Source: Limnomonas spitsbergensis
Lineage: Eukaryota; Chlorophyta; Chlorophyceae; Chlamydomonadales
NCBI GenBank assembly: GCA_037349105.1
Contig: JAYJMM010000022.1
Coordinates: 992,001 to 1,056,000, forward strand
Length of the DNA stretch: 64,000 nt
Direction of reading: 5' to 3'
Each line of letters starts with the position of its first letter. Within the stretch, counting starts at the first letter, position 1. Both the position numbers and the translations under genes were made by a program. Of this stretch, positions 1-64,000 are shown piece after piece. Under the pieces are notes generated by a model. That model had not been told where the DNA came from. It did not search any database and worked only from the letters and a program-made list of their open reading frames with translations.

Positions 1-275
1 CAGATAAACCCATGTGGAGGGAGAGAGTGCCAGACTCTCTGCTGACAGGTGACGCCCCTGTCACTTGGCACTGCCCGCCCCCCGCCCCCATAATCGCTAG
101 TCCAGCACGGCAGCACGGCCGAATCCCGCCTTGCTTTAACCGCCTTAACCGAACCTCCCCCTCCCCCTTCACCTCTTCCCTTCCCCTCCCTTCCTTGCCT
201 CCCCTTCCTTCACTCCCCCCCCCTCCCCCTTCACCTCCTCCCTTCCTTGCCTCCCCCTCCCCTCCCCCCTTTCAG

Positions 276-1749
276 GTCAAGGAGCTGTTCTCAGGCTTCT
301 GCCGGAGCAGCTTGGCTGACATCCAGGCTGAACAGGACGAGGACGAGATGCTGCAGGGGGTGGACTGGGCCGCGGTCACGGAGAGCATTGACACAGAGAA
401 GGACCTGCACAAGAGGCTACCAGGTGGCTGGGTGGCTGAGGGGGGGGGAGCTAGCCTGGAGGATAAGCTGGGGGCTGGGCGTAGTCTGGGGCTTGTGGCT
501 GAGGGGGGGGGAGCTGGGGGCTGGGCGTAGTCTAGGGCTGGGTGGCTGAGGGGGGGGAAGCTGGGGGCTGGGCGTAGTCTGGGGCTGGTGGCTGAGGGGG
601 GGGGAGCTGGGGGCTGGGCGTAGTCTGGGGCTGGGTGGCTGAGGGGGGGGAAGCTGGGGGCTGAGGGGGGGGGAGCTGGGGGCTGGGCGTAGTCTGGGGC
701 TGGGTGGCTGAGGGGGGGGCAGCTGGGGGCTGGGCGTAGTCTGGGGCTGGTGGCCGAGGGGGGGGGAGCTGAGGGCTGGGCGTAGTCTGGGGCTGGGTGG
801 CTGAGGGGGGGAAGCTGGGGGCTGAGGGGGGGGCAGCTGGGGGCTGGGCGTAGTCTGGGGCTGGTGGCTGAGGGGGGGGAGCTGGGGGCTGGGCGTAGTC
901 TGGGGCTGGGTGGCTGAGGGGGGGGAAGCCGGGGGCTGAGGGGGGGGCAGCTGGGGGCTGGGCGTAGTCAGGGGCTGGTGGCTGAGGGGGGTGAGCTGGG
1001 GGCTGGGCGTAGTCTGGGGCTGGGTGGCTGAGGGGGGGGAAGCTGGGGGCTGAGGGGGGGGCAGCTGGGGGCTGGGCGTAGTCTGGGGCTGGGTGGCTGA
1101 GGGGGGGGGAGCTGGGGGCTGGGCGTAGTCTGGGGCTGGGTGGCTGAGGGGGGGAAGCTGGGGGCTGAGGGGGGGGCAGCTGGGGGCTGGGCGTAGTCTG
1201 GGGCGGCTGGCCAGGTTGGGCCGTAGGCGCACAGCGGGATCTGCCACGTTTCAATTAGCATGGAGCTGGCCGCAAGGGCGGGGTTCATCAGCCTTCAGGG
1301 GAGCTGGGGGAGGAAACACACGTGTGGGTGTCCGTCCCTGTTTGATCCTGCCCAGCCCGCACCTCTTTGGTTCAGATGCATCAGCCGGGATATGAGACCT
1401 GCCCCCTTCCTAGGGATCCTGTTCAATTGTCCAGGCGGGGCCGTAGGGCAGCTCTCTCCCCCCTGACTTTTCAATACCCACTCCCCATCCCCCCTACTCC
1501 TCACTCCCCACCCCTCACTCCCCTCTCCCCACCCCCCACTTGTCACTCCCCTCTCCTCACTGCCCACTTCTTACTGCCCACTCCCCACTCCCCACTTCTC
1601 AGAGGTCCAGCCCAGCCTGGGCATAGGCCGACTGTTGAAGCGCCTCTGTTGCCGCGCGCCCGGCACTGTTGCGTCAGATGTAGACGACACCCCGTCCGAC
1701 ATCAACGACCGCTCGGTGAAGGCGCAGGAGAAGCAGAGGAAGCAGGTGC

Positions 1750-1780
<31 letters not shown>

Positions 1781-1817
1781 TGAGAGAGGGGGGGGGGGGT
1801 TATGAGGCGGGGAGCAA

Positions 1818-1875
<58 letters not shown>

Positions 1876-4800
1876 GGGGGGGGGGGTATGAGGCGGGGAG
1901 CAAGTGTGTGTGTGTGTGAGAGAGAGAGAGAGGGAGAGAGAGGGAGGGGGGGGTATGAGGCAGGGAGCAGGTCTGTGTCTTCCATCGTCATTGTTTAACA
2001 GTGAGGGGTTGCACGTGGTTGCTCTCCCCTGCGGCCTCTCTCCCTGCCCCCAAACCTATGACCTGTTTCCCCCCACCCCTGTGCAGCGCATCGAGAAGGA
2101 CCTCTCTTGAGTCTCTTCCCCTTCTCCCCGCTTCTTAAATCGTAACCCGTACCCTCCTCCCCCCCTGTCCACAGCGCATCAAGAGGGACCTCAAGCGCTC
2201 CGAGGAGTGGGATTTCAAGGAGGGAGCTCTACGTGAATCACCCTCAGGGCACATGCACTACTTCTCGCCCAGCACAGATGCTAAGTGAGTAATGCTCAGC
2301 TTTGGCTGCCTTCGGTCCCCAGTGAGGCAGGGGTGGGTGAGGCAGGAGCCAGGGCAGCCGGGCCCTTTCGAAAAATATGGTTGGCTGGATTACTTTGACG
2401 TTGTCACAACTAATTTGTCGTAGTCTGATTCTCTATTCCTCCTCTCATGAGATCCTCTCACCAGATTTTACAAGATCTTCTCATTACGGTACATCCTCTT
2501 GTCGGGTTTTCAAACAAGATCCTCTCGTCAAATCTTATACAATCCTCGCATCATGTCCCCTCATCAGATCTTCTTTCAACATCCTGTCGTCCAGATCTTC
2601 TCAACATGCCCCCTCCTACTTCTCTCGTCATGTCCTCTCATCAGATCTTCTTTCAACATCCTGTCGTTCAGATCTTATCCGCATGCCACCTCCCCTGCCT
2701 CTCATCAGATCTTCTTTCCACATCCTGCCGTCAGATCATCTCAACATGCCCCCTCCTCCTCCTCGCATCATGTCCTCTCATCAGATCTTCTTTCAACATC
2801 CTGTCGTCAGATTATCTCAACCTGCCCCCTCCCCCTCCTCTCATCAGGTTCTTGGTCATAGGTGAGGAGAAAGCCTCAAACCGCTCCACCCTTCTGCAGC
2901 GAGGGCTCTCCATCAAGCGGGGAGCATCAGGCCATGCCCCAAAGCCGGGGCAATGGAGCTTCCGCACCCTTATCAACGGCCTGAGGGGCGGGAATGTGGG
3001 CAGGGGCGGGGGCACCCACGATCGGTCGGCAAAAGGTGGCGCTCACGACAGGTCTTCCCGAGGCGTTGTGAACCGCGGACCCCTGCGCCGCGCCAACAGC
3101 CTAGGCGCTGGGCTGCGCAAGGGGCAGTACCTGCCCTCGGATGCGACCGCTGTTCAGACGAAGCAGAAGCTCTGGGGCGGGCGGCTCGGGGCGCTGTTCC
3201 GCGGCCATACGGCCAGCACCTCCAAGATCTCTTTGGCGGCGGCGGCGGCGGCGGCGAGCCGCGTGGGGAACCACGCTGCCTCCGGCAGGCCTGCCACCCC
3301 CCCGAACGACTTCGGCATCGAGCTGTCCAACGGCTCTGCGGGGATGGTCTCCCCTCCTCCATTGCTCCAGGGAGACAGGGATGCCTCTGATGGTCTGGTG
3401 GCTGTGCACGCCACGGCGGGGAGCAATGGGCAGGCACCCGTTGCTGAGCCCCCGCTCCCCCCCGGGCCCCCTGCCCCCCCTGCGCCCCCTGCGCCCCCGC
3501 CAGGCCCTGCCGGAGCGCCCTCCTCGTCGCCGCGGGCGTCCCCGCATGAAACGGCTTCCTCGATGCTGATGGCGTCTGCGGCTGCCATGGCGTCCAAGAG
3601 CAGCCCGATGCGGAGGCATCGGAAAGACATCCAGAAGCTCTGCGGCGACGACGCGATTATGGCGGCAGTGGAGGCACTGGTGAGTCACAGGCTCACAGCC
3701 CAGCAGCCAGTAAACTTGTGAACCCTATATCATTAACCCTTAACCCTATATCACTAACCCTTAACCTTCTATCTCTAACCCTTTACACCTGTACCTTTAA
3801 CGCTTAAACCCTTGACAGCTGAGTGAGCGAGTTCCAGCCGTCTGACTGGTCCCTTGCCATTGAGGTGGACATGTGTGACCGGAAGGTGCAAGGAAGCTGT
3901 ATGTGCACATGTGTGACCGGAATGTGCAAGGAAGCTGTACGTGGATGCTCAAAGCACAAAAAGGCTTGCACCGGTGATCCTTACGCTTTCCTGCGAGAGC
4001 GTCACGCATCTACCCGACACACTGGCGACTACATGCTTTGCGCTATGATCCCTGTATACCGATGCTGACCGGTGCCAACTGGTGCCTGCCAGCTGCCTGA
4101 TCCTGCTGGCTGCATGCTACTGCCTGTGCCTGGCTCAATTTTCCTGCTCATGCTGGCCGGCTCAATGTGCCTACTTCCCCGCTCCCTGCCTGTCCCTGCC
4201 TGTCCCTGCCTGTCTGTGCCTGCCTGTGCCTTCCGGCTCAATATGCCTGCCTGTGCCTTCCGGCTCAAATCCACCTGTCTGTGCCTGCTCCCTGCCTGTG
4301 CCGGCCGGCTCAAATGTGCCTGCTTGTACCAGCCGGCTCAATATGCCTGCCTATGCCTGCCGGCTCAATATACCTAAACCCTAAACTTTAAACCCTTAAC
4401 CCTATGCCTATGTCTGCCGGCTCAATATACCTGCTTGTACCGGCCGGCTGAATGCCTTGCTCCTTTGCAGGACTTCCAGGATCGTTTTCAGGGCAGCGGC
4501 TCCGTTCCCAGCGAGACCGGGGTGCGGCCGCCTCGCCAGCCCGGAAGCAGCAACATGCGCAGCATTGAGATGGAGCAGAACCGCCTCACTTCCGCCTCAG
4601 CCCAGAGCTTCAACCTGGGCTCAACCGTCGACACGGACAGCAAGCTCGCTTCCCAAGGCCAGTCTCCCACGGTCACAGTCCCCTCTTCCACCGTCGCTGG
4701 CCCCCCTCCTACCGCCGCTGTTAAGCCGGCACTGAGTGCCGATGTCTTCCACTTGGCTGTGCCGCCCGAGGTCGCCAGTTCCTCCTCTTCTACGCCTCAG

Positions 4801-7800
4801 AACACGATCGGCAGATCGCCTTGGCCCCAGGCCACCAGCGCCCCCTCAAACAAGCCACTGGCAGCCAGCGCCTCCTCTCCGGAGCATTTGAACAGTCAAG
4901 TGCCCCTAGATCCTGCCAGCAGCAGGCCATCGACATTCTCAGAATCAGCAGGATCAGTACTCATTGATCTGCCAGAGATTGTTGCGCGCGCCTCCCCGGC
5001 TGCCACTGCGGATGCGCCCGCAGCGTATGCAGCGGTGGATGAGGACACTATCACCTCCCCGCCGCAGCGGCCGGGCCATCGCTCCCTACTGGTCATCAAA
5101 GGCACTGGTGAGGGCTGAGATGGGCTTTTTAGCTGAGGTGGACTGAGGAGAGCTTCTTCGTACCACGGCTTCCGGTGCTTGAAATTCCAGTCCTTCAGGA
5201 TCCAGTGCCACAGGCTCCGATGCTTGAGGTTCCAGTCCTACAGAATCCAGTGCCACGGGTTCTGGTGCCCCATACGACGTACCTATACTGGCACCCTGGA
5301 GATTATAGCCCTGCGTATTTGTACAAGCATTGCATACCGATTGAGTGCGGAGACAAGTGGATGTTGGACATACCAGTATGTACTTTGTAGTGGACATTTC
5401 CCCTTGTCATGACCCCGTCGCCAGGACCTGAAACCACGAGTCCTCGCTCCGAAACCTTCGCTATCTTAACCCTTGAAACCCCCATGCCATGACCTACTCT
5501 CCCCGACTTGCCCGCAGGCACGACATCGTCCAAGGGTCTCAACAAGATGTCCGTGGGCGGGCAGCAGGGGAGCATGGGTTCGTCGGAGTCCGGCACGCCG
5601 TGGGAGCCGCAGCCCGACCTGGCCACGCTCTCCGCACGCGGGGCGGTGCGCTTCGTGCAGCGGACGGGGCGCGGCGGCGCCGGCACCTTTGTCGAGGCGA
5701 TCAACGTGGGTGGCGGCGGCTCTATTGCCGGGAAGCCGCTCGGCAGAGGCTCAGTGGGGAACATGTCGCAGCAGGCACAGCGGTTTATGCTGCCCCCGGG
5801 CGGCGGCGGCGGCGGCCGGCTATCTGGATTGGGCCGGGTAGGTGATGTGGCGGCAGCAGCAGGGGACACGCGGTTTGAGTCGCCGCCTGGTCACGAGCTT
5901 GACGGCATGTCGGACACCTCAGCTCCCCTGCAGCAGCAGCAGCAGCAGCCCGCAGTGGCCAAGCGGTCGCTCAAGACGCACTCGGTCGGTTTTCCGGGTT
6001 TGAACTTGGACGAGCCTGGCAACCGAGCGCTGGGGACAACATCAATCGGCCCGACAGGTTTTAACCCGACGCGTGGGGAGGCGGGCGCAGGCGCGGGCGC
6101 CGACCAGGCGCTAGGCCGCACCTCCGTGCGCCGCGGCGCCATGGCCACGGCCACGCTGGCCGCTCTCGCCGGGGCAGCCCCCGAGGGCAGCAGTGCCTTC
6201 CAGCAGCTGCGCCGGCAGCAGCAGCAGCAGCAGCAGCCCTTCTTCGACTCGCCGCCCGGACACGAGTACGACGGGCTGTACCAGGCGGCGCTGGGCGCTG
6301 CGGCGGAGAGGCCGCTGGCCGCCCGCTCCATGGGCCTAACCGGGGGATGCACCTCCCCCACCCGCGGTCAAAGAGGACCCTCCAACCCGGACGACATGCC
6401 GCTGGGCTCAAAGTCCGTCGGCTACTTCGGCCTTGGCCGCATCGTGGATCAGCAGGAGGCGGCCAACCTCGCGCGTGGCTCGGTGTGCAGCTCGGCGGGC
6501 AGCGGGACACTGCTGGATCGCAGCTCCATCGGGAACAAGTCCCTGGGCAGAGGGTCGATCGGCAACATCGTGCCGCTGGGGCGAGGGTCTGTGGGAAACA
6601 TTACAAGTGTCAACGAGGACGCATGGTATGCATGGGCATTCATGGGATTCCATGGACTACCATGGGCATGCATGGGCTACCATGGGCATGCATGGGCATG
6701 CCTGGTCTTGCCTGTGCATGCCTGGTCTTGCATGGGCATGCCTGGTCTTGCATGTGCATGCCTGGTCTTGCATGGGCATGCCTAGTCTTGCATGGGCATG
6801 TCTGGTCTTGCATGTGCATGCCTGGTCTTGCATGGGCATGCCTAGTCTTGCATGGGCATGTCTGGTCTTGCATGGGCATGTCTGGTCTTGCATGGGCATG
6901 TCTAGTCTTGCATGGGCATGTCTGGTCTTGCATGTGCATGCCTGGTATTGCATGTGCTTGCCTGGTCTTGCATGTGCATGCCTGGTCTTGCATGTGCATG
7001 CCTGGTCTTGCATGTGCATGCCTGGTCTTGCATGTGCATGCCTGGTCTTGCATGTGCATGCCTGGTTTTGCATGGGCATGTCTGGTCTTGCATAGGCATG
7101 TCTGGTCTTGCATGTACATGCCTGGTCTTGCATGGGCATGCCTGGTCTTGCATGGGCATGCCTGGTCTTGCATGGGCATGTCTAGTCTTGCATGGGCATG
7201 TACGGTCTTGCATGTGCATGCCTGGTCTTGCATGGGCATGTCTAGTCTTGCATGGGCATGCCTGGTTTTGCATGGGTATGCCTGGTCTTGCATGTGCATG
7301 CCTGGTCTTGCATGTGCATGCCTGGTCTTGCGTGGGCATGCCTGGTTTTGCATGGGCATGCCTGGTTTTGCATGGGTATGCCTGGTTTTGCATGGGCATG
7401 CCTGGTCTTGCATGAGCATGCCTGGTCTTGCATGGGCATGCCTGGTTTTGCATGGGCATGCCTGGTTTTGCATGGGCATGTCTGGTCTTGCATGAGCATG
7501 CCTGGTCTTGCATGGGCATGCCTGGTCTTGCATGGGCATGCCTGGTCTTGTATGGGCATGCCTGGTCTTGCGTGGGCATGCGCGGTCTTGCATGGGCATG
7601 CATGTTGCGGCCTGTAGCACGTACAGATCCTGTTTTGACTCGTGTGCATCATGTTAGGGGCCTTGTGAACCATTTCATATACCTCATGTGAGGTGTTCAA
7701 GCCTTATATTCCTGATTGCTTGAACCCTGCTGGCTGATGGCTTTCTTTGACCGTTGTGGTTGGCTGATTGCACGGCCACGAGGCTGACTGTTGTATGCTG

Positions 7801-10800
7801 TATTTTGGCCGCCGGTGCTGTGACCACTTTTGTTTCAGTTATGGGAGCATGGTGGCATATTTCTGATCTCCGTTGCAGCTTTATTTCGTCTGAACAGTGA
7901 ACACCCCGCACCAGTTCCTTGTGGGGCTAGGAGCAGAGGGCGATATGCCTGTCAGCAGGGGCTCTCTCCCGGGCCTTCTGTGCGTGCGCCCTCTTCGCTG
8001 CCCTACCCTCGTCTTGTCCTCAGCCTCCTCACGAGGCTCCCATGAGGCCCCCACCATCCCCCTGGGGCCCCTCACCTTTGTGAGCTCCTCTCTATCCTGA
8101 TCTGTGAATGTGTTCCAGTCTAGCAGAGCATCACAATGGGCGCCCTCAACACCCTTGGGATCATCTGTTTTTGTTGACCCTCCCCCCTCCCTGTCGTGAT
8201 TCAAAACCTAACAGGGCGGCCGCCAACGCCGCCAATGTCGGGCCTGTTCTCCCCTCACCCTTGGGGCCCTCACCTTTTTTACCCCCCACCCTCCCCCGCC
8301 AATGTCGGGCCTGTTCTAGCTCCCCTCACCCTTGGGGCCTTCACCTCTTTTACCCCCCACCCTCCCCCGCCAATGTCGGGCCTGTTCTAGCTCCCCTCAC
8401 CCTTGGGGCCTTCACCTCTTTTACCCCCCACCCTCCCCCGCCAATGTCGGGCCTGTTCTAGCTCCCCTCACCCTTGGGGCCTTAACCTTTTTTACCCCCC
8501 ACCCTCCCCCGCCAATGTCCGGCCTGTTCTAGCTCCCCTCACCCTTGGGGCCTTCACCTCTTTTACCCCCCACCCTCCCCCGCCAATGTCGGGCCTGTTC
8601 TAGCTCCCCTCACCCTTGGGGCCTTCACCTCTTTTACCCCCCACCCTCCCCCGCCAATGTCGGGCCTGTTCTAGCTCCCCTCACCCTTGGGGCCTTCACC
8701 TTTTTTACCCCCCACCCTCCCCCGCCAATGTCGGGCCTGTTCTAGCTCCCCTCACCCTTGGGGCCTTCACCTCTTTTACCCCCCACCCTCCCCCGCCAAT
8801 GTCGGGCCTGTTCTAGCTCCCCTCACCCTTGGGGCCTTCACCTTTTTTACCCCCCACCCTCCCCCGCCAATGTCGGGCCTGTTCTAGCTCCCCTCACCCT
8901 TGGGGCCTTCACCTCTTTTACCCCCCACCCTCCCCCGCCAATGTCGGGCCTGTTCTAGCTCCCCTCACCCTTGGGGCCTTCACCTTTTTTACCCCCCACC
9001 CTCCCCCGCCAATGTCGGGCCTGTTCTAGCTCCCCTCACCCTTGGGGCCTTCACCTCTTTTACCCCCCACCCTCCCCCGCCAATGTCGGGCCTGTTCTAG
9101 CTCCCCTCACCCTTGGGGCCTTCACCTTTTTTACCCCCCACCCTCCCCCGCCAATGTCGGGCCTGTTCTAGCTCCCCTCACCCTTGGGGCCCTCACCTTT
9201 TTTACCCCCCACCCTCCCCCGCCAATGTCCGGCCTGTTCTAGCTCCCCTCACCCTTGGGGCCTTCACCTCTTTTACCCCCCACCCTCCCCCGCCAATGTC
9301 GGGCCTGTTCTAGCTCCCCTCACCCTTGGGGCCTTAACCTCTTTTACCCCCCACCCTCCCCCGCCAATGTCGGGCCTGTTCTAGCTCCCCTCACCCTTGG
9401 GGCCTTCACCTCTTTTACCCCCCACCCTCCCCCGCCAATGTCGGGCCTGTTCTAGCTCCCCTCACCCTTGGGGCCTTCACCTCTTTTACCCCCCACCCTC
9501 CCCCGCCAATGTCGGGCCTGTTCTAGCTCCCCTCACCCTTGGGGCCTTCACCTCTTTTACCCCCCACCCTCCCCCGCCAATGTCGGGCCTGTTCTAGCTC
9601 CCCTCACCCTTGGGGCCTTAACCTTTTTTACCCCCCACCCTCCCCCGCCAATGTCGGGCCTGTTCTAGCTCCCCTCACCCTTGGGGCCTTAACCTTTTTT
9701 ACCCCCCACCCTCCCCCGCCATTGTCGGGCCTGTTCTAGCTCCCCTCACCCTTGGGGCCCTCACCTTTTTTTACCCCCCACCCACCCCCGGTCATGATTC
9801 AAACCCAACAGGGCTGCAGCCGCCGCCGCCACCGCTGCCGCTGCCAATGTGGGGCCCTCTGTCATGTTGCCCTCCGCAACCCTGCACCACCACGCCACGA
9901 TTGTGGAGGGTGTTGAGATGCACTTCGATGAGCAGGATGGGTCGGGAGGGGGCCAGAACCAAGACATGGAGGCAGGCGGGCAAGAGGATGAGAGGGGCAT
10001 GCCTCAGGTGGGCCTGCTACTGCCTGAAGAACACCGCTCACTATCTGCTGACTTGAATGTTGACTGTCACGAGTCAGCGTTAACACACCCGGACTGCTGA
10101 TTGTCACCGATCATCGTTCACTTACAAGGACTGCTCATCGGTCATGGACTGTTCACCACACCCTGCTCTCCAGTTGCTTATTGCATGCTCTATGAGCCAT
10201 ATACAATACAGCCCTCCCAGCCTTCCTGCTCTCCAGCCGCTTATTGCATGCTGTATGAGCCATATACAATACAGCCCTTCCAGCCTTCCTGCTCTTCAGC
10301 CGCTTATTGCATGCTGTATGAGCCATATACAATATAGCCCTCCCAGCCTTCCTGCTCTCCAGCCGCTCATGGCATGCTGCCCCCTGTCCTCCCAGCCCCT
10401 TCCTGTGTAAATCGCCTTCCCTGCCTCCCTGCGCAGATGCTGCCTGAGTACCGCATGCGTCTGCTGACGGGCCTCAAGCAGTACTACAAGGGGAAGTTCG
10501 TGGAGGGCGTGCTGAGTGCCAAGGTGAGCAGCCCAGCAGCCCTTTCCAAAAATGTATAATAACATAATATTACAATCAGGGTGTCCTCGAGGATGCTGTA
10601 CCGGTGGCTGCAATTCAGCTATCTTCTGGCCTGTGGAGGGGACGCCTGGTCCGGCAAGACCTGCTGCTTGGGCCACCGACTGTAGGCTGGTCAAAATTTG
10701 GTCTCCATTGGTCCGGTTGTGGCTGTCCACCAGCCTTCCTAGGGTAGTCTGATGTGTGCACTCATATGAACGCTGCCCTCCCCCCGCTTGCACCCCCCCC

Positions 10801-13800
10801 CCCGCCTTGTCATAGGCGTATCAGATCCTCAGCTTCTGCTGCGATACAGCCCACCATCACCCGCACGAGCCCATTGACCTCTGGTCCAAGGTCTGCAAGG
10901 AGATCAGCATGGGCGGCATGATGCAGGTACACATGGGAGAGAGGGGGACGCATGCACGCACAAATTCACGTGTATGCATATTATAGGAAACTAGGTGTAC
11001 CGGTATGCACAACTGACACAATATTCTTATATTCATTATCACACGTATGCACACTCTCACATGTGACCGGTGTGTATATGTTCGATCACAAATTCATGCG
11101 CACTCACTGGATGCACTGGGTATCCACAGACGCATGGAACCAAAGCACAAACATACGCACGCTGACGGGGCCATGGGCGACTACACCGTTAACCGAGTGC
11201 AGACTACACCGTGAACACTGCCACCTCCCCACCCAGTGTGGCTGAAGTCGGGTTACGCCAAGGCTGTCACTGCTGGCACATGGCTGCCTCCAACAACTGC
11301 AGACTACGCCGTGAACACTGCCACATTCCCCCCCCATGCAGACTGAAGCCGGGGTGTATTACCGCTGCAAGTGTTGGCATATGGCCGCCAAGGCCGCCTC
11401 CAACTGGTTCCATCGTGTGGTGGGTTCCGCGGTGCTGGTGGTGCCCGTGTGGCTGCTGTCCCTGCACCTCAACCGCATGACCATGGTGGGGCTGGAGACG
11501 GCGGCGGAGCTGTGGATCAGCCTGACGGACAGCGCGCAGACGCAGTGGCTGGAGTACAGCGGGCTGGCGGGGGAGATGCTGCTATCGGAGGTGAAAGCGG
11601 GGGAGAGAAAGGGTGGGCAGGGGAAGGGAGGTACGAGAAATGCAGGTATTAGACGTGTCATCGGGGTTGGAAGGGTGGGGAGGAGAGGTAAGGAGGAGGG
11701 CGGTAGGGGAGAGGAGGCAGGGAAGGCGGGAGAGTTGCTGCTTTCTGAGGTGAGAAAAGGGGAGATGCTGTTATCAGAGGTGAAAGCGAGGAAAGAGGGG
11801 GTGGGGGAGGGGAATGGAGTTAAGAGATATGCTGTAATGGGACTGTTCATCGGGGGTGGAAGGGTGGGGAGGAGACGTAGGGTGAAAGGTGGTAGGGGAG
11901 AGGAGGCATGGGAGGTGGGACTGGGGGAGAGATGCTGCTTTCTGAGGTGAGAGCAGGGGAGAGGAGAGGGTTGAAGGAGAAGGTATGAAATGAGAGTGCC
12001 AGTGGATAGGAAGGGCACTCAGATGCAGCCGGGAGCTGAGGGGTGATGAGGAGCTTTGGGGGTGGAGCTGGGGGGGTGGAGCTGTGGGGGTGGAGCTGTG
12101 GGGGTGGAGCTGTGGGGGTGGAGCTGGGGGGGTGGAGCTGTGGGGTGGAGCTGGGGGGGTGGAGCTTTGGGGGTGGAGCTGTGGGGGTGGAGCTGGGGGG
12201 GTGGAGCTTTGAGGGTGGAGCTGAGGGGGTGGAGCTGTGGGGGTGGAGCTGAGGGGTGATGAGGAGCTGTGGGGGTGGAGCTGTGGGGGTGGAGCTGAGG
12301 GGTGATGAGGAGCTGTGGGGGTGGAGCTGTGGGGGTGGAGCTGTGGGGGTGGAGCTGAGGGGTGATAAGGAGCTGTGGGGGTGAAGCTGTGGGGGTGGAG
12401 CTGTGGGGGTGGAGCTGTGGGGGTGGAGCTGTGGGGGTGGAGCTGAGGGGGTGGAGCTGAGGGGGTGGAGCTGAGGGGTGATGAGGACCTGTGGGGGTGG
12501 AGCTGTGGGGGTGGAGCTGTGGGGGTGGAGCTGTGGGGGTGGAGCTGAGGGGTGATGAGGAGCTGTGGGGGTGGAGCTGAGGGGGTGGAGCTGTGTGGGT
12601 GGAGCTGAGGGGTGATGAGGAGCTGTGGGGGTGGAGCTGTGGGGGTGGAGCTGAGGGGGTGGAGCTGTGGGGGTGATGAGGAGCTGTGGGGGTGGAGCTG
12701 TGGGGGTGGAGCTGAGGGGTGATGAGGTGCTGTGGGGGTGGAGCTGAGGGGTGATGAGGAGCTGTGGGGGTGGAGCTGTGGGGTGATGAGGAGCTGTGGG
12801 GGTGGAGCTGTGGGGGTGGAGCTGTGGGGGTGGAGCTGTGGGGTGGAGCTGTGGGGGTGGAGCTGTGGGGGGTGGAGCTGGGGGGGTGGAGCTGTGGGGG
12901 TGGAGCTGGGGGGGTGGAGCTGTGGGGGTGGAGCTGGGGGGGGTGGAGCTGGGGGGGTGGAGCTGTGGGGGTGGAGCTGTGGGGGTGGAGCTGTGGGGGT
13001 GGAGCTGTGGGGGTGGAGCTGGGGGGGTGGAGCTGGGGGGGTGGAGCTGGGGGGGTGGAGCTGGGGGGATAGAGCTGTGAGGGTGGAGCTGTGGGGGTGG
13101 AGCTGTGGGGGTGGAGCTGGGAATGGCTAGTCAAGGGCATGCTTAATCAACCACAAAGTGCTCCCTCTCTTACCACTTCCCCCCCTCCCCATAGCAGGTC
13201 CATGGCAGTGCTGACTCAGCATGGGAGTTTGTGATTGAGAAACGCATTGAGGTGCCTGAGACCTTCCAGGCCATCCAGACGTACCGCGCAACCGTCACGC
13301 TGCTGAGCCACCAGAAGAACTTTGTCAAGGAGATGAACACAGGTGTGTGTGAGGGGCAGGGGGGCAGAACCCTGAACCCTAAACACGGGTGTGAGGGAGG
13401 GGGCAGGGGGGCAGAACCCTTGACCCTAAACACGGGTGTGAGGGAGGGGGCAGGGGGGCAGAACTCTTAACCCTAAACACGGGTGTGAGGGAGGGGGCAG
13501 GGGGGCAGAACTCTGAACCCTAAACACGGGTGTGAGGGAGGGGGCAGGGGGGCAGAACTCTGAACCCTAAACACGGGTGTGAGGGAGGGGGCAGGGGGGC
13601 AGAACTCTTAACCCTAAACACGGGTGTGAGGGAGGGGGCAGGGGGGCAGAACTCTGAACCCTAAACACGGGTGTGAGGGAGGGGGCAGGGGGGCAGAACC
13701 CTGAACCCTAAACACGGGTGTGAGGGAGGGGGCAGGGGGGCAGAACCCTTAACCCTAAACACGGGTGTGAGGGAGGGGGCAGGGGGGCAGAACCCTGAAC

Positions 13801-16800
13801 CCAAAACACGGGTGTGAGGGAGGGGGCAGGGGGGCAGAACCCTGAACCCTAAACACGGGTGTGAGGGAGGGGGCAGGGGGGCAGAACCTTGACCCTAAAC
13901 ACGGGTGTGAGGGAGGGGGCAGGGGGGCAGAACCCTTAACCCTAAACACGGGTGTGAGGGAGGGGGCAGGGGGGCAGAACTCTTAACCCTAAACACGGGT
14001 GTGAGGGAGGGGGCAGGGGGGCAGAACCCTTAACCCTAAACACGGGTGTGAGGGAGGGGGCAGGGGGGCAGAACCCTGAACCCTAAACACGGGTGTGAGG
14101 GAGGGGGCAGGGGGGCAGAACCCTGAACCCTAAACACATGTGCATGTGATGAGGGCAGGGGGGCACCCTGCACAGGCTTGTGTGCACTGGATGAGTCATG
14201 GAGGCTTCTTGCAGCTTGGATGCTGGATCCAGACTTGACCCCGTTGCTGCTTTCTTGCTTTACTGGTGTGCAGGTGGCATGATCGGGGAGAAGGAGGCGC
14301 ACTGCATATTTGAGTCTGTGGATCATCGGATGCAGGTGCTGGGGGGGGGGGGGAGAGGAATGGGATATTACCAACTCTGGAGGTGCTGGTGAGAAGTGAG
14401 GGTCTCATATAGCCTCACTTCCCTCCTGCACCTCCAGAGTTCTTATACTCTGCTCTAACATTCCCGGTCCCTACAATGCTACGAGAAAATACTGGATCCG
14501 GTTGTCAATTAGGTACTTAAGAGTGTGTGTGGGGGGGAAGTGTTGACGGGTTTCTCGTTACCTGTCAGGTACTTCGTGTTTGATGTAAGTTTCAGTATAT
14601 CTATGTCCGAGGTAGGTACGCGAGAATGGTGTTGGGAGGAGACAAGGTCCCGTGCCCCCTGACGCCTGTTTGGTTTTGGAGTCTGCATGAGCCCGCTAGG
14701 AGAGTGTGAATGGGCTGGGGGGCGGTTGGTGTGTGTGTGTGAGGGGGGGGGGGAGGTCTACCTGTGGCAGGTCCTGCCCCCACCTAGTCCTCTGTCGGGT
14801 GCCCAAGACTGTTCACCATGACTGGAACCCTCCATCGGCCTGTGTTGTTATCCCGCAGGAGATTCGCCGCCGGGGTCCTCAGTGGAGGAAGCAGAGTGTG
14901 CGCGAGATCCTCTCCAACACGCCCTTCCTCAGAGGCACCGACCCAAAGGTAGGATCAGGGGTCAGAGGGTAGGCCTTGGATGAGCTGGAGGCACCAGACC
15001 CAAGTTGGGAACATGTTCATACAATGATGATAACGATGAATGTTTAATTTTGTAAGGTGAGGAGGCAGGCTGTGCAGAGTGGGAATGTGTTAAGGGCAGG
15101 GCACGGCGGAACGGAATAGCATACATTACGGGCAGGCCAGGCTGGACTGGGTGGAGGGGACTGCACTTGTTGCAAGTACTGAGTGCAATGAGACATGATT
15201 GCACACTTCATTAGTTTGGGCAGGAAACATGTGGCACGGTCTCCTCCCAGGCTGGGTCCCAAGGTGATCTCCCAGGCTGGGTCCCAAGGTGATCTCCCAG
15301 GCTGGTCCCAAGGTGATCTCCTAGGCTGGGTCCCAAGGTAATCTCCCAGGCTGGTCCCAAGGTGATCTCCCAGGCTGGGTCCCAAGGTGATCTCCCAGGC
15401 TGGTCCCAAGGTGATCTCCCAGGCTGGGTCCCAAGGTGATCTCCCAGGCTGGGTCCCAAGGTGATCTCCCAGGCTGGTCCCAAGGTGATCTCCCAGGCTG
15501 GTCCCAAGGTGATCTCCCAGGCTGGGTCCCAAGGTGATCTCCCAGGCTGGGTCCCAAGGTGATCTCCCAGGCTGGGTCCCAAGGTGATCTCCCAGGCTGG
15601 GTCCCAAGGTGATCTCCCAGGCTGGGTCCCAAGGTGATCTCCCAGGCTGGGTCCCAAGGTGATCTCCCAGGCTGGTCCCAAGGTGATCTCCCAGGCTGGG
15701 TCTCAGCATGCTGGACTTGATGAGTTGGGAGAAGCGTGTGAGCGGGCGAGGCGTGCAGGCACCAGCACTGGACAGTTTGTAGTGCCTGTTCTGGTGGGTG
15801 CACTTGCATGTGTGCCTGTTCTGGTGGGTGCACTTGCATGTGTGCCTGTTCTGGTGGGTGCACTTGCCTGTGTGCCTGTTCTGGTGGGTGCACTTGCCTG
15901 TGTGCCTGTTCTGGTGGGTGCACTTGCCTGTGTGCCTGTTCTGGTGGGTGCACTTGCCTGTGTACCTGTTCTGGTGGGTGCACTTGCCTGTGTACCTGTT
16001 CTGGTGGGTGCACTTGCATGTGTGCCTGTTCTGGTGGGTGCACTTGCCTGTGTGCCTGTTCTGGTGGGTGCACTTGCCTGTGTACCTGTTCTGGTGGGTG
16101 CACTTGCCTGTGTGCCTGTTCTGGTGGGTGCACTTGCATGTGTGCCTGTTCTGGTGGGTGCACTTGCCTGTGTACCTGTTCTGGTGGGTGCACTTGCCTG
16201 TGTGCCTGTTCTGGTGGGTGCACTTGCCTGTGTGCCTGTTCTGGTGGGTGCACTTGCCTGTGTGCCTGTTCTGGTGGGTGCACTTGCCTGTGTGCCTGTT
16301 CTGGTGGGTGCACTTGCCTGTGTGCCTGTTCTGGTGGGTGCACTTGCCTGTGTACCTGTTCTGGTGGGTGCACTTGCCTGTGTGCCTGTTCTGGTGGGTG
16401 CACTTGCCTGTGTGCCTGTTCTGGTGGGTGCACTTGCCTGTGTGCCTGTTCTGGTGGGTGCACTTGCCTGTGTGCCTGTTCTGGTGGGTGCACTTGCCTG
16501 TGTGCCTGTTCTGGTGGGTGCACTTGCCTGTGTGCCTGTTCTGGTGGGTGCACTTGCCTGTGTGCCTGTTCTGGTGGGTGCACTTGCCTGTGTGCCTGTT
16601 CTGGTGGGTGCACTTGCCTGTGTGCCTGTTCTGGTGGGTGCACTTGCCTGTGTACCTGTTCTGGTGGGTGCACTTGCCTGTGTGCCTGTTCTGGTGGGTG
16701 CACTTGCCTGTGTGCCTGTTCTGGTGGGTGCACTTGCCTGTGTGCCTGTTCTGGTGGGTGCACTTGCCTGTGTACCTGTTCTGGTGGGTGCACTTGCCTG

Positions 16801-19800
16801 TGTGCCTGTTCTGGTGGGTGCACTTGCCTGTGTGCCTGTTCTGGTGGGTGCACTTGCCTGTGTGCCTGTTCTGGTGGGTGCACTTGCCTGTGTGCCTGTT
16901 CTGGTGGGTGCACTTGCCTGTGTGCCTGTTCTGGTGGGTGCACTTGCCTGTGTGCCTGTTCTGGTGGGTGCACTTGCCTGTGTGCCTGTTCTGGTGGGTG
17001 CACTTGCCTGTGTGCCTGTTCTGGTGGGTGCACTTGCCTGTGTACCTGTTCTGGTGGGTGCACTTGCCTGTGTGCCTGTTCTGGTGGGTGCACTTGCCTG
17101 TGTACCTGTTCTGGTGGGTGCACTTGCCTGTGTGCCTGTTCTGGTGGGTGCACTTGCCTGTGTGCCTGTTCTGGTGGGTGCACTTGCCTGTGTACCTGTT
17201 CTGGTGGGTGCACTTGCCTGTGTGCCTGTTCTGGTGGGTGCACTTGCCTGTGTACCTGTTCTGGTGGGTGCACTTGCCTGTGTGCCTGTTCTGGTGGGTG
17301 CACTTGCCTGTGTGCCTGTTCTGGTGGGTGCACTTGCCTGTGTGCCTGTTCTGGTGGGTGCACTTGCCTGTGTGCCTGTTCTGGTGGGTGCACTTGCCTG
17401 TGTACCTGTTCTGGTGGGTGCACTTGCCTGTGTGCCTGTTCTGGTGGGTGCACTTGCCTGTGTGCCTGTTCTGGTGGGTGCACTTGCCTGTGTGCCTGTT
17501 CTGGTGGGTGCACTTGCCTGTGTGCCTGTTCTGGTGGGTGCACTTGCCTGTGTGCCTGTTCTGGTGGGTGCACTTGCCTGTGTGCCTGTTCTGGTGGGTG
17601 CACTTGCCTGTGTGCCTGTTCTGGTGGGTGCACTTGCCTGTGTGCCTGTTCTGGTGGGTGCACTTGCCTGTGTGCCTGTTCTGGTGGGTGCACTTGCCTG
17701 TGTGCCTGTTCTGGTGGGTGCACTTGCCTGTGTACCTGTTCTGGTGGGTGCACTTGCCTGTGTACCTGTTCTGGTGGGTGCACTTGCCTGTGTGCCTGTT
17801 CTGGTGGGTGCACTTGCCTGTGTGCCTGTTCTGGTGGGTGCACTTGCCTGTGTGCCTGTTCTGGTGGGTGCACTTGCCTGTGTACCTGTTCTGGTGGGTG
17901 CACTTGCCTGTGTGCCTGTTCTGGTGGGTGCACTTGCCTGTGTGCCTGTTCTGGTGGGTGCACTTGCCTGTGTGCCTGTTCTGGTGGGTGCACTTGCCTG
18001 TGTGCCTGTTCTGGTGGGTGCACTTGCCTGTGTGCCTGTTCTGGTGGGTGCACTTGCCTGTGTGCCTGTTCTGGTGGGTGCACTTGCCTGTGTACCTGTT
18101 CTGGTGGGTGCACTTGCCTGTGTGCCTGTTCTGGTGGGTGCACTTGCCTGTGTACCTGTTCTGGTGGGTGCACTTGCCTGTGTACCTGTTCTGGTGGGTG
18201 CACTTGCCTGTGTGCCTGTTCTGGTGGGTGCACGTGCCTGTGTGCCTGTTCTGGTGGGTGCACTTGCCTGTGTACCTGTTCTGGTGGGTGCACTTGCCTG
18301 TGTGCCTGTTCTGGTGGGTGCACTTGCCTGTGTACCTGTTCTGGTGGGTGCACTTGCCCGTGTGCCTGTTCTGGTGGGTGCACTTGCCTGTGTGCCTGTT
18401 CTGGTGGGTGCACTTGCCTGTGTGCCTGTTCTGGTGGGTGCACTTGCCTGTGTACCTGTTCTGGTGGGTGCACTTGCCTGTGTGCCTGTTCTGGTGGGTG
18501 CACTTGCCTGTGTACCTGTTCTGGTGGGTGCACTTGCCTGTGTACCTGTTCTGGTGGGTGCACTTGCCTGTGTGCCTGTTCTGGTGGGTGCACTTGCCTG
18601 TGTGCCTGTTCTGGTGGGTGCACTTGCCTGTGTGCCTGTTCTGGTGGGTGCACTTGCCTGTGTGCCTGTTCTGGTGGGTGCACTTGCCTGTGTACCTGTT
18701 CTGGTGGGTGCACTTGCCTGTGTGCCTGTTCTGGTGGGTGCACTTGCCTGTGTGCCTGTTCTGGTGGGTGCACTTGCCTGTGTGCCTGTTCTGGTGGGTG
18801 CACTTGCCTGTGTGCCTGTTCTGGTGGGTGCACTTGCCTGTGTGCCTGTTCTGGTGGGTGCACTTGCCTGTGTACCTGTTCTGGTGGGTGCACTTGCCTG
18901 TGTGCCTGTTCTGGTGGGTGCACTTGCCTGTGTGCCTGTTCTGGTGGGTGCACTTGCCTGTGTGCCTGTTCTGGTGGGTGCACTTGCCTGTGTGCCTGTT
19001 CTGGTGGGTGCACTTGCCTGTGTACCTGTTCTGGTGGGTGCACTTGCCTGTGTGCCTGTTCTGGTGGGTGCACTTGCCTGTGTGCCTGTTCTGGTGGGTG
19101 CACTTGCCTGTGTGCCTGTTCTGGTGGGTGCACTTGCCTGTGTGCCTGTTCTGGTGGGTGCACTTGCCTGTGTGCCTGTTCTGGTGGGTGCACTTGCCTG
19201 TGTGCCTGTTCTGGTGGGTGCACTTGCCTGTGTGCCTGTTCTGGTGGGTGCACTTGCCTGTGTGCCTGTTCTGGTGGGTGCACTTGCCTGTGTGCCTGTT
19301 CTGGTGGGTGCACTTGCCTGTGTGCCTGTTCTGGTGGGTGCACTTGCCTGTGTACCTGTTCTGGTGGGTGCACTTGCCTGTGTACCTGTTCTGGTGGGTG
19401 CACTTGCCTGTGTGCCTGTTCTGGTGGGTGCACTTGCCTGTGTGCCTGTTCTGGTGGGTGCACTTGCCTGTGTGCCTGTTCTGGTGGGTGCACTTGCCTG
19501 TGTACCTGTTCTGGTGGGTGCACTTGCCTGTGTGCCTGTTCTGGTGGGTGCACTTGCCTGTGTGCCTGTTCTGGTGGGTGCACTTGCCTGTGTGCCTGTT
19601 CTGGTGGGTGCACTTGCCTGTGTGCCTGTTCTGGTGGGTGCACTTGCCTGTGTGCCTGTTCTGGTGGGTGCACTTGCCTGTGTGCCTGTTCTGGTGGGTG
19701 CACTTGCCTGTGTACCTGTTCTGGTGGGTGCACTTGCCTGTGTGCCTGTTCTGGTGGGTGCACTTGCCTGTGTACCTGTTCTGGTGGGTGCACTTGCCTG

Positions 19801-22800
19801 TGTACCTGTTCTGGTGGGTGCACTTGCCTGTGTGCCTGTTCTGGTGGGTGCACGTGCCTGTGTGCCTGTTCTGGTGGGTGCACTTGCCTGTGTACCTGTT
19901 CTGGTGGGTGCACTTGCCTGTGTGCCTGTTCTGGTGGGTGCACTTGCCTGTGTACCTGTTCTGGTGGGTGCACTTGCCTGTGTGCCTGTTCTGGTGGGTG
20001 CACTTGCCTGTGTGCCTGTTCTGGTGGGTGCACTTGCCTGTGTGCCTGTTCTGGTGGGTGCACTTGCCTGTGTACCTGTTCTGGTGGGTGCACTTGCCTG
20101 TGTGCCTGTTCTGGTGGGTGCACTTGCCTGTGTGCCTGTTCTGGTGGGTGCACTTGCCTGTGTGCCTGTTCTGGTGGGTGCACTTGCCTGTGTACCTGTT
20201 CTGGTGGGTGCACTTGCCTGTGTACCTGTTCTGGTGGGTGCACTTGCCTGTGTGCCTGTTCTGGTGGGTGCACTTGCCTGTGTACCTGTTCTGGTGGGTG
20301 CACTTGCCTGTGTACCTGTTCTGGTGGGTGCACTTGCCTGTGTGCCTGTTCTGGTGGGTGCACTTGCCTGTGTGCCTGTTCTGGTGGGTGCACTTGCCTG
20401 TGTGCCTGTTCTGGTGGGTGCACTTGCCTGTGTGCCTGTTCTGGTGGGTGCACTTGCCTGTGTACCTGTTCTGGTGGGTGCACTTGCCTGTGTGCCTGTT
20501 CTGGTGGGTGCACTTGCCTGTGTGCCTGTTCTGGTGGGTGCACTTGCCTGTGTGCCTGTTCTGGTGGGTGCACTTGCCTGTGTGCCTGTTCTGGTGGGTG
20601 CACTTGCCTGTGTGCCTGTTCTGGTGGGTGCACTTGCCTGTGTGCCTGTTCTGGTGGGTGCACTTGCCTGTGTGCCTGTTCTGGTGGGTGCACTTGCCTG
20701 TGTACCTGTTCTGGTGGGTGCACTTGCCTGTGTGCCTGTTCTGGTGGGTGCACTTGCCTGTGTGCCTGTTCTGGTGGGTGCACTTGCCTGTGTGCCTGTT
20801 CTGGTGGGTGCACTTGCCTGTGTACCTGTTCTGGTGGGTGCACTTGCCTGTGTGCCTGTTCTGGTGGGTGCACTTGCCTGTGTACCTGTTCTGGTGGGTG
20901 CACTTGCCTGTGTGCCTGTTCTGGTGGGTGCACTTGCCTGTGTACCTGTTCTGGTGGGTGCACTTGCCTGTGTACCTGTTCTGGTGGGTGCACTTGCCTG
21001 TGTACCTGTTCTGGTGGGTGCACTTGCCTGTGTGCCTGTTCTGGTGGGTGCACTTGCCTGTGTACCTGTTCTGGTGGGTGCACTTGCATGTGTGCCTGTT
21101 CTGGTGGGTGCACTTGCCTGTGTACCTGTTCTGGTGGGTGCACTTGCCTGTGTACCTGTTCTGGTGGGTGCACTTGCCTGTGTACCTGTTCTGGTGGGTG
21201 CACTTGCCTGTGTACCTGTTCTGGTGGGTGCACTTGCCTGTGTGCCTGTTCTGGTGGGTGCACTTGCCTGTGTGCCTGTTCTGGTGGGTGCACTTGCCTG
21301 TGTGCCTGTTCTGGTGGGTGCACTTGCCTGTGTGCCTGTTCTGGTGGGTGCACTTGCCTGTGTGCCTGTTCTGGTGGGTGCACTTGCCTGTGTACCTGTT
21401 CTGGTGGGTGCACTTGCCTGTGTGCCTGTTCTGGTGGGTGCACTTGCCTGTGTGCCTGTTCTGGTGGGTGCACTTGCCTGTGTGCCTGTTCTGGTGGGTG
21501 CACTTGCCTGTGTGCCTGTTCTGGTGGGTGCACTTGCCTGTGTACCTGTTCTGGTGGGTGTACTTGCCTGTGTGCCTGTTCTGGTGGGTGCACTTGCCTG
21601 TGCCTGTTCTGGTGGGTGCACTTGCCTGTGTGCCTGTTCTGGTGGGTGCACTTGCCTGTGTGCCTGTTCTGGTGGGTGCACTTGCCTGTGCCTGTTCTGG
21701 TGGGTGCACTTGCCTGTGTGCCTGTGATTTCCATGCGACCCCCCAACAGATTGTGCCTGCGCTGTCCACCCTGTGTCCACACATTATCACACGCACAGGT
21801 TGTCGAGTGGGTGCGTCAGAACTGCATCATGAAGGTGTTTGCCCCGGGGGAGAGCATCTGGTCACCCTGCGAGGAGGAGCCGACCCCCGGCGTCATGGTG
21901 GTCATCAGCGGTGTGGTGCGGCTGGACCTGGAGGTGGAGGACAGGGAGGTGCCTATGTACCTGGGATCAGGTGAGGGAGGGAAAAGGGGGGGGGGGAGGG
22001 GATGGATCTGCGGCGAAGAGTGGAAAACTTTTGTTAGGTCACCCCGCGACCCGGTTAGGGCCAGTACTTGACTGGCCTATTGACACGGGCCCTGGTAGCA
22101 GGAATGATAGTGTGTAGGACTGCCAGGAGTAGGCCAGGAGGTGGCTGGAATGTGGCTGAATGTAGCTGTGCATCGTGGATAGGGGCGCTGGAGGGGGCAG
22201 CGGGGGGGAGAGGGGGGAGAGGGGGGACCGGGAGGCACTGATGTACATGGGATCAGGTGAGCAGGGGGAGGTCTCGGCATATGTTATCAATACATCATGT
22301 AATTGAGGTCCTGACAGGCCTGACGGTCTTTATCTGCTCGAATGCTTGCAAATTGAAGCTGGGAAGGTGCTTCTAAGTTTATCCACCTCCTTTAGACGCC
22401 CCCCCTCCCCGCCCTGTTCTTGCGGCCCGGGACATTTCGCTCATCCAGCTCCCCCCCCCCCCCTCCCTGCTCTTTCCCCTAGGTGGTGTGAGCGGCCTCA
22501 TGTCCCTGGTCCTAGGAGGGGCAACGGTGCCGGGGCTCAGGGTCCTATCTGTCCAGGCTGAGGGCAATGCCATGGAGAAGGGCCCAGTGGCGCTCTTCGC
22601 GCCAAAGTGGGTTTGAAGGGTGAATAGGGAGGGGCTAGGGTGGCCGCCTGACATATAGTAACTCACTGTGGAACATCAGCAAAAAGACAAAGTGCAGATG
22701 AGCCACTATGATCGGAGCAGCAGCGGGCGCACCCCCCCCCCTATGCTGTTTCTGCAAGGTTAGATGAAGAGGCACTTCCATCCATCTGGTCCTCGCTGCT

Positions 22801-25236
22801 GTAGCCCATCTCCCTAGGCACCCCATCCTCCGTGCCCTCCTGGTATGCCCATGCAGTATCCTGATCCAGTGATCAGACGCATCCACAGATCTACATCCAC
22901 AGATCTACATCCACAGATCTACATCCACAGATCTACATCCCTGTGGGCCCCGCTCAATATACGGCATGCACTGGTACATGAATATGCTGAGTAAAGCTCC
23001 TCCCACTCCCGGTTCCCCACTCTCCCTCAGGGAGCTGTTTGCGGCCATTCAGCACTTTAGCCGCGAGGAGCAGCTGGTGACCTACCAACGCCTGGAGCTG
23101 CAGATCTACCGCTCCGGAGCCAGCTTCGTGCTGGATATGCTGCGACACCAGGTGAGGGACAGGGCTGAAAGCGGGGCATGGGGGCAGCGGGAAAAGGTTT
23201 GAAAGGGGGGGGAGCAGGGAGCTTCACCGCTTTGGGTACAGCTTTGTTCTGGACATTCTGCGGAAACAGGTGCGGCAAAGGGCCATGAGTGGGGAGCAGG
23301 GAGCACTAGATATTTTGCCCAAGGGCCAGCTTCGTGCTGGATATGCTGCGACACCAGGTGCAGGAAAGGGCTGAAAGCGGGGCATGGGGGCAGCGGGAAA
23401 GGGACAGATGTGGGGAGCAGGAAGCACGAGATATTTTCCTCAAGGGCCAGCTTCATGGCGGATATTGTGCGTCACTAGGTGCGGTAAAAGCAGGTGAGAG
23501 CACAGAGTAGGCGGTGCTGTACAGCGGGCCAGCAAGGGGCACACCCCTCTCACCCCTCCTCTCCCCCGGACCAACATCACTCTTCTCATACCCCTGGCAC
23601 TTGTCACACTGCCCAACATCCCCCAATCTACTCAAACCCCTGACATTCCCCACACTACTCACACACCTCACACTTTGCAGCACCCCTCACTCTACTCCAA
23701 ACCCCAGATCTCCCTCACACCACTCACACCCTTGACACCCTGTCCCTCCACCCCACCACCACCACCACCCCGATCCTCCCCATCCCTCCACCCCACCCCT
23801 CCCCTCCCCTCCCCTCCCTTCCCCTTTCCTCCCCTCTCCACCCCACCACCACCGCCACCCCGATCCTCCCCGTCCCTCCACCCCACCCCTCCCCTACCCT
23901 ACCCTACCCTCCCCTCTCCACCCCACCACCACCACCACCCCAATCCTCCCCGTCCTTCACCCCTCCCCTCCCCTCCCCTCCCCTTCCTTCCCCTCTCCAC
24001 CCCACCATCACCACCACCCCGATCCTCCCCGTCCCTCCACCCCACCCCTCCCTTCCCCTCCCCTCCCCTCCCCTCCCCTCCCCTCCCCCCCCCCTCCCCT
24101 CCCCACCCTCTGCTCTCAGGTGACCACTCAGCTGGGCGCCTTCATCCGGGGCATGATGCAGGAGGTGGTCTGTGGGCCGATCGGGCCTGCCTCCCTTGGC
24201 GGCCAGCTGGCACGCCGGCAGCGACTGCGCCTGCTGCTGCGGGACGGGCCGCTGCTGGATCTGGAGGAGGGTTACGACTGGGTGGGGGAGCTGCTGTTCA
24301 CCAAGCCGGATGTGGTGAGAGGGGAGCGGGATGAGCAGGGGGGCGGGGAGGGGGGCAGAATATGGGGAAATTAGGGGGAGAGTGGGCGGGGAGAGTGGGC
24401 GGGGAGGGGTGTAGGAGGTAGGGGAGTGGCTGCTGACCTGGTCAGATGTGTTCATGAGGTTTAAGGGTTAAGAGACGGAGAGTAAAATAAGCAGCAGAGG
24501 AGTTGCTATTCACCATGCCGAGTGTGTGGGGAGAGGGAGGGGAGGGGGGCAGAATATGAGGAAGGCGGGCAGTATCGGGGGGGCGGGGAGGGGTGTATGA
24601 AGTGGGGGAGTTGCTGCTGACCAGACCGAATGTGATGAGAAGGGGTAAGGGTTTGGGGGCAGGGGGGGGGGTAGGAAGCCGGGGAGCTGCTGCTGACCAA
24701 GCCGGATTTTGTAAGAGTGTGTGGAGAGATGCAGGCAGCGTGGGAGGGGTGCAGGCAGCTGGGGCCTTGGTGGGCAGATGGTGGGGGCCATACTGCTGCT
24801 CTCTCGGCTACATGAGGGGGAACCTTCCATCGCAGGATGATCCATGCAAACTGCATGTGTGGACGTATGGAAGGTAGCGCTTGTGGCCATGACTGGGGTT
24901 TAGGAGTCTCAGATTCTCCAGCTTTTGTTGGTGGAGCTGCTGCTGCTGCTGCTGCTGCTGCCTCTGACCGCTTCAAGTTACCGGTGTAGGAAACCAGGGA
25001 GCTGCTACTGCTTGTGTAAGTGGAGATGCTAACTGGGTCAAGGCTACTGCTGCTGCTGCTGCTGTTGCTGCCTCTGACTGGGTCAAGGCTACTGCTGCTG
25101 CTGCTGCTGTTGCTGCCTCTGACTGGGTCAAGGCTGCTGCTGCTGCTGCTGTTGCTGTTGCTGCCTCTGACTGGGTCAAGGCTGCTGCTGCTGCTGCTGT
25201 TGCTGTTGCTGCTGTTGCTGCCTCTGACTGGGTCAA

Positions 25237-25267
<31 letters not shown>

Positions 25268-25503
25268 GCCTCTGCCTGGGTCAAGGCTGCTGCTGCTGCT
25301 GTTGCTGCCTCTGACTGGGTCAAGGCTACTGCTGCTGCTGCTGCTGCTGCTGTTGCTGCCTCTGACTGGGTCAAGGCTACTGCTGCTGCTGCTGTTGCTG
25401 CCTCTGACTGGGTCAAGGCTGCTGCTGTTGCTGCTGTTGTTGCCTCTGACTGGGTCAAGGCTACTGCTGCTGCTGCTGCTGTTGCTGCCTCTGACTGGGT
25501 CAA

Positions 25504-25534
<31 letters not shown>

Positions 25535-25590
25535 GCCTCTGACTGGGTCAAGGCTGCTGCTGCTGCTGTTGCTGCCTCTGACTGGGTCAA

Positions 25591-25621
<31 letters not shown>

Positions 25622-25856
25622 GCCTCTGACTGGGTCAAGGCTACTGCTGCTGCTGCTGCCGTTGCTGCCTCTGAATGGGTCAAGGCTGTTGCTGCTGCTG
25701 CTGCAGCTGTTGCTGCCTCTTACTGGGTCGAGGCTGCTGCTGCTGCTGCTGCTGTTGCTGCCTCCGACTGGGTCGATGCTATTGCTGCTGCTACTGCTAC
25801 TGGTACTGCTGCTGTTGCTACTGCTGTTGCTACTGCAGCTGCCACTGACTGGGTCG

Positions 25857-25893
<37 letters not shown>

Positions 25894-28800
25894 CCGGTAA
25901 ATGGAAGCGGGCAGCGGATGAGTGGACTCTCTCTTGCTTCCTGTTGATGTGCCCTTTGGTGTGCCCTGTTTAACCCGCAGGCATACTCACTTCTGGAGAG
26001 GGGGGAGGAGGACGAGATCGAGGAGGATTCTCTGGAGGGGGACGTGACCAGGGGGGGGCACCAGGTGGGTGGTTGGAGAGCAGGAGGTTGAGGGACGGGA
26101 GTGCTGGCTTGTGTGGCCCTAAATATTCAACCCTCAACCCTCAACCGGAAGCTCTCATAGACTGGGTTGAGGGAAGGCAGGGTCAGCTACGGTGGGCTCT
26201 TCACGCTGAACTGTTATCTTTGACTTTTTGTGGGATGGCAGCCTCCCACCTCCCACTCAGGCCACCTGGAAAGAGGCACTGGAAAGTGGCGATTACTCTT
26301 TGAGTGCTGCTCTAGGACTGGAGAAGTCGGATCCTAATATCCCCTCATATCCTGCCCCTGCCTCCTGCCTGGACACGTCCCGCTCCTCAGGTCTGGCATG
26401 AGCAGATGTTCAAGGCCATTGCCGCGGCGACCACTTCTGTGTACGATGAGATCCGTGCGGCTGTCAAAGAGAGTGTTGTGGTGGTGCTTGCCCCTGGGCA
26501 GCTGGTCCTTCAACAGTGTACCATGGTGCTTATTTCGGTGAGGGCGAGAGAAGATGCGTGATAGATATTGTCAGATCTTAATAAGAATCCAGGATGCTTC
26601 TAAGTTGCTTTTTAGAAAGAGGCTGGGACCGTGTCTCGGAACTGAGTGGCATGCTGAGGTGGCATTCCCGTCAAACTTGATGCTAGGAAAAGTAAATGCT
26701 TTATCGCCCGTATGAGAAAGGAGTGCATCTGTCACCAACAGTGAAGCCAGGTGCTGTTGTGAAATAAACTTTCCTTTAAAGTGTGTACATACGACTGTGT
26801 ACTGCAAGTGTGAATCTGTGTGATATGCCGTGTGACAGGGTTCGCTGCTGGCCTTGGGCGAGGAGCACTTTGAGCCCGGGCAGGGACACACCTCACCAGG
26901 CGACCTCAAGGTAACTAGCCCTGCTTGTGTGAGCACCCTTAACCACCACACAGCCATATCACGGATTCTTGGCCGAAGGCCAAGGGGTCTGGTGCAGCTA
27001 GGTGCCTGCTACTCAGGCCATCGGTCGTAAGGTGCTCCAGGTTTGGTTTCGATTGACCCAGTGGTGGCCGCCCGGTGGCCGCCCAGTGGTGGCCGCCCAA
27101 AAGGGGGTCAGCTGCGCACCAAAATACTGGCGGCCGGCATTGGGAGCAGGTCTCACCCAGGGAGGGAGAGGCCGGCCAGGAGACGGGAAGAGGAAAACGA
27201 GGAAATTACAAGGCTCTGACGTGGGGATGAGGGGATCCGACGTGGAGAGATCAACGATATTTCACGTGTATGGCTTGTCTTTTTTCGTTTTGAATTCAAA
27301 TATTGGTATCTGTAGGCCCCGAGCTTGCTTGTCCTCTGCCCTTGTGATACGGAGAGCTTTCTCTTGCCCCAGCCGTTGTCTCTAGCACTAGCACCGGTGA
27401 GCGGCGCGAAGTTTGATGCCCAGAAGGGTGCTCTGCTCTGCTGATATCTTGAAGTTTTGCTGGCCTCCGGACAAGACTAGTTTAGGGGGCGAAGGTTGGA
27501 GGCCCAATCCCCTGTTGCCTCCCTCTCTCGCCTCATACCCCTCCCTAGCTTCGTCCCACGGGAAATCGCAATACGGGCGGGGTTTCGTGAGAGCAGCGTG
27601 CAAAGTGGTACAGGAAAGAACGAAGAGAGGAAAGGGGGCGGAAGCAAGGCCTGTTTGAATTGTGAACTCTGGCTGGGTCTGCTTGAAGTGTGAACTTTGG
27701 CTGGGTCTGTTTGAAGTGTGACTTCTGGCTGGGTCTGCTTGAACTGTGAACTCTGGCTGGGTTTGAACTCAAGCTTGGCGGCCTGACCGCTGGCCTTTGT
27801 CTGTGTGGGTGTAGGGCAGCGCCGAGCACCTCCCTCATGTGAGCCACCCCAAAGCACGTGGCCCCAGGCCCAGTGAGGCGGTCAAACAGCCGCTGCCAAT
27901 CTTCAGCCAGAACGAGGACCACGTAGCACCCAGCGTCATGGTGTGGACATCGGACTACTTCGGGACCGGCGCGGGGGTTGTGCATCAGGTCAGAGAGCGG
28001 TGGGGAGGGGCAGCGTTTGTGCTGCATGGGGGGGAATGTATGTTTGTATATTGTATTTTTGGGGAAATATGAAACCGCAATGAGAAGGCTATCAAAGATT
28101 GAAACGCCACTCTTGAAGTCCTAAAGCAAAAGGAATTTTAAGCTCTCTAGGTAGGCAACGGCCATCTGCTGCATATGATTTGACGCAGCATAGTAAAAAT
28201 ACCCCCCCCCCCCTGGTCGCCTTGTCCCGCACACGTCGTGTGTGAGATACCTGATGTGTGTGTGGAGATGGTAGCCCACCTAGTGCTACGGCCGAACGGG
28301 TGGCTTCCTTAATTCACGCTTCAGGGCGTTATTTATTTATTTATGTGTGGAGATGCGTCAGACTGGCTAGGTAGATGTGAGATACTGGGCATGTGGTTTG
28401 GCTTTGTGTATCTTTGGTTGGTTGGTTTATTCAAGCTGAACCAGGGTTTAACTAGGGGTGCCACTTGGTGTGGAGGTGCTAAAAGCTACAATGGTTACTC
28501 TTCAGATACATCACACTATGGCCGAGGGGTGCTTTTTACAGGAAGCCCTGGCACTTGGGCTAGGGGCCGTGTTGGCTGGTCCAGCTTTGACCCACATCAG
28601 CCCAGTGGTGGATTTTTTTTAGGGATCTCCTTAATGGGAGACTGTAAAAAAAGTGTGCCTAGAAAAAAAAAGTGACTAAAATAAAAAACGCGCAGCAGAA
28701 CCTACTATGCCGGCCTGGACAGCTCACGACGCTCAGCAGGCACCGGGCAGGCGATCAAAAGAGGCGCATTGACATTGTGATTCTAATGCACTCAACGTCG

Positions 28801-29585
28801 AGTGTAGGCGATATGTATTCGAAAAGTTATTGCAGTCGCTGCGAATTGGGGGCCGATGACATCTCTCGCCGGCGAACCACCCATGCTACATGCCGAACGA
28901 GTGGCGACGCTCGGCATGCACGGCTTGGGTGGCAACGCACTGTTATGCCGCAAGTGCGGCCTCGATTGAAAGCAGCGCATTAGCAATGTGGTTATATTTT
29001 ACTCAACGTCGGGTGTAGGCGATGTGTATTCGTGAAGCTTTTTGGCCGCGCAGCGATGACACCTCTCGCCCGCCACCCACCCAATCGACCGTGACTAATG
29101 CCGTACTGGTGTCAGTCGCTCACAGCCTAGCACCGACGATGCTGATCAAGCGGAGGTCGCGAGTTCGATACCTGCTGGTGTTAGCCGATGGTTGTTCGCA
29201 CCCGAAAGAAAACAACCCTGAAGAAGAGCGAAGGGTTCAAGAAAAGTAAAGACACCAAAAGAAACCCGGGAAAGGTGGCAAAGATCCCCACGATTTTTTT
29301 AATATACCGTAATATTGGGGGGGGGGGGGGGGGATTTTCAAAAACATATGTTGAAGCTTGCAACATTTTTTGTGGTGGCCGCTCAACAGCTTGGCAGGCG
29401 TGTTTTGGTGCGCACTTGAATCAACACTGCTGAGTTGCCTGTCTGTTTGCGCTGCCTCGCAGGCCCCCGTGCGGATCCGAGCGGGGGAGAGCGGAGCCAC
29501 CCTCATGGTTTGGGGGATGGATACAAGCTCGGTTTCGTTGACCAATGCAGGGTCCTACTTGTTGGGGAAACACATAGAGGAGTAG
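276..29585 (+). CDS. SOS1/sperm-NHE-like Na+/H+ antiporter, cytosolic C-terminal part (5' partial, 22 exons)
   Basis: Exons: 276-423, 1603-1745, 2175-2284, 2848-3679, 4471-5107, 5518-6625, 9812-10007, 10437-10523, 10816-10926, 11342-11590, 13198-13342, 14274-14335, 14859-14948, 21799-21970, 22483-22606, 23031-23151, 24120-24314, 25981-26064, 26391-26537, 26839-26910, 27815-27988, 29463-29585. They total 5,130 nt in one open frame ending at TAG 29583-29585. Seen: a membrane-proximal linker with EDEMLQGVDWAAV; a helical segment beginning LPEYRMRLLTGLKQYY and leading to PIDLWSKV; the TFQAIQTYRATVTLLSHQ and GMIGEKEAHCIFESVD helices; then a cyclic-nucleotide-binding-like beta-roll. This order matches my knowledge of plant SOS1 and sperm-type SLC9 exchangers, which move Na+ out against H+ at the plasma membrane. 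The transporter membrane domain must lie upstream of the window. Unusual: a roughly 925-residue low-complexity insertion and introns up to 6.8 kb. An extra small exon inside the largest introns cannot be excluded. Family assignment is fairly sure; the exact subfamily is inferred. Confidence 0.75.
424..1207 (+). repeat. G-rich minisatellite beginning at the donor of antiporter exon 1
   Basis: Unit of roughly 45-70 bp built from TGGCTGAGGGGGGGG, AGCTGGGGGCTGGGCGTAG and TCTGGGGCTGG, repeated about 15 times with indels. The first bases of the array are the intron donor itself (gtggctgggtggctgag). Confidence 0.9.
1746..1975 (+). repeat. (GT)n/(GA)n compound repeat carrying donor-like copies
   Basis: Three to four copies of a unit of about 70-100 bp made of GT and GA runs, a G run and TATGAGGCGGGGAGCA. 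Each copy restarts with a GGAGCA-AGTGTGTGTG segment resembling the upstream exon end and its donor (gaagcag followed by gtgcgtgtg). Confidence 0.85.
2083..2109 (+). pseudogene. Pseudo-exon copy of antiporter exon 3 start
   Basis: An acceptor-like gtgcag is followed by cgcatcgagaaggacctctc, nearly the same as true exon 3 (acag, then cgcatcaagagggacctcaa at 2175), but it runs into TGA at 2107-2109. The copy lies 88 bp upstream of the real exon, inside the same intron. Confidence 0.7.
2440..2847 (+). repeat. Degenerate acceptor-containing repeat before antiporter exon 4
   Basis: Units of about 60 bp contain CCTCTCATCAGATCTTCTTT. The last unit is the real acceptor, CCTCTCATCAG followed by GTTCTTGG. 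Earlier units therefore look like decayed copies of acceptor plus exon start. Confidence 0.75.
3720..3810 (+). repeat. Interstitial telomere-like repeat in antiporter intron
   Basis: Stretches such as AACCCTATATCATTAACCCT and AACCCTTAACC form a degenerate CCCTAAA/CCCTTAA tract directly after the donor-proximal part of the intron. Similar tracts occur at 4375-4405, 57461-57585, 59305-59420, 60245-60400 and 61030-61080. Confidence 0.75.
3830..3960 (+). repeat. Short tandem duplication in antiporter intron
   Basis: Two adjacent copies of a unit of about 40 bp containing TGTGACCGGAAGGTGCAAGG and AAGCTGTATGTG. Confidence 0.7.
4130..4455 (+). repeat. Pyrimidine-rich repeat of about 27 bp
   Basis: Repeats of CCTGCCTGTGCC plus TTCCGGCTCAATATG, degenerate, ending at the acceptor of antiporter exon 5. 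The last unit (CCGGCTGAATGCC) is 13 bp from the tract leading to the AG. Confidence 0.75.
6640..7610 (+). repeat. 20-bp minisatellite starting at the exon 6 donor
   Basis: About 46 copies of CCTGGTCTTGCATGGGCATG with scattered substitutions. The array grows directly out of the exon/intron boundary at 6625, where the sequence already reads gcatggtatgcatgggc. Several frames are open through it by chance. Confidence 0.95.
8192..9811 (+). repeat. 71-bp minisatellite derived from an acceptor/exon-start copy
   Basis: About 21 copies of a 71-bp unit containing CCCCTCACCCTTGGGGCC, CCCCCACCCTCCCCCGCC and AATGTCGGGCCTGTTC. The array opens at 8192 with TGATTCAAAACCTAACAG plus GGCGGCCGCC and closes at the real acceptor TGATTCAAACCCAACAG plus GGCTGCAGCC (exon 7 from 9812). 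Both contexts contain GCCAATGT followed by a GGGCC-type sequence, so the unit embeds a copy of the exon start. Confidence 0.9.
10165..10370 (+). repeat. 63-bp tandem repeat before antiporter exon 8
   Basis: Three and a half copies containing TTATTGCATGCTGTATGAGC and CATATACAATACAGCCC. The GCATGCTGTATGAG part resembles the start of exon 8 (atgctgcctgagtaccgcat). Confidence 0.85.
10598..10745 (+). repeat. Dispersed non-coding repeat, copy A
   Basis: Starts near GGTGGCTGCAATTCAGCTA and includes TGCTTGGGCCACCGACTGTA and GGTCAAAATTTGGTC. Member of a family whose copies share a CAGCTACAATTCAGCTAC head, a GGGCC middle and a GGTCAAGTTTTGGTC segment. Confidence 0.7.
12040..13125 (+). repeat. 15-bp G-rich minisatellite
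   Basis: Around 70 copies of GGTGGAGCTGTGGGG, interrupted at intervals by GAGGGGTGATGAGGAGCTG, giving a loose higher-order pattern. It lies in the intron between antiporter exons 10 and 11. Confidence 0.95.
13343..14135 (+). repeat. 47-bp minisatellite combining donor copy and telomere-like motif
   Basis: About 16 copies of a 47-bp unit containing AACCCTAAACACGGGTGTGA and GGGAGGGGGCAGGGGGGCAG. The real junction at 13342 reads aacacag plus gtgtgtgtgaggggcag, so each unit carries a near copy of exon end plus donor, joined to a telomere-like AACCCTAAAC. Confidence 0.9.
14373..14441. other. Intronic hairpin of 69 nt
   Basis: Perfect 14-bp outer arms AACTCTGGAGGTGC (14373-14386) and GCACCTCCAGAGTT (14428-14441) enclose inner 9-bp arms GAAGTGAGG (14393-14401) and CCTCACTTC (14413-14421), with an 11-nt apical loop. 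It lies in the intron between antiporter exons 12 and 13. Confidence 0.75.
15241..15705 (+). repeat. 24/25-bp minisatellite
   Basis: About 18 copies of GTGATCTCCCAGGCTGGG plus TCCCAAG, with a shorter GGCTGG variant. In antiporter intron 13. Confidence 0.95.
15782..21727 (+). repeat. 30-bp minisatellite, about 198 copies (6 kb)
   Basis: Almost perfect array of a 30-bp unit made of TGTGCCTGTTCTGG and TGGGTGCACTTGCCTG. The chief variant has TGTACC instead of TGTGCC. Rare variants are CACGTGCC (18231 and 19851), CTTGCATG, and two shortened units near 21600 and 21690. The unit length is a multiple of three and lacks stops in several frames, so frames of more than 2,000 codons run through both strands. 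These are by-products. It fills most of intron 13 of the antiporter gene. Confidence 0.98.
21799..22606 (+). other. Cyclic-nucleotide-binding-like domain of the antiporter (exons 14-15)
   Basis: Exons 21799-21970 and 22483-22606 encode about 99 residues with the start of a CNB beta-roll: MKVFAPGESIWSPCEEEP, then GVMVVISGVVRLDLEV, matching the usual pattern of a hydrophobic strand, a PGE turn and a strand ending in SGxVRL. The second exon should hold the phosphate-binding cassette, but the canonical GExxGE and the following Arg are not visible (it reads AEGNAMEKGPVALF). The fold is therefore likely while cyclic-nucleotide binding is doubtful. In SOS1-type proteins this domain is usually regulatory. 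Confidence 0.65.
22887..22940 (+). repeat. 14-bp tandem repeat
   Basis: Four copies of ATCTACATCCACAG, upstream of antiporter exon 16. They resemble that exon's own CAGATCTACCGCTCC. Confidence 0.85.
23152..23490 (+). repeat. Degenerate copies of antiporter exon 16 end plus donor
   Basis: The true exon end reads agcttcgtgctggatatg, then ctgcgacaccag, then gtgagg. Copies occur at 23232-23275 (gctttgttctggacattctg), 23325-23365 (agcttcgtgctggatatgct, then gcgacaccaggtgcag) and 23445-23485 (agcttcatggcggatattgt). Downstream intron sequence (agggctgaaagcggggcatg) is copied too. Confidence 0.85.
23735..24110 (+). repeat. Polypyrimidine repeat before antiporter exon 17
   Basis: C/T-only tract made of CCCTCCACCCCACCACCACC and CCCCGATCCTCCCCGTC modules interleaved with (CCCCT)n. 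It abuts the acceptor at 24119 and could act as an oversized polypyrimidine tract. Confidence 0.85.
24315..24720 (+). repeat. Degenerate copies of antiporter exon 17 end plus donor
   Basis: The exon end gagctgctgttcaccaagcc, then ggatgtg, recurs at 24419-24460, 24497-24535, 24603-24640 and 24674-24715, for example gagctgctgctgaccaagcc, then ggattttgtaagagtg. Confidence 0.85.
24935..25905 (+). repeat. CTG/CTA trinucleotide-rich tandem array
   Basis: About 18 units of (CTG)n with GTTGCTGCCTCTGACTGGGT and CAAGG between runs. It may have expanded from the adjacent gagctgctgctgacc exon-end copies. Located in the antiporter intron before exon 18; the long Leu-rich frame through it is not a gene. 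Confidence 0.9.
27040..27145 (+). repeat. Dispersed repeat, 3' part
   Basis: Contains GACCCAGTGGTGGCCGCCC (repeated) and GTCAGCTGCGCACCAAAATA, the inferred 3' end of the dispersed family. Confidence 0.55.
28473..28620 (+). repeat. Dispersed repeat, copy B
   Basis: Contains AGCTACAATGG, then GGAAGCCCTGGCACTTGGGC, CAGCTTTGACCC and CAGCCCAGTGGTGG. Lies in the last antiporter intron. Confidence 0.6.
28690..29100 (+). repeat. Two degenerate direct repeats in the last antiporter intron
   Basis: 28764-28885 and 28975-29090 share GCGCATT, CTCAACGTCG, GTGTAGGCGAT, GTATTCG and CTCTCGCC blocks in the same order. They are followed by a GAGGTCGCGAGTTCGATACC box (29154-29173) resembling the T-arm/B-box of a tRNA gene, which hints at a tRNA-derived interspersed element. 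Confidence 0.5.
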
Positions 29586-30570
29586 TCGGATGGCTGTGTG
29601 GCATGTCCCAAGAAGGTGCACGGGCTGCACATGGTAAAATAAATCGGGGCATGTGGTTCCGGCGTCTGTCAAGTGCAGGGAGCTTGCGGCGCGGTTGGCT
29701 GGTGTGTGGGGGGGGTGTAAGTAGGATTATGTGGGTTTGCAGACCCCGACATGCCAGACTGCCATAGGGTATCTTGCTTGGTGTGATGCTGGGACTGAGA
29801 ATTGAGGAGGGGGGGGTATTTGATGGTGGCTTAATTGGGCTGTCAGTGATGCTGTTCATGTGCTTTGAATCAGGATCATACGGTACCTGAATAAGATGTG
29901 TCGCCTACGGCCTGCCAGGAGTGGGCGTGGCTGGGGGGATGGGTGATATTTATCGGATTCAGCAATCGCTATTTGCCTACCGGTATTTTTAATTGAAAAT
30001 AAACTACTGATACCGGTACATGCCGTTTGTGTTAATGGCGTTACACCTATGGGCCATGCTAAAAAAAGCTTGGCCGCATGGGCGCCTGGCTGGTGTTCGG
30101 ACTGAGCTGGGGGGTGCCAGGGGACCCCTGGTAGAAAATTGGGTACTCGGCCAATCTGTACCCAGCATGTTCATTCCAGAAAGGAAGGTCACTATTACCG
30201 GTATAATGGAAAACGAGCACGAAGCGAGGGGGGGGCAAAGAAAACCAGGGACCCCATCCCCAAATAAAAAAACGAGCACGCAACGAGCCTACCGCCCACC
30301 CCCGCCTCCGGAACCCATTGAAATTCAAATATCTCAGTCATAATTCCAACCCCCCCAGCTTTGCCCCCCCAATATCTCTCATCCCCCTGGACCAAAATAC
30401 ATTTTAAAAACAGCTATGAAACGCCCTCGGTAAGCTCTACAAAAAAGGGGGATGGGGTCGATTTTTTGTTTTTGTCCCCCCCCCTCGGCACTAATCTTTT
30501 TAGTGCACACGTGAGCACGTGAAGACTGTTGGCCAATGGCCATACATCGAAGATAGGGGTCAGTAATGGT
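29586..30570. other. Intergenic region between antiporter and H2B
   Basis: No gene is recognised. It holds the antiporter 3' flank (convergent with H2B), mononucleotide C/G/A runs and several T-rich stretches. Nothing else stands out. Confidence 0.5.
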
Positions 30571-30586
30571 GGTGTTTAAAAACACC
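30571..30586 (-). terminator. Histone mRNA 3' stem-loop of H2B
   Basis: Read on the minus strand the 16-mer is GGTGTTTTTAAACACC: a 6-bp stem and four-base loop, 41 nt past the stop codon. It fits the replication-dependent histone stem-loop pattern bound by SLBP. Confidence 0.85.
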
Positions 30587-30627
30587 GGTTAAGTTGTTGA
30601 CTTGAAGCTGGGTATCAGCTGGGCTGC

Positions 30628-31029
30628 TTAGGCCGAGGTGAACTTGGTGACAGCCTTGGTGCCCTCAGAAACAGCATGCTTGGACAGCTCTCCGGGCAGG
30701 ACCAGGCGGACAGCGGTCTGGATCTCACGGGATGTCATTGTGGGCTTCTTGCTGTAGCGGGACAGACGGGCAGCCTCTGTGGCGATCTTGTCGAACATGT
30801 CGTTCATGAGGGAGTTGAGGATGCTCATGGCCTTGGAGGAGACGCCAGTGTCGGGGTGGACCTGCTTGAGCACCTTGTATAGGTAGATCTTGTAGGACTC
30901 GACGACCTTGCCAGATTTCTTCTTCTTCTTGCCATCGACGCCCTGGACAGCGACCTTCTTCGTGACCTTCTTCTCGGTGGCCACCACGGTCGCGGTGGGC
31001 TTCTTCTCAGCGGGAGCCTTGGGTGCCAT
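30628..31029 (-). CDS. H2B: Histone H2B
   Basis: Intronless gene for a 133-residue core histone that pairs with H2A in the nucleosome. A Lys-rich tail of about 40 residues ([16 protein letters not shown], then KKKKKSGK) precedes the histone fold, which shows [58 protein letters not shown] and the C-terminal helix ending [12 protein letters not shown]. The Lys of AVTKF is the conserved monoubiquitination site region. The start ATG follows an A-rich AATATTAAA context and gives the normal family length. It is transcribed divergently from H2A, with 221 bp between the start codons, and ends in a histone stem-loop, so S-phase, non-polyadenylated expression is likely. Identification is certain. Confidence 0.98.
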
Positions 31030-31250
31030 TTTAATATTCAGGGGAACGAGGTAAATGCGAGTAGTGGCGTGATAGCTGACGCTGCGAGGTGTTTATGTAG
31101 TGTTCAAATGTACTGGCGACCGGATCAGCAGACATCGACAGCTAGTCTGCTGATCCGGTCGTCGAGTCGTCCATATTAACAGGTCGTGGCTCAATGTGAC
31201 CAGAAACCCATAACCTGCATACATTTCCCCCAACTTCTTCACTCGATAAC
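31030..31250. promoter_or_regulatory. Shared divergent H2B/H2A promoter
   Basis: The 221 bp between the two start codons must drive both genes. At its centre is a perfect inverted repeat, CGACCGGATCAGCAGAC (31117-31133) and GTCTGCTGATCCGGTCG (31145-31161), separated by 11 nt. Weak TATA-like stretches lie on both sides (TATTAA near 31173 for H2A; ACATAAACA on the minus strand near 31095 for H2B). A dimeric or paired transcription-factor site coordinating the two genes is inferred. Confidence 0.7.
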
Positions 31251-31655
31251 ATGGCCGGAAAGACTGTATCCGCTGGTGGTGGTCGGGGAAAGGCCGCTGG
31301 AGGCAAGAAGGCCGTGTCGCGCAGTGCCAAAGCCGGTCTGCAGTTCCCTGTGGGCCGTGTCGCCCGTTACCTGAAGAAGGGCAAATATGCCGAGCGTATT
31401 GGAGCTGGCGCCCCTGTCTACCTGGCCGCTGTCCTGGAGTACATTGCTGCTGAGGTGCTGGAGCTGGCTGGCAACGCAGCCCGTGACAACAAGAAGAACC
31501 GCATCATCCCCCGCCACATCCAGCTGGCCATCCGCAATGATGAGGAGTTGAGCAAGCTGCTCGGTACTGTTACCATCGCGTCCGGTGGTGTCCTGCCCAA
31601 CATTCACTCCGTCCTGCTGCCCAAGAAGAGCAAGAAGGAGGACGAGTCAGCCTAA
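31251..31655 (+). CDS. H2A: Histone H2A
   Basis: Intronless gene for a 134-residue core histone. The N-terminal tail is [20 protein letters not shown]. The histone fold carries the family signature [20 protein letters not shown], then [40 protein letters not shown] and [20 protein letters not shown], and the docking-domain segment [15 protein letters not shown]. The acidic-patch residues (E and D of AEVLEL and NDEELS) are present. The C-terminus ends KEDESA without an SQ-E-hydrophobic motif, so this is canonical H2A, neither H2A.X nor H2A.Z. It shares a promoter with H2B and is followed by a histone 3' stem-loop. Identification is certain. Confidence 0.98.
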
Positions 31656-31697
31656 GCATCCTTCGACCCTTCGCCTCATCTACTCATTAATCAAACT

Positions 31698-31713
31698 GGT
31701 GTTTTTTAACACC
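31698..31713 (+). terminator. Histone mRNA 3' stem-loop of H2A
   Basis: GGTGTTTTTTAACACC: six-base-pair stem, TTTT loop, 42 nt after the stop codon, the same spacing as in H2B. Expected SLBP/U7-type processing signal. Confidence 0.9.
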
Positions 31714-33101
31714 TCCAAGTATCTCACCAAATACCATGCACCTCAAATCTAGGCCAAGAGCAAAGCATCTGACTAGCAAAAAAACATTTTATCCTGCAGT
31801 GTTGCCCCAGCCTACTTTACCAAACCCCTCCATTGATTTACGCCTTCGTTCAAAGACAAGGTCTACGAACACACAAAATAAGAGCAGCAAATTGAAGCAT
31901 ACCAGTCTGTTCACCCATTTTTTCCTGGAACTGCTTACCTAAATCATCACTCACATCATTGATCTGGCTGAAGCTAGCGTATTAGTGGAACCAGTGTCTC
32001 TTCCATGCATGCAGCCATGATTGCTCCAAAGTCTAACAATACAGTTTAGTCTAGATGCTTAGGGTTTCAGTCCCCATGAAATACATCCAGCTGCACTTAA
32101 TACATACTGCCAGCATGCCAAGGGTTTGGGTGGCACTGTATGCGCTCCCTTATTGGTTTGCTAGGTAGCTGGCTGGAGTCAGCCTTTGCTGCCGGCGTGT
32201 GTAGGCTGACTCAGATATCATCCCATTGACCTCTGTTCGGCCAGTTAGCAGGCCACCTCAGTGCCTCCTCCCCAACATTTGAGTAAATGAGTACCATGCA
32301 TTTGCATATCAGCCAAGTGCGTAAGGTAAAGGCGGCCTGCATTAGGCCATTGAGGCTAGCATGTTATTTTTAAAAGGAGTTGCTACCCTGGCTGTTTTGC
32401 CTGGCCTACAAACAGCCCTGTCTCACTTTTGTTGTGGCTCTGCCTGTTATCATGACGAGGACCGAGTTTCCCTGACATGCCGATCTAGCAAACAAAAGGG
32501 CATCAAAACAGCTCATACGCTGTCATAAATAAGTAGCGAGCAAATACTGGTACATAGTGGGACCTCCAGCAAAGTGCACACACGCAGAACCCCTCAAGCT
32601 GCCAATATTATACTTGTCATAACATATTTAAAACTGGCGCTAGTGCGACTAAGAAAAAAATATGAAACACAAAGTAAAAACCATCAGCTATGGAGCAATC
32701 ACATATAATTCACAATGTGACTGAGTTGCTACCCTGGCTGTTTTGCCTGGCCCACAAACTGCTCCGTCTCACTTTTGTTGTGGCCCTGCCTGTTATCATG
32801 ACGAGGGCCGAGTCTCCCAGACATGCTGATCTAGCAGTCAAAATGACATAAAAACAGCTCATACAATGTCATAAAAAGGTGTGTATTTTGAGTAATTCTG
32901 GTACATCGTGGGACCTGTAGCAAAGTGCAAGCAGAATCCCGCAAGTTGTGACTGCTGTGAGATTCGAACCACGACAAGCAAGCACCAGATGAAAACTAAT
33001 AAACCCAATCTGCCTACCCTTGCTACTAGCCTGAGCCCATGCAACTGTCTACAAAGCTTCGTCCGCGTCCACCTCATGCAGCACCTCGCTCAACATACAG
33101 C
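31714..33101. other. Intergenic region with a segmental duplication
   Basis: No gene is recognised. Two direct copies of a segment of about 235 bp lie at 32379-32615 and 32726-32960, sharing GTTGCTACCCTGGCTGTTTT, CTCACTTTTGTTGTGG, CTGCCTGTTATCATGACGAG and TGGTACAT-GTGGGACCT. The second copy ends beside a minus-strand GTGGTTCGAATCTCACAG, which looks like a tRNA B-box (near 32957-32975). Confidence 0.65.
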
Positions 33102-36100
33102 CTAGCAGGAGGGCAGCTCTGACAAGCTCTCCACCGCGTTCGCCTTGCGGGCAACAGCACTCTGACGCACAAAGTCTGCGACCCCACCGCCGGACGCTGC
33201 CAGCATGTCCACCACCGAGGGCACCAGTTGTTCCACCAGTTCGTCGCCGTAGACATAAGGCTGAAGCACCAGACCCGGCATCAGACCCGTGCTGGACGGG
33301 AAATGGAAAAAGATCGTCTCATTCACCGGGGGCACACCCACCGCCAGGAGAAAGGCGTTGATCAGCGCCTGCGCCTGCCTCATGTCCTTGAAGCATAGCT
33401 CCTCCTGGTCCATCAGCGCTTTCTGCGTTGTGTCGAGGTCCGCCTTAACGGCCAGCACGCACTGAGACAGGTCCAGCTTTTCCTGCTCCTGCTGCACAAC
33501 GAATGCGGACACCTGGGTGTGCAATGTCCGCAGGCCGGCCTGGCTGCTCTGAAGTAGAGACGACAGCCGCCTCACCTCGGCGTCCAGGTGGACTGACCTC
33601 GCTTGCTCCTGGCCAGCAGCCCACTGCACTTGCTGAGCAGCTTCCTGGATCTGCCTCATCACCCTCTGAGTGTTTCCACGCTCACTTGCGAGAGTGTGGA
33701 TCTGCTGCCTCTGTTGCTGGACCAGGAGCTCCTGCTGGGCGACATATTGGCCGCAAATTATGATCAAGCAAGAGATCAGGGAAGTCAAATAACAGGGTTT
33801 ATGACCTCGCGGGTTCGTGGCTGTTGGACAATTTATGGACAGGTTGGAGGCATCAACATTGAGGAGGGAGGAGCTTCCCAATGAGGGCATGTGGTCGTCA
33901 AATCAGAGGATCACTGTAATTGAGGTTGTGGTTGACTTGGTTCAGTTGGCAATCACAGCTGCTGTAAGCCACACGAGAAATTATACAATATCTGTTAACA
34001 TGCTGTCTGGTTGCAAAGGTCACGGCATATGAATATATGATCATCGATATTTTACTTGAGTGTTAATGAGGTCAGGGCGGATGGCACCTGGGCAATTCCT
34101 GGGCAGGCGATCTGCCTTGTGCGCTCACAAACCAGCCCATGCCATATTTAAATATTTTCCTGCCACCAGGGTTCACCTTTCTGGCCATCTGTGTGCCTTT
34201 CCCCATTTCCTCGCATCCCCCCTCCGGCCCTGCCACACCCACACCGGACACCTTGCCTACCTGCTGAGGCAGCCTGTCCCTTCATGATCTCAGCCTGATG
34301 CCACTGCACCACCAGCTTGTCCTTGAGCAGCGAGACGCCTGCCTCCTTCTTGCCCAGGCAAGCCCGCACGCTGGACAGGGCGTCCGCATGTTCAGCCTGA
34401 GAAGAATGCCGCAGCATATACAAGGGGGCCAGAGTCAGAGGGAGAAGCAGGAGGAACCAACAAGATGAGCAAGCAGACAAAAAAGCGCGCAAACCGCAAA
34501 AGCCATTCCCTCACATGTCCTGCCACATGTCCCAGATCATTCATACCTCCCTACCCCTTCCACACCTCCCACAACCCCACACACGCTGTCACACCTGTGC
34601 CAGGCTCTGCTCGCAAGCCATGTGCTCCCTCTCCTTCTTGTTCTTCTCGATGATGTCGGACATTTCAAATGCTGAAGTCCGTCTCTGCGTTTCTACCTCC
34701 TGGGCTAGGTCCGAGGCCAGCTTCTTTGCAGCTTCCGCCATGACCTGCACAAGTTAACACACAGTCAGCACTCTCCTGCACAGTGGCCACGATAATCACA
34801 CTTTGACGAAATATGCCAGGTTTCTGAAAAATGGCAGCCATTGGAATGTGTAGCTGCAATGCTCCTGGGTGTCACTGGCTGGTACACTTTCTCAGCATGT
34901 CTACAAGCGCAGCCAGGTGTATATGGTAGTACACAGCCTATGTAATCAGTGATGATATATCGAGGCATCTGGATGAATCGCAGATTCAGCTGCCGTGATT
35001 TCAACCAGGCCCTTAGGTCCATCCTCCATGCTCAAACAATTACAGCCCTCACCTGCATCTCCTGAAGCTTGATATTGGTGGCCTGCGCCCTGACCTCTGC
35101 CTCAGCAGCCCGGGCTTGAGCAAACAGAAGTGGCTCCTTCTCCACCTGAGCATTAGGGGAGCGGGAAATGCCGGGGTTGGATATTGATCGGATACATGGC
35201 GGCATTAGACTTCAAAGTCCATGATGTGGATGTACAGCCACAATGCGGCACTACAAACAGGGGTGGGGGTCCTTACTATGCCATCGGTCACTGTTTGTGT
35301 GCCGGTAGCTTATCTAGGGGGGTCGATGTTTCTTCTGACTCTAGCCCTGAGCACCCACCTACTTCCTCTAGTGCATTGCATCACGCTTGACCCCTTTAAA
35401 AGAAAACAGGCAGCCAAGCTCCCACTTGATTCTTCTGGCTAAAGCATCTCAAATCAGCAGAGTGCGCACCCCCCCGTGAACAGACACACAGATAGCCCCA
35501 TGTGCTGACCTGCTTCTTCTCGTGCTCCGCATCACGCACTCTGCACTCCAGAGCATGCATGCCTGCCTGAAGGGTTTTGTTCTCCTCAGATAGCTCGCAT
35601 ACGAGAGCCTCCGCCTTGCGAAGTGCCTGCTCACTGGCCTGCAAAGCAGAACATGGGGTTGGGTCAGATTTTGTAACAAGTGCAGGGAGATAGGGGGCAG
35701 CAGAGCAGCTCAGACAGGCGTTCAATCAAGGGGAGAGAGAAAGAGAGCAGTACAATAGGTCAGACATGCCTTCAACCAAGTGAAGAGAGAGAGGGGGCGG
35801 TACAGCAAGTCAGACTGTCCTTGACACAGGATGCACGGCCGCTGCTGATGTCCATGTGTTTTAGCTGCAATTCAGTGTCAGCATTGCCTATGACCGCATG
35901 CTGGGCTTGCATACTAGTGCTGCAGTTACACCCCGAGCCCCCCCCTAAAGATCCATACCTGCCCAGTGCAATCCTGCGTCATCCTCTGGTCGTCCATGAT
36001 GAGACTGAAGTCATCATGAGCCAGGGTGCTCCCCTGATCTGCCGCCTTGGATGCTGGCACTGTTGCATGAGGAGGGCAGCAGGCAGGATCAATCAACAGG

Positions 36101-37236
36101 TGTGGAGAGAAGCAATAATGTCAGTGTGAACATCCAGGGGCAAGGTGGCAGCCAACAGGCTCAGAGTATGTCGACACACTACACAGTGTGGACCCGCAGC
36201 AGTTGAGAGCCATGGATGCTGTTGGATGGGCAATCGATACTCATGCAAAAGAGGTTTCAGGGCATATAGGTGACACTATTATTTTCTGGAGCTGAACCCC
36301 TCTTGTCAGCCCAGTGTGCGGTGGTTTACGGGTCCCAATGGATACCGCCTTGGTGCCCCATGGACTGTGTGAATTAAGGGCATGGAGGGAATCTATCCCG
36401 ATCAGGCAGCACACTTCATTTGTAAACGAGTTAGCCAAAAGTCAGCTAAATCAGGTTGGATGGAGGAGGCGGCCTTTCGCAGCAAGCCCTGTTGCTTGGG
36501 CCCACAGCTACGGGCGGCCAAGTTTTCACTACTGGTCTCCATCTGCCAAGTGGTTACTGCTGGGGGTCCAATGGGGGTCGGGTGCACACTAAAATAAACG
36601 CTAGCATGCAGGAGCAACGTACCTGAAGGGAGAGTCAAACCCAGGTCGGGATCCTGATTCTGGTCCCTGTCTAGGCCAGATGGGGCCACTGTGTCCTTTG
36701 CAGGCAGCAGCTTGCCATCCAGCTGATGAACTGCGGGGACTTCCTGATTTTGCCAGGGCTCAGCGGGGAGGATCAGGATGGGCTCTGCTCCTGTTGGGAG
36801 AGGCCACACAGAGAAACAAGGGATGAGAACAAACGAAGATGAGGAGTCCAGACCAAAACAAGTGACTTGTGCTGGCTGGCATACTCGGTGATGGCATCAT
36901 CAGCTGGATGTATATGGGGTGCCGTGTTTGTTTAAGTGATCACCAGGCCATCACCGAGCCAGTGGGGAAGGATACTTGACAGGCATTCGGGGGCCCAAGC
37001 AGGAGGACTTGCTGTAGCTGCACCAGGCACCCTTGGCCGCAGGCCGTTCTGTAGCTGAATTGTAGCCACGGCGGGCGCACGTGAACAGTGCCATACATCG
37101 GTATGCACGCAAAGGCCACAGGACACATTCAAGCAAGGCCCCCTATTTTCATACCTTCCAGCTGCTGCGGCTGCTGCTGCTGCTTTGTATCACGCTTTGA
37201 CCTCGCGGCAAGGGTACGACGCATCTTGTTCATGCC
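33102..37236 (-). CDS. Coiled-coil protein of unknown function (5' end uncertain)
   Basis: Exons, in transcript order: 37236-37155, 36790-36623, 36053-35959, 35638-35510, 35145-35053, 34744-34595, 34396-34261, then a last exon from about 33740-33800 to the TAG at 33102-33104. All internal borders have AG and GT on the minus strand and phases agree. The last exon's 5' limit is unresolved, and the first listed exon starts at an acceptor-like cacag, so upstream exons may exist; MNKMRRTLAARSKRD could also be the N-terminus. The product exceeds 500 residues and is rich in Glu, Gln, Lys and Ala heptad-like helices (ASEQALRKAEALVCELSEEN; VEKEPLLFAQARAAEAEVRA; QQELLVQQQRQQIHTLASER). A more ordered C-terminus follows, with DMRQAQALINAFLLAVGVPP and a hydrophobic DELVEQLVPSVVDMLAASGG. 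No family was recognised. A cytoskeletal or scaffold role is only a guess. Confidence 0.6.
36465..36600 (+). repeat. Dispersed repeat, copy C
   Basis: Contains GCAAGCCCTGTTGCTTGGGC, CCACAGCTACGGGCGGCCAA, GTTTTCACTACTGGTC and the end GGTGCACACTAAAATAAA. Lies in an intron of the coiled-coil gene, opposite to its transcription. Confidence 0.65.
36920..37085 (-). repeat. Dispersed repeat, copy D
   Basis: On the minus strand it begins near GGCTACAATTCAGCTACAGA and runs through CTGCGGCC and TTGGGCCC-like blocks. Lies in an intron of the coiled-coil gene, in the same orientation. Confidence 0.55.
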
Positions 37237-38265
37237 CTGTGCAGCACACAAATTGGGCGGCCATCGTCAGCGAGCAGAGAAGCAAAGGCAGGTACCAGTG
37301 ATGGACTGATGGCGCAGGCACAACGCCACGCCCTCTATTTTAGGGTGCACTGGGGGCCACCACTGGGCAGACATACAGATATGGGCACAAGCATCATGGT
37401 GATGTGCACAAAGCACCTGTGGGATGTAATCACAGCTGAAGCATGCTAAAATAAACATGGGCACCCTCCACTCTAACCTCCAGTAACATGTCAAGCCACA
37501 CAGCACCAGAGCGACACAACAGGCAGGACTGTCTGAGCGCGCGCACTTCAAAACTCACAACGATGATCTTATAAGAGATGCAGATTAATGCTGCCCAATG
37601 GTGCTGTCTTGCCATGCTTGGCTCCTGCGGGCAGCAATGCAGCATGGGGGACAGAAAGGGTGGGGGAGGCGGCCAGACAGAAGGACAGGGCATTTGGAGG
37701 TGACCAGAGGAAGGGGAGATGCAGTGGCCTCCCTCATTGGTCAGGCAGCACTGGTGCTAGTTGAGCCGCAGTGGGGGTGGTAGGCAGGAGGAGTGGAAGA
37801 AGTAGCTGCTGTGATACGGAAAGCATCAGCATGTCTTTGTGTGCGGGTCGCTTTGTTGAAGAGGGATCGGAGGCGAGTTCGGTGGGATCGGTGGAGAGTC
37901 AGCCACCAGCCAGAAGATGACATTAGTGTGGAGAGGGACATGCCAAAGGCAGCTGCTTGGTGGATGAAAGTGAAGAGGGTTGGGGCTAGGGAAACGGAAT
38001 GGGGGAGGGAGGAGGGAAGAGGATGATGGACCGGGCCAGGGGCTGGAGATCGGCGGCGTGGAGGAGGAGGATGGAGAAGGCATTGTGGTAACCATGGGGG
38101 GAGGAGGAGGCTGTGCCTTGGTGGGGGGAGGAGGAAGAGGAGGAGGGAAGGGGGGAGGTAAATGCGAGCAAGGCGTGCGAAGTATATGGGTTGATGGAGG
38201 CGAAGAGAGATCTGGTGGGGGAGAGGAAGCGATAGAAGTCGGTGTGGGTTGAGAGTGCAAGATTG
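37237..38265. other. Upstream flank of the coiled-coil gene
   Basis: Contains a partial dispersed repeat (37330-37365, minus strand, ending GTGCACCCTAAAATA) and a strongly purine-rich stretch on the plus strand (37960-38200). No gene could be supported, though a first exon or promoter of the minus-strand gene may be here. Confidence 0.4.
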
Positions 38266-38269
38266 ACTA

Positions 38270-38735
38270 AGGCGGTGGGGAGAGGCAAAGGAGGCTGTGT
38301 GGAGTGGCAACAGAGGCTGTATGAACTGTGGCAACAGAAGCTGTGTGAAGTGGCAACATAAGCTGTGTGGAGGCTGTGTGGAGTGGCATCAGAAGCTGTG
38401 TGGAGGCTGTGTGAAGTGGCATCAGAGGCTGTGTGGAGGCTGTGTGGAGTGGCAACAGAAGCTGTGTGGAGGCGGTGTGAAGTGGCAACAGAGGCTGTGT
38501 GGAGGCTGTGTGAAGTGGCAACAGAGGCTGTGTGGAGGCTGTGTGAAGTGGCATCAGAAGCTGTGTGGAGTGGCAACAGAAGCTGTGTGGAGTGGCAACA
38601 GAAGCTGTGTGGAGTGGCAACAGAAGCTGTGTGGAGGCTGTGTGAAGTGGCAACAGAAGCTGTGTGGAGGCTGTGTGAAGTGGCAACAGAAGCTGTGTGG
38701 AGGCTGTGTGGAGTGGCAACATAGGCTGCGTGGAG
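38270..38735 (+). repeat. 32-bp-type minisatellite
   Basis: About 17 units built from AGTGGCAACAGAAGCTGTGT and GGAGGCTGTGTG, with variable unit length. Confidence 0.9.
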
Positions 38736-39542
38736 TACTGGAGTGGCTACAGAGGCGGTTGAGGACGGAGAGCTTGCGCCAGATGATGGAGGAGGGTTGT
38801 GGGGCTGGGGGTGCTTTTGAAGTGGAATGTGTTCGGAGGGTTGGCCGGTACGGTTGGGGGTGCAGGTGGCAAGATTCATGCATCAGGCTCACTGCGTGCT
38901 TGTTGTACATGGGCAGTACGCATGGGCAGTGAAGTATCTAAAATCAATGATACCTACCGGAGTACCGGTATGCAGCCCTGAAATAAGTACACGACTGACA
39001 CACCTGACACAGTACCATGCATACGTCACCATGAACTTACCCACCGTGGCGGCAGTGTGTTGATGTCGAGTGAGCGAGTGTCGAGGTTGACTTCGCATCT
39101 ATCTACAAGTGTGCGTGCGTGCGTGCCGGTGGTCACAGTGACGGCTAATTTAGGCTGGTGATGCTGTAATCAATGTTAGATTGATAAGCGATTATAAAGA
39201 CGGTCCTCCACAACTGTTGTGGCGGGCCTTATATCAGCCGAGCGAGTGGTAACCGATTGTACGGACGGAAACCCTTACCATGGTATCCTGGCTACAGCTC
39301 TGTAGGTTACCATAAACCTCATTTTCCCCCCAAATGTAGTATAGGTTGCGGGTGCACAGGCCCTCTCTCGAGAGGCGATCGCTTAAGTGCGGCTAGTCTG
39401 TGAGCACACTTTGCCATCCTCAAATCCACGCCTTAAAACGGAGTTCTTTCCTTTCCTTTCCTTAGTATGAAATTAGTGAATCTGTGAATCTGTCTGGAAT
39501 CTGTAGGTTACCATACCCCATAAGGCTGTGTTTCCATTGGCT

Positions 39543-39600
39543 GTTTTGACGTCGGGGTGGGTTGCCAGCTAGGCGCCAGCTGTGCCACCCCGACGAAAAC
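39543..39600. other. Imperfect hairpin
   Basis: GTTTTGACGTCGGGGTGG (39543-39560) pairs with CCACCCCGACGAAAAC (39585-39600) with a 2-nt bulge. It lies 80 bp from the stronger hairpin at 39678, possibly parts of one MITE-like element. Confidence 0.6.
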
Positions 39601-39677
39601 GTTTCCATTGGACGTCGAAACACGACCGGCATTAATACAGTCGACGGTTGGTTTCCCAGACTCATCTGCCCAAACTT

Positions 39678-39720
39678 ACCCAAATCCACTTCGGGTCCGA
39701 GACCCGAAGTGAGTTTGGGT
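39678..39720. other. Hairpin with 20-bp stem
   Basis: ACCCAAATCCACTTCGGGTC (39678-39697) pairs with GACCCGAAGTGAGTTTGGGT (39701-39720) at 18 of 20 positions around a 3-nt loop. Confidence 0.8.
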
Positions 39721-40639
39721 GACATCCACCCCAAACGCCAGCTGGACAATACTTCGCAGCCTTGTTTTTTGAGCCCTATGCTCATTCTCCTGTGTTCATA
39801 CCGCTGATAAACTCTGATGGTTCGATGGAAGTCGACTGGCTGTCCCGGCACACGGAAGGCCACGTGACGATTTTCTACCCCGTCGTTGCGTTGCTCACCT
39901 CAACTCAGCCTACAGATACAGCTCAGGTAACCCCACTGACACTTAAGCAGCGCATGACTCGAGTAGCTAGGGATGCAGCTGCCCGCCCACTGGTGGCACA
40001 ACTAGGCGTGGACGCGGATGTGGGCAGGTAGGAGCGCAAGAGGGGCAGACGGGGATGAGGAGGCAGCAGGAGGCAGGGGCAGCTGCCAAGCACAGATCCC
40101 TAAAAATCAATAACCAATTTAAATCACTGTCGAAAAGGCGGCCAAATCCGTTAACCAATTGAATATCAGCATTTTTATTTCCCTCGATTTTCTTTCACCA
40201 ATATCATTGTATCCCCAATTCATTATATCACTACGGTACACCTGAATTCAAATATATATAGATCACCTGTGCAATATCCTACTGATGATGATGAGTGGTG
40301 TATTTATTTGGGGAAAGCCTCATCAGCCGGCAGCATGTCCATCCCTGCCCCTCAACGATGTACGACCCTGAAAACCCGTTATACTGCCCCCATGCCTCAT
40401 CAGTAATTACGTCCAGGTCATGCTCAGTGCATGATGGTCATCTCCCCTGACCATGCATCCCTTCCCTTAACTCCCAGGTCCTGCTGCGTGATGTTCATCT
40501 TTTGGATCTAGATCCAGATCCAGAAGATCTTCTGCACCATCCAGCTCAATAATCACGGCCATGACTAGTACCGTATGCTGAACGTTGCTGAACTATTGCC
40601 GATCAAATACCGTACAACGCTCTAGCCTTCCCGCGGTAT

Positions 40640-40705
40640 TAATGGGCTCCGTGGACTTGGTAGAGCGCTACCGTTAATATCAATTCGAAAACCCTAGTCG
40701 GATGG
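40640..40705 (+). repeat. tRNA-derived relic (SINE-like)
   Basis: GTGGACTTGGTAGAGCGCTA resembles a tRNA D-arm (A-box) and TCAATTCGAAAACCC a T-arm (B-box) about 15 nt later. That spacing is too short for a functional tRNA, so a degraded tRNA or SINE head is likelier. Confidence 0.35.
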
Positions 40706-42217
40706 TGCGTGCTGATTTCGCGTCCGGCAAAAACAATTGTGTCTGTCCTGCTAGCGGTCCAGTCCTGTTACACCCTGTTCCCTGTGACGACCTCCCAGCA
40801 AATAAAACACTGCGGTTCTATCTTGTGTCACATTGCCAAGGCTAAGCGCACAGAGGAGTGGTTGGGGGGGAGCAGGAGGAGTAGATTCGGCAGGTGTCAG
40901 AGGAGGAGGTAGGCAGAGGAGAAGGAGCACCTGGAGGACCATTTTTTTGCTGCATAATACAAAAATGGGGGGGGAGGACCCTCACGCTCAAATTGGGTCC
41001 ATCCGGTATAGGCCCCAACGTGCCCTTACCAGACACCCCTGTAGATGGGACCCTTTATGAGCGTGTGAGGGGCTGCGAAACTTCGTGCCACTTCAATTTG
41101 AATTATATTTGTGTTTGCTACCGGATTAAGTTATTTTCTATCCTGAATACTGTATATTTGCTTTGCCTTTCCTCATAATTAACTTTGTTTGGGGATGAGG
41201 GATCCATGAATTTCCTAGTTATCGATTGTCGACGCCAGTTTTCAGTCGGAAATTAAGAGTTTTTGTCGACAGTTTGCCCTGAGTTCAGCATTGAAACAAA
41301 CAATTTTTTATTGCCCGAGGGAAGGCAAATTGAATCTACGGTAGTTTGTTCATCCATATAGAGGACTGTAAAAAGACCCTCTTAATCCTTGAGATGGGCA
41401 CAGCCATGCGAGATTACGGCTGATGTTTTGACATATCATGCACGTCAAAATGCCTCTGTGCCCTCCACTCTAGCACCTCAAGGATTCTTACACGGATAAG
41501 CCGTGAGTGGACCAATTACAGGATGAAAACCCTCGTGGGGAAACCTTGTAAGGTCTTGAGACAATCTACGATGATCCACTGCGATGATCCTCTCTGTCAT
41601 GGCTCCAAGACCCCATGCTCCACGACGCGTCCTTTATTGGCAAGCCTACCTACCCTGACACTCCCCATTTTCCTCCGCATTATGCGCCCGTAACTATCAC
41701 CTCAGAACTATGCATTATGCGTCCCAAACCTCAATCTGCACATCCGCATACCAACCCCCAAATCTCCTTTTTCACACCTCGTTTTATGCGCCCCGGACAC
41801 TCCCCATTGCCCCTGCACTCAACTCTCTGATACACTAGACCTGCCAGCGTTAACGCCCCGACTCGATCTCCTCATTTCCCTTTTGTTGCGCAGATTTCTC
41901 ACACCAATTCCTCCCAAGTCCCCGAACTCCCCTCTAATCCCGCTGACTAACCCAACTCACAGATTCGTCTACCACCCACTATCGCAGCATGCGCCCCATG
42001 ACTTCCCTTGAAGCAAAGACCAGAATCCACACCCTAGCTCCAGCCCCACTTCCTTCCCCAGACCCTCCAGACACCGCCTTAATGGCCACCCTCCCCTGCA
42101 ACTGTAGTTGCCAAAGCCACTCAAATCTCGCTGGAGAGCACCTCAGGAAACTAACTGCCACCAAACAGCAGACCACGTGTGGGACTGCGTGTACAGCGAC
42201 GGCGAGCACAATGTCCG

Positions 42218-43120
42218 CTAGTGCTGCCGCAGGGTGGGCGAGGCGGGCTGCATAGGATCCAAATGATAATCCGCCCTGCCCGCTGGGTCGTTGCAGTTGG
42301 TGATGACACTTGGCCATCGGTCCCGGGCTGGCCGACCACTCGGAGGTCTCGGTGGAACGGTTGCCGTGGCGGGTGCCGCTGACTGAGAGGATTCACCGCC
42401 CGGATAGGACGCGTGATCCTCTGGCGGCCTTACCATCACCCGCGGAGGTGATGGCGGTTCGCGAGCCTGCGCAACGTTGAGTTGCCAGCTGGTCCAGCCC
42501 GAGGGCGGAACTGCTGCAAGTGCTCGTGGTTCTGATGGCGGCCGCGGCCGTAGGGCCGGCCGCGGCGCAGGGCTCAGCCAAGGTGCAGCTGGCGGCCGTG
42601 GCGCTGGCAGCGGTGGCAATGGGCTGACCTTCTGCGGCTTGAGCGACACCCTTTTGGCTCTGGGCTTCCCCTCGGTCATGGCCTGCTCCCTTAGCGTCAG
42701 TAGGGCTGGGGTGCCAGCACCAAGTGCCTTGCACTGCTCGCAGACCCAACTGCCCTTCGGAACCCTACTCAAAGGTGGATTCATGCAGTAAGTAGGGCAA
42801 CCTCGGTTACATGAATCACAAAGGACAAGCAGCCTGTCAGCATCCGACAGCAGGCACACCTCACACGGCGTATCCAAAGAAGGGCGCAGGTACTGCAAAG
42901 ACGGCCCTCTCGGTACGCGCTTAAGTCCCCCCCCAGGCATGCGCTTGTGCAACTGTTGATTGACAGTCCGCTCAAAATGCGATGATCGCCTTAAGATCCT
43001 GCAGCGTTCAGTGGCCGTACTCTGGTCTAGACTATCTGGGTCAGGGTGCTGCAAGTACTGCATGACAGCAGAGTCCAGCCAGACATCTAGGTGGTTCAAG
43101 GGGTCAGGGCAGTTACACAA
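42218..43120 (-). pseudogene. Retroelement Pol remnant with degenerate PHD finger
   Basis: A 300-residue frame begins MCNCPDPLNHLDVWLDSAVM, then QYLQHPDPDSL and a run ending LKRVPRG. It resembles the segment between RNase H and integrase of algal Gypsy-type polyproteins. It then jumps to SLQYLRPSLDTPCEVC, which in such elements follows the integrase core, so the HHCC zinc finger and DDE core are missing (internal deletion keeping frame). A PHD-type zinc finger follows: CEVC, then LLVLCDSC, then NRGCPTYCMNPPLSRVPKG and WVCEQC. The usual zinc-ligand His of the YHTYC motif is Pro here (CPTYC), with a Cys one residue earlier. The C-terminal 170 residues are Pro/Ala-rich. No enzymatic function is expected. 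Confidence 0.6.
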
Positions 43121-43919
43121 CTCTTCGTCCTCAGCTGCCAGGGCCTGGGCTGACTGGAAAATCAGGGAGGATCATGCACAGATCCTGTCATGCAATTCCT
43201 GATGCTCCTGATTGCTCTCCCCCCCCAGCTCAGGACCAGGCATGGCTTCAACCGAAGTCGTGAAAGAAATGGGCCCGCGGTCACAGGTGAGACGGATGGC
43301 AAGACCAGTCGCTATCAAGTGACTCACCGAGTTCGCGTCAAATGCACTGCCAGGTTGTGTCTGGCGGCAAAAGAATTACCTGGCGCAGCAGTGCAATTAT
43401 CCATGTAACCCATGCAGCGTGCTCTCTCCAAAATAGTGAGGTCAGATAGGCCGCGGTCACTGTCGATTACCAGTCCCTAACCAGCAGGGCCGAGCGCTCC
43501 AGGTGCGCTGTAAGCCCATGAGTGCTCAGCGGCAAAGTCGTCCTTCAAGGAAACACTGCCACCCACTTGGAGTAGCACTCGATCGCTTTCGACGCGAGAT
43601 CTGCGGGGAAGGGATGAACCGGGGACATAGCTTGAGTCAAGACTCATAAGATTATTTAAACATGAGCCATGTGGACATAGCCTGGTCATGGACATGGTGA
43701 GGTTTTGGAGCTCCACTCCATCTAAGCAACCTGCCAAAGGCCGCCCAGACCAACTGCTGGCGGTTGGGACACTATTTCCTGAAAGCGTGGTCCAAATACA
43801 TGTCGGGTTAAAAGCGCTCAGAGCGCTAGTCAGGCTGTGGGACTATTGAAGGAGAACATGTCAGACATAGCAGCGCACGACACGGAGTGGGACGGGGGTC
43901 TACAACACGGAACATCTAT

Positions 43920-45430
43920 AACCCTTGAGATCTGCAAGTCAAGATCAGCATCACAGCAGATCTGAAGGCAAGATCTGTATCACTACATATCTAATATCAG
44001 GAGCTGCAAGTCAAGTCCCTCAGGTCAAAATCTGCATCGTTGCAGATCTGGAAGTCACGATCTGCAAGCCAGAATATAATTTACAGGCAATGTCAAGATC
44101 TGCACCACAACAGATATGCAGTTTACTGGCGAAGTCAAGATCTGCAATACAGCAGGTCAGCAATGCATGATGTGCAAATCAGGATCTGAATCACTGCAAA
44201 TCTACTTATCTGGATCTGCAAGTCATAACATGCGGGTCAAGATCTGCATAATTAACGATCTGCAAGGCAAGATCTGTATCACAACAGATCTACTATCAGG
44301 AGCTGCAAATCAAGTCCCTCAGGTCAAGATCTGCATCGTTGCAGATCTGTAAGTCAAGACCTGCAAGTCAGAATTTAATTTACTGGCAATGTCAAGATCT
44401 GCACCAAAACAGATTTGCAGTTTACCGGCGAAGTCAAGATCTGCAACACAGCAGATCGGCAATTCAGCAGATCAGCAATGCATGATGTGCAAGTCAGGAT
44501 CTGAATCACTGCAAATCTACTTATCTGGATCTGCAAGTCATAACATGCGGTCAAGATCTGCATCATTATCGATCTGCAAGGCAAGATCTGTATCACAACA
44601 GATCTACTATCAGGAGATGCAAGTCAAGTCCCTCAGGTCAAGATCTGCATCGTTGCAGATCTGTAAGTCAAGACCTGCAAGTCAGAATTTAATTTACTGG
44701 CAATGTCAAGATCTGCACCAAAACAGATTTGCAGTTTACCTGCGAAGTCAAGATCTGCAACACAGCAGATCGGCAATTCAGCAGATCAGCAATGCATGAT
44801 CTGCAAGTCAGGATCTGAATCACTGCAAATCTACTTATCTGGATCTGCAAGTCATAACATGCGGTCAAGATCTGCATAATTAACGATCTGCAAGGCAAGA
44901 TCTGTATCACGACAGATCTACAATCAGGAGCTGCAAGTCAAGTCCCTCAGGTCAAGATCTGCATCGTTGCAGATCTGTAAGTCAAGACCCGCAAGTCAGA
45001 AAATCCAGCACAAGCGAACAGCAAGACTGGGTTATACAGCACTCGAGATCCACATCACTCGAGATCTGCAGATCAAGATCTGTACTGAAGATCTACATCG
45101 CTCAAGATCTGTAGGTCCAGATCTGCAACACTGGGCATCTGTAATGCCAGATCTGCACCATGCAATCAAGACATGCAAGTCAAGTCCCTCAGGTCAAGAT
45201 CTGCATCGTTGCAGATCTGTAAGTCAAGACCCGCAAGTCAGAAAATCCAGCACAAGCGAACAGCAAGACTGCGTTATACAGCACTCGAGATCCACATCAC
45301 TCGAGATCTGCAGATCAAGATCTGTACTGAAGATCTACATCGCTCAAGATCTGTAGGTCCAGATCTGCAACAGTGGGCATCTGTAATGCCAGATCTGCAC
45401 CATGCAATCAAGACATGCAAGTCAGGTCCG
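43920..45430 (+). repeat. AGATCTGCA-rich higher-order tandem repeat
   Basis: Short CAAGATCTGCA/TCAAGATCTGCAT words, many spanning a BglII-type AGATCT, form longer units. Three units of 300-314 bp start at AAGATCTGTATCAC (about 43972, 44272, 44582, and a partial one at 44896), and two 242-bp units start at AAGTCCCTCAGG (44939 and 45181). The block lies between the Gag-like frame and the Pol remnant. Confidence 0.9.
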
Positions 45431-46304
45431 GAGGCGCTCAAGGCATGCGTGTGAAGATACGAACAATTAAATCACGGGAGACTCGGAACTCTTGGTGAGC
45501 ATGCGAGCAGAACTCAGGTGGCTAGTGGCTACGCCAATACCGATCATGGTGAACGACCAATAGTCAGCGCCACACGCCGTTGCGCCGGCGCTGATAACCT
45601 TGTTTCCTCAGTTGACCGTGACGACCATGATGGCACCAGCCCCCGTAGCTGCCACGTCCGCTGTGCAAGATCCCGAACCAGCAGTAGGTCCGCTGATCAG
45701 TTAGCTCTGTGCATGGGAGCAACACGTTTTTTTTATTCATTTTTTTTTCTTCCAGAATAAAATGCAAGTAGACAAGAAATCAGGACAGACCTACTGTCCC
45801 CCCCCAACCTGAGCCAAGCACATCGTTGGAGAGGGTTGCAAGCAATAAGGGCAAGACGGATTTCCTGGAAATAAAATAAAAGCTACACTCCGTATCGCAT
45901 GTGCAAACTGTCAGGCACATGCTGACAGGTGTGTATAGCGGCGGGACTGGCGCGTGACTAGGCACATGCTGACAGGTGTACCAGAAATATGATATGACAG
46001 ATCACCGAGCAAGCACCGACACGTGTGAACTGTGAACAACAAGGTTGCACCACAAGTGTTAAGTGGCAGGTGATCTAGATGGTTGCACTGCAAGACATGT
46101 GTGTGCTCCCGCATAGGATGGGTAGAAGAGCAAAATATCAGGGAGATCTTTTCAATAACTAGGTGTGACATGCGGAACCCACCACTGAAGTCCTATTCAA
46201 TGGATTGATCATGAGCCACGCTTGGGGCAGGGAACCTGGAGAACCCACATACCTCAAGCTGGCAGTGAACTTGCTTAAACCATAGAAAGCATCGGCTTTC
46301 CACA
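45431..46304. other. Non-coding stretch downstream of Gag-like frame
   Basis: No gene was seen. A 24-bp motif with GGCACATGCTGACAGGTGT is present twice (about 45913 and 45961). Confidence 0.4.
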
Positions 46305-47921
46305 TTACCGGAGGTGCGGCTTGCGTCGATCACCCGCGGCCAGGACGTCTCGTCCCGCATGGGGAAGGGGAGACCATGCCTTGAAGGGGGCAGAAGGCAC
46401 ACATCTGTGACGCTGGTTGCTCTGGTCTTTCTTGCTCAGACTGCCCTGTCCATCATGTTGGTCGAGGGCACCCTGGCTCTGGGCAAGAAAAGGGACAAGC
46501 TCATGGTCGTGGTCAGTCAGCATGGCCAGGGCAGAGCATGGGATTATCTGGCCACGCTCACTTGCGGCCTGGCCTGTGTCAGCCCACATCTGCCGAATCT
46601 CCCATTCCCCAATCACGTGTGTGGTGAACAGCGCGAAGCGGGGTGCATCATGCTCAACCTGATCTGCCGACTCACATGGTCGGTGATGGTCCTCGCTGCG
46701 GGGCCCGGGCGCTAGAGCCATATCGTGCGGCACTAGACCATGACCCTCAAAGAGGGGGTTTTGCCATTCAAACCACGGCTCACCTGTCTGAGAACTTGTG
46801 GGGGTCCCCCCCACAGTTGTGATCGACACGTCACCTTCGGTGTGCAAGCCACACAACCTTGTGGCTAGATCTGAGGTGACCCCACGGGACCCCCGTAATT
46901 CCCTGAACAGCTCATTCCTTACCGGGTTCTCATCGGCGGGGAATCCAGTATATGTTTTGGGGATTTGCATGCTTCCACCCGGGTCATACTGATGGGAACC
47001 TCGGTAAGGGGTCTGACTCACGTCAGTGGTGTTGTCCATGCCCCCCCTAAGCAATCCCTTCACCTTTTGTGCCAGAAAAGACCAGCCATCAGAAGACTCG
47101 TTGTCGGGGATGGAGGCAGAGCAACGTGCCGTACCACCTCCGGATCCAATCTCTTGACCCTCTCCTGAGACCCGGCATGCACCCACAAACGAGGGGGTGG
47201 GGGTACACTCTGGAGCAACCAGGTCAGCCGACGGGCGTGACGCCGTGGGTGTCGCATGCTTCACCTCATGCTTGAAGCCTTCGGGTACATGGACAACGAC
47301 GGCTGAGTTGATCCGGTAAGTTACGTTGCCGGACTGGTGAAATCCAGCCATCATCGGGGACTCCTTCAAGGTCATTACTGGGAGGGAAGTCTGATCCCCA
47401 CCGGACACAGGTGCAACCTGGACAGGTGCAGGTACATGTGACGAGCGTGCACTGCAGCAATCGTCTAGTGCATCAAGGTATGCAGGGTTATCGACTAGCT
47501 GGTCAAACCGCTGCAGGCCCTCGTAATGAGTCCGGGTCACCTTCAAAGGGGTCAATGCCAGTCTCATATCCGCACTACGGATCGGGTAATCCCTCACCTC
47601 TCTCTCATCTGCCTCGGCTGCACGAGCTTGTTGCTCGGCCGCATGTCGCAATGCGTCAAGACGACACGTTTCGCGTTGATGCTGTTGGACTGCTTCAGCA
47701 TGGAGTGCTTCAGCTTCGGCTTGTTTCCTTGCCCAATCGGCATTCTGTGCCAGTCTTTTGGCAGCATGCCTAGCTGTCCATGCCTGATGCCAAGCTATCA
47801 ATGCCTGATCACTGGCTAACAACTGTTGAATACGTTGTTCGGCCTCCGTGAGAGGCTTAGCCTCCTGTAAAGGAGGTTCCCTCCCCTGGGTAGAATGGGA
47901 ATTCATCCAGAAGTTGAACAC
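46305..47921 (-). CDS. Retrotransposon Gag-like protein
   Basis: A single 538-codon frame, long and uninterrupted. Another Met 5 codons in (MNSHSTQGREPP) may be the true start. The N-terminal part, about residues 20-130, is a charged helical region (EAEQRIQQLLASDQALIAWH; RQAEAEALHAEAV-type Glu/Ala/Gln repeats). A conserved-looking block follows with LALTPLKVTRTHYEGLQRFD and QLVDNPAYLDALDD, then a low-complexity remainder. Coiled N-termini of this composition are common in Gag proteins of algal LTR elements. There is no CCHC knuckle, which argues for caution. It could instead be a lineage-specific gene. The neighbouring Pol remnant on the same strand supports the Gag reading. Confidence 0.5.
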   Translation of the reverse strand: MFNFWMNSHSTQGREPPLQEAKPLTEAEQRIQQLLASDQALIAWHQAWTARHAAKRLAQNADWARKQAEAEALHAEAVQQHQRETCRLDALRHAAEQQARAAEADEREVRDYPIRSADMRLALTPLKVTRTHYEGLQRFDQLVDNPAYLDALDDCCSARSSHVPAPVQVAPVSGGDQTSLPVMTLKESPMMAGFHQSGNVTYRINSAVVVHVPEGFKHEVKHATPTASRPSADLVAPECTPTPSFVGACRVSGEGQEIGSGGGTARCSASIPDNESSDGWSFLAQKVKGLLRGGMDNTTDVSQTPYRGSHQYDPGGSMQIPKTYTGFPADENPVRNELFRELRGSRGVTSDLATRLCGLHTEGDVSITTVGGTPTSSQTGEPWFEWQNPLFEGHGLVPHDMALAPGPRSEDHHRPCESADQVEHDAPRFALFTTHVIGEWEIRQMWADTGQAASERGQIIPCSALAMLTDHDHELVPFLAQSQGALDQHDGQGSLSKKDQSNQRHRCVPSAPFKAWSPLPHAGRDVLAAGDRRKPHLR

Positions 47922-49962
47922 GAAATTGGGATCTGTTCGCTGTTATCGCTCACTTTTCGGCAACAGAACACGATCAGGAACCTTACTTCCGGTTTTTACT
48001 CGCCAGCAGATTCGAAGTGATGCGAACCTGGATTCTTCTCTTCTTATTGGAGTGCTAAGTGCCCTTTATAGGGGTTAACTAGCGTGTGCAGGAGCGATAA
48101 ACTGCTGGCAGACAGTTTATCCTCGACTAATCCTCGGGTTACTGCACTAACCTTTGATGATTCCTCTCTTACTGTTGACAAAAGTAGCGAAGTGAACTCG
48201 TTCCTGCTGGGGCTAGTTGTACTGAAGCCGACTGTTGACAGTAGGAAATGGTGTGGAACGGACTTGAGAGTCGATCCAGCCGAAGTGATGAGAAAGGAGG
48301 AGCCGAAGGGGCGACTCTTTGATGAGGAGGATCGACTGCTGGTGCAGTAAATCAACTTGGTAGCCAGAAAAGGCCTGGGTAGCAGCTCACAGTGTCGAAT
48401 TATAGCCTAGAGATAGAACTGTTGAAGCTCACAGTGTAGGGTATAATCGAGAGATAGAGCTGAGATGGATGAAGTAGAGAAGCTGATGCTAGAGATCACG
48501 AATAAGTGTAGTGGTTAACTAGAGATATTCGATCAGTGTAACGATCAGGGCCTATTACTGAATGATGTGGTCCTGGAGAAATAGGATCAGTGTAGTGTAA
48601 ACTAGAGATCTCCTATTAGTGCAGTGTCCTGGCCTTGATAAGAGGCCGAAATATCACAGTTGGACGTTAATCCCAGAACAGTTTACAGATAGCAGGGTGA
48701 TTCAACTTCGGTATGTTACTTGAGTAAGAAGAGAAGAATGCCTGGAGTTAGCCAGGCATCTTCTAAGTACCACAAACAAACGAAATCCGAAACCAAAAAG
48801 CGGTACAAGCCACCCATACGTGCGGTGCACCCATACGTCGTGACATTATTACCAGCTCCATGCCAAGGCCCTGGAGTCCTGGACCCTTCCCGTCTAGAGC
48901 CTGTTCTTGCCCTACCCCTGCCCCTTGCCACACACACCGTCTAAAGCCTGTCCCTAATTTAATACCGGCTCCATGCAAGGGCCTTGAACCTTTCCCGTCT
49001 AGAGCTTGTCCCTACGACCCTACCCCTGCCCCTTGCTTGCCACACTCACCGTCCCCAGCCACTCAGCAGCCTGTTATTCAAGACACCGTTATCTGCCTCC
49101 AGGAGTGATGCATCTGCCCAGGGTGGCACACAGGACCCTGCCTCAAGCCTCATCTGGGTGGGATACAGCAGGAGACCCCAGCATTGGCTCCTCTAGGATA
49201 ATAAGACCCCATCCAACTGATCACAGTACTATGATCATCATGCAAGGCTTATAGTCTGTACTGGCGTGATCGAATTGTGATGTGGAGGGACAGAGTGGCC
49301 AAGAGACTGCCATGCAGAGGTAGAATACACTGTTCAGTCCAAGATACCAAGAGTCCACTGTTGAGATATGGTTTGAGGCTTAGACACTTTGCCTCTTCAA
49401 GTCGATTGTCCATTGTCAAGCCTTTGCCTGAGGCGTTTGGGGGGTTCAGCCGCCACTATTGATACCGGTACCGTATTGAACTAACGAGCGGTATCAAAAT
49501 TTGAAGCCACACAGGTCCAAAGGTTCAGATTGGCAGATTTGACAGGGGTATCTTTGTCTCTATGATAACCTCAACTTCAAGAGACCTGCTGTCACCTGCA
49601 ACAGGGAGGTTCTTCCCTTGAAGTGGGCAGGGGCGGGGAGAGAGGCCAGAGATGGGGATTGGGGAGGGGTCGTCCAGAGAGAGGGGTCAGGAGAAGGGAG
49701 CATTCACGGGAAAGAGCAAGGCCGTACCCCATTACCCTCAGCATTCAGCGTCCAGAGTGGCTGGCATACAACTTGATTCGAATTTGTACCGAGGAACGGT
49801 TTCAATGCAGCCCGAGATCTCTCCAGTACAGCCTCGTGACCCTCGAGGTACAACTGAGCCGGTTTCCGCACACTACGATACACGCGTTGGGGTCTTGCCT
49901 GTGCTCCTTTGCGACTTCTTGGCAGTGGATCCACCGTTTGAATGTGTGTTTGAAGACACATC
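47922..49962. other. Non-coding stretch between retroelement and eEF2K
   Basis: From 48360 to 48720 it is AT-rich with repeated CTAGAGAT and CAGTGTA words and could belong to an LTR. From 48850 to 49070 a segment of about 115 bp is duplicated in tandem (CCCGTCTAGAGC and CTACCCCTGCCCCTTGC occur in both). The eEF2K promoter and 5' UTR must lie near 49500-49962. No core promoter motif is convincing. Confidence 0.45.
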
Positions 49963-52900
49963 ATGTCCTCCCAGTTGGAGGCCCTGGAGCTGCACCTCCG
50001 CAAGGCGTATGATCGCATCGTTTCGGCTTATGGTCCCTCGGCTGGAGTGCAGGTGCGTCAAGCCAGGAATATCAACAAGCGATGTTTAATCGAAGCAGGA
50101 AATTCGTCTGTCGCCGAGGACTGGCGATCGAAATCCTTGGTCGTTGCACGTGCAGGCGATCGGCAAGATCCTATGCACGCACTCCGTCGAGACGCGGGAA
50201 CAAATAGGCTTGTCGATGGAGAAAGTAACCTTGGTTTCCGATGACCTGGCAGAGCCCATGCTGTCACTCCCGGAGTCGCTTCCAGACTCGTGCGCTGAGG
50301 ACGCTGACGCTGACACTTCGAAGTCTGAAGAACGGTACGAGCACCGGGGTTGTTATGCAACCTGTTCGTGACCAGCATTCCACACAAGGCATTTCATGTC
50401 ATTTGTGCCGTATCCCCATGCTAGCCCCATGCTGACCCCACCATGCTCGTCCCCATTATGGTCATCCAATCCTCGTCTGTTGCGCCTTCGTTTGCATTAA
50501 GATGGATGAAAGGTACCCCTACGAGCAGCTTGCATTACTTTTGGTGTTTCCTCCTTTCAGGGCGGCTGTATCCAAGGCCCCCAATCGGTGGCTTCGTGCA
50601 GTGCAGGCCGCTGTGCAATCCATCGATCCGTGGTCTGGGCGGAACCTGCACGAGCTTCCGATGGAGCACTGCGTGAGGCTACGGTACAACAATCAAACCG
50701 GGCAATGGGTCAAGGACGACGGTGCGCACAAGGGTCTCAGACACTGTTCATTCCAGGGTGTGCTTCATCCACAAGGGTCTTAGACACTGTTCATTCCAGG
50801 GTCCTTATGCTACAAGGGTCTCAGACACTGTTCATTCCAGGGTGCTTCATCCACAAGGGTCTTAGACACTGTTCATCCCAGGGTGCTTCAGCTACAAGGG
50901 TCTCAGACACTGTTCATTCCAGGGTGCTTCAGCTACAAGGGTCTTAGACACTGTTCATTCCAGGGTGCTTCAGCTACAAGGGTCTCAGACACTGTTCATT
51001 CCAGGGTGCTTCAGCTACAAGGGTCTTAGACACTGTTCATTCCAGGGTGCTTGAGCTACAAGGGTCTCAGACACTGTTTATGCCATGGTGCTTCAGCTAC
51101 AATTCAGCTACATCGCGTCTGGGGGGGGACACTGGTGCGGCAATTTTTTGCTGTAGCCACAAACTGTTGGCTGATCAAGTTTTGGCACCCGTTGGCCCAG
51201 TGGTGGCTGCCCAGTGGCTTGCTGAAGGTGGTCTGGTGTGAAAAACAAGCACGAGGACACTCAGATCACACCCATGCGAATGCACTGCTTGAACCACAGT
51301 ACAAATTATCGCATCGTCCACACCTGTGATGGCTCACCGATTGGATTTTCCTCGCTGAGGACCCTATGACCCTCTTCACCCCCTCCAGTTTTGGTCAAGA
51401 TGGAGGGCAAGCCTTTTGCTGCCGGGGCCATGCGAGAGTGTTATGCAATGAAGAAGCTGAGCACATTTGGGTGGGTGGCTGGGTGCCATTGTTTATTGGA
51501 GTGCAAGCTAGACCCCCATAGGTCAGCTTGGGACCAAACCTGGACCGGCCAGTTGCCCCCATCGGCAGAGCTTGCAGCACCTTTGTGTAGAGACTAGGAA
51601 TGTGCTGCTGCCTCATCCGCTTAAGACTTCAGCTGCCCCCTAGCCCGCCCCCGCCCACCCTACCCCTATGGGGCGCTGTGCATCCTAGCTAGCAGCACGC
51701 GCAGAACTGTGAAGTCCAGCGCTGACATGAGCCACCTCCAAGCCTCCCCCCTCCCCCCTGCCCCTATCCATCCCGCTCAGCAGCGCTTGTGTACCATGAT
51801 ATGAGCCTGCCCTGAACCTGCCCTCCTCCCCCCTGCCCTGCTCAGTAGTGCTGTGCAGTATGATATGAGCCTGCCCTGAACCTGCCTTCCTCCCCCTGCC
51901 CTGCTCAGTAGTGCTGTGCAGTATGATATGAGCCTGCCCTGAACCTGCCCTCCTCCCCCCTGCCCTGCTCAGTAGTGCTGTGCAGTATGATATGAACCTG
52001 CCCTGAACCTGCCCTCCTCCCCCCTGCCCTGCTCAGTAGTGCTGTGCAGTATGATATGAGCCTGCCCTGAACCTGCCCTCCTCCCCCCTGCCCTGCTCAG
52101 TAGTGCTGTGCAGTATGATATGAGCCTGCCCTGAACCTGCCCTCCTCCCCCCTGCCCTGCTCAGTAGTGCTGTGCAGTATGATATGAGCCTGCCCTGAAC
52201 CTGCCCTCCTCCCCCCCTGCCCTCCTCCCCCCTGCCCCGCTCAGTAGTGCTGTGCAGTATGATATGAGCCTGCCCTGAACCTGCCCTCCTCCCCCCTGCC
52301 CTGCTCAGTAGTGCTGTGTACCATGATATGAGCCTGCCCTGAACCTGCCCTCCTCCCCCCTGCCCTGCTCAGTAGTGCTGTGCAGTATGATATGAGCCTG
52401 CCCTGAACCTGCCCTCCTCCCCCCTGCCCTGCTCAGTAGTGCTGTGCAGTATGATATGAGCCTGCCCTGAACCTGCCCTCCTCCCCCCTGCCCTGCTCAG
52501 TAGTGCTGTGCAGTATGATATGAGCCTGCCCTGAACCTGCCCTCCTCCCCCCTGCCCTGCTCAGTAGTGCTGTGCAGTATGATATGAGCCTGCCCTGAAC
52601 CTGCCCTCCTCCCCCCTGCCCTCCTCCCCCCCTGCCCTGCTCAGTAGTGCTGTGCAGTATGATATGAACCTGCCCTCCTCCCCCCCTGCCCTCCTCCCCC
52701 TTGCCCTGCTCAGTAGTGCTGTGCAGTATGATATGAGCCTGCCCTGAACCTGCCCTCCTCCCCCCTGCCCTGCTCAGTAGTGCTGTGCAGTATGATATGA
52801 ACCTGCCCTGAACCTGCCCTCCTCCCCCCCTGCCCTGCTCAGTAGTGCTGTGTACCATGATATGAACCTGCCCTGAACCTGCCCTCCTCCCCCCTGCCCT

Positions 52901-55900
52901 GCTCAGTAGTGCTGTGCAGTATGATATGAGCCTGCCCTGAACCTGCCCTCCTCCCCCCTGCCCTGCTCAGTAGTGCTGTGCAGTATGATATGAGCCTGCC
53001 CTGAACCTGCCCTCCTCCCCCCTGCCCTGCTCAGTAGTGCTGTGTACCATGATATGAACCTGCCCTGAACCTGTCCTCCCCCCCCCTGCCCTGCTCAGTA
53101 GTGCTGTGCAGTATGATATGAACCTGCCCTGAACCTGTCCTCCTCCCCCCTGCCCTGCTCAGTGGCGCTGTGTACCACGACTGGAAGCGGGCGCAGAACT
53201 GTGTGGCCAAACGCTACATGAAGGATGCCAAGAAGCGGGTCTACTTCGGTGACGTGCTGGTACAGATGGACGCAAAGTTCCTGGGAGAGCAATGGAACCA
53301 GACTGAACCACCAAAGAAGGTGAGGGGTGGAACAGGGTTTAGGGATTTCAGAACATGGTGAACCTAAACCCTTAACCATGAACCCCAAAGTTCCTGGGAG
53401 AGCCATGGATCCAGACCAACCCACGAAAGAAGGTGCGGAGTGGAGCAGGATTTTAGGTATTCAAAGCACGTTGCACCTAAACCCTAAACCGTAAACCCCA
53501 AAATTCCTGGGAGAGCAGAGGAACCAGACTGAGCCACCTGAAGAGGTGAGAATGAGGCCAGGTTTAAGGATATAATTTATAAGCAAATCTGAATCTATCG
53601 TCCTTCACCCTTAACCACAAAATTCCCGGGGGAGCAGTGGGACGAGAGATGGAACCGCGAAAGAAGATGAGAAACAAAACCCAGAGCACCCGCCTGTGAC
53701 AGCTTGGGGCCCAAGGTGACATGGGGGTGAGAGATTGATTACAAGACGTACAGGGCCACATAAGGAGGGGCTGATGATGCATTTCTTGCGTTGCGCGCCA
53801 GACCACCCATGAGGGTTCTCTGTGTGTCCATCGCTAGGCCGATTGGGAACAGCTCTACGCGAATCACCCTCAGGGCACGTGCACTATTCCTCCGCCAGTA
53901 CAGACGCTAAGTGAGTAATGGGGTGAGGGATTGATGCCCACCCATGGGGGGGTCGCTTTGTGTCCACCACTGGGCCGATTGGGAACAAACCCTGCCCGGC
54001 CTGCAGCCGGTGGCCTATAAACTGTCGGGCCTGTTGCACGAGGCCCCATCATCGCAGACCATGATGTAGCTGAAGTGTAGCTGAAGCATCTTTAAACCAG
54101 TACCAGTTTCGCTCATACGGCGGCCAAGGCACTCGTCAGCTATGCCAAGGTATCAGGTTTGCCATCTCTTTCATCCTGGAGGGAGGGGTTTCACGGGCCT
54201 GGTGGTTCTTGTGGAAGGGCGTGGGTCGCTGCCTCACCTTGCCCGTGCACTCCCGCGGTTGGCCATGCTGCAGTGTGTGCCCTTGAGCCTAGGTATTGCT
54301 GCCTCTCCCTGCCTACCTGCGCTGCCTTCAGCTACATGTTCAGGTGGATGTGCTGCAGTGTGCAATCCTGCTACCTCATGCTATTGACCCCTGCCTCCCT
54401 TCACCCACTCCTCCAGGTGGATGTGCTGCAGTGTGCAATCCTGCAGTTCTGCGATCGCCCAGGGTCACCGCTCTTCTGCGTCGAGCAGCTGATTGAGGGG
54501 GACTACGTCAAGTATAACTCAAACAGGTGTTTCATCCCTGAGCCTCAAGTCCTGATTTTTTGTTGTGTCAAGTACAACTCCAGTACGTGTTCCCTGGCAT
54601 TCACGGCCTGCTTGTTTTGATAGCGCATACCCCAAATCCGTTTTCGTAACTGTCAGGGCCAAATTGCACGATCAGGCCATGGCTGCAGCCGACCGGATGC
54701 CTGTGCTGCTTGCTTGTATGGCATCGTTCCTTATGAGGGCCGCCCGTGTTTGACTGAAGGTCTGGTGCTTTATTGCTGCTCATGCTCGTGCTCGTGCTTA
54801 TGTTGCAGTGGCTTTGTCAAGGGAGGTGACTCGGACATCCTGCGGTATACCCCTCAGGTGCGCCGTTGCTTCTCATTACCCCGCCAGGACTGATAGCACG
54901 AGCATAACTGTAACCCTTAAGCCTAAGTTTTCCAGCCGAAGCTGGGATGCATGTTCTTACCAAAACACTTTGCCCCTCCACGTCATCTGGAAAGCATATA
55001 TGCCCTCATCCCTGAATCGTAACCTAGAGGGATTTTTTCCATGACGCAGGCCTTCAGTCACTACACCTATGAGCTGACTCACGGGTACAAGATATGTGTG
55101 GACATTCAGGCAAGTGCAATCCATGCAATTGATGTGTGGGCTAATGAAGACTGCCCTGCTAAGATTTTGTATACATTTGAATCAGAGGGGCTCATCACCA
55201 TGTGGGGGTTACTGCATGACATGTTTGTGTTCTTGTCATTCTGACCTCACAGGGTGTGGGGGATCTGTACACGGATCCTCAGATCCACACTTTGGATGGG
55301 GAGAACTACGGCGAGGGCAACCTGGGCTCGCGGGGCATGGCGCTCTTCTTCCGCTCACACGTGTGCAGCGAGCTCTGTGAGCGCCTCAAGCTGCAGCCTT
55401 TCGCAAGGTGAGTGCAACCTGGGCTAGCGGGACATGGCGCTTTACCACTGCTCTCACGTGTGCAGAGGGCCGTATGATCCGCTCAAGCTGTAACCTCCCG
55501 TGAGGTGAGAGGAACCTAGGCTGGCGGGGCACTGTGGGGATGGCATTCGTCCCAGGGCCATACTTGGACTTCCAGATTACCGGTATAGCATAAACCACCA
55601 GCTTTGTTTCGACATGCTTCCAAATTCCAACACAGTGTCCATGGTTCAGTCTTTCAGGTAAGTGGATGTCAGGATTTGGAGGCTCTTTCAGTTTTCCAGG
55701 TTAGTGGGGCATGGCGCTTGCCTACTGCTCTCACATGTGCAGCGGGTCATGTGATCCCCTCAAGCTGAAACTTTTGGTGAGGGTATAGGAGTGTCAGCTA
55801 TGTTTATTTCAGGGTGCTTCGGCTACAGTTCAGCTACATCACGGCCTACGGCCGTTGGGGCCTTGGTGCGGCATGTTTCCTGCTGCTTGAGCCGTCATTT

Positions 55901-58900
55901 GGAAGCATGAAACGCGGAGGACGCGTACACATCGTTCAAAGCAGTTGTTTTTCTACACCCCGTTGAGCGCAAACAAGGCACATTGGTGAATGCAAACTAC
56001 CGACGGCACTACAGGAAGGATAAAAGTGCATTGGTAGTAAGGCCTGGGACCTTCACTTACATCACTGTCACACCAACCTGCATTGTTCTATTCATATGGG
56101 ATGGTTACGGAAACCATGTGCCATGCCACGGACAGAATGGGTGTGGCTTCCTTAATCCAAACACTCGCATGCATATTGATTTGTTTATTGATGTGGGGTT
56201 GTTACCACCCTATGTACTGGTACCGGTATCTTACTTGTGATGTCACAACTTACACTGCAACATAACCGCCGCTTATACAAGCAGTAATTACCTGCTAGGA
56301 CACAAAAGCAACAATGCATTCCCAACACAAACACAAAGACACATATACGCAAAGAGGTACAGAAGACGATGAAGAACATGCCATGGTGTGCATGCTAGAC
56401 ATGCAGTCCTTCACCGCTCATGTGTCACATTGCTTAGTTATCGATACCAGGATAAACGAGGGCGACATTTCATTATTCATGTTTTTAACACATGCCATAC
56501 ACTCCATGCTGTAGATATAAAGAATGCTAGGAGACACTGGAGATGGACACTGCCCAAGTGAAAGGTGGTACACACATTCTTGACCGTAATCTACTGTCAC
56601 AGATTCATGGGATCTATTCACCAGATCTATTCATCGGATCTACTGGCATAGATTCACCAGATCTATCTCATCTCTCGGTCCCCATCAGCCCAGTGGTGGT
56701 CGCCCAGCACATGATGCCTGCCCAGGATGGTCTGATACACAAAATCCCGGTCCCTGACCTTCTACCTATCACATCATATGAGATGCTGAGCTGTGTGCCT
56801 TCCGGCTAATGTAGGTGCGAAGCCGACATCAAGGCTCAGGGCTATGCCAGCGAGAGCAGCTCCGTGGGAGCCCTGGGCTCGACACTCGTCCGCACCATTG
56901 TGAGAGGGGGCGGCGGAGTGGCTGTGCCCATTTATTGAGCTTCAGATACCATTCACCTACCATTCAACTATATCACACACCCAGTGCTCAACCCTGTTCT
57001 GCACCGTTGTGAGAATGGGGGCAGCTGACTGGTGGGTGGCAAACAAAACTGCCGAGCAAAGTTTGATACACATCCGCTGGTTTTGTTTCCTAGTATGTAT
57101 GACTTCACCGGGTAGCTCCCTTCATCCCTGCCTCCAGGTGCACATGCCTCTCTGTCGTTCTTGAGCTTCCCCTTGAGGTTTTGGGGGTGGATAGGATCCC
57201 GGGCTACCTGCCCCGCTTAGAAGTGCCGTTTGTTGAGCGCTTGCTTTCTGCCGTGATGGTGTGGATGGGGCTGACGAGCTTTCAGCTCTAACCCGCCTCC
57301 TCCAGTTCCAGCACTTCTCACCCATGGTGATAGCTCCTTCACAACCCAGTCCCTTGCTCCAGGTCCGCCAACTAGGCCTGGTTTGGTCGTCATCCCTGAA
57401 CCCTGACTCAGCAAGCTGTCTCTTGCGCTAGGTGCGCCAACTAGGCCTGGTTTGCCCTTCACCCTAAACACTAAACCCTGAACCTTTAACCTCTCTATAC
57501 CGGTAGTGCTCATTGTATGGCGGGAAGCACCGTTTCAAACCTCACCCCTTAACCCTTAACCCTTAACTCTTAACCTCCCTCTTCCTCCAGGTCCGCCGGC
57601 CAAGCTACCGCAAGCGCTTGGAGCGTAAGCTCAACTTGGCACAACCTCGCAGCAAGGCTGACCTTACGGCATCACTGAAGAACGTGCCGGCAGGTGACAC
57701 TTTCAACAATGCTTCTTGTGCTTACACTGAAGTTCAGCTACAGTTCAGCTACCTGCCTGCCTCTGGCTGGAGGCCTCATGCATGGCCTGCCATGCTGTTT
57801 GAGCTGCTGGCTGTAGGCTGGTCAAGATTTGGTCCAAATAAATGTGTCTTGTCTGAAGGGCGAGGCTCGCAGGAGATGGCCTCGGGACTTGAAAAGGGAT
57901 GGGCCGGGCATGGGAGCGTTGGGGGGCCCGTACCAAGGGCTCTGTGTCATAAAAAGTGTGACATCCCCCCCAATTGATGCATGCGGGGCACCAAGATGAC
58001 AGGCTGGAAGGTGTGAACATAAATGTGATGTGCCCTGCCCCAATAGGTGCCCTCCTGCTGGTGTGCCTGATGTTCCTTTCTGCCTCTCAACCACCCTTCA
58101 GCTGTGCACCTCATCTGGCCCTCTTGCTCACGTACTTTCCTCAGCCACAATACCGTATGCTGTCTCCCTCATGTGGCCCTTCTGCTCCCTTCCTCAACTG
58201 ACTCTTCTGCTTCTATTTCCCTCTCAGTTGAGACCCCCACGGCGCTAGTCCACTTGGAAATCGCCAAGATGTATGCGGAGGGGACGCTGCTGCCTGAGCT
58301 ACGGCCGCAGGTAAGACATGGTTCGGGTATTGGTAGGTGCTGCACTGCCACTGGGACATCCCGCAGGAGAGGGAGGGTCATGCTTGCCTGGGCAACCACC
58401 ACAGGAAGGGAGCTAGGGAGGGATTTGCTGGACTGAACAAGCAAGGACTGAGCAAGGACTGAACAAGCACAGGCTGAGCAAGGACTGAACAAGCACGGAC
58501 TGAACAAGCACTGCGGAGACAGACCTGTCCGATCCGTCACCGTAGTGCTTGTCCAGGCCAGTAAATCCCTCCCTGGCGAACCTGAGCTAAACCGGGGCCT
58601 CCATCTCCCGACCTCTTCTCTATCCAAATCTTTCTCGCCCCTCATATGCAGGAGAATCCTGAGGATGCGCTGCAAGGCGGACTCTTCCACCTGCACCATG
58701 CTGCGTCACAGGTGTGGAAGTGTGGGGTGTGCTGCATTCTCGGGTTGTAGGGGGGGCCACTTAGGGTGGATGGGTGGGGGCTCCTCAGGGCTCCACTCAG
58801 GGTGCGGGGGGGAGGGGGTGCTCCTCACGCGCTCACATGGAACGCTTCTGTGCGCACTCCCTGGTTTCCCATTGGGTCAGGACCGGCATGTGCAGGAATG

Positions 58901-61900
58901 CAAAGAAGTCTCGGACGGGGTCAAAGAATTGCGTATGCATTCAAATTGCCCTTTTGCCCTATTGCCCTATTGATCTTGCCTGCCTGGGTTGCCCTACGTA
59001 TGAAGTTTTGATTCACAATCTTGGCGGGCGCTGGCCAGTTTTTTATTTTCCATGGCTTTGCTACCGTTCTACAACGGTTTAGCACCTTCTTTCCAACGGT
59101 GGGTGGGCCCCATACCTGGCCTGCAAGGCTGCTTGGGCCTCAACCCGCAGGGAAGTCAAGGGTTTGCCCACCTCCTTGGCGGTCACAGGGAGGCCCACCA
59201 GAGAATAACTCATGAAGCTGGAAAGCCGGGGGGAAATGCTGGTGCTGCTTGATTGACACTCACGCTCTTTCCTCTACAGGGCTCCCGTGTGACGCTGAGT
59301 ATGCCTAACGCTCAACTTAGAACCCTGAAACCCTTAATCTGGAACCCTTAACCCACGAAACCTCAACCCCTGAACTCATTGATCTGACATTGATCTGGAA
59401 CCCTCAACCCATGAACCATTTACCCCACTCATTAATCTGGCAGGGTTCTCGGGTGGCGCTGTGCTTGCTGGCAAGGGTGCACTCGGGCTTGGAGCCGACG
59501 AGCACTCAGTTTTCCCACCTGATCAAGGTGAGGTCGGGCTTACAAAGAGGGGGGAAATCAAACCCTGAACGCTAAGCCCACCTGATAAGCTGAGGCCCGG
59601 GACTGCCCTCAAATCGGAAGCCTTCATGGTCACCTTGCAAGGAGGCTTTGCATGCATCCTTTGTAGCCTTGAGATGTTTGAAATGAATTATTTGCTGCCT
59701 CACGCCGCATGGCAAGCACCCTCTATTGCCTTGAGGTGTATGGCCTGCACCATCTGATGCCTTATGCTGCACGGCCGTTACTATCTATTACCCTGGCCGA
59801 TACTATCTGTTACCCTGGCCGATACTATCTGTTACCCTGGCCGGTACTATCTGTTACCCTGGCCGGCACTATCTGTTACCCTGGCCGATACTATCTGTTA
59901 CCCTGGCCGGTACTATCTGTTACCCTGGCCGATACTATCTGTTACCCTGGCCGGTACTATCTGTTACCCTGGCCGATACTATCTGTTACCCTGGCCGGTA
60001 CTATCTGTTACCCTGGCCGATACTATCTGTTACCCTGGCCGGTACTATCTGTTACCCTGGCCGATACTATCTGTTACCCTGGCCGGTACTATCTGTTACC
60101 CTGGAGCACCTGGTCTGCACCCTCTGTTGCCTTGTGGCACATGGCCAGCGCATGCGAGGGATGATCTTCTGTGTGTTGAAGCCACCATCTTTGGACCTGC
60201 ATCTGGATGTCTCTGCGTTCAACTCGTCACGTAAATGCCTGTATTCTGAATCTTGAACCCTGAATCCCAGACATCTCTGTTTGCAGCTGCTAAGCAGAAG
60301 CTTTTAAATCTATTCCCCCGCGTCTCTGCATACAGCTTTCCAAGCCCTTAACCCTAAAGCATGGACAACTCGCCTAGAATGCCCTAAACCCTGGACACTT
60401 CTCGCTCCTGGTGTGCAGTTGGCTAAGCAGTCTGGAAACCTCGAGGTGTTCCCTGACCTGGCCTTCACATACGCCAAACTGGCGGCCGACCGAGGAGTCC
60501 TGGCAGCGTGCGCTGCAGTGGCCCACGCCTATGCTACAGGCCAGGTGAGGCTCCATACCTAAGCCTTAGTTGTACGTTTGCTTGACAGGCTGCTTCCATT
60601 CAGGCGTACTGCTGGCTAAGACCAACTACATGATAATGAGTAATTACCCTATTCTGTATGAGTGCGCACCCGACCACCTTGGGCCGACGAGGCCCAAACC
60701 TGGGCCGGCCTGGAGGCAGGGCTTGCTGCACCAAGTTCTTACGATGGTAGAATATGATGTAGCTGAATTGTAGCTGAAGCACCCCAAATGTCATGGTGGC
60801 ATGACCCTTGTTTACCCACACTTGACGCAGTGCTGCTTGTGTGGTGTGCAGGGCCTGGGTGCTGAGGTTCTGGAGGAGCCACAGCCTGCATTGGCAGTGG
60901 ACATGTACCAGAGGCTACTGCTGCAGGACAGACCCAAGGCAAGCCCAGTCAGTTAGGGCGAGCGCTAGAGGGAACGCCCAGCCCTCATTTGGACTTACTG
61001 GACAAAACCCCAGGCACTGCGGTTCAAAGTTCCTAGTTTAAGGTTTAGGGTCCATGACCTAAAACCCTCAACCCTAAATCCCGGGCATTGTGGTTCAAAA
61101 TTCCTCTTCGCCGCTGTGGCTTTGAGCTGCTGATGCTGTGTCTGTTTTAGCTGAGGTGCTATAGAATTCACAAGGTGCGCCTGTGAGTCCTGTTACTGTG
61201 CCGTATGTCACCAGGAGGAAGACGAGGATTGGTTTGAGGATGCGAACGAGGGCGGCGCGCATCATTCCGACCTGTCGAGCTCTGGAGGCGAGATGCAGTC
61301 GTTTTCGGTGCCCGCCCGTATCGGCCAGAGCCTGCTGATGGCGAACCGCGATGCGTGGGTGGAGCTGGGCCGCCTCAGGGCCACTGCAGGGCGCACCTCC
61401 CTGGAGGACGCGGTGATGCCGGTTTCGGAGCCTTTCCGCACGGCGCTCAAGGCCGCGGCGGAGGAGGAGGCAATCGCCCTCCCAGGAGCCGCGATGCATA
61501 GGTGAGTGGCCTGGGAGGAGCGGGGGCAGAGCTGCTCTGTAGAAGTGTGCTGGGAGGGTGGCTTTGATGCAGAGGTGAGTGTTCTGGGAGGAGTGGGCAG
61601 AGCTCCTCTGTAGAGGTGTGCTGGAAGGGGGGTGGCTTCGATGCAGAGGGATGAGTATTCTGGGAGGAGCAGGAGAGTGGGCGGGGTGATCTCCGTTTCC
61701 ATGGTGTGGCTGCTGCTCCGAAGCTCTCCTGTTTCCATCGTGAGTGCGGACGAAGGTGGCACTAACTGAAGAGTGGGCAAATTGCAGCTGCATTGCAGGT
61801 GTTTTTTTCTTTGGAGAACTCTAAAACACCTGCAATGCAGCTGAACTTTCTGCGACTATGACACCATGTTCGCGGTACGGTGTTTCCTGATTCTAATCAA

Positions 61901-62136
61901 GTGCTCCTGGGGCGCCACTTCGAACCCTGAACCCGTTGCGTTGCTGGCGCAGGTATGAATTGCTGGCTGCTCTTGGCGGTCTGCTCATGGCGGGCGGGCA
62001 TGGCTTGAAGTGTGATTACCCGGCAGCTGCAGGATACTTCAACGAGGCCGCGGAAGCAGCAGAAACGGCCCTTAAAGCAAAGCTGAGCATGAAGTATTAT
62101 GGCCTTGCGGCTGAAGCTGAGGGCATGATGGAGTAA
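49963..62136 (+). CDS. EEF2K: Eukaryotic elongation factor 2 kinase (alpha-kinase), 18 exons, complete
   Basis: Exons: 49963-50052, 50156-50334, 50561-50721, 51389-51470, 53163-53319, 54417-54526, 54809-54857, 55050-55109, 55253-55407, 56815-56899, 57591-57693, 58228-58310, 58652-58711, 59444-59527, 60419-60544, 60852-60938, 61215-61501, 61953-62136. They total 2,142 nt (713 codons plus TAA), close to the roughly 725 of animal eEF2K. An in-frame TGA at 49951 fixes the start ATG. In order: calmodulin-binding-like NRWLRAVQAAVQSIDPW; alpha-kinase with KMEGKPFAAGAMRECYAMKK (catalytic Lys), NCVAKRYM, PPKK, EGDYVKYNSNSGFV, TPQAFSHYTYE, DIQGVGDLYTDPQIHT (catalytic Asp), the GNLGSRGMALFF glycine loop and the zinc-type SHVCSELCE; a short linker; Sel1-like helices; and the signature C-terminus GGHGLKCDYPAAAGYFNEAA. 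It phosphorylates eEF2 and slows translation elongation, Ca2+/calmodulin-dependently in animals. Introns after exons 8 and 16 use GC donors. Confidence 0.93.
50722..51095 (+). repeat. 41-bp minisatellite starting at the eEF2K exon 3 donor
   Basis: Nine copies of TACAAGGGTCTCAGACACTG plus TTCATTCCAGGGTGCTTCAGC. The first copy begins within the donor (gtgcgcacaagggtctc). Confidence 0.95.
51085..51237 (+). repeat. Dispersed repeat, copy E
   Basis: Head GTGCTTCAGCTACAATTCAG, then a GGTGCGGCAATTTTTTGCTG block, GATCAAGTTTTGGCACC and GCCCAGTGGTGGCTGCCCAG. The neighbouring 41-bp array ends in GGTGCTTCAGCTACAA, so the two have merged. Confidence 0.7.
51790..53162 (+). repeat. 64-bp minisatellite of acceptor plus exon-start copies
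   Basis: About 20 copies of a 64-bp unit with CCCTGCCCTGCTCAGTAGTG, CTGTGCAGTATGATATGAGC and CTGCCCTGAACCTGCCCTCC. The last copy is the functional eEF2K acceptor: CCCTGCCCTGCTCAG followed by exon 5 TGGCGCTGTGTACCACGACT. Some units keep CTGTGTACCATGATATGA, the clearest decayed exon start. Each unit therefore carries a complete polypyrimidine tract plus AG. Confidence 0.95.
53320..53670 (+). repeat. Degenerate copies of eEF2K exon 5 end plus donor
   Basis: Exon 5 ends aagttcctgggagagcaatg, gaaccagactgaaccaccaa, agaag, then gtgagg. Copies lie at 53387-53432, 53499-53550 and 53618-53665, each preceded by telomere-like AACCCTAAACC or AACCCTTAACC. Confidence 0.9.
53851..53920 (+). pseudogene. Ectopic copy of antiporter exon 3 end plus donor inside an eEF2K intron
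   Basis: This 70-nt segment aligns without gaps to 2225-2294 with 8 mismatches (62/70). It encodes ALRESPSGHVHYSSASTDAK where the antiporter exon has ALRESPSGHMHYFSPSTDAK, and it keeps the GTGAGTAATG donor. An AG lies at 53836-53837, so a 73-nt cassette exon (53838-53910) could be recognised. Its length is not a multiple of three, so inclusion would break the eEF2K frame. Confidence 0.85.
54000..54105 (-). repeat. Dispersed repeat, copy F
   Basis: On the minus strand: GCTTCAGCTACACTTCAGCT, ACATCATGGTCTGCGATGAT, then GGGGCCTCGTGCAACAGGCC. In an eEF2K intron, antisense. Confidence 0.55.
55408..55790 (+). repeat. Degenerate copies of eEF2K exon 9 end
   Basis: The exon segment ggcaacctgggctcgcgggg, catggcgctcttcttccgct, cacacgtgtgcag recurs at 55417-55510 (caacctgggctagcgggaca, tggcgctttaccactg, ctcacgtgtgcag) and more weakly at 55700-55780. 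Confidence 0.85.
55811..55900 (+). repeat. Dispersed repeat, copy G
   Basis: GGTGCTTCGGCTACAGTTCA, GCTACATCACGGCCTACGGC and CTTGGTGCGGCATG. In an eEF2K intron. Confidence 0.65.
57461..57590 (+). repeat. Telomere-like tract before eEF2K exon 11
   Basis: AACACTAAACCCTGAACC, then CCTTAACCCTTAACCCTTAA just upstream of the acceptor. Two earlier acceptor/exon-start copies, AGGTCCGCCAACTAGGCCTG (57361) and AGGTGCGCCAACTAGGCCTG (57431), mimic the real CAG plus GTCCGCCGGCC. Confidence 0.8.
57733..57860 (+). repeat. Dispersed repeat, copy H
   Basis: TTCAGCTACAGTTCAGCTAC, TGGCCTGCCATGCTG, GTAGGCTGGTCAAGATTTGG and TCCAAATAAA. In an eEF2K intron. Confidence 0.65.
59785..60105 (+). repeat. 22-bp minisatellite
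   Basis: About 15 copies of GGCCGRTACTATCTGTTACC plus CT, with A and G at the variable position often alternating. In an eEF2K intron. Confidence 0.95.
60660..60790 (-). repeat. Dispersed repeat, copy I
   Basis: On the minus strand: GGTGCTTCAGCTACAATTCA, GCTACATCATATTC, CTTGGTGCAGCAAGCCCTGC, CAGGTTTGGGCC. In an eEF2K intron, antisense. Confidence 0.7.
61502..61680 (+). repeat. Copies of eEF2K exon 17 end plus donor
   Basis: The real junction gcgatgcatag, gtgagtggcctgggaggagc is followed by copies at 61564-61595 (tttgatgcagag, gtgagtgttctgggaggagt) and 61636-61670 (ttcgatgcagaggg, atgagtattctgggaggagc). Confidence 0.85.
61785..61843. other. Perfect 21-bp-stem hairpin in eEF2K intron 17
   Basis: Arms 61785-61805 (starting CAGCTGCATTGCAGG, ending GTGTTTT) and 61823-61843 (starting AAAACACC, ending TGCAATGCAGCTG) are exact reverse complements, with a 17-nt loop. 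Confidence 0.9.
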
Positions 62137-63386
62137 GGGACCTTGCAGCGCTGCCTTGCTTGACATGTTGCTGACCATGACCAGAGGGGGTGACCAATGG
62201 AAGCATTATAGCATGTCTGCCGTGTACTCGTGTTCGTGGATATCAAATAATGGATCACTTGAAACTCAGATGCGTAGAGAGAATTTTGTTATTGCTTTCT
62301 CGATCTTCATTGCCGCTACTGGCGCTGGTCGTTCAGACTGGTTCCAGATTTCTTGATTTTGTTCAATCAGTGAGTGAAACAATTGCATGAAAGCTTACAT
62401 GAATGAAAGGGGGGAAATCGTTGAAGGCTCTATGGAAGCCACACGAGGGACGTTGTGGTGATGCGTGGCTGACCTGGACGGGGTGGTGAATGCTTGTGGG
62501 TAACGGTTTGCATTATTATGCAAAACTCCGTTGGGCCCTGGTGGACACTCAGTGCCAGAAAGGCTTGGCTACTTACAGTTAGTAATTCGAGTCTGAACAG
62601 CAGTGAAGAGGAGTTCGTTACATTCTGAAGGCACAGCACATTTACAAGATAGAAACAGTAATACATGCGGTGCGCTGATTCAGCATGACACGGCCGTGTG
62701 TGCGCTGATCTGTGTGTATGGGACATGTGCAGTAACAATCTAAAAATGTGATTGCTGGGGATGAAGGGTGTGTGTGTGTGTGTGTGCTACGAAGCGGGTG
62801 GACCTGGAAATCCTGTCAATTGCAACATGGTATGTTCGAACAGCCAGAGAGCTTGTCCCGCTGCACCCCTCTCTTTCGGGTGCTCAAGATCCGTGCCCGG
62901 ATTTTTGGAATCAAAACTTGGTACAAAGCAGGGGATCCCCTGTTCCTACCAGAGAAGTTCCTACCCCTTTGGATCCTACTGTACCACGTCACACCCCAGA
63001 ACTTCTGCCCTAGATTGAAAGACTACTTATCTGAAATTGCGCGTGATGGTCCACCACTCCTAAAACAGTATGCATAACTCACCGGACAGAGCTTCTCTTC
63101 TAAGCCGATGGAACAATCCTACTTCACTACCGCATGCGCTGGTCATAACGGTGGTCGTCGGTTCGTGACCGGTGGTCGTGACTAGTGGCAGCCGGGGCTT
63201 GCCCAATGTTAGTGGGCACGCCCCTTGGGCACGCCCAAGCGCCCATCTGTCGATGAAAGGCGTGTCTGACTTTGCTCAGTATCCAAACTGCATTTAAGAG
63301 ACAGATATTTATCACAAGCCTGTTAACGAGTCTCGCGAAGCACACGTGGTCCCTTCAACCTGCTTGTTTCTGTACAGCACATCAAG
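62137..63386. other. Intergenic region after eEF2K
   Basis: Holds the eEF2K 3' flank and a (GT)n run near 62768. No gene could be supported. A frame of about 110 codons at 62748-63077 has no recognisable features. Confidence 0.45.
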
Positions 63387-63959
63387 ATGTCAACGCCTTT
63401 GATGGGCTACAGCAAGAAATCTTCGTTGAACGCACCAGTGATTGTGGTGTTGACTGTTGCTGTTGTGACACTGCTCGGCTACGTGACTTGGATGTCTGTT
63501 TCTACTTCGAAGACACAGTCAACCTCGTTCCCCGCGACCACAACTCAGACCACAAATGCTTACTCTGGAAATAATGGTGCGTCCCAGATCGTCGTGCTCC
63601 TGGAGGAGACGTCAGACGACGACTTCGGTGGCTGCACGGCGTTCAGATCTACGAAGACAAATCCTCTGGAGGCCCTGCTCGGGCCTGAGTACGCACAAAC
63701 GGCCTGCGCGTCCGTCATCGATGGTCTCATGTTCCAGGCTACTGCCATCCATGAAGCACATACCAGCGTCGCCGCTGCCGGGTCTGCCCGGGATCTAGGC
63801 ACATGGGCAGCGTTGAGCGGCTACTGCGGCAAAGTGAAGATCATGATCGCCCCTCTGGGAATTAGTCTTGATGATGAATCCCTCAGTGCTACGACGTTCC
63901 AATGCAAGGGCACGCCTCATGACGGCAGCATCATTGTGCCAGAACTGTGCTGTCCATGA
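63387..63959 (+). CDS. Hypothetical single-pass membrane protein
   Basis: A complete 190-codon frame without introns. The N-terminus MSTPLMGYSKKSSLN is short and basic and is followed by one hydrophobic segment, residues about 16-36 (APVIVVLTVAVVTLLGYVTW), so a type II signal-anchor arrangement is likely, with the rest outside or in the lumen. A Ser/Thr-rich spacer (about 38-63) precedes a mixed domain with seven cysteines, including FGGCTAF, QTACASV, SGYCGKV, FQCKG and the terminal ELCCP, which may form disulfides. I do not recognise a family. The start is the first Met after the TATA-poor upstream region (ATCAAG|ATG). Further exons beyond the stop cannot be excluded, but the frame ends cleanly. 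Confidence 0.6.
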   Translation: MSTPLMGYSKKSSLNAPVIVVLTVAVVTLLGYVTWMSVSTSKTQSTSFPATTTQTTNAYSGNNGASQIVVLLEETSDDDFGGCTAFRSTKTNPLEALLGPEYAQTACASVIDGLMFQATAIHEAHTSVAAAGSARDLGTWAALSGYCGKVKIMIAPLGISLDDESLSATTFQCKGTPHDGSIIVPELCCP

Positions 63960-64000
63960 TCCAGTTAGTGGGGGTGGACCATGGGCAAGAACTAGTTATT

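Follow-up and report, generated by a model that had tools for sequence, protein, structure and literature searches.

Introns of two green algal genes carry copies of their own exon edges, probably as a by-product of local tandem duplication

Introns of two genes in a 64-kb stretch of Limnomonas spitsbergensis DNA (the window) contain copies of their own exon edges with the splice site attached, most likely because local intronic duplications sometimes reach past the splice border. On the evidence of these two genes in one window, we consider it very probable that the border copies are a by-product of general local tandem duplication in introns, filtered by selection, and that no splice-site-directed engine produced them.

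The two gene models compared have 37 introns and 74 junctions, all within the window (Table 1). Gene 1 gives a single open frame across all 21 exons, and its exons 8-21 share 44-45% identity with P0121 of Haematococcus lacustris; a Pfam search with this part (611 aa) gave no match at E 0.001. The homology check covered exons 8-21, hence exons 1-7 and also the copies in introns 2, 3 and 6 lie outside it. Gene 2 likewise reads as a single open frame across its 18 exons. Its protein shares 64% identity with one from Chlamydomonas eustigma and matches the solved eEF2K structure 7shq (E 4.6e-95) and Pfam family PF02816. The outer splice sites of gene 2 and of gene 1 exons 8-21 are supported by homologs, with which the proteins are colinear. 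No alignment gap was seen at the copied junctions of gene 2 or of gene 1 introns 9-20; gene 2 showed one single-residue gap, four residues beyond the exon 6/7 junction. Elsewhere in the window, Pfam searches with five more ORFs and a minus-strand histone ORF yielded one Histone match, one PHD finger and four without match.

Table 1. Gene models and copies of exon edges in the window. Positions count from the first base of the window; n/26, matches to the junction-centred 26-mer; exon-only p, exon bases alone against shuffled edges.
Feature	Positions	Strand	Remarks
Gene 1	276..27988	+	21 exons modelled; protein unnamed; 5' side cut by window start
Gene 1 exons 1-7	276-423, 1603-1745, 2175-2284, 2848-3679, 4471-5107, 5518-6625, 9812-10007	+	
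Gene 1 exons 8-14	10437-10523, 10816-10926, 11342-11590, 13198-13342, 14274-14335, 14859-14948, 21799-21970	+	
Gene 1 exons 15-21	22483-22606, 23031-23151, 24120-24314, 25981-26064, 26391-26537, 26839-26910, 27815-27988	+	
Gene 1 intron 2, acceptor-side copy	2077..2104	+	19/26; 18-nt exon part with 2 mismatches
Gene 1, repeat array reaching exon 4 acceptor	2440..2847	+	~6 exon bases; exon-only p 0.83; candidate junction origin
Gene 1, acceptor-side copy and minisatellite before exon 7	8205..9811	+	Copy 8205-8230, 21/26; TRF
Gene 1 intron 9, acceptor-side tandem duplication of ~100 bases	11199..11299	+	Weak at junction itself
Gene 1 intron 10, donor-side copies	11731..11956	+	Four windows of at least 17/26; best 23, 22, 19
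Gene 1 intron 11, 47-bp minisatellite	13336..14137	+	TRF; 7 exon bases; exon-only p 0.78
Gene 1 intron 13, weak donor-side copy	14988..15014	+	18/26; one indel; absent from initial annotation
Gene 1 intron 14, donor-side copy	22216..22266	+	22/26; 41-nt exon alignment; absent from initial annotation
Gene 1 intron 16, three donor-side copies	23232..23488	+	23, 19, 18 of 26
Gene 1 intron 17, three donor-side copies	24511..24720	+	20, 20, 19 of 26
Gene 2, eukaryotic elongation factor 2 kinase (eEF2K)	49963..62136	+	18 exons, 713 aa, stop 62134-62136
Gene 2 intron 4, acceptor-side region before exon 5	51672..53162	+	20 windows of at least 17/26; TRF
Gene 2 intron 5, three donor-side copies	53386..53676	+	Period ~113; best exon alignment 41/47 identical
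Gene 2 intron 5, acceptor-side copy	54334..54371	+	28/28 exon bases identical
Gene 2 intron 6, donor-side copy	54567..54596	+	18/26
Gene 2 intron 9, two donor-side copies	55417..55783	+	18/26 at 55489; second 55727-55775; TRF
Gene 2 intron 10, donor-side copy	56985..57020	+	19/26 at 56993; exon-only p 0.16
Gene 2 intron 10, acceptor-side windows	57128..57455	+	57128, 57353, 57422 with 18, 20, 17 of 26
Gene 2 intron 13, diverged acceptor-side copy	59271..59306	+	Score 28, 0/493 controls; exon-only p 0.61
Gene 2 intron 14, diverged acceptor-side copies	60277..60345	+	Score 25, 0/328 controls; exon-only p 0.29
Gene 2 intron 17, donor-side copies	61559..61670	+	18/26 at 61559; 9 exon bases; exon-only p 0.28

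All junctions were put through two tests. In one, the 50-nt exon edge was locally aligned with its own intron, with permuted exon/intron pairings as control. Donor edges reached a summed alignment score of 775 in their own introns against 584 +/- 21 after permutation, and acceptor edges 666 against 578 +/- 16; none of 20000 permutations attained either observed sum. The reverse complement of the own intron gave sums close to this baseline (589 for donors, 562 for acceptors). The other test used an ungapped 26-mer centred on the junction (16 exon and 10 intron bases) with a strict cut-off of at least 18 matches. At this cut-off 10/37 donors and 5/37 acceptors, that is 15/74 junctions in 13/37 introns, had a copy in their own intron. 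The mean over other introns was 0.19 for donors and 0.06 for acceptors, together about 0.25, and the reverse strand of the own intron gave none for either, with a reverse-strand own sum for donors (524) slightly over the mean of 511. The copies are thus local, on the same strand and in the same intron. The initial annotation had reported own-edge copies in introns of both genes; across all 74 junctions the permutation and reverse-strand controls bear this out, and flank copies were far richer in the own intron than in assigned ones.

The repeated unit takes in an exon edge with its splice site and the adjoining intron flank, the flank repeat being clear in some copies and not in all. The copy continues into sequence resembling the true intron flank in gene 1 introns 10 and 16 and at the gene 2 intron 5 donor; past the splice site the flank is mismatched in the second copy of gene 2 intron 9 and at the gene 2 intron 5 acceptor. 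Several TRF arrays cross a border, e.g., 53273-53550, 11570-11962 and 51796-53172. The last is a 64-bp minisatellite with ~20 copies of AG plus the start of exon 5, and a diverged acceptor-side exon copy lies in the same intron at 51672-51730. A 71-bp minisatellite (8229-9790) has a unit containing a piece that resembles exon 7, the true acceptor then following at 9811/9812, and the 47-bp array of gene 1 intron 11 begins 7 bases inside exon 11 and continues through its donor. One copy in gene 1 intron 16 is identical to the exon edge over 33/33 bases. Two of the three donor copies of gene 2 intron 5 reach 17/26, the middle one lying within a TRF array, and its acceptor has a second window at 54249 (19/26).

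The initial annotation had listed 18 ranges as copies, falling in 16 introns, of which 11/16 passed the strict 26-mer test. Each range was scored against 39 to 605 control segments; as the ranges had been chosen beforehand, this is a check on them and no unbiased test. Seventeen of the 18 outscored every control. The exception, 11209-11300, fails at the junction, where 6/239 controls reach its score; there the alignment lies deeper in the exon, pairing 11263-11288 with 11364-11389 (exon-only p 0.02), and the preceding intron sequence recurs 100 bases on (11199 and 11299). Four ranges (2440-2847, 13343-14135, 57361-57455 and 61564-61670) carry 6-9 exon bases. When exon bases alone were compared with shuffled edges, 11/18 ranges stood out at p <= 0.02. 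The seven without signal in this comparison were the gene 1 intron 3 acceptor and intron 11 donor and, in gene 2, the donors of introns 10 and 17 and the acceptors of introns 10 (best window with ~7 exon bases, p 0.50), 13 and 14. The list had overlooked one clear copy at 22216-22266, of which 22216-22256 is the exon part followed by the donor, and a weaker one at 14988-15003.

A junction-centred engine of intron growth had also been proposed. A peak of duplication at the border, sought in the two genes with a positional profile and bootstrap, was not seen: the ratio of duplication at junctions to that in windows 30-100 bases inside the intron was 0.71 (95% 0.47-1.05, bootstrap), and the proposal is not supported in this form. 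On the acceptor side alone the ratio was lower if anything, at 0.56 (0.25-1.06). The donor-side profile ran at 0.26-0.31 at the junction and 0.27-0.34 inside the intron and then at 0.17, 0.07, 0.05 and 0.015 with growing depth in the exon; the control, one other intron, gave 0-0.02. Mid-intron windows had a mean duplication rate of 0.41 and a median of just 0.24. We compared the profile with a model in which intronic repeat units with a period of at least 30 are placed uniformly, units <30 bp being excluded. For exon depths of 10, 20, 33, 50, 80 and 125 the model predicts 0.247, 0.234, 0.120, 0.054, 0.017 and 0.008, and the observed values, donor and acceptor sides pooled, were 0.236, 0.199, 0.110, 0.060, 0.027 and 0.007. 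The fall-off into exons is as predicted by uniform placement, a fit that serves as a consistency check since unit lengths and profile were drawn from identical introns. The nearest copy of a duplicated intron window lay 8-120 bp off in 93% of cases, and an internal copy was held by 45% of 150-nt intron segments against 3/43 exon segments.

These observations suggest the following course of events. Local tandem duplications are abundant in these introns and would start anywhere. A unit lying across a donor border would leave exon edge, splice site and intron start, then exon edge and splice site again, and a unit across an acceptor border the mirror-image arrangement. The protein would stay intact only in alleles whose splicing continues to use the outermost site, and we infer that selection for this reason retains the outer exon edge while the inner copy decays as intron. 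Part of the units would be amplified further into minisatellites, and the intron would lengthen and gather decoy sites as a by-product. The duplications themselves may stem from slippage, unequal exchange or break repair. What stands of the proposal that tandem duplication across borders lengthens introns is that borders are crossed and that the inner copies are intronic, but not that the process is centred on junctions.

It appears very improbable that splicing or the splice-site sequence makes duplications begin preferentially at borders and so drives intron growth, for example through co-transcriptional breaks or reverse splicing. The 15/74 junctions with own-intron copies would fit such a cause, and introns with junction copies are indeed longer (median 1097, n=13, vs 419.5, n=24; p 0.0018), but this difference is confounded because longer introns offer more room for repeats of every kind. 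For gene 2 by itself the point estimates of the ratio were 1.23 (threshold 18), 1.02 (threshold 17) and 0.87 (threshold 20), and a mild local excess may exist at its junctions. Against a junction-directed cause stand the profile of the window, which has no peak at the junction, and the acceptor-side ratio, which is lower if anything. A counterpoint comes from the accessible text of PMC3887541: across the genomes of two green algae, tandem repeats are reported to be more numerous close to intron-exon junctions, an excess that the flat model does not predict. Chance or low-complexity similarity is the least credible reading. The ranges with few exon bases and those lacking an exon-only signal would suit it, and single weak ranges may be chance, but for the whole set it is ruled out by the permutation, reverse-strand and shuffle controls.

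We regard it as unlikely that the repeated junctions are instead retained for alternative splicing or as regulatory decoys, part of the transcripts being spliced at inner copies. GT is retained in 15/19 hand-picked inner donor copies, but 16/19 are weaker than the real donor. Inner acceptors scored against real ones showed no clear weakening, and in gene 1 intron 2, in the gene 2 intron 4 array and in the first of the gene 2 intron 14 copies they are on par with the real site; at the hand-set positions 11239, 59281 and 60337, which are off the AG, site scores are meaningless. The strongest case is gene 1 intron 10, where three inner donors (after exon ends at 11749, 11779 and 11946; modelled exon end 11590) score equal to or above the modelled donor, those at 11750 and 11947 above it, and the exon 10 frame remains open up to a stop ending at 11950. 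However, the homolog proteins contain no insertions matching inner copies (gene 1 exons 8-21 and gene 2), and the copies range from perfect to scarcely readable, as expected from decay. The inner exon copies lie within introns, in agreement with the initial annotation. Its claim that the outermost site is the functional one agrees with the conserved, colinear protein that these sites give in gene 2 and, starting at exon 8, in gene 1, and use of this site in RNA is what we would predict from it. The arrangement is best read as duplication within introns that crosses the border from time to time, the copies keeping their register to the true junction.

The view that no named system matches these copies does not stand, as tandem genomic duplication, border-crossing included, is a named intron-gain mechanism in the accessible parts of the literature. 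Human introns from tandem arrays are reportedly the subject of Zhuo et al. in 2007. Boundary-crossing tandem duplication has been published (PMC4974935; PMC2812944, the accessible portions of both), and the copies described here form a new, densely represented instance of a type of event already known. The one case described in PMC4974935, as far as its available text goes, has a duplication spanning an intron-exon boundary, with splice signals inherited and the former exon part becoming intron; there, however, a new intron arose via a cryptic donor and coding sequence was added, whereas here an existing intron lengthens, and at 15/74 junctions by the strict cut-off. No creation of a new intron was seen in our two genes: the copies lie within one intron, and the proteins are colinear with homologs where compared. 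In the excerpts of PMC2812944, variable internal tandem repeats at exon-intron boundaries of human segmental-duplication genes alter intron extent, but the changes described there are intron formation and alternative splicing among recent paralogs and not steady growth of old introns. The Rogers-type AGGT tandem duplication model and its Drosophila cases (PMC3443670; PMC2891723, in part) share with our copies that duplication with retained splicing conceals the extra copy from the protein. They differ in that the intron is created from an AGGT/proto-splice site within an exon, whereas here the unit includes an existing splice site. For new Daphnia introns, the available sections of PMC4202315 attribute internal direct repeats to break repair and describe a passive tendency toward greater length; those introns are newly gained, and the repeats common to the adjacent exon measure 4-12 bp. 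Tandem-repeat density in the two green algae of PMC3887541 is highest in introns, as here, and its accessible text makes no mention of an exon origin of the units. No matching paper on intron lengthening by tandem duplication turned up in the open-licence literature, an absence that carries little weight.

According to the accessible text of PMC8226300, Chlamydomonas reinhardtii and its closest kin have conspicuously long introns, and the driving mechanism is left open there; the statement covers the C. reinhardtii group, to which this alga may belong. In the window one source of intron length becomes concrete and measurable, the exon edges acting as internal markers of every duplication and of its decay. 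Decoy splice sites can accumulate in an intron without selection for them, and where they pile up they matter for gene prediction in such genomes. Tentatively, and with rather more doubt than confidence, we suggest that in chlamydomonadalean algae with a high local duplication rate border-crossing duplications form a one-way ratchet that sets unusually long, repeat-rich introns. If so, each surviving event would add exon-derived sequence to the intron and none would return any, the ratchet acting together with intron-internal duplication.

Each of the 74 exon edges (37 donors and 37 acceptors) flanking the 37 introns of an unnamed gene (gene 1) and an eEF2 kinase gene (gene 2) was compared with the intron it borders; the remaining 36 introns, the reverse strand and shuffled edges served as controls. 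Similarity to the own intron exceeded that in all 20000 permuted pairings, on the donor and the acceptor side alike, and reverse-strand similarity was close to baseline. Using junction-centred windows of 26 bases (16 exon, 10 intron) and defining a copy as at least 18 matches in the own intron, we found copies for 10/37 donors and 5/37 acceptors, with 0.19 and 0.06, respectively, expected from other introns; the reverse strand yielded none. The copies reside in 13 of the 37 introns. The best exon alignments are identical over 33/33 (gene 1 intron 16) and 28/28 bases (gene 2 intron 5), and the weakest are barely readable. Thus, the presence in introns of copies of their own flanking exon edge, as claimed in the initial annotation, is real by the permutation, other-intron and reverse-strand controls. 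The 18 ranges listed there are good but uneven: 17 lie above all controls, four of them with just 6–9 exon bases, and 11209–11300 is weak at the junction. When exon bases alone were compared with shuffled edges, 11 of the 18 reached p ≤ 0.02 and 7 did not. A clear copy at 22216–22266 was absent from that list.

The copies in gene 1 introns 10 and 16 and at the donor of gene 2 intron 5 extend beyond the splice site into sequence resembling the intron flank; in some others, the flank past the splice site does not match the true one. Several copies are units of TRF arrays that cross or reach an exon/intron border (see table), and the duplication in gene 1 intron 9 has a unit of ~100 bases. This anatomy is that of tandem duplication across the border, amplified in some cases.

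Features of the two genes and their surroundings
Feature	Coordinates	Strand	Description
Gene 1	276–27988	+	21 modelled exons, single frame throughout, both ends open
Gene 2 (eEF2 kinase)	49963–62136	+	18 exons, single 713-aa frame
TRF array	8229–9790		71-bp units; crosses or reaches border
TRF array	11570–11962		189-bp units; crosses or reaches border; gene 1 intron 10
TRF array	51796–53172		64-bp units; crosses or reaches border
TRF array	53273–53550		113-bp units; crosses or reaches border
Minisatellite	15782–21725		30-bp unit, ~198 copies, 98% matches; most of gene 1 intron 13
Large tandem repeats	44138–45429		314 and 242 bp; outside both genes
AACCCT motifs (examples)	3721–3800, 53360–53385, 57460–57580, 59320–59420		Telomere-like
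~180-bp family	51090–51270, 10607–10756, 54063–54087, 55816–55843, 60756–60780		Dispersed, introns of both genes
~180-bp family	27053–27079, 28570–28611		Two more short matches
Gene 1 exon 3 tail and donor	2225–2294		70 bp
Copy of exon 3 tail and donor	53851–53920	same as original	Gene 2 intron 5; 51 kb away; 88% in BLAST piece
GC donors	55110–55114, 60939–60943		Two gene 2 introns beginning GCAAG, not GT
Histone ORF	30628–31092	−	Pfam Histone match; H2B-like by eye; divergent pair
Histone ORF	31200–31655	+	H2A-like by eye; divergent pair

The outermost splice site had been proposed to remain the functional one, and as far as homologs reach, the real exon edges are indeed the outermost copies. 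Inner donors were weaker than the real donor in 16/19 cases (mean gap 3.8 bits), with GT retained in 15/19; splice-site scoring showed no clear weakening of inner acceptors. The three inner donors that were not weaker all belong to gene 1 intron 10. As the inner copies there score at least as high as the modelled donor, and the exon 10 frame continues uninterrupted as far as a stop codon whose last base is 11950, alternative donors are possible in this intron.

The DNA is GC-rich, with both multi-exon genes on the plus strand. The closest protein match (64%) is from Chlamydomonas eustigma, among the best 120 listed of 7992 candidates scored. Residues 98–536 and 652–713 of gene 2 align to the solved eEF2K structure 7shq, and residues 12–713 to the C. 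eustigma protein; the latter alignment has no gap at copied junctions and one single-residue gap, 4 residues beyond the exon 6/7 junction. The C-terminal 611 aa of gene 1 gave no Pfam match and align over 99% to a partial Haematococcus lacustris protein, with no gaps at the junctions of introns 9–11, 13, 14, 16 and 17. For exons 1–7 of this gene, and hence for the copies assigned to introns 2, 3 and 6, the support is frame and splice consensus only.

Other repeats were also seen. The distant copy of the gene 1 exon 3 edge is either a dispersed, non-tandem copy of exon and donor or a mobile sequence turned coding in gene 1. The minisatellite is open in several frames. The ~180-bp family consists of one long copy, 71% identical, plus several short fragments of its ends, which occur in either orientation. 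The introns of gene 1 and gene 2 abound in telomere-like motifs, which are biased to the sense strand (58 AACCCT vs. 6 AGGGTT; 34 vs. 6 without gene 1 intron 11, with 8.6 AACCCT expected from a first-order model). The counts were 6 vs. 12 at 28.2–49.9 kb and 1 vs. 1 in exons.

To profile duplication by position, we scored the share of 26-base windows with a copy in the same intron, in the two genes of this one window. On the donor side the rate was 0.26–0.31 at the junction and 0.27–0.34 within the intron, and it dropped to 0.17, 0.07 and 0.05 at exon depths of ~33, 50 and 80 bases. For acceptors it was 0.12–0.18 at the junction, 0.22–0.42 within the intron, 0.05 at 28–60 exon bases and ~0 deeper. 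As a control, comparison of these windows with one other intron gave 0–0.02; in mid-intron windows the rate averaged 0.41, with a median of 0.24 (33 introns). The junction/intron ratio was 0.71 (bootstrap 0.47–1.05), or 0.85 (0.53–1.29) for donors, 0.56 (0.25–1.06) for acceptors and 0.48 (0.26–0.76) at the stricter threshold of 20. For gene 2 alone, thresholds of 17, 18 and 20 gave ratios of 1.02, 1.23 and 0.87. There is no sign that the border is special for duplication, and the engine of intron growth centred on splice junctions that had been proposed is not borne out. A model of uniform placement, with unit lengths observed in introns (period at least 30) and survival only of units keeping the outer site, predicted rates of 0.247, 0.234, 0.120, 0.054 and 0.017 at exon depths 10, 20, 33, 50 and 80; the observed pooled rates were 0.236, 0.199, 0.110, 0.060 and 0.027. 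Internal duplications were found in 3/43 exon segments vs. 45% of intron segments of equal length, a scarcity expected if selection removes protein-changing ones.

One study reports that tandem repeats are plentiful in green algal introns, with enrichment close to junctions (PMC3887541); this enrichment runs against the flat profile found here. The difference may arise because all tandem repeats were counted there, and short ones fall partly outside our 26-base test.

The most likely explanation of the exon-edge copies is spill-over of general intronic tandem duplication. Local tandem duplication would be frequent along the whole intron in both genes, and events crossing a border would persist where the outer site remained usable. 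The exon edge on the inner side would then drift as intron sequence, and introns would lengthen. Selection, the order of events and the usage of sites in RNA are what we infer here. If AGs newly arising upstream carry a cost, this would agree with the lower acceptor rate, but the idea is a guess from small numbers (10 donors, 5 acceptors).

Earlier work names tandem genomic duplication as a route of intron gain (PMC3443670), reports it across an intron–exon boundary with intron gain in potato (PMC4974935), and describes repeats at exon–intron boundaries that alter introns in human duplicated genes (PMC2812944). Tandem duplication and border-crossing events are thus already known. As we found nothing in the open-licence literature searched that describes existing introns as routinely lengthened by duplications across their borders, such routine lengthening, as suggested by these two genes, would be a new aspect of a known type of event.
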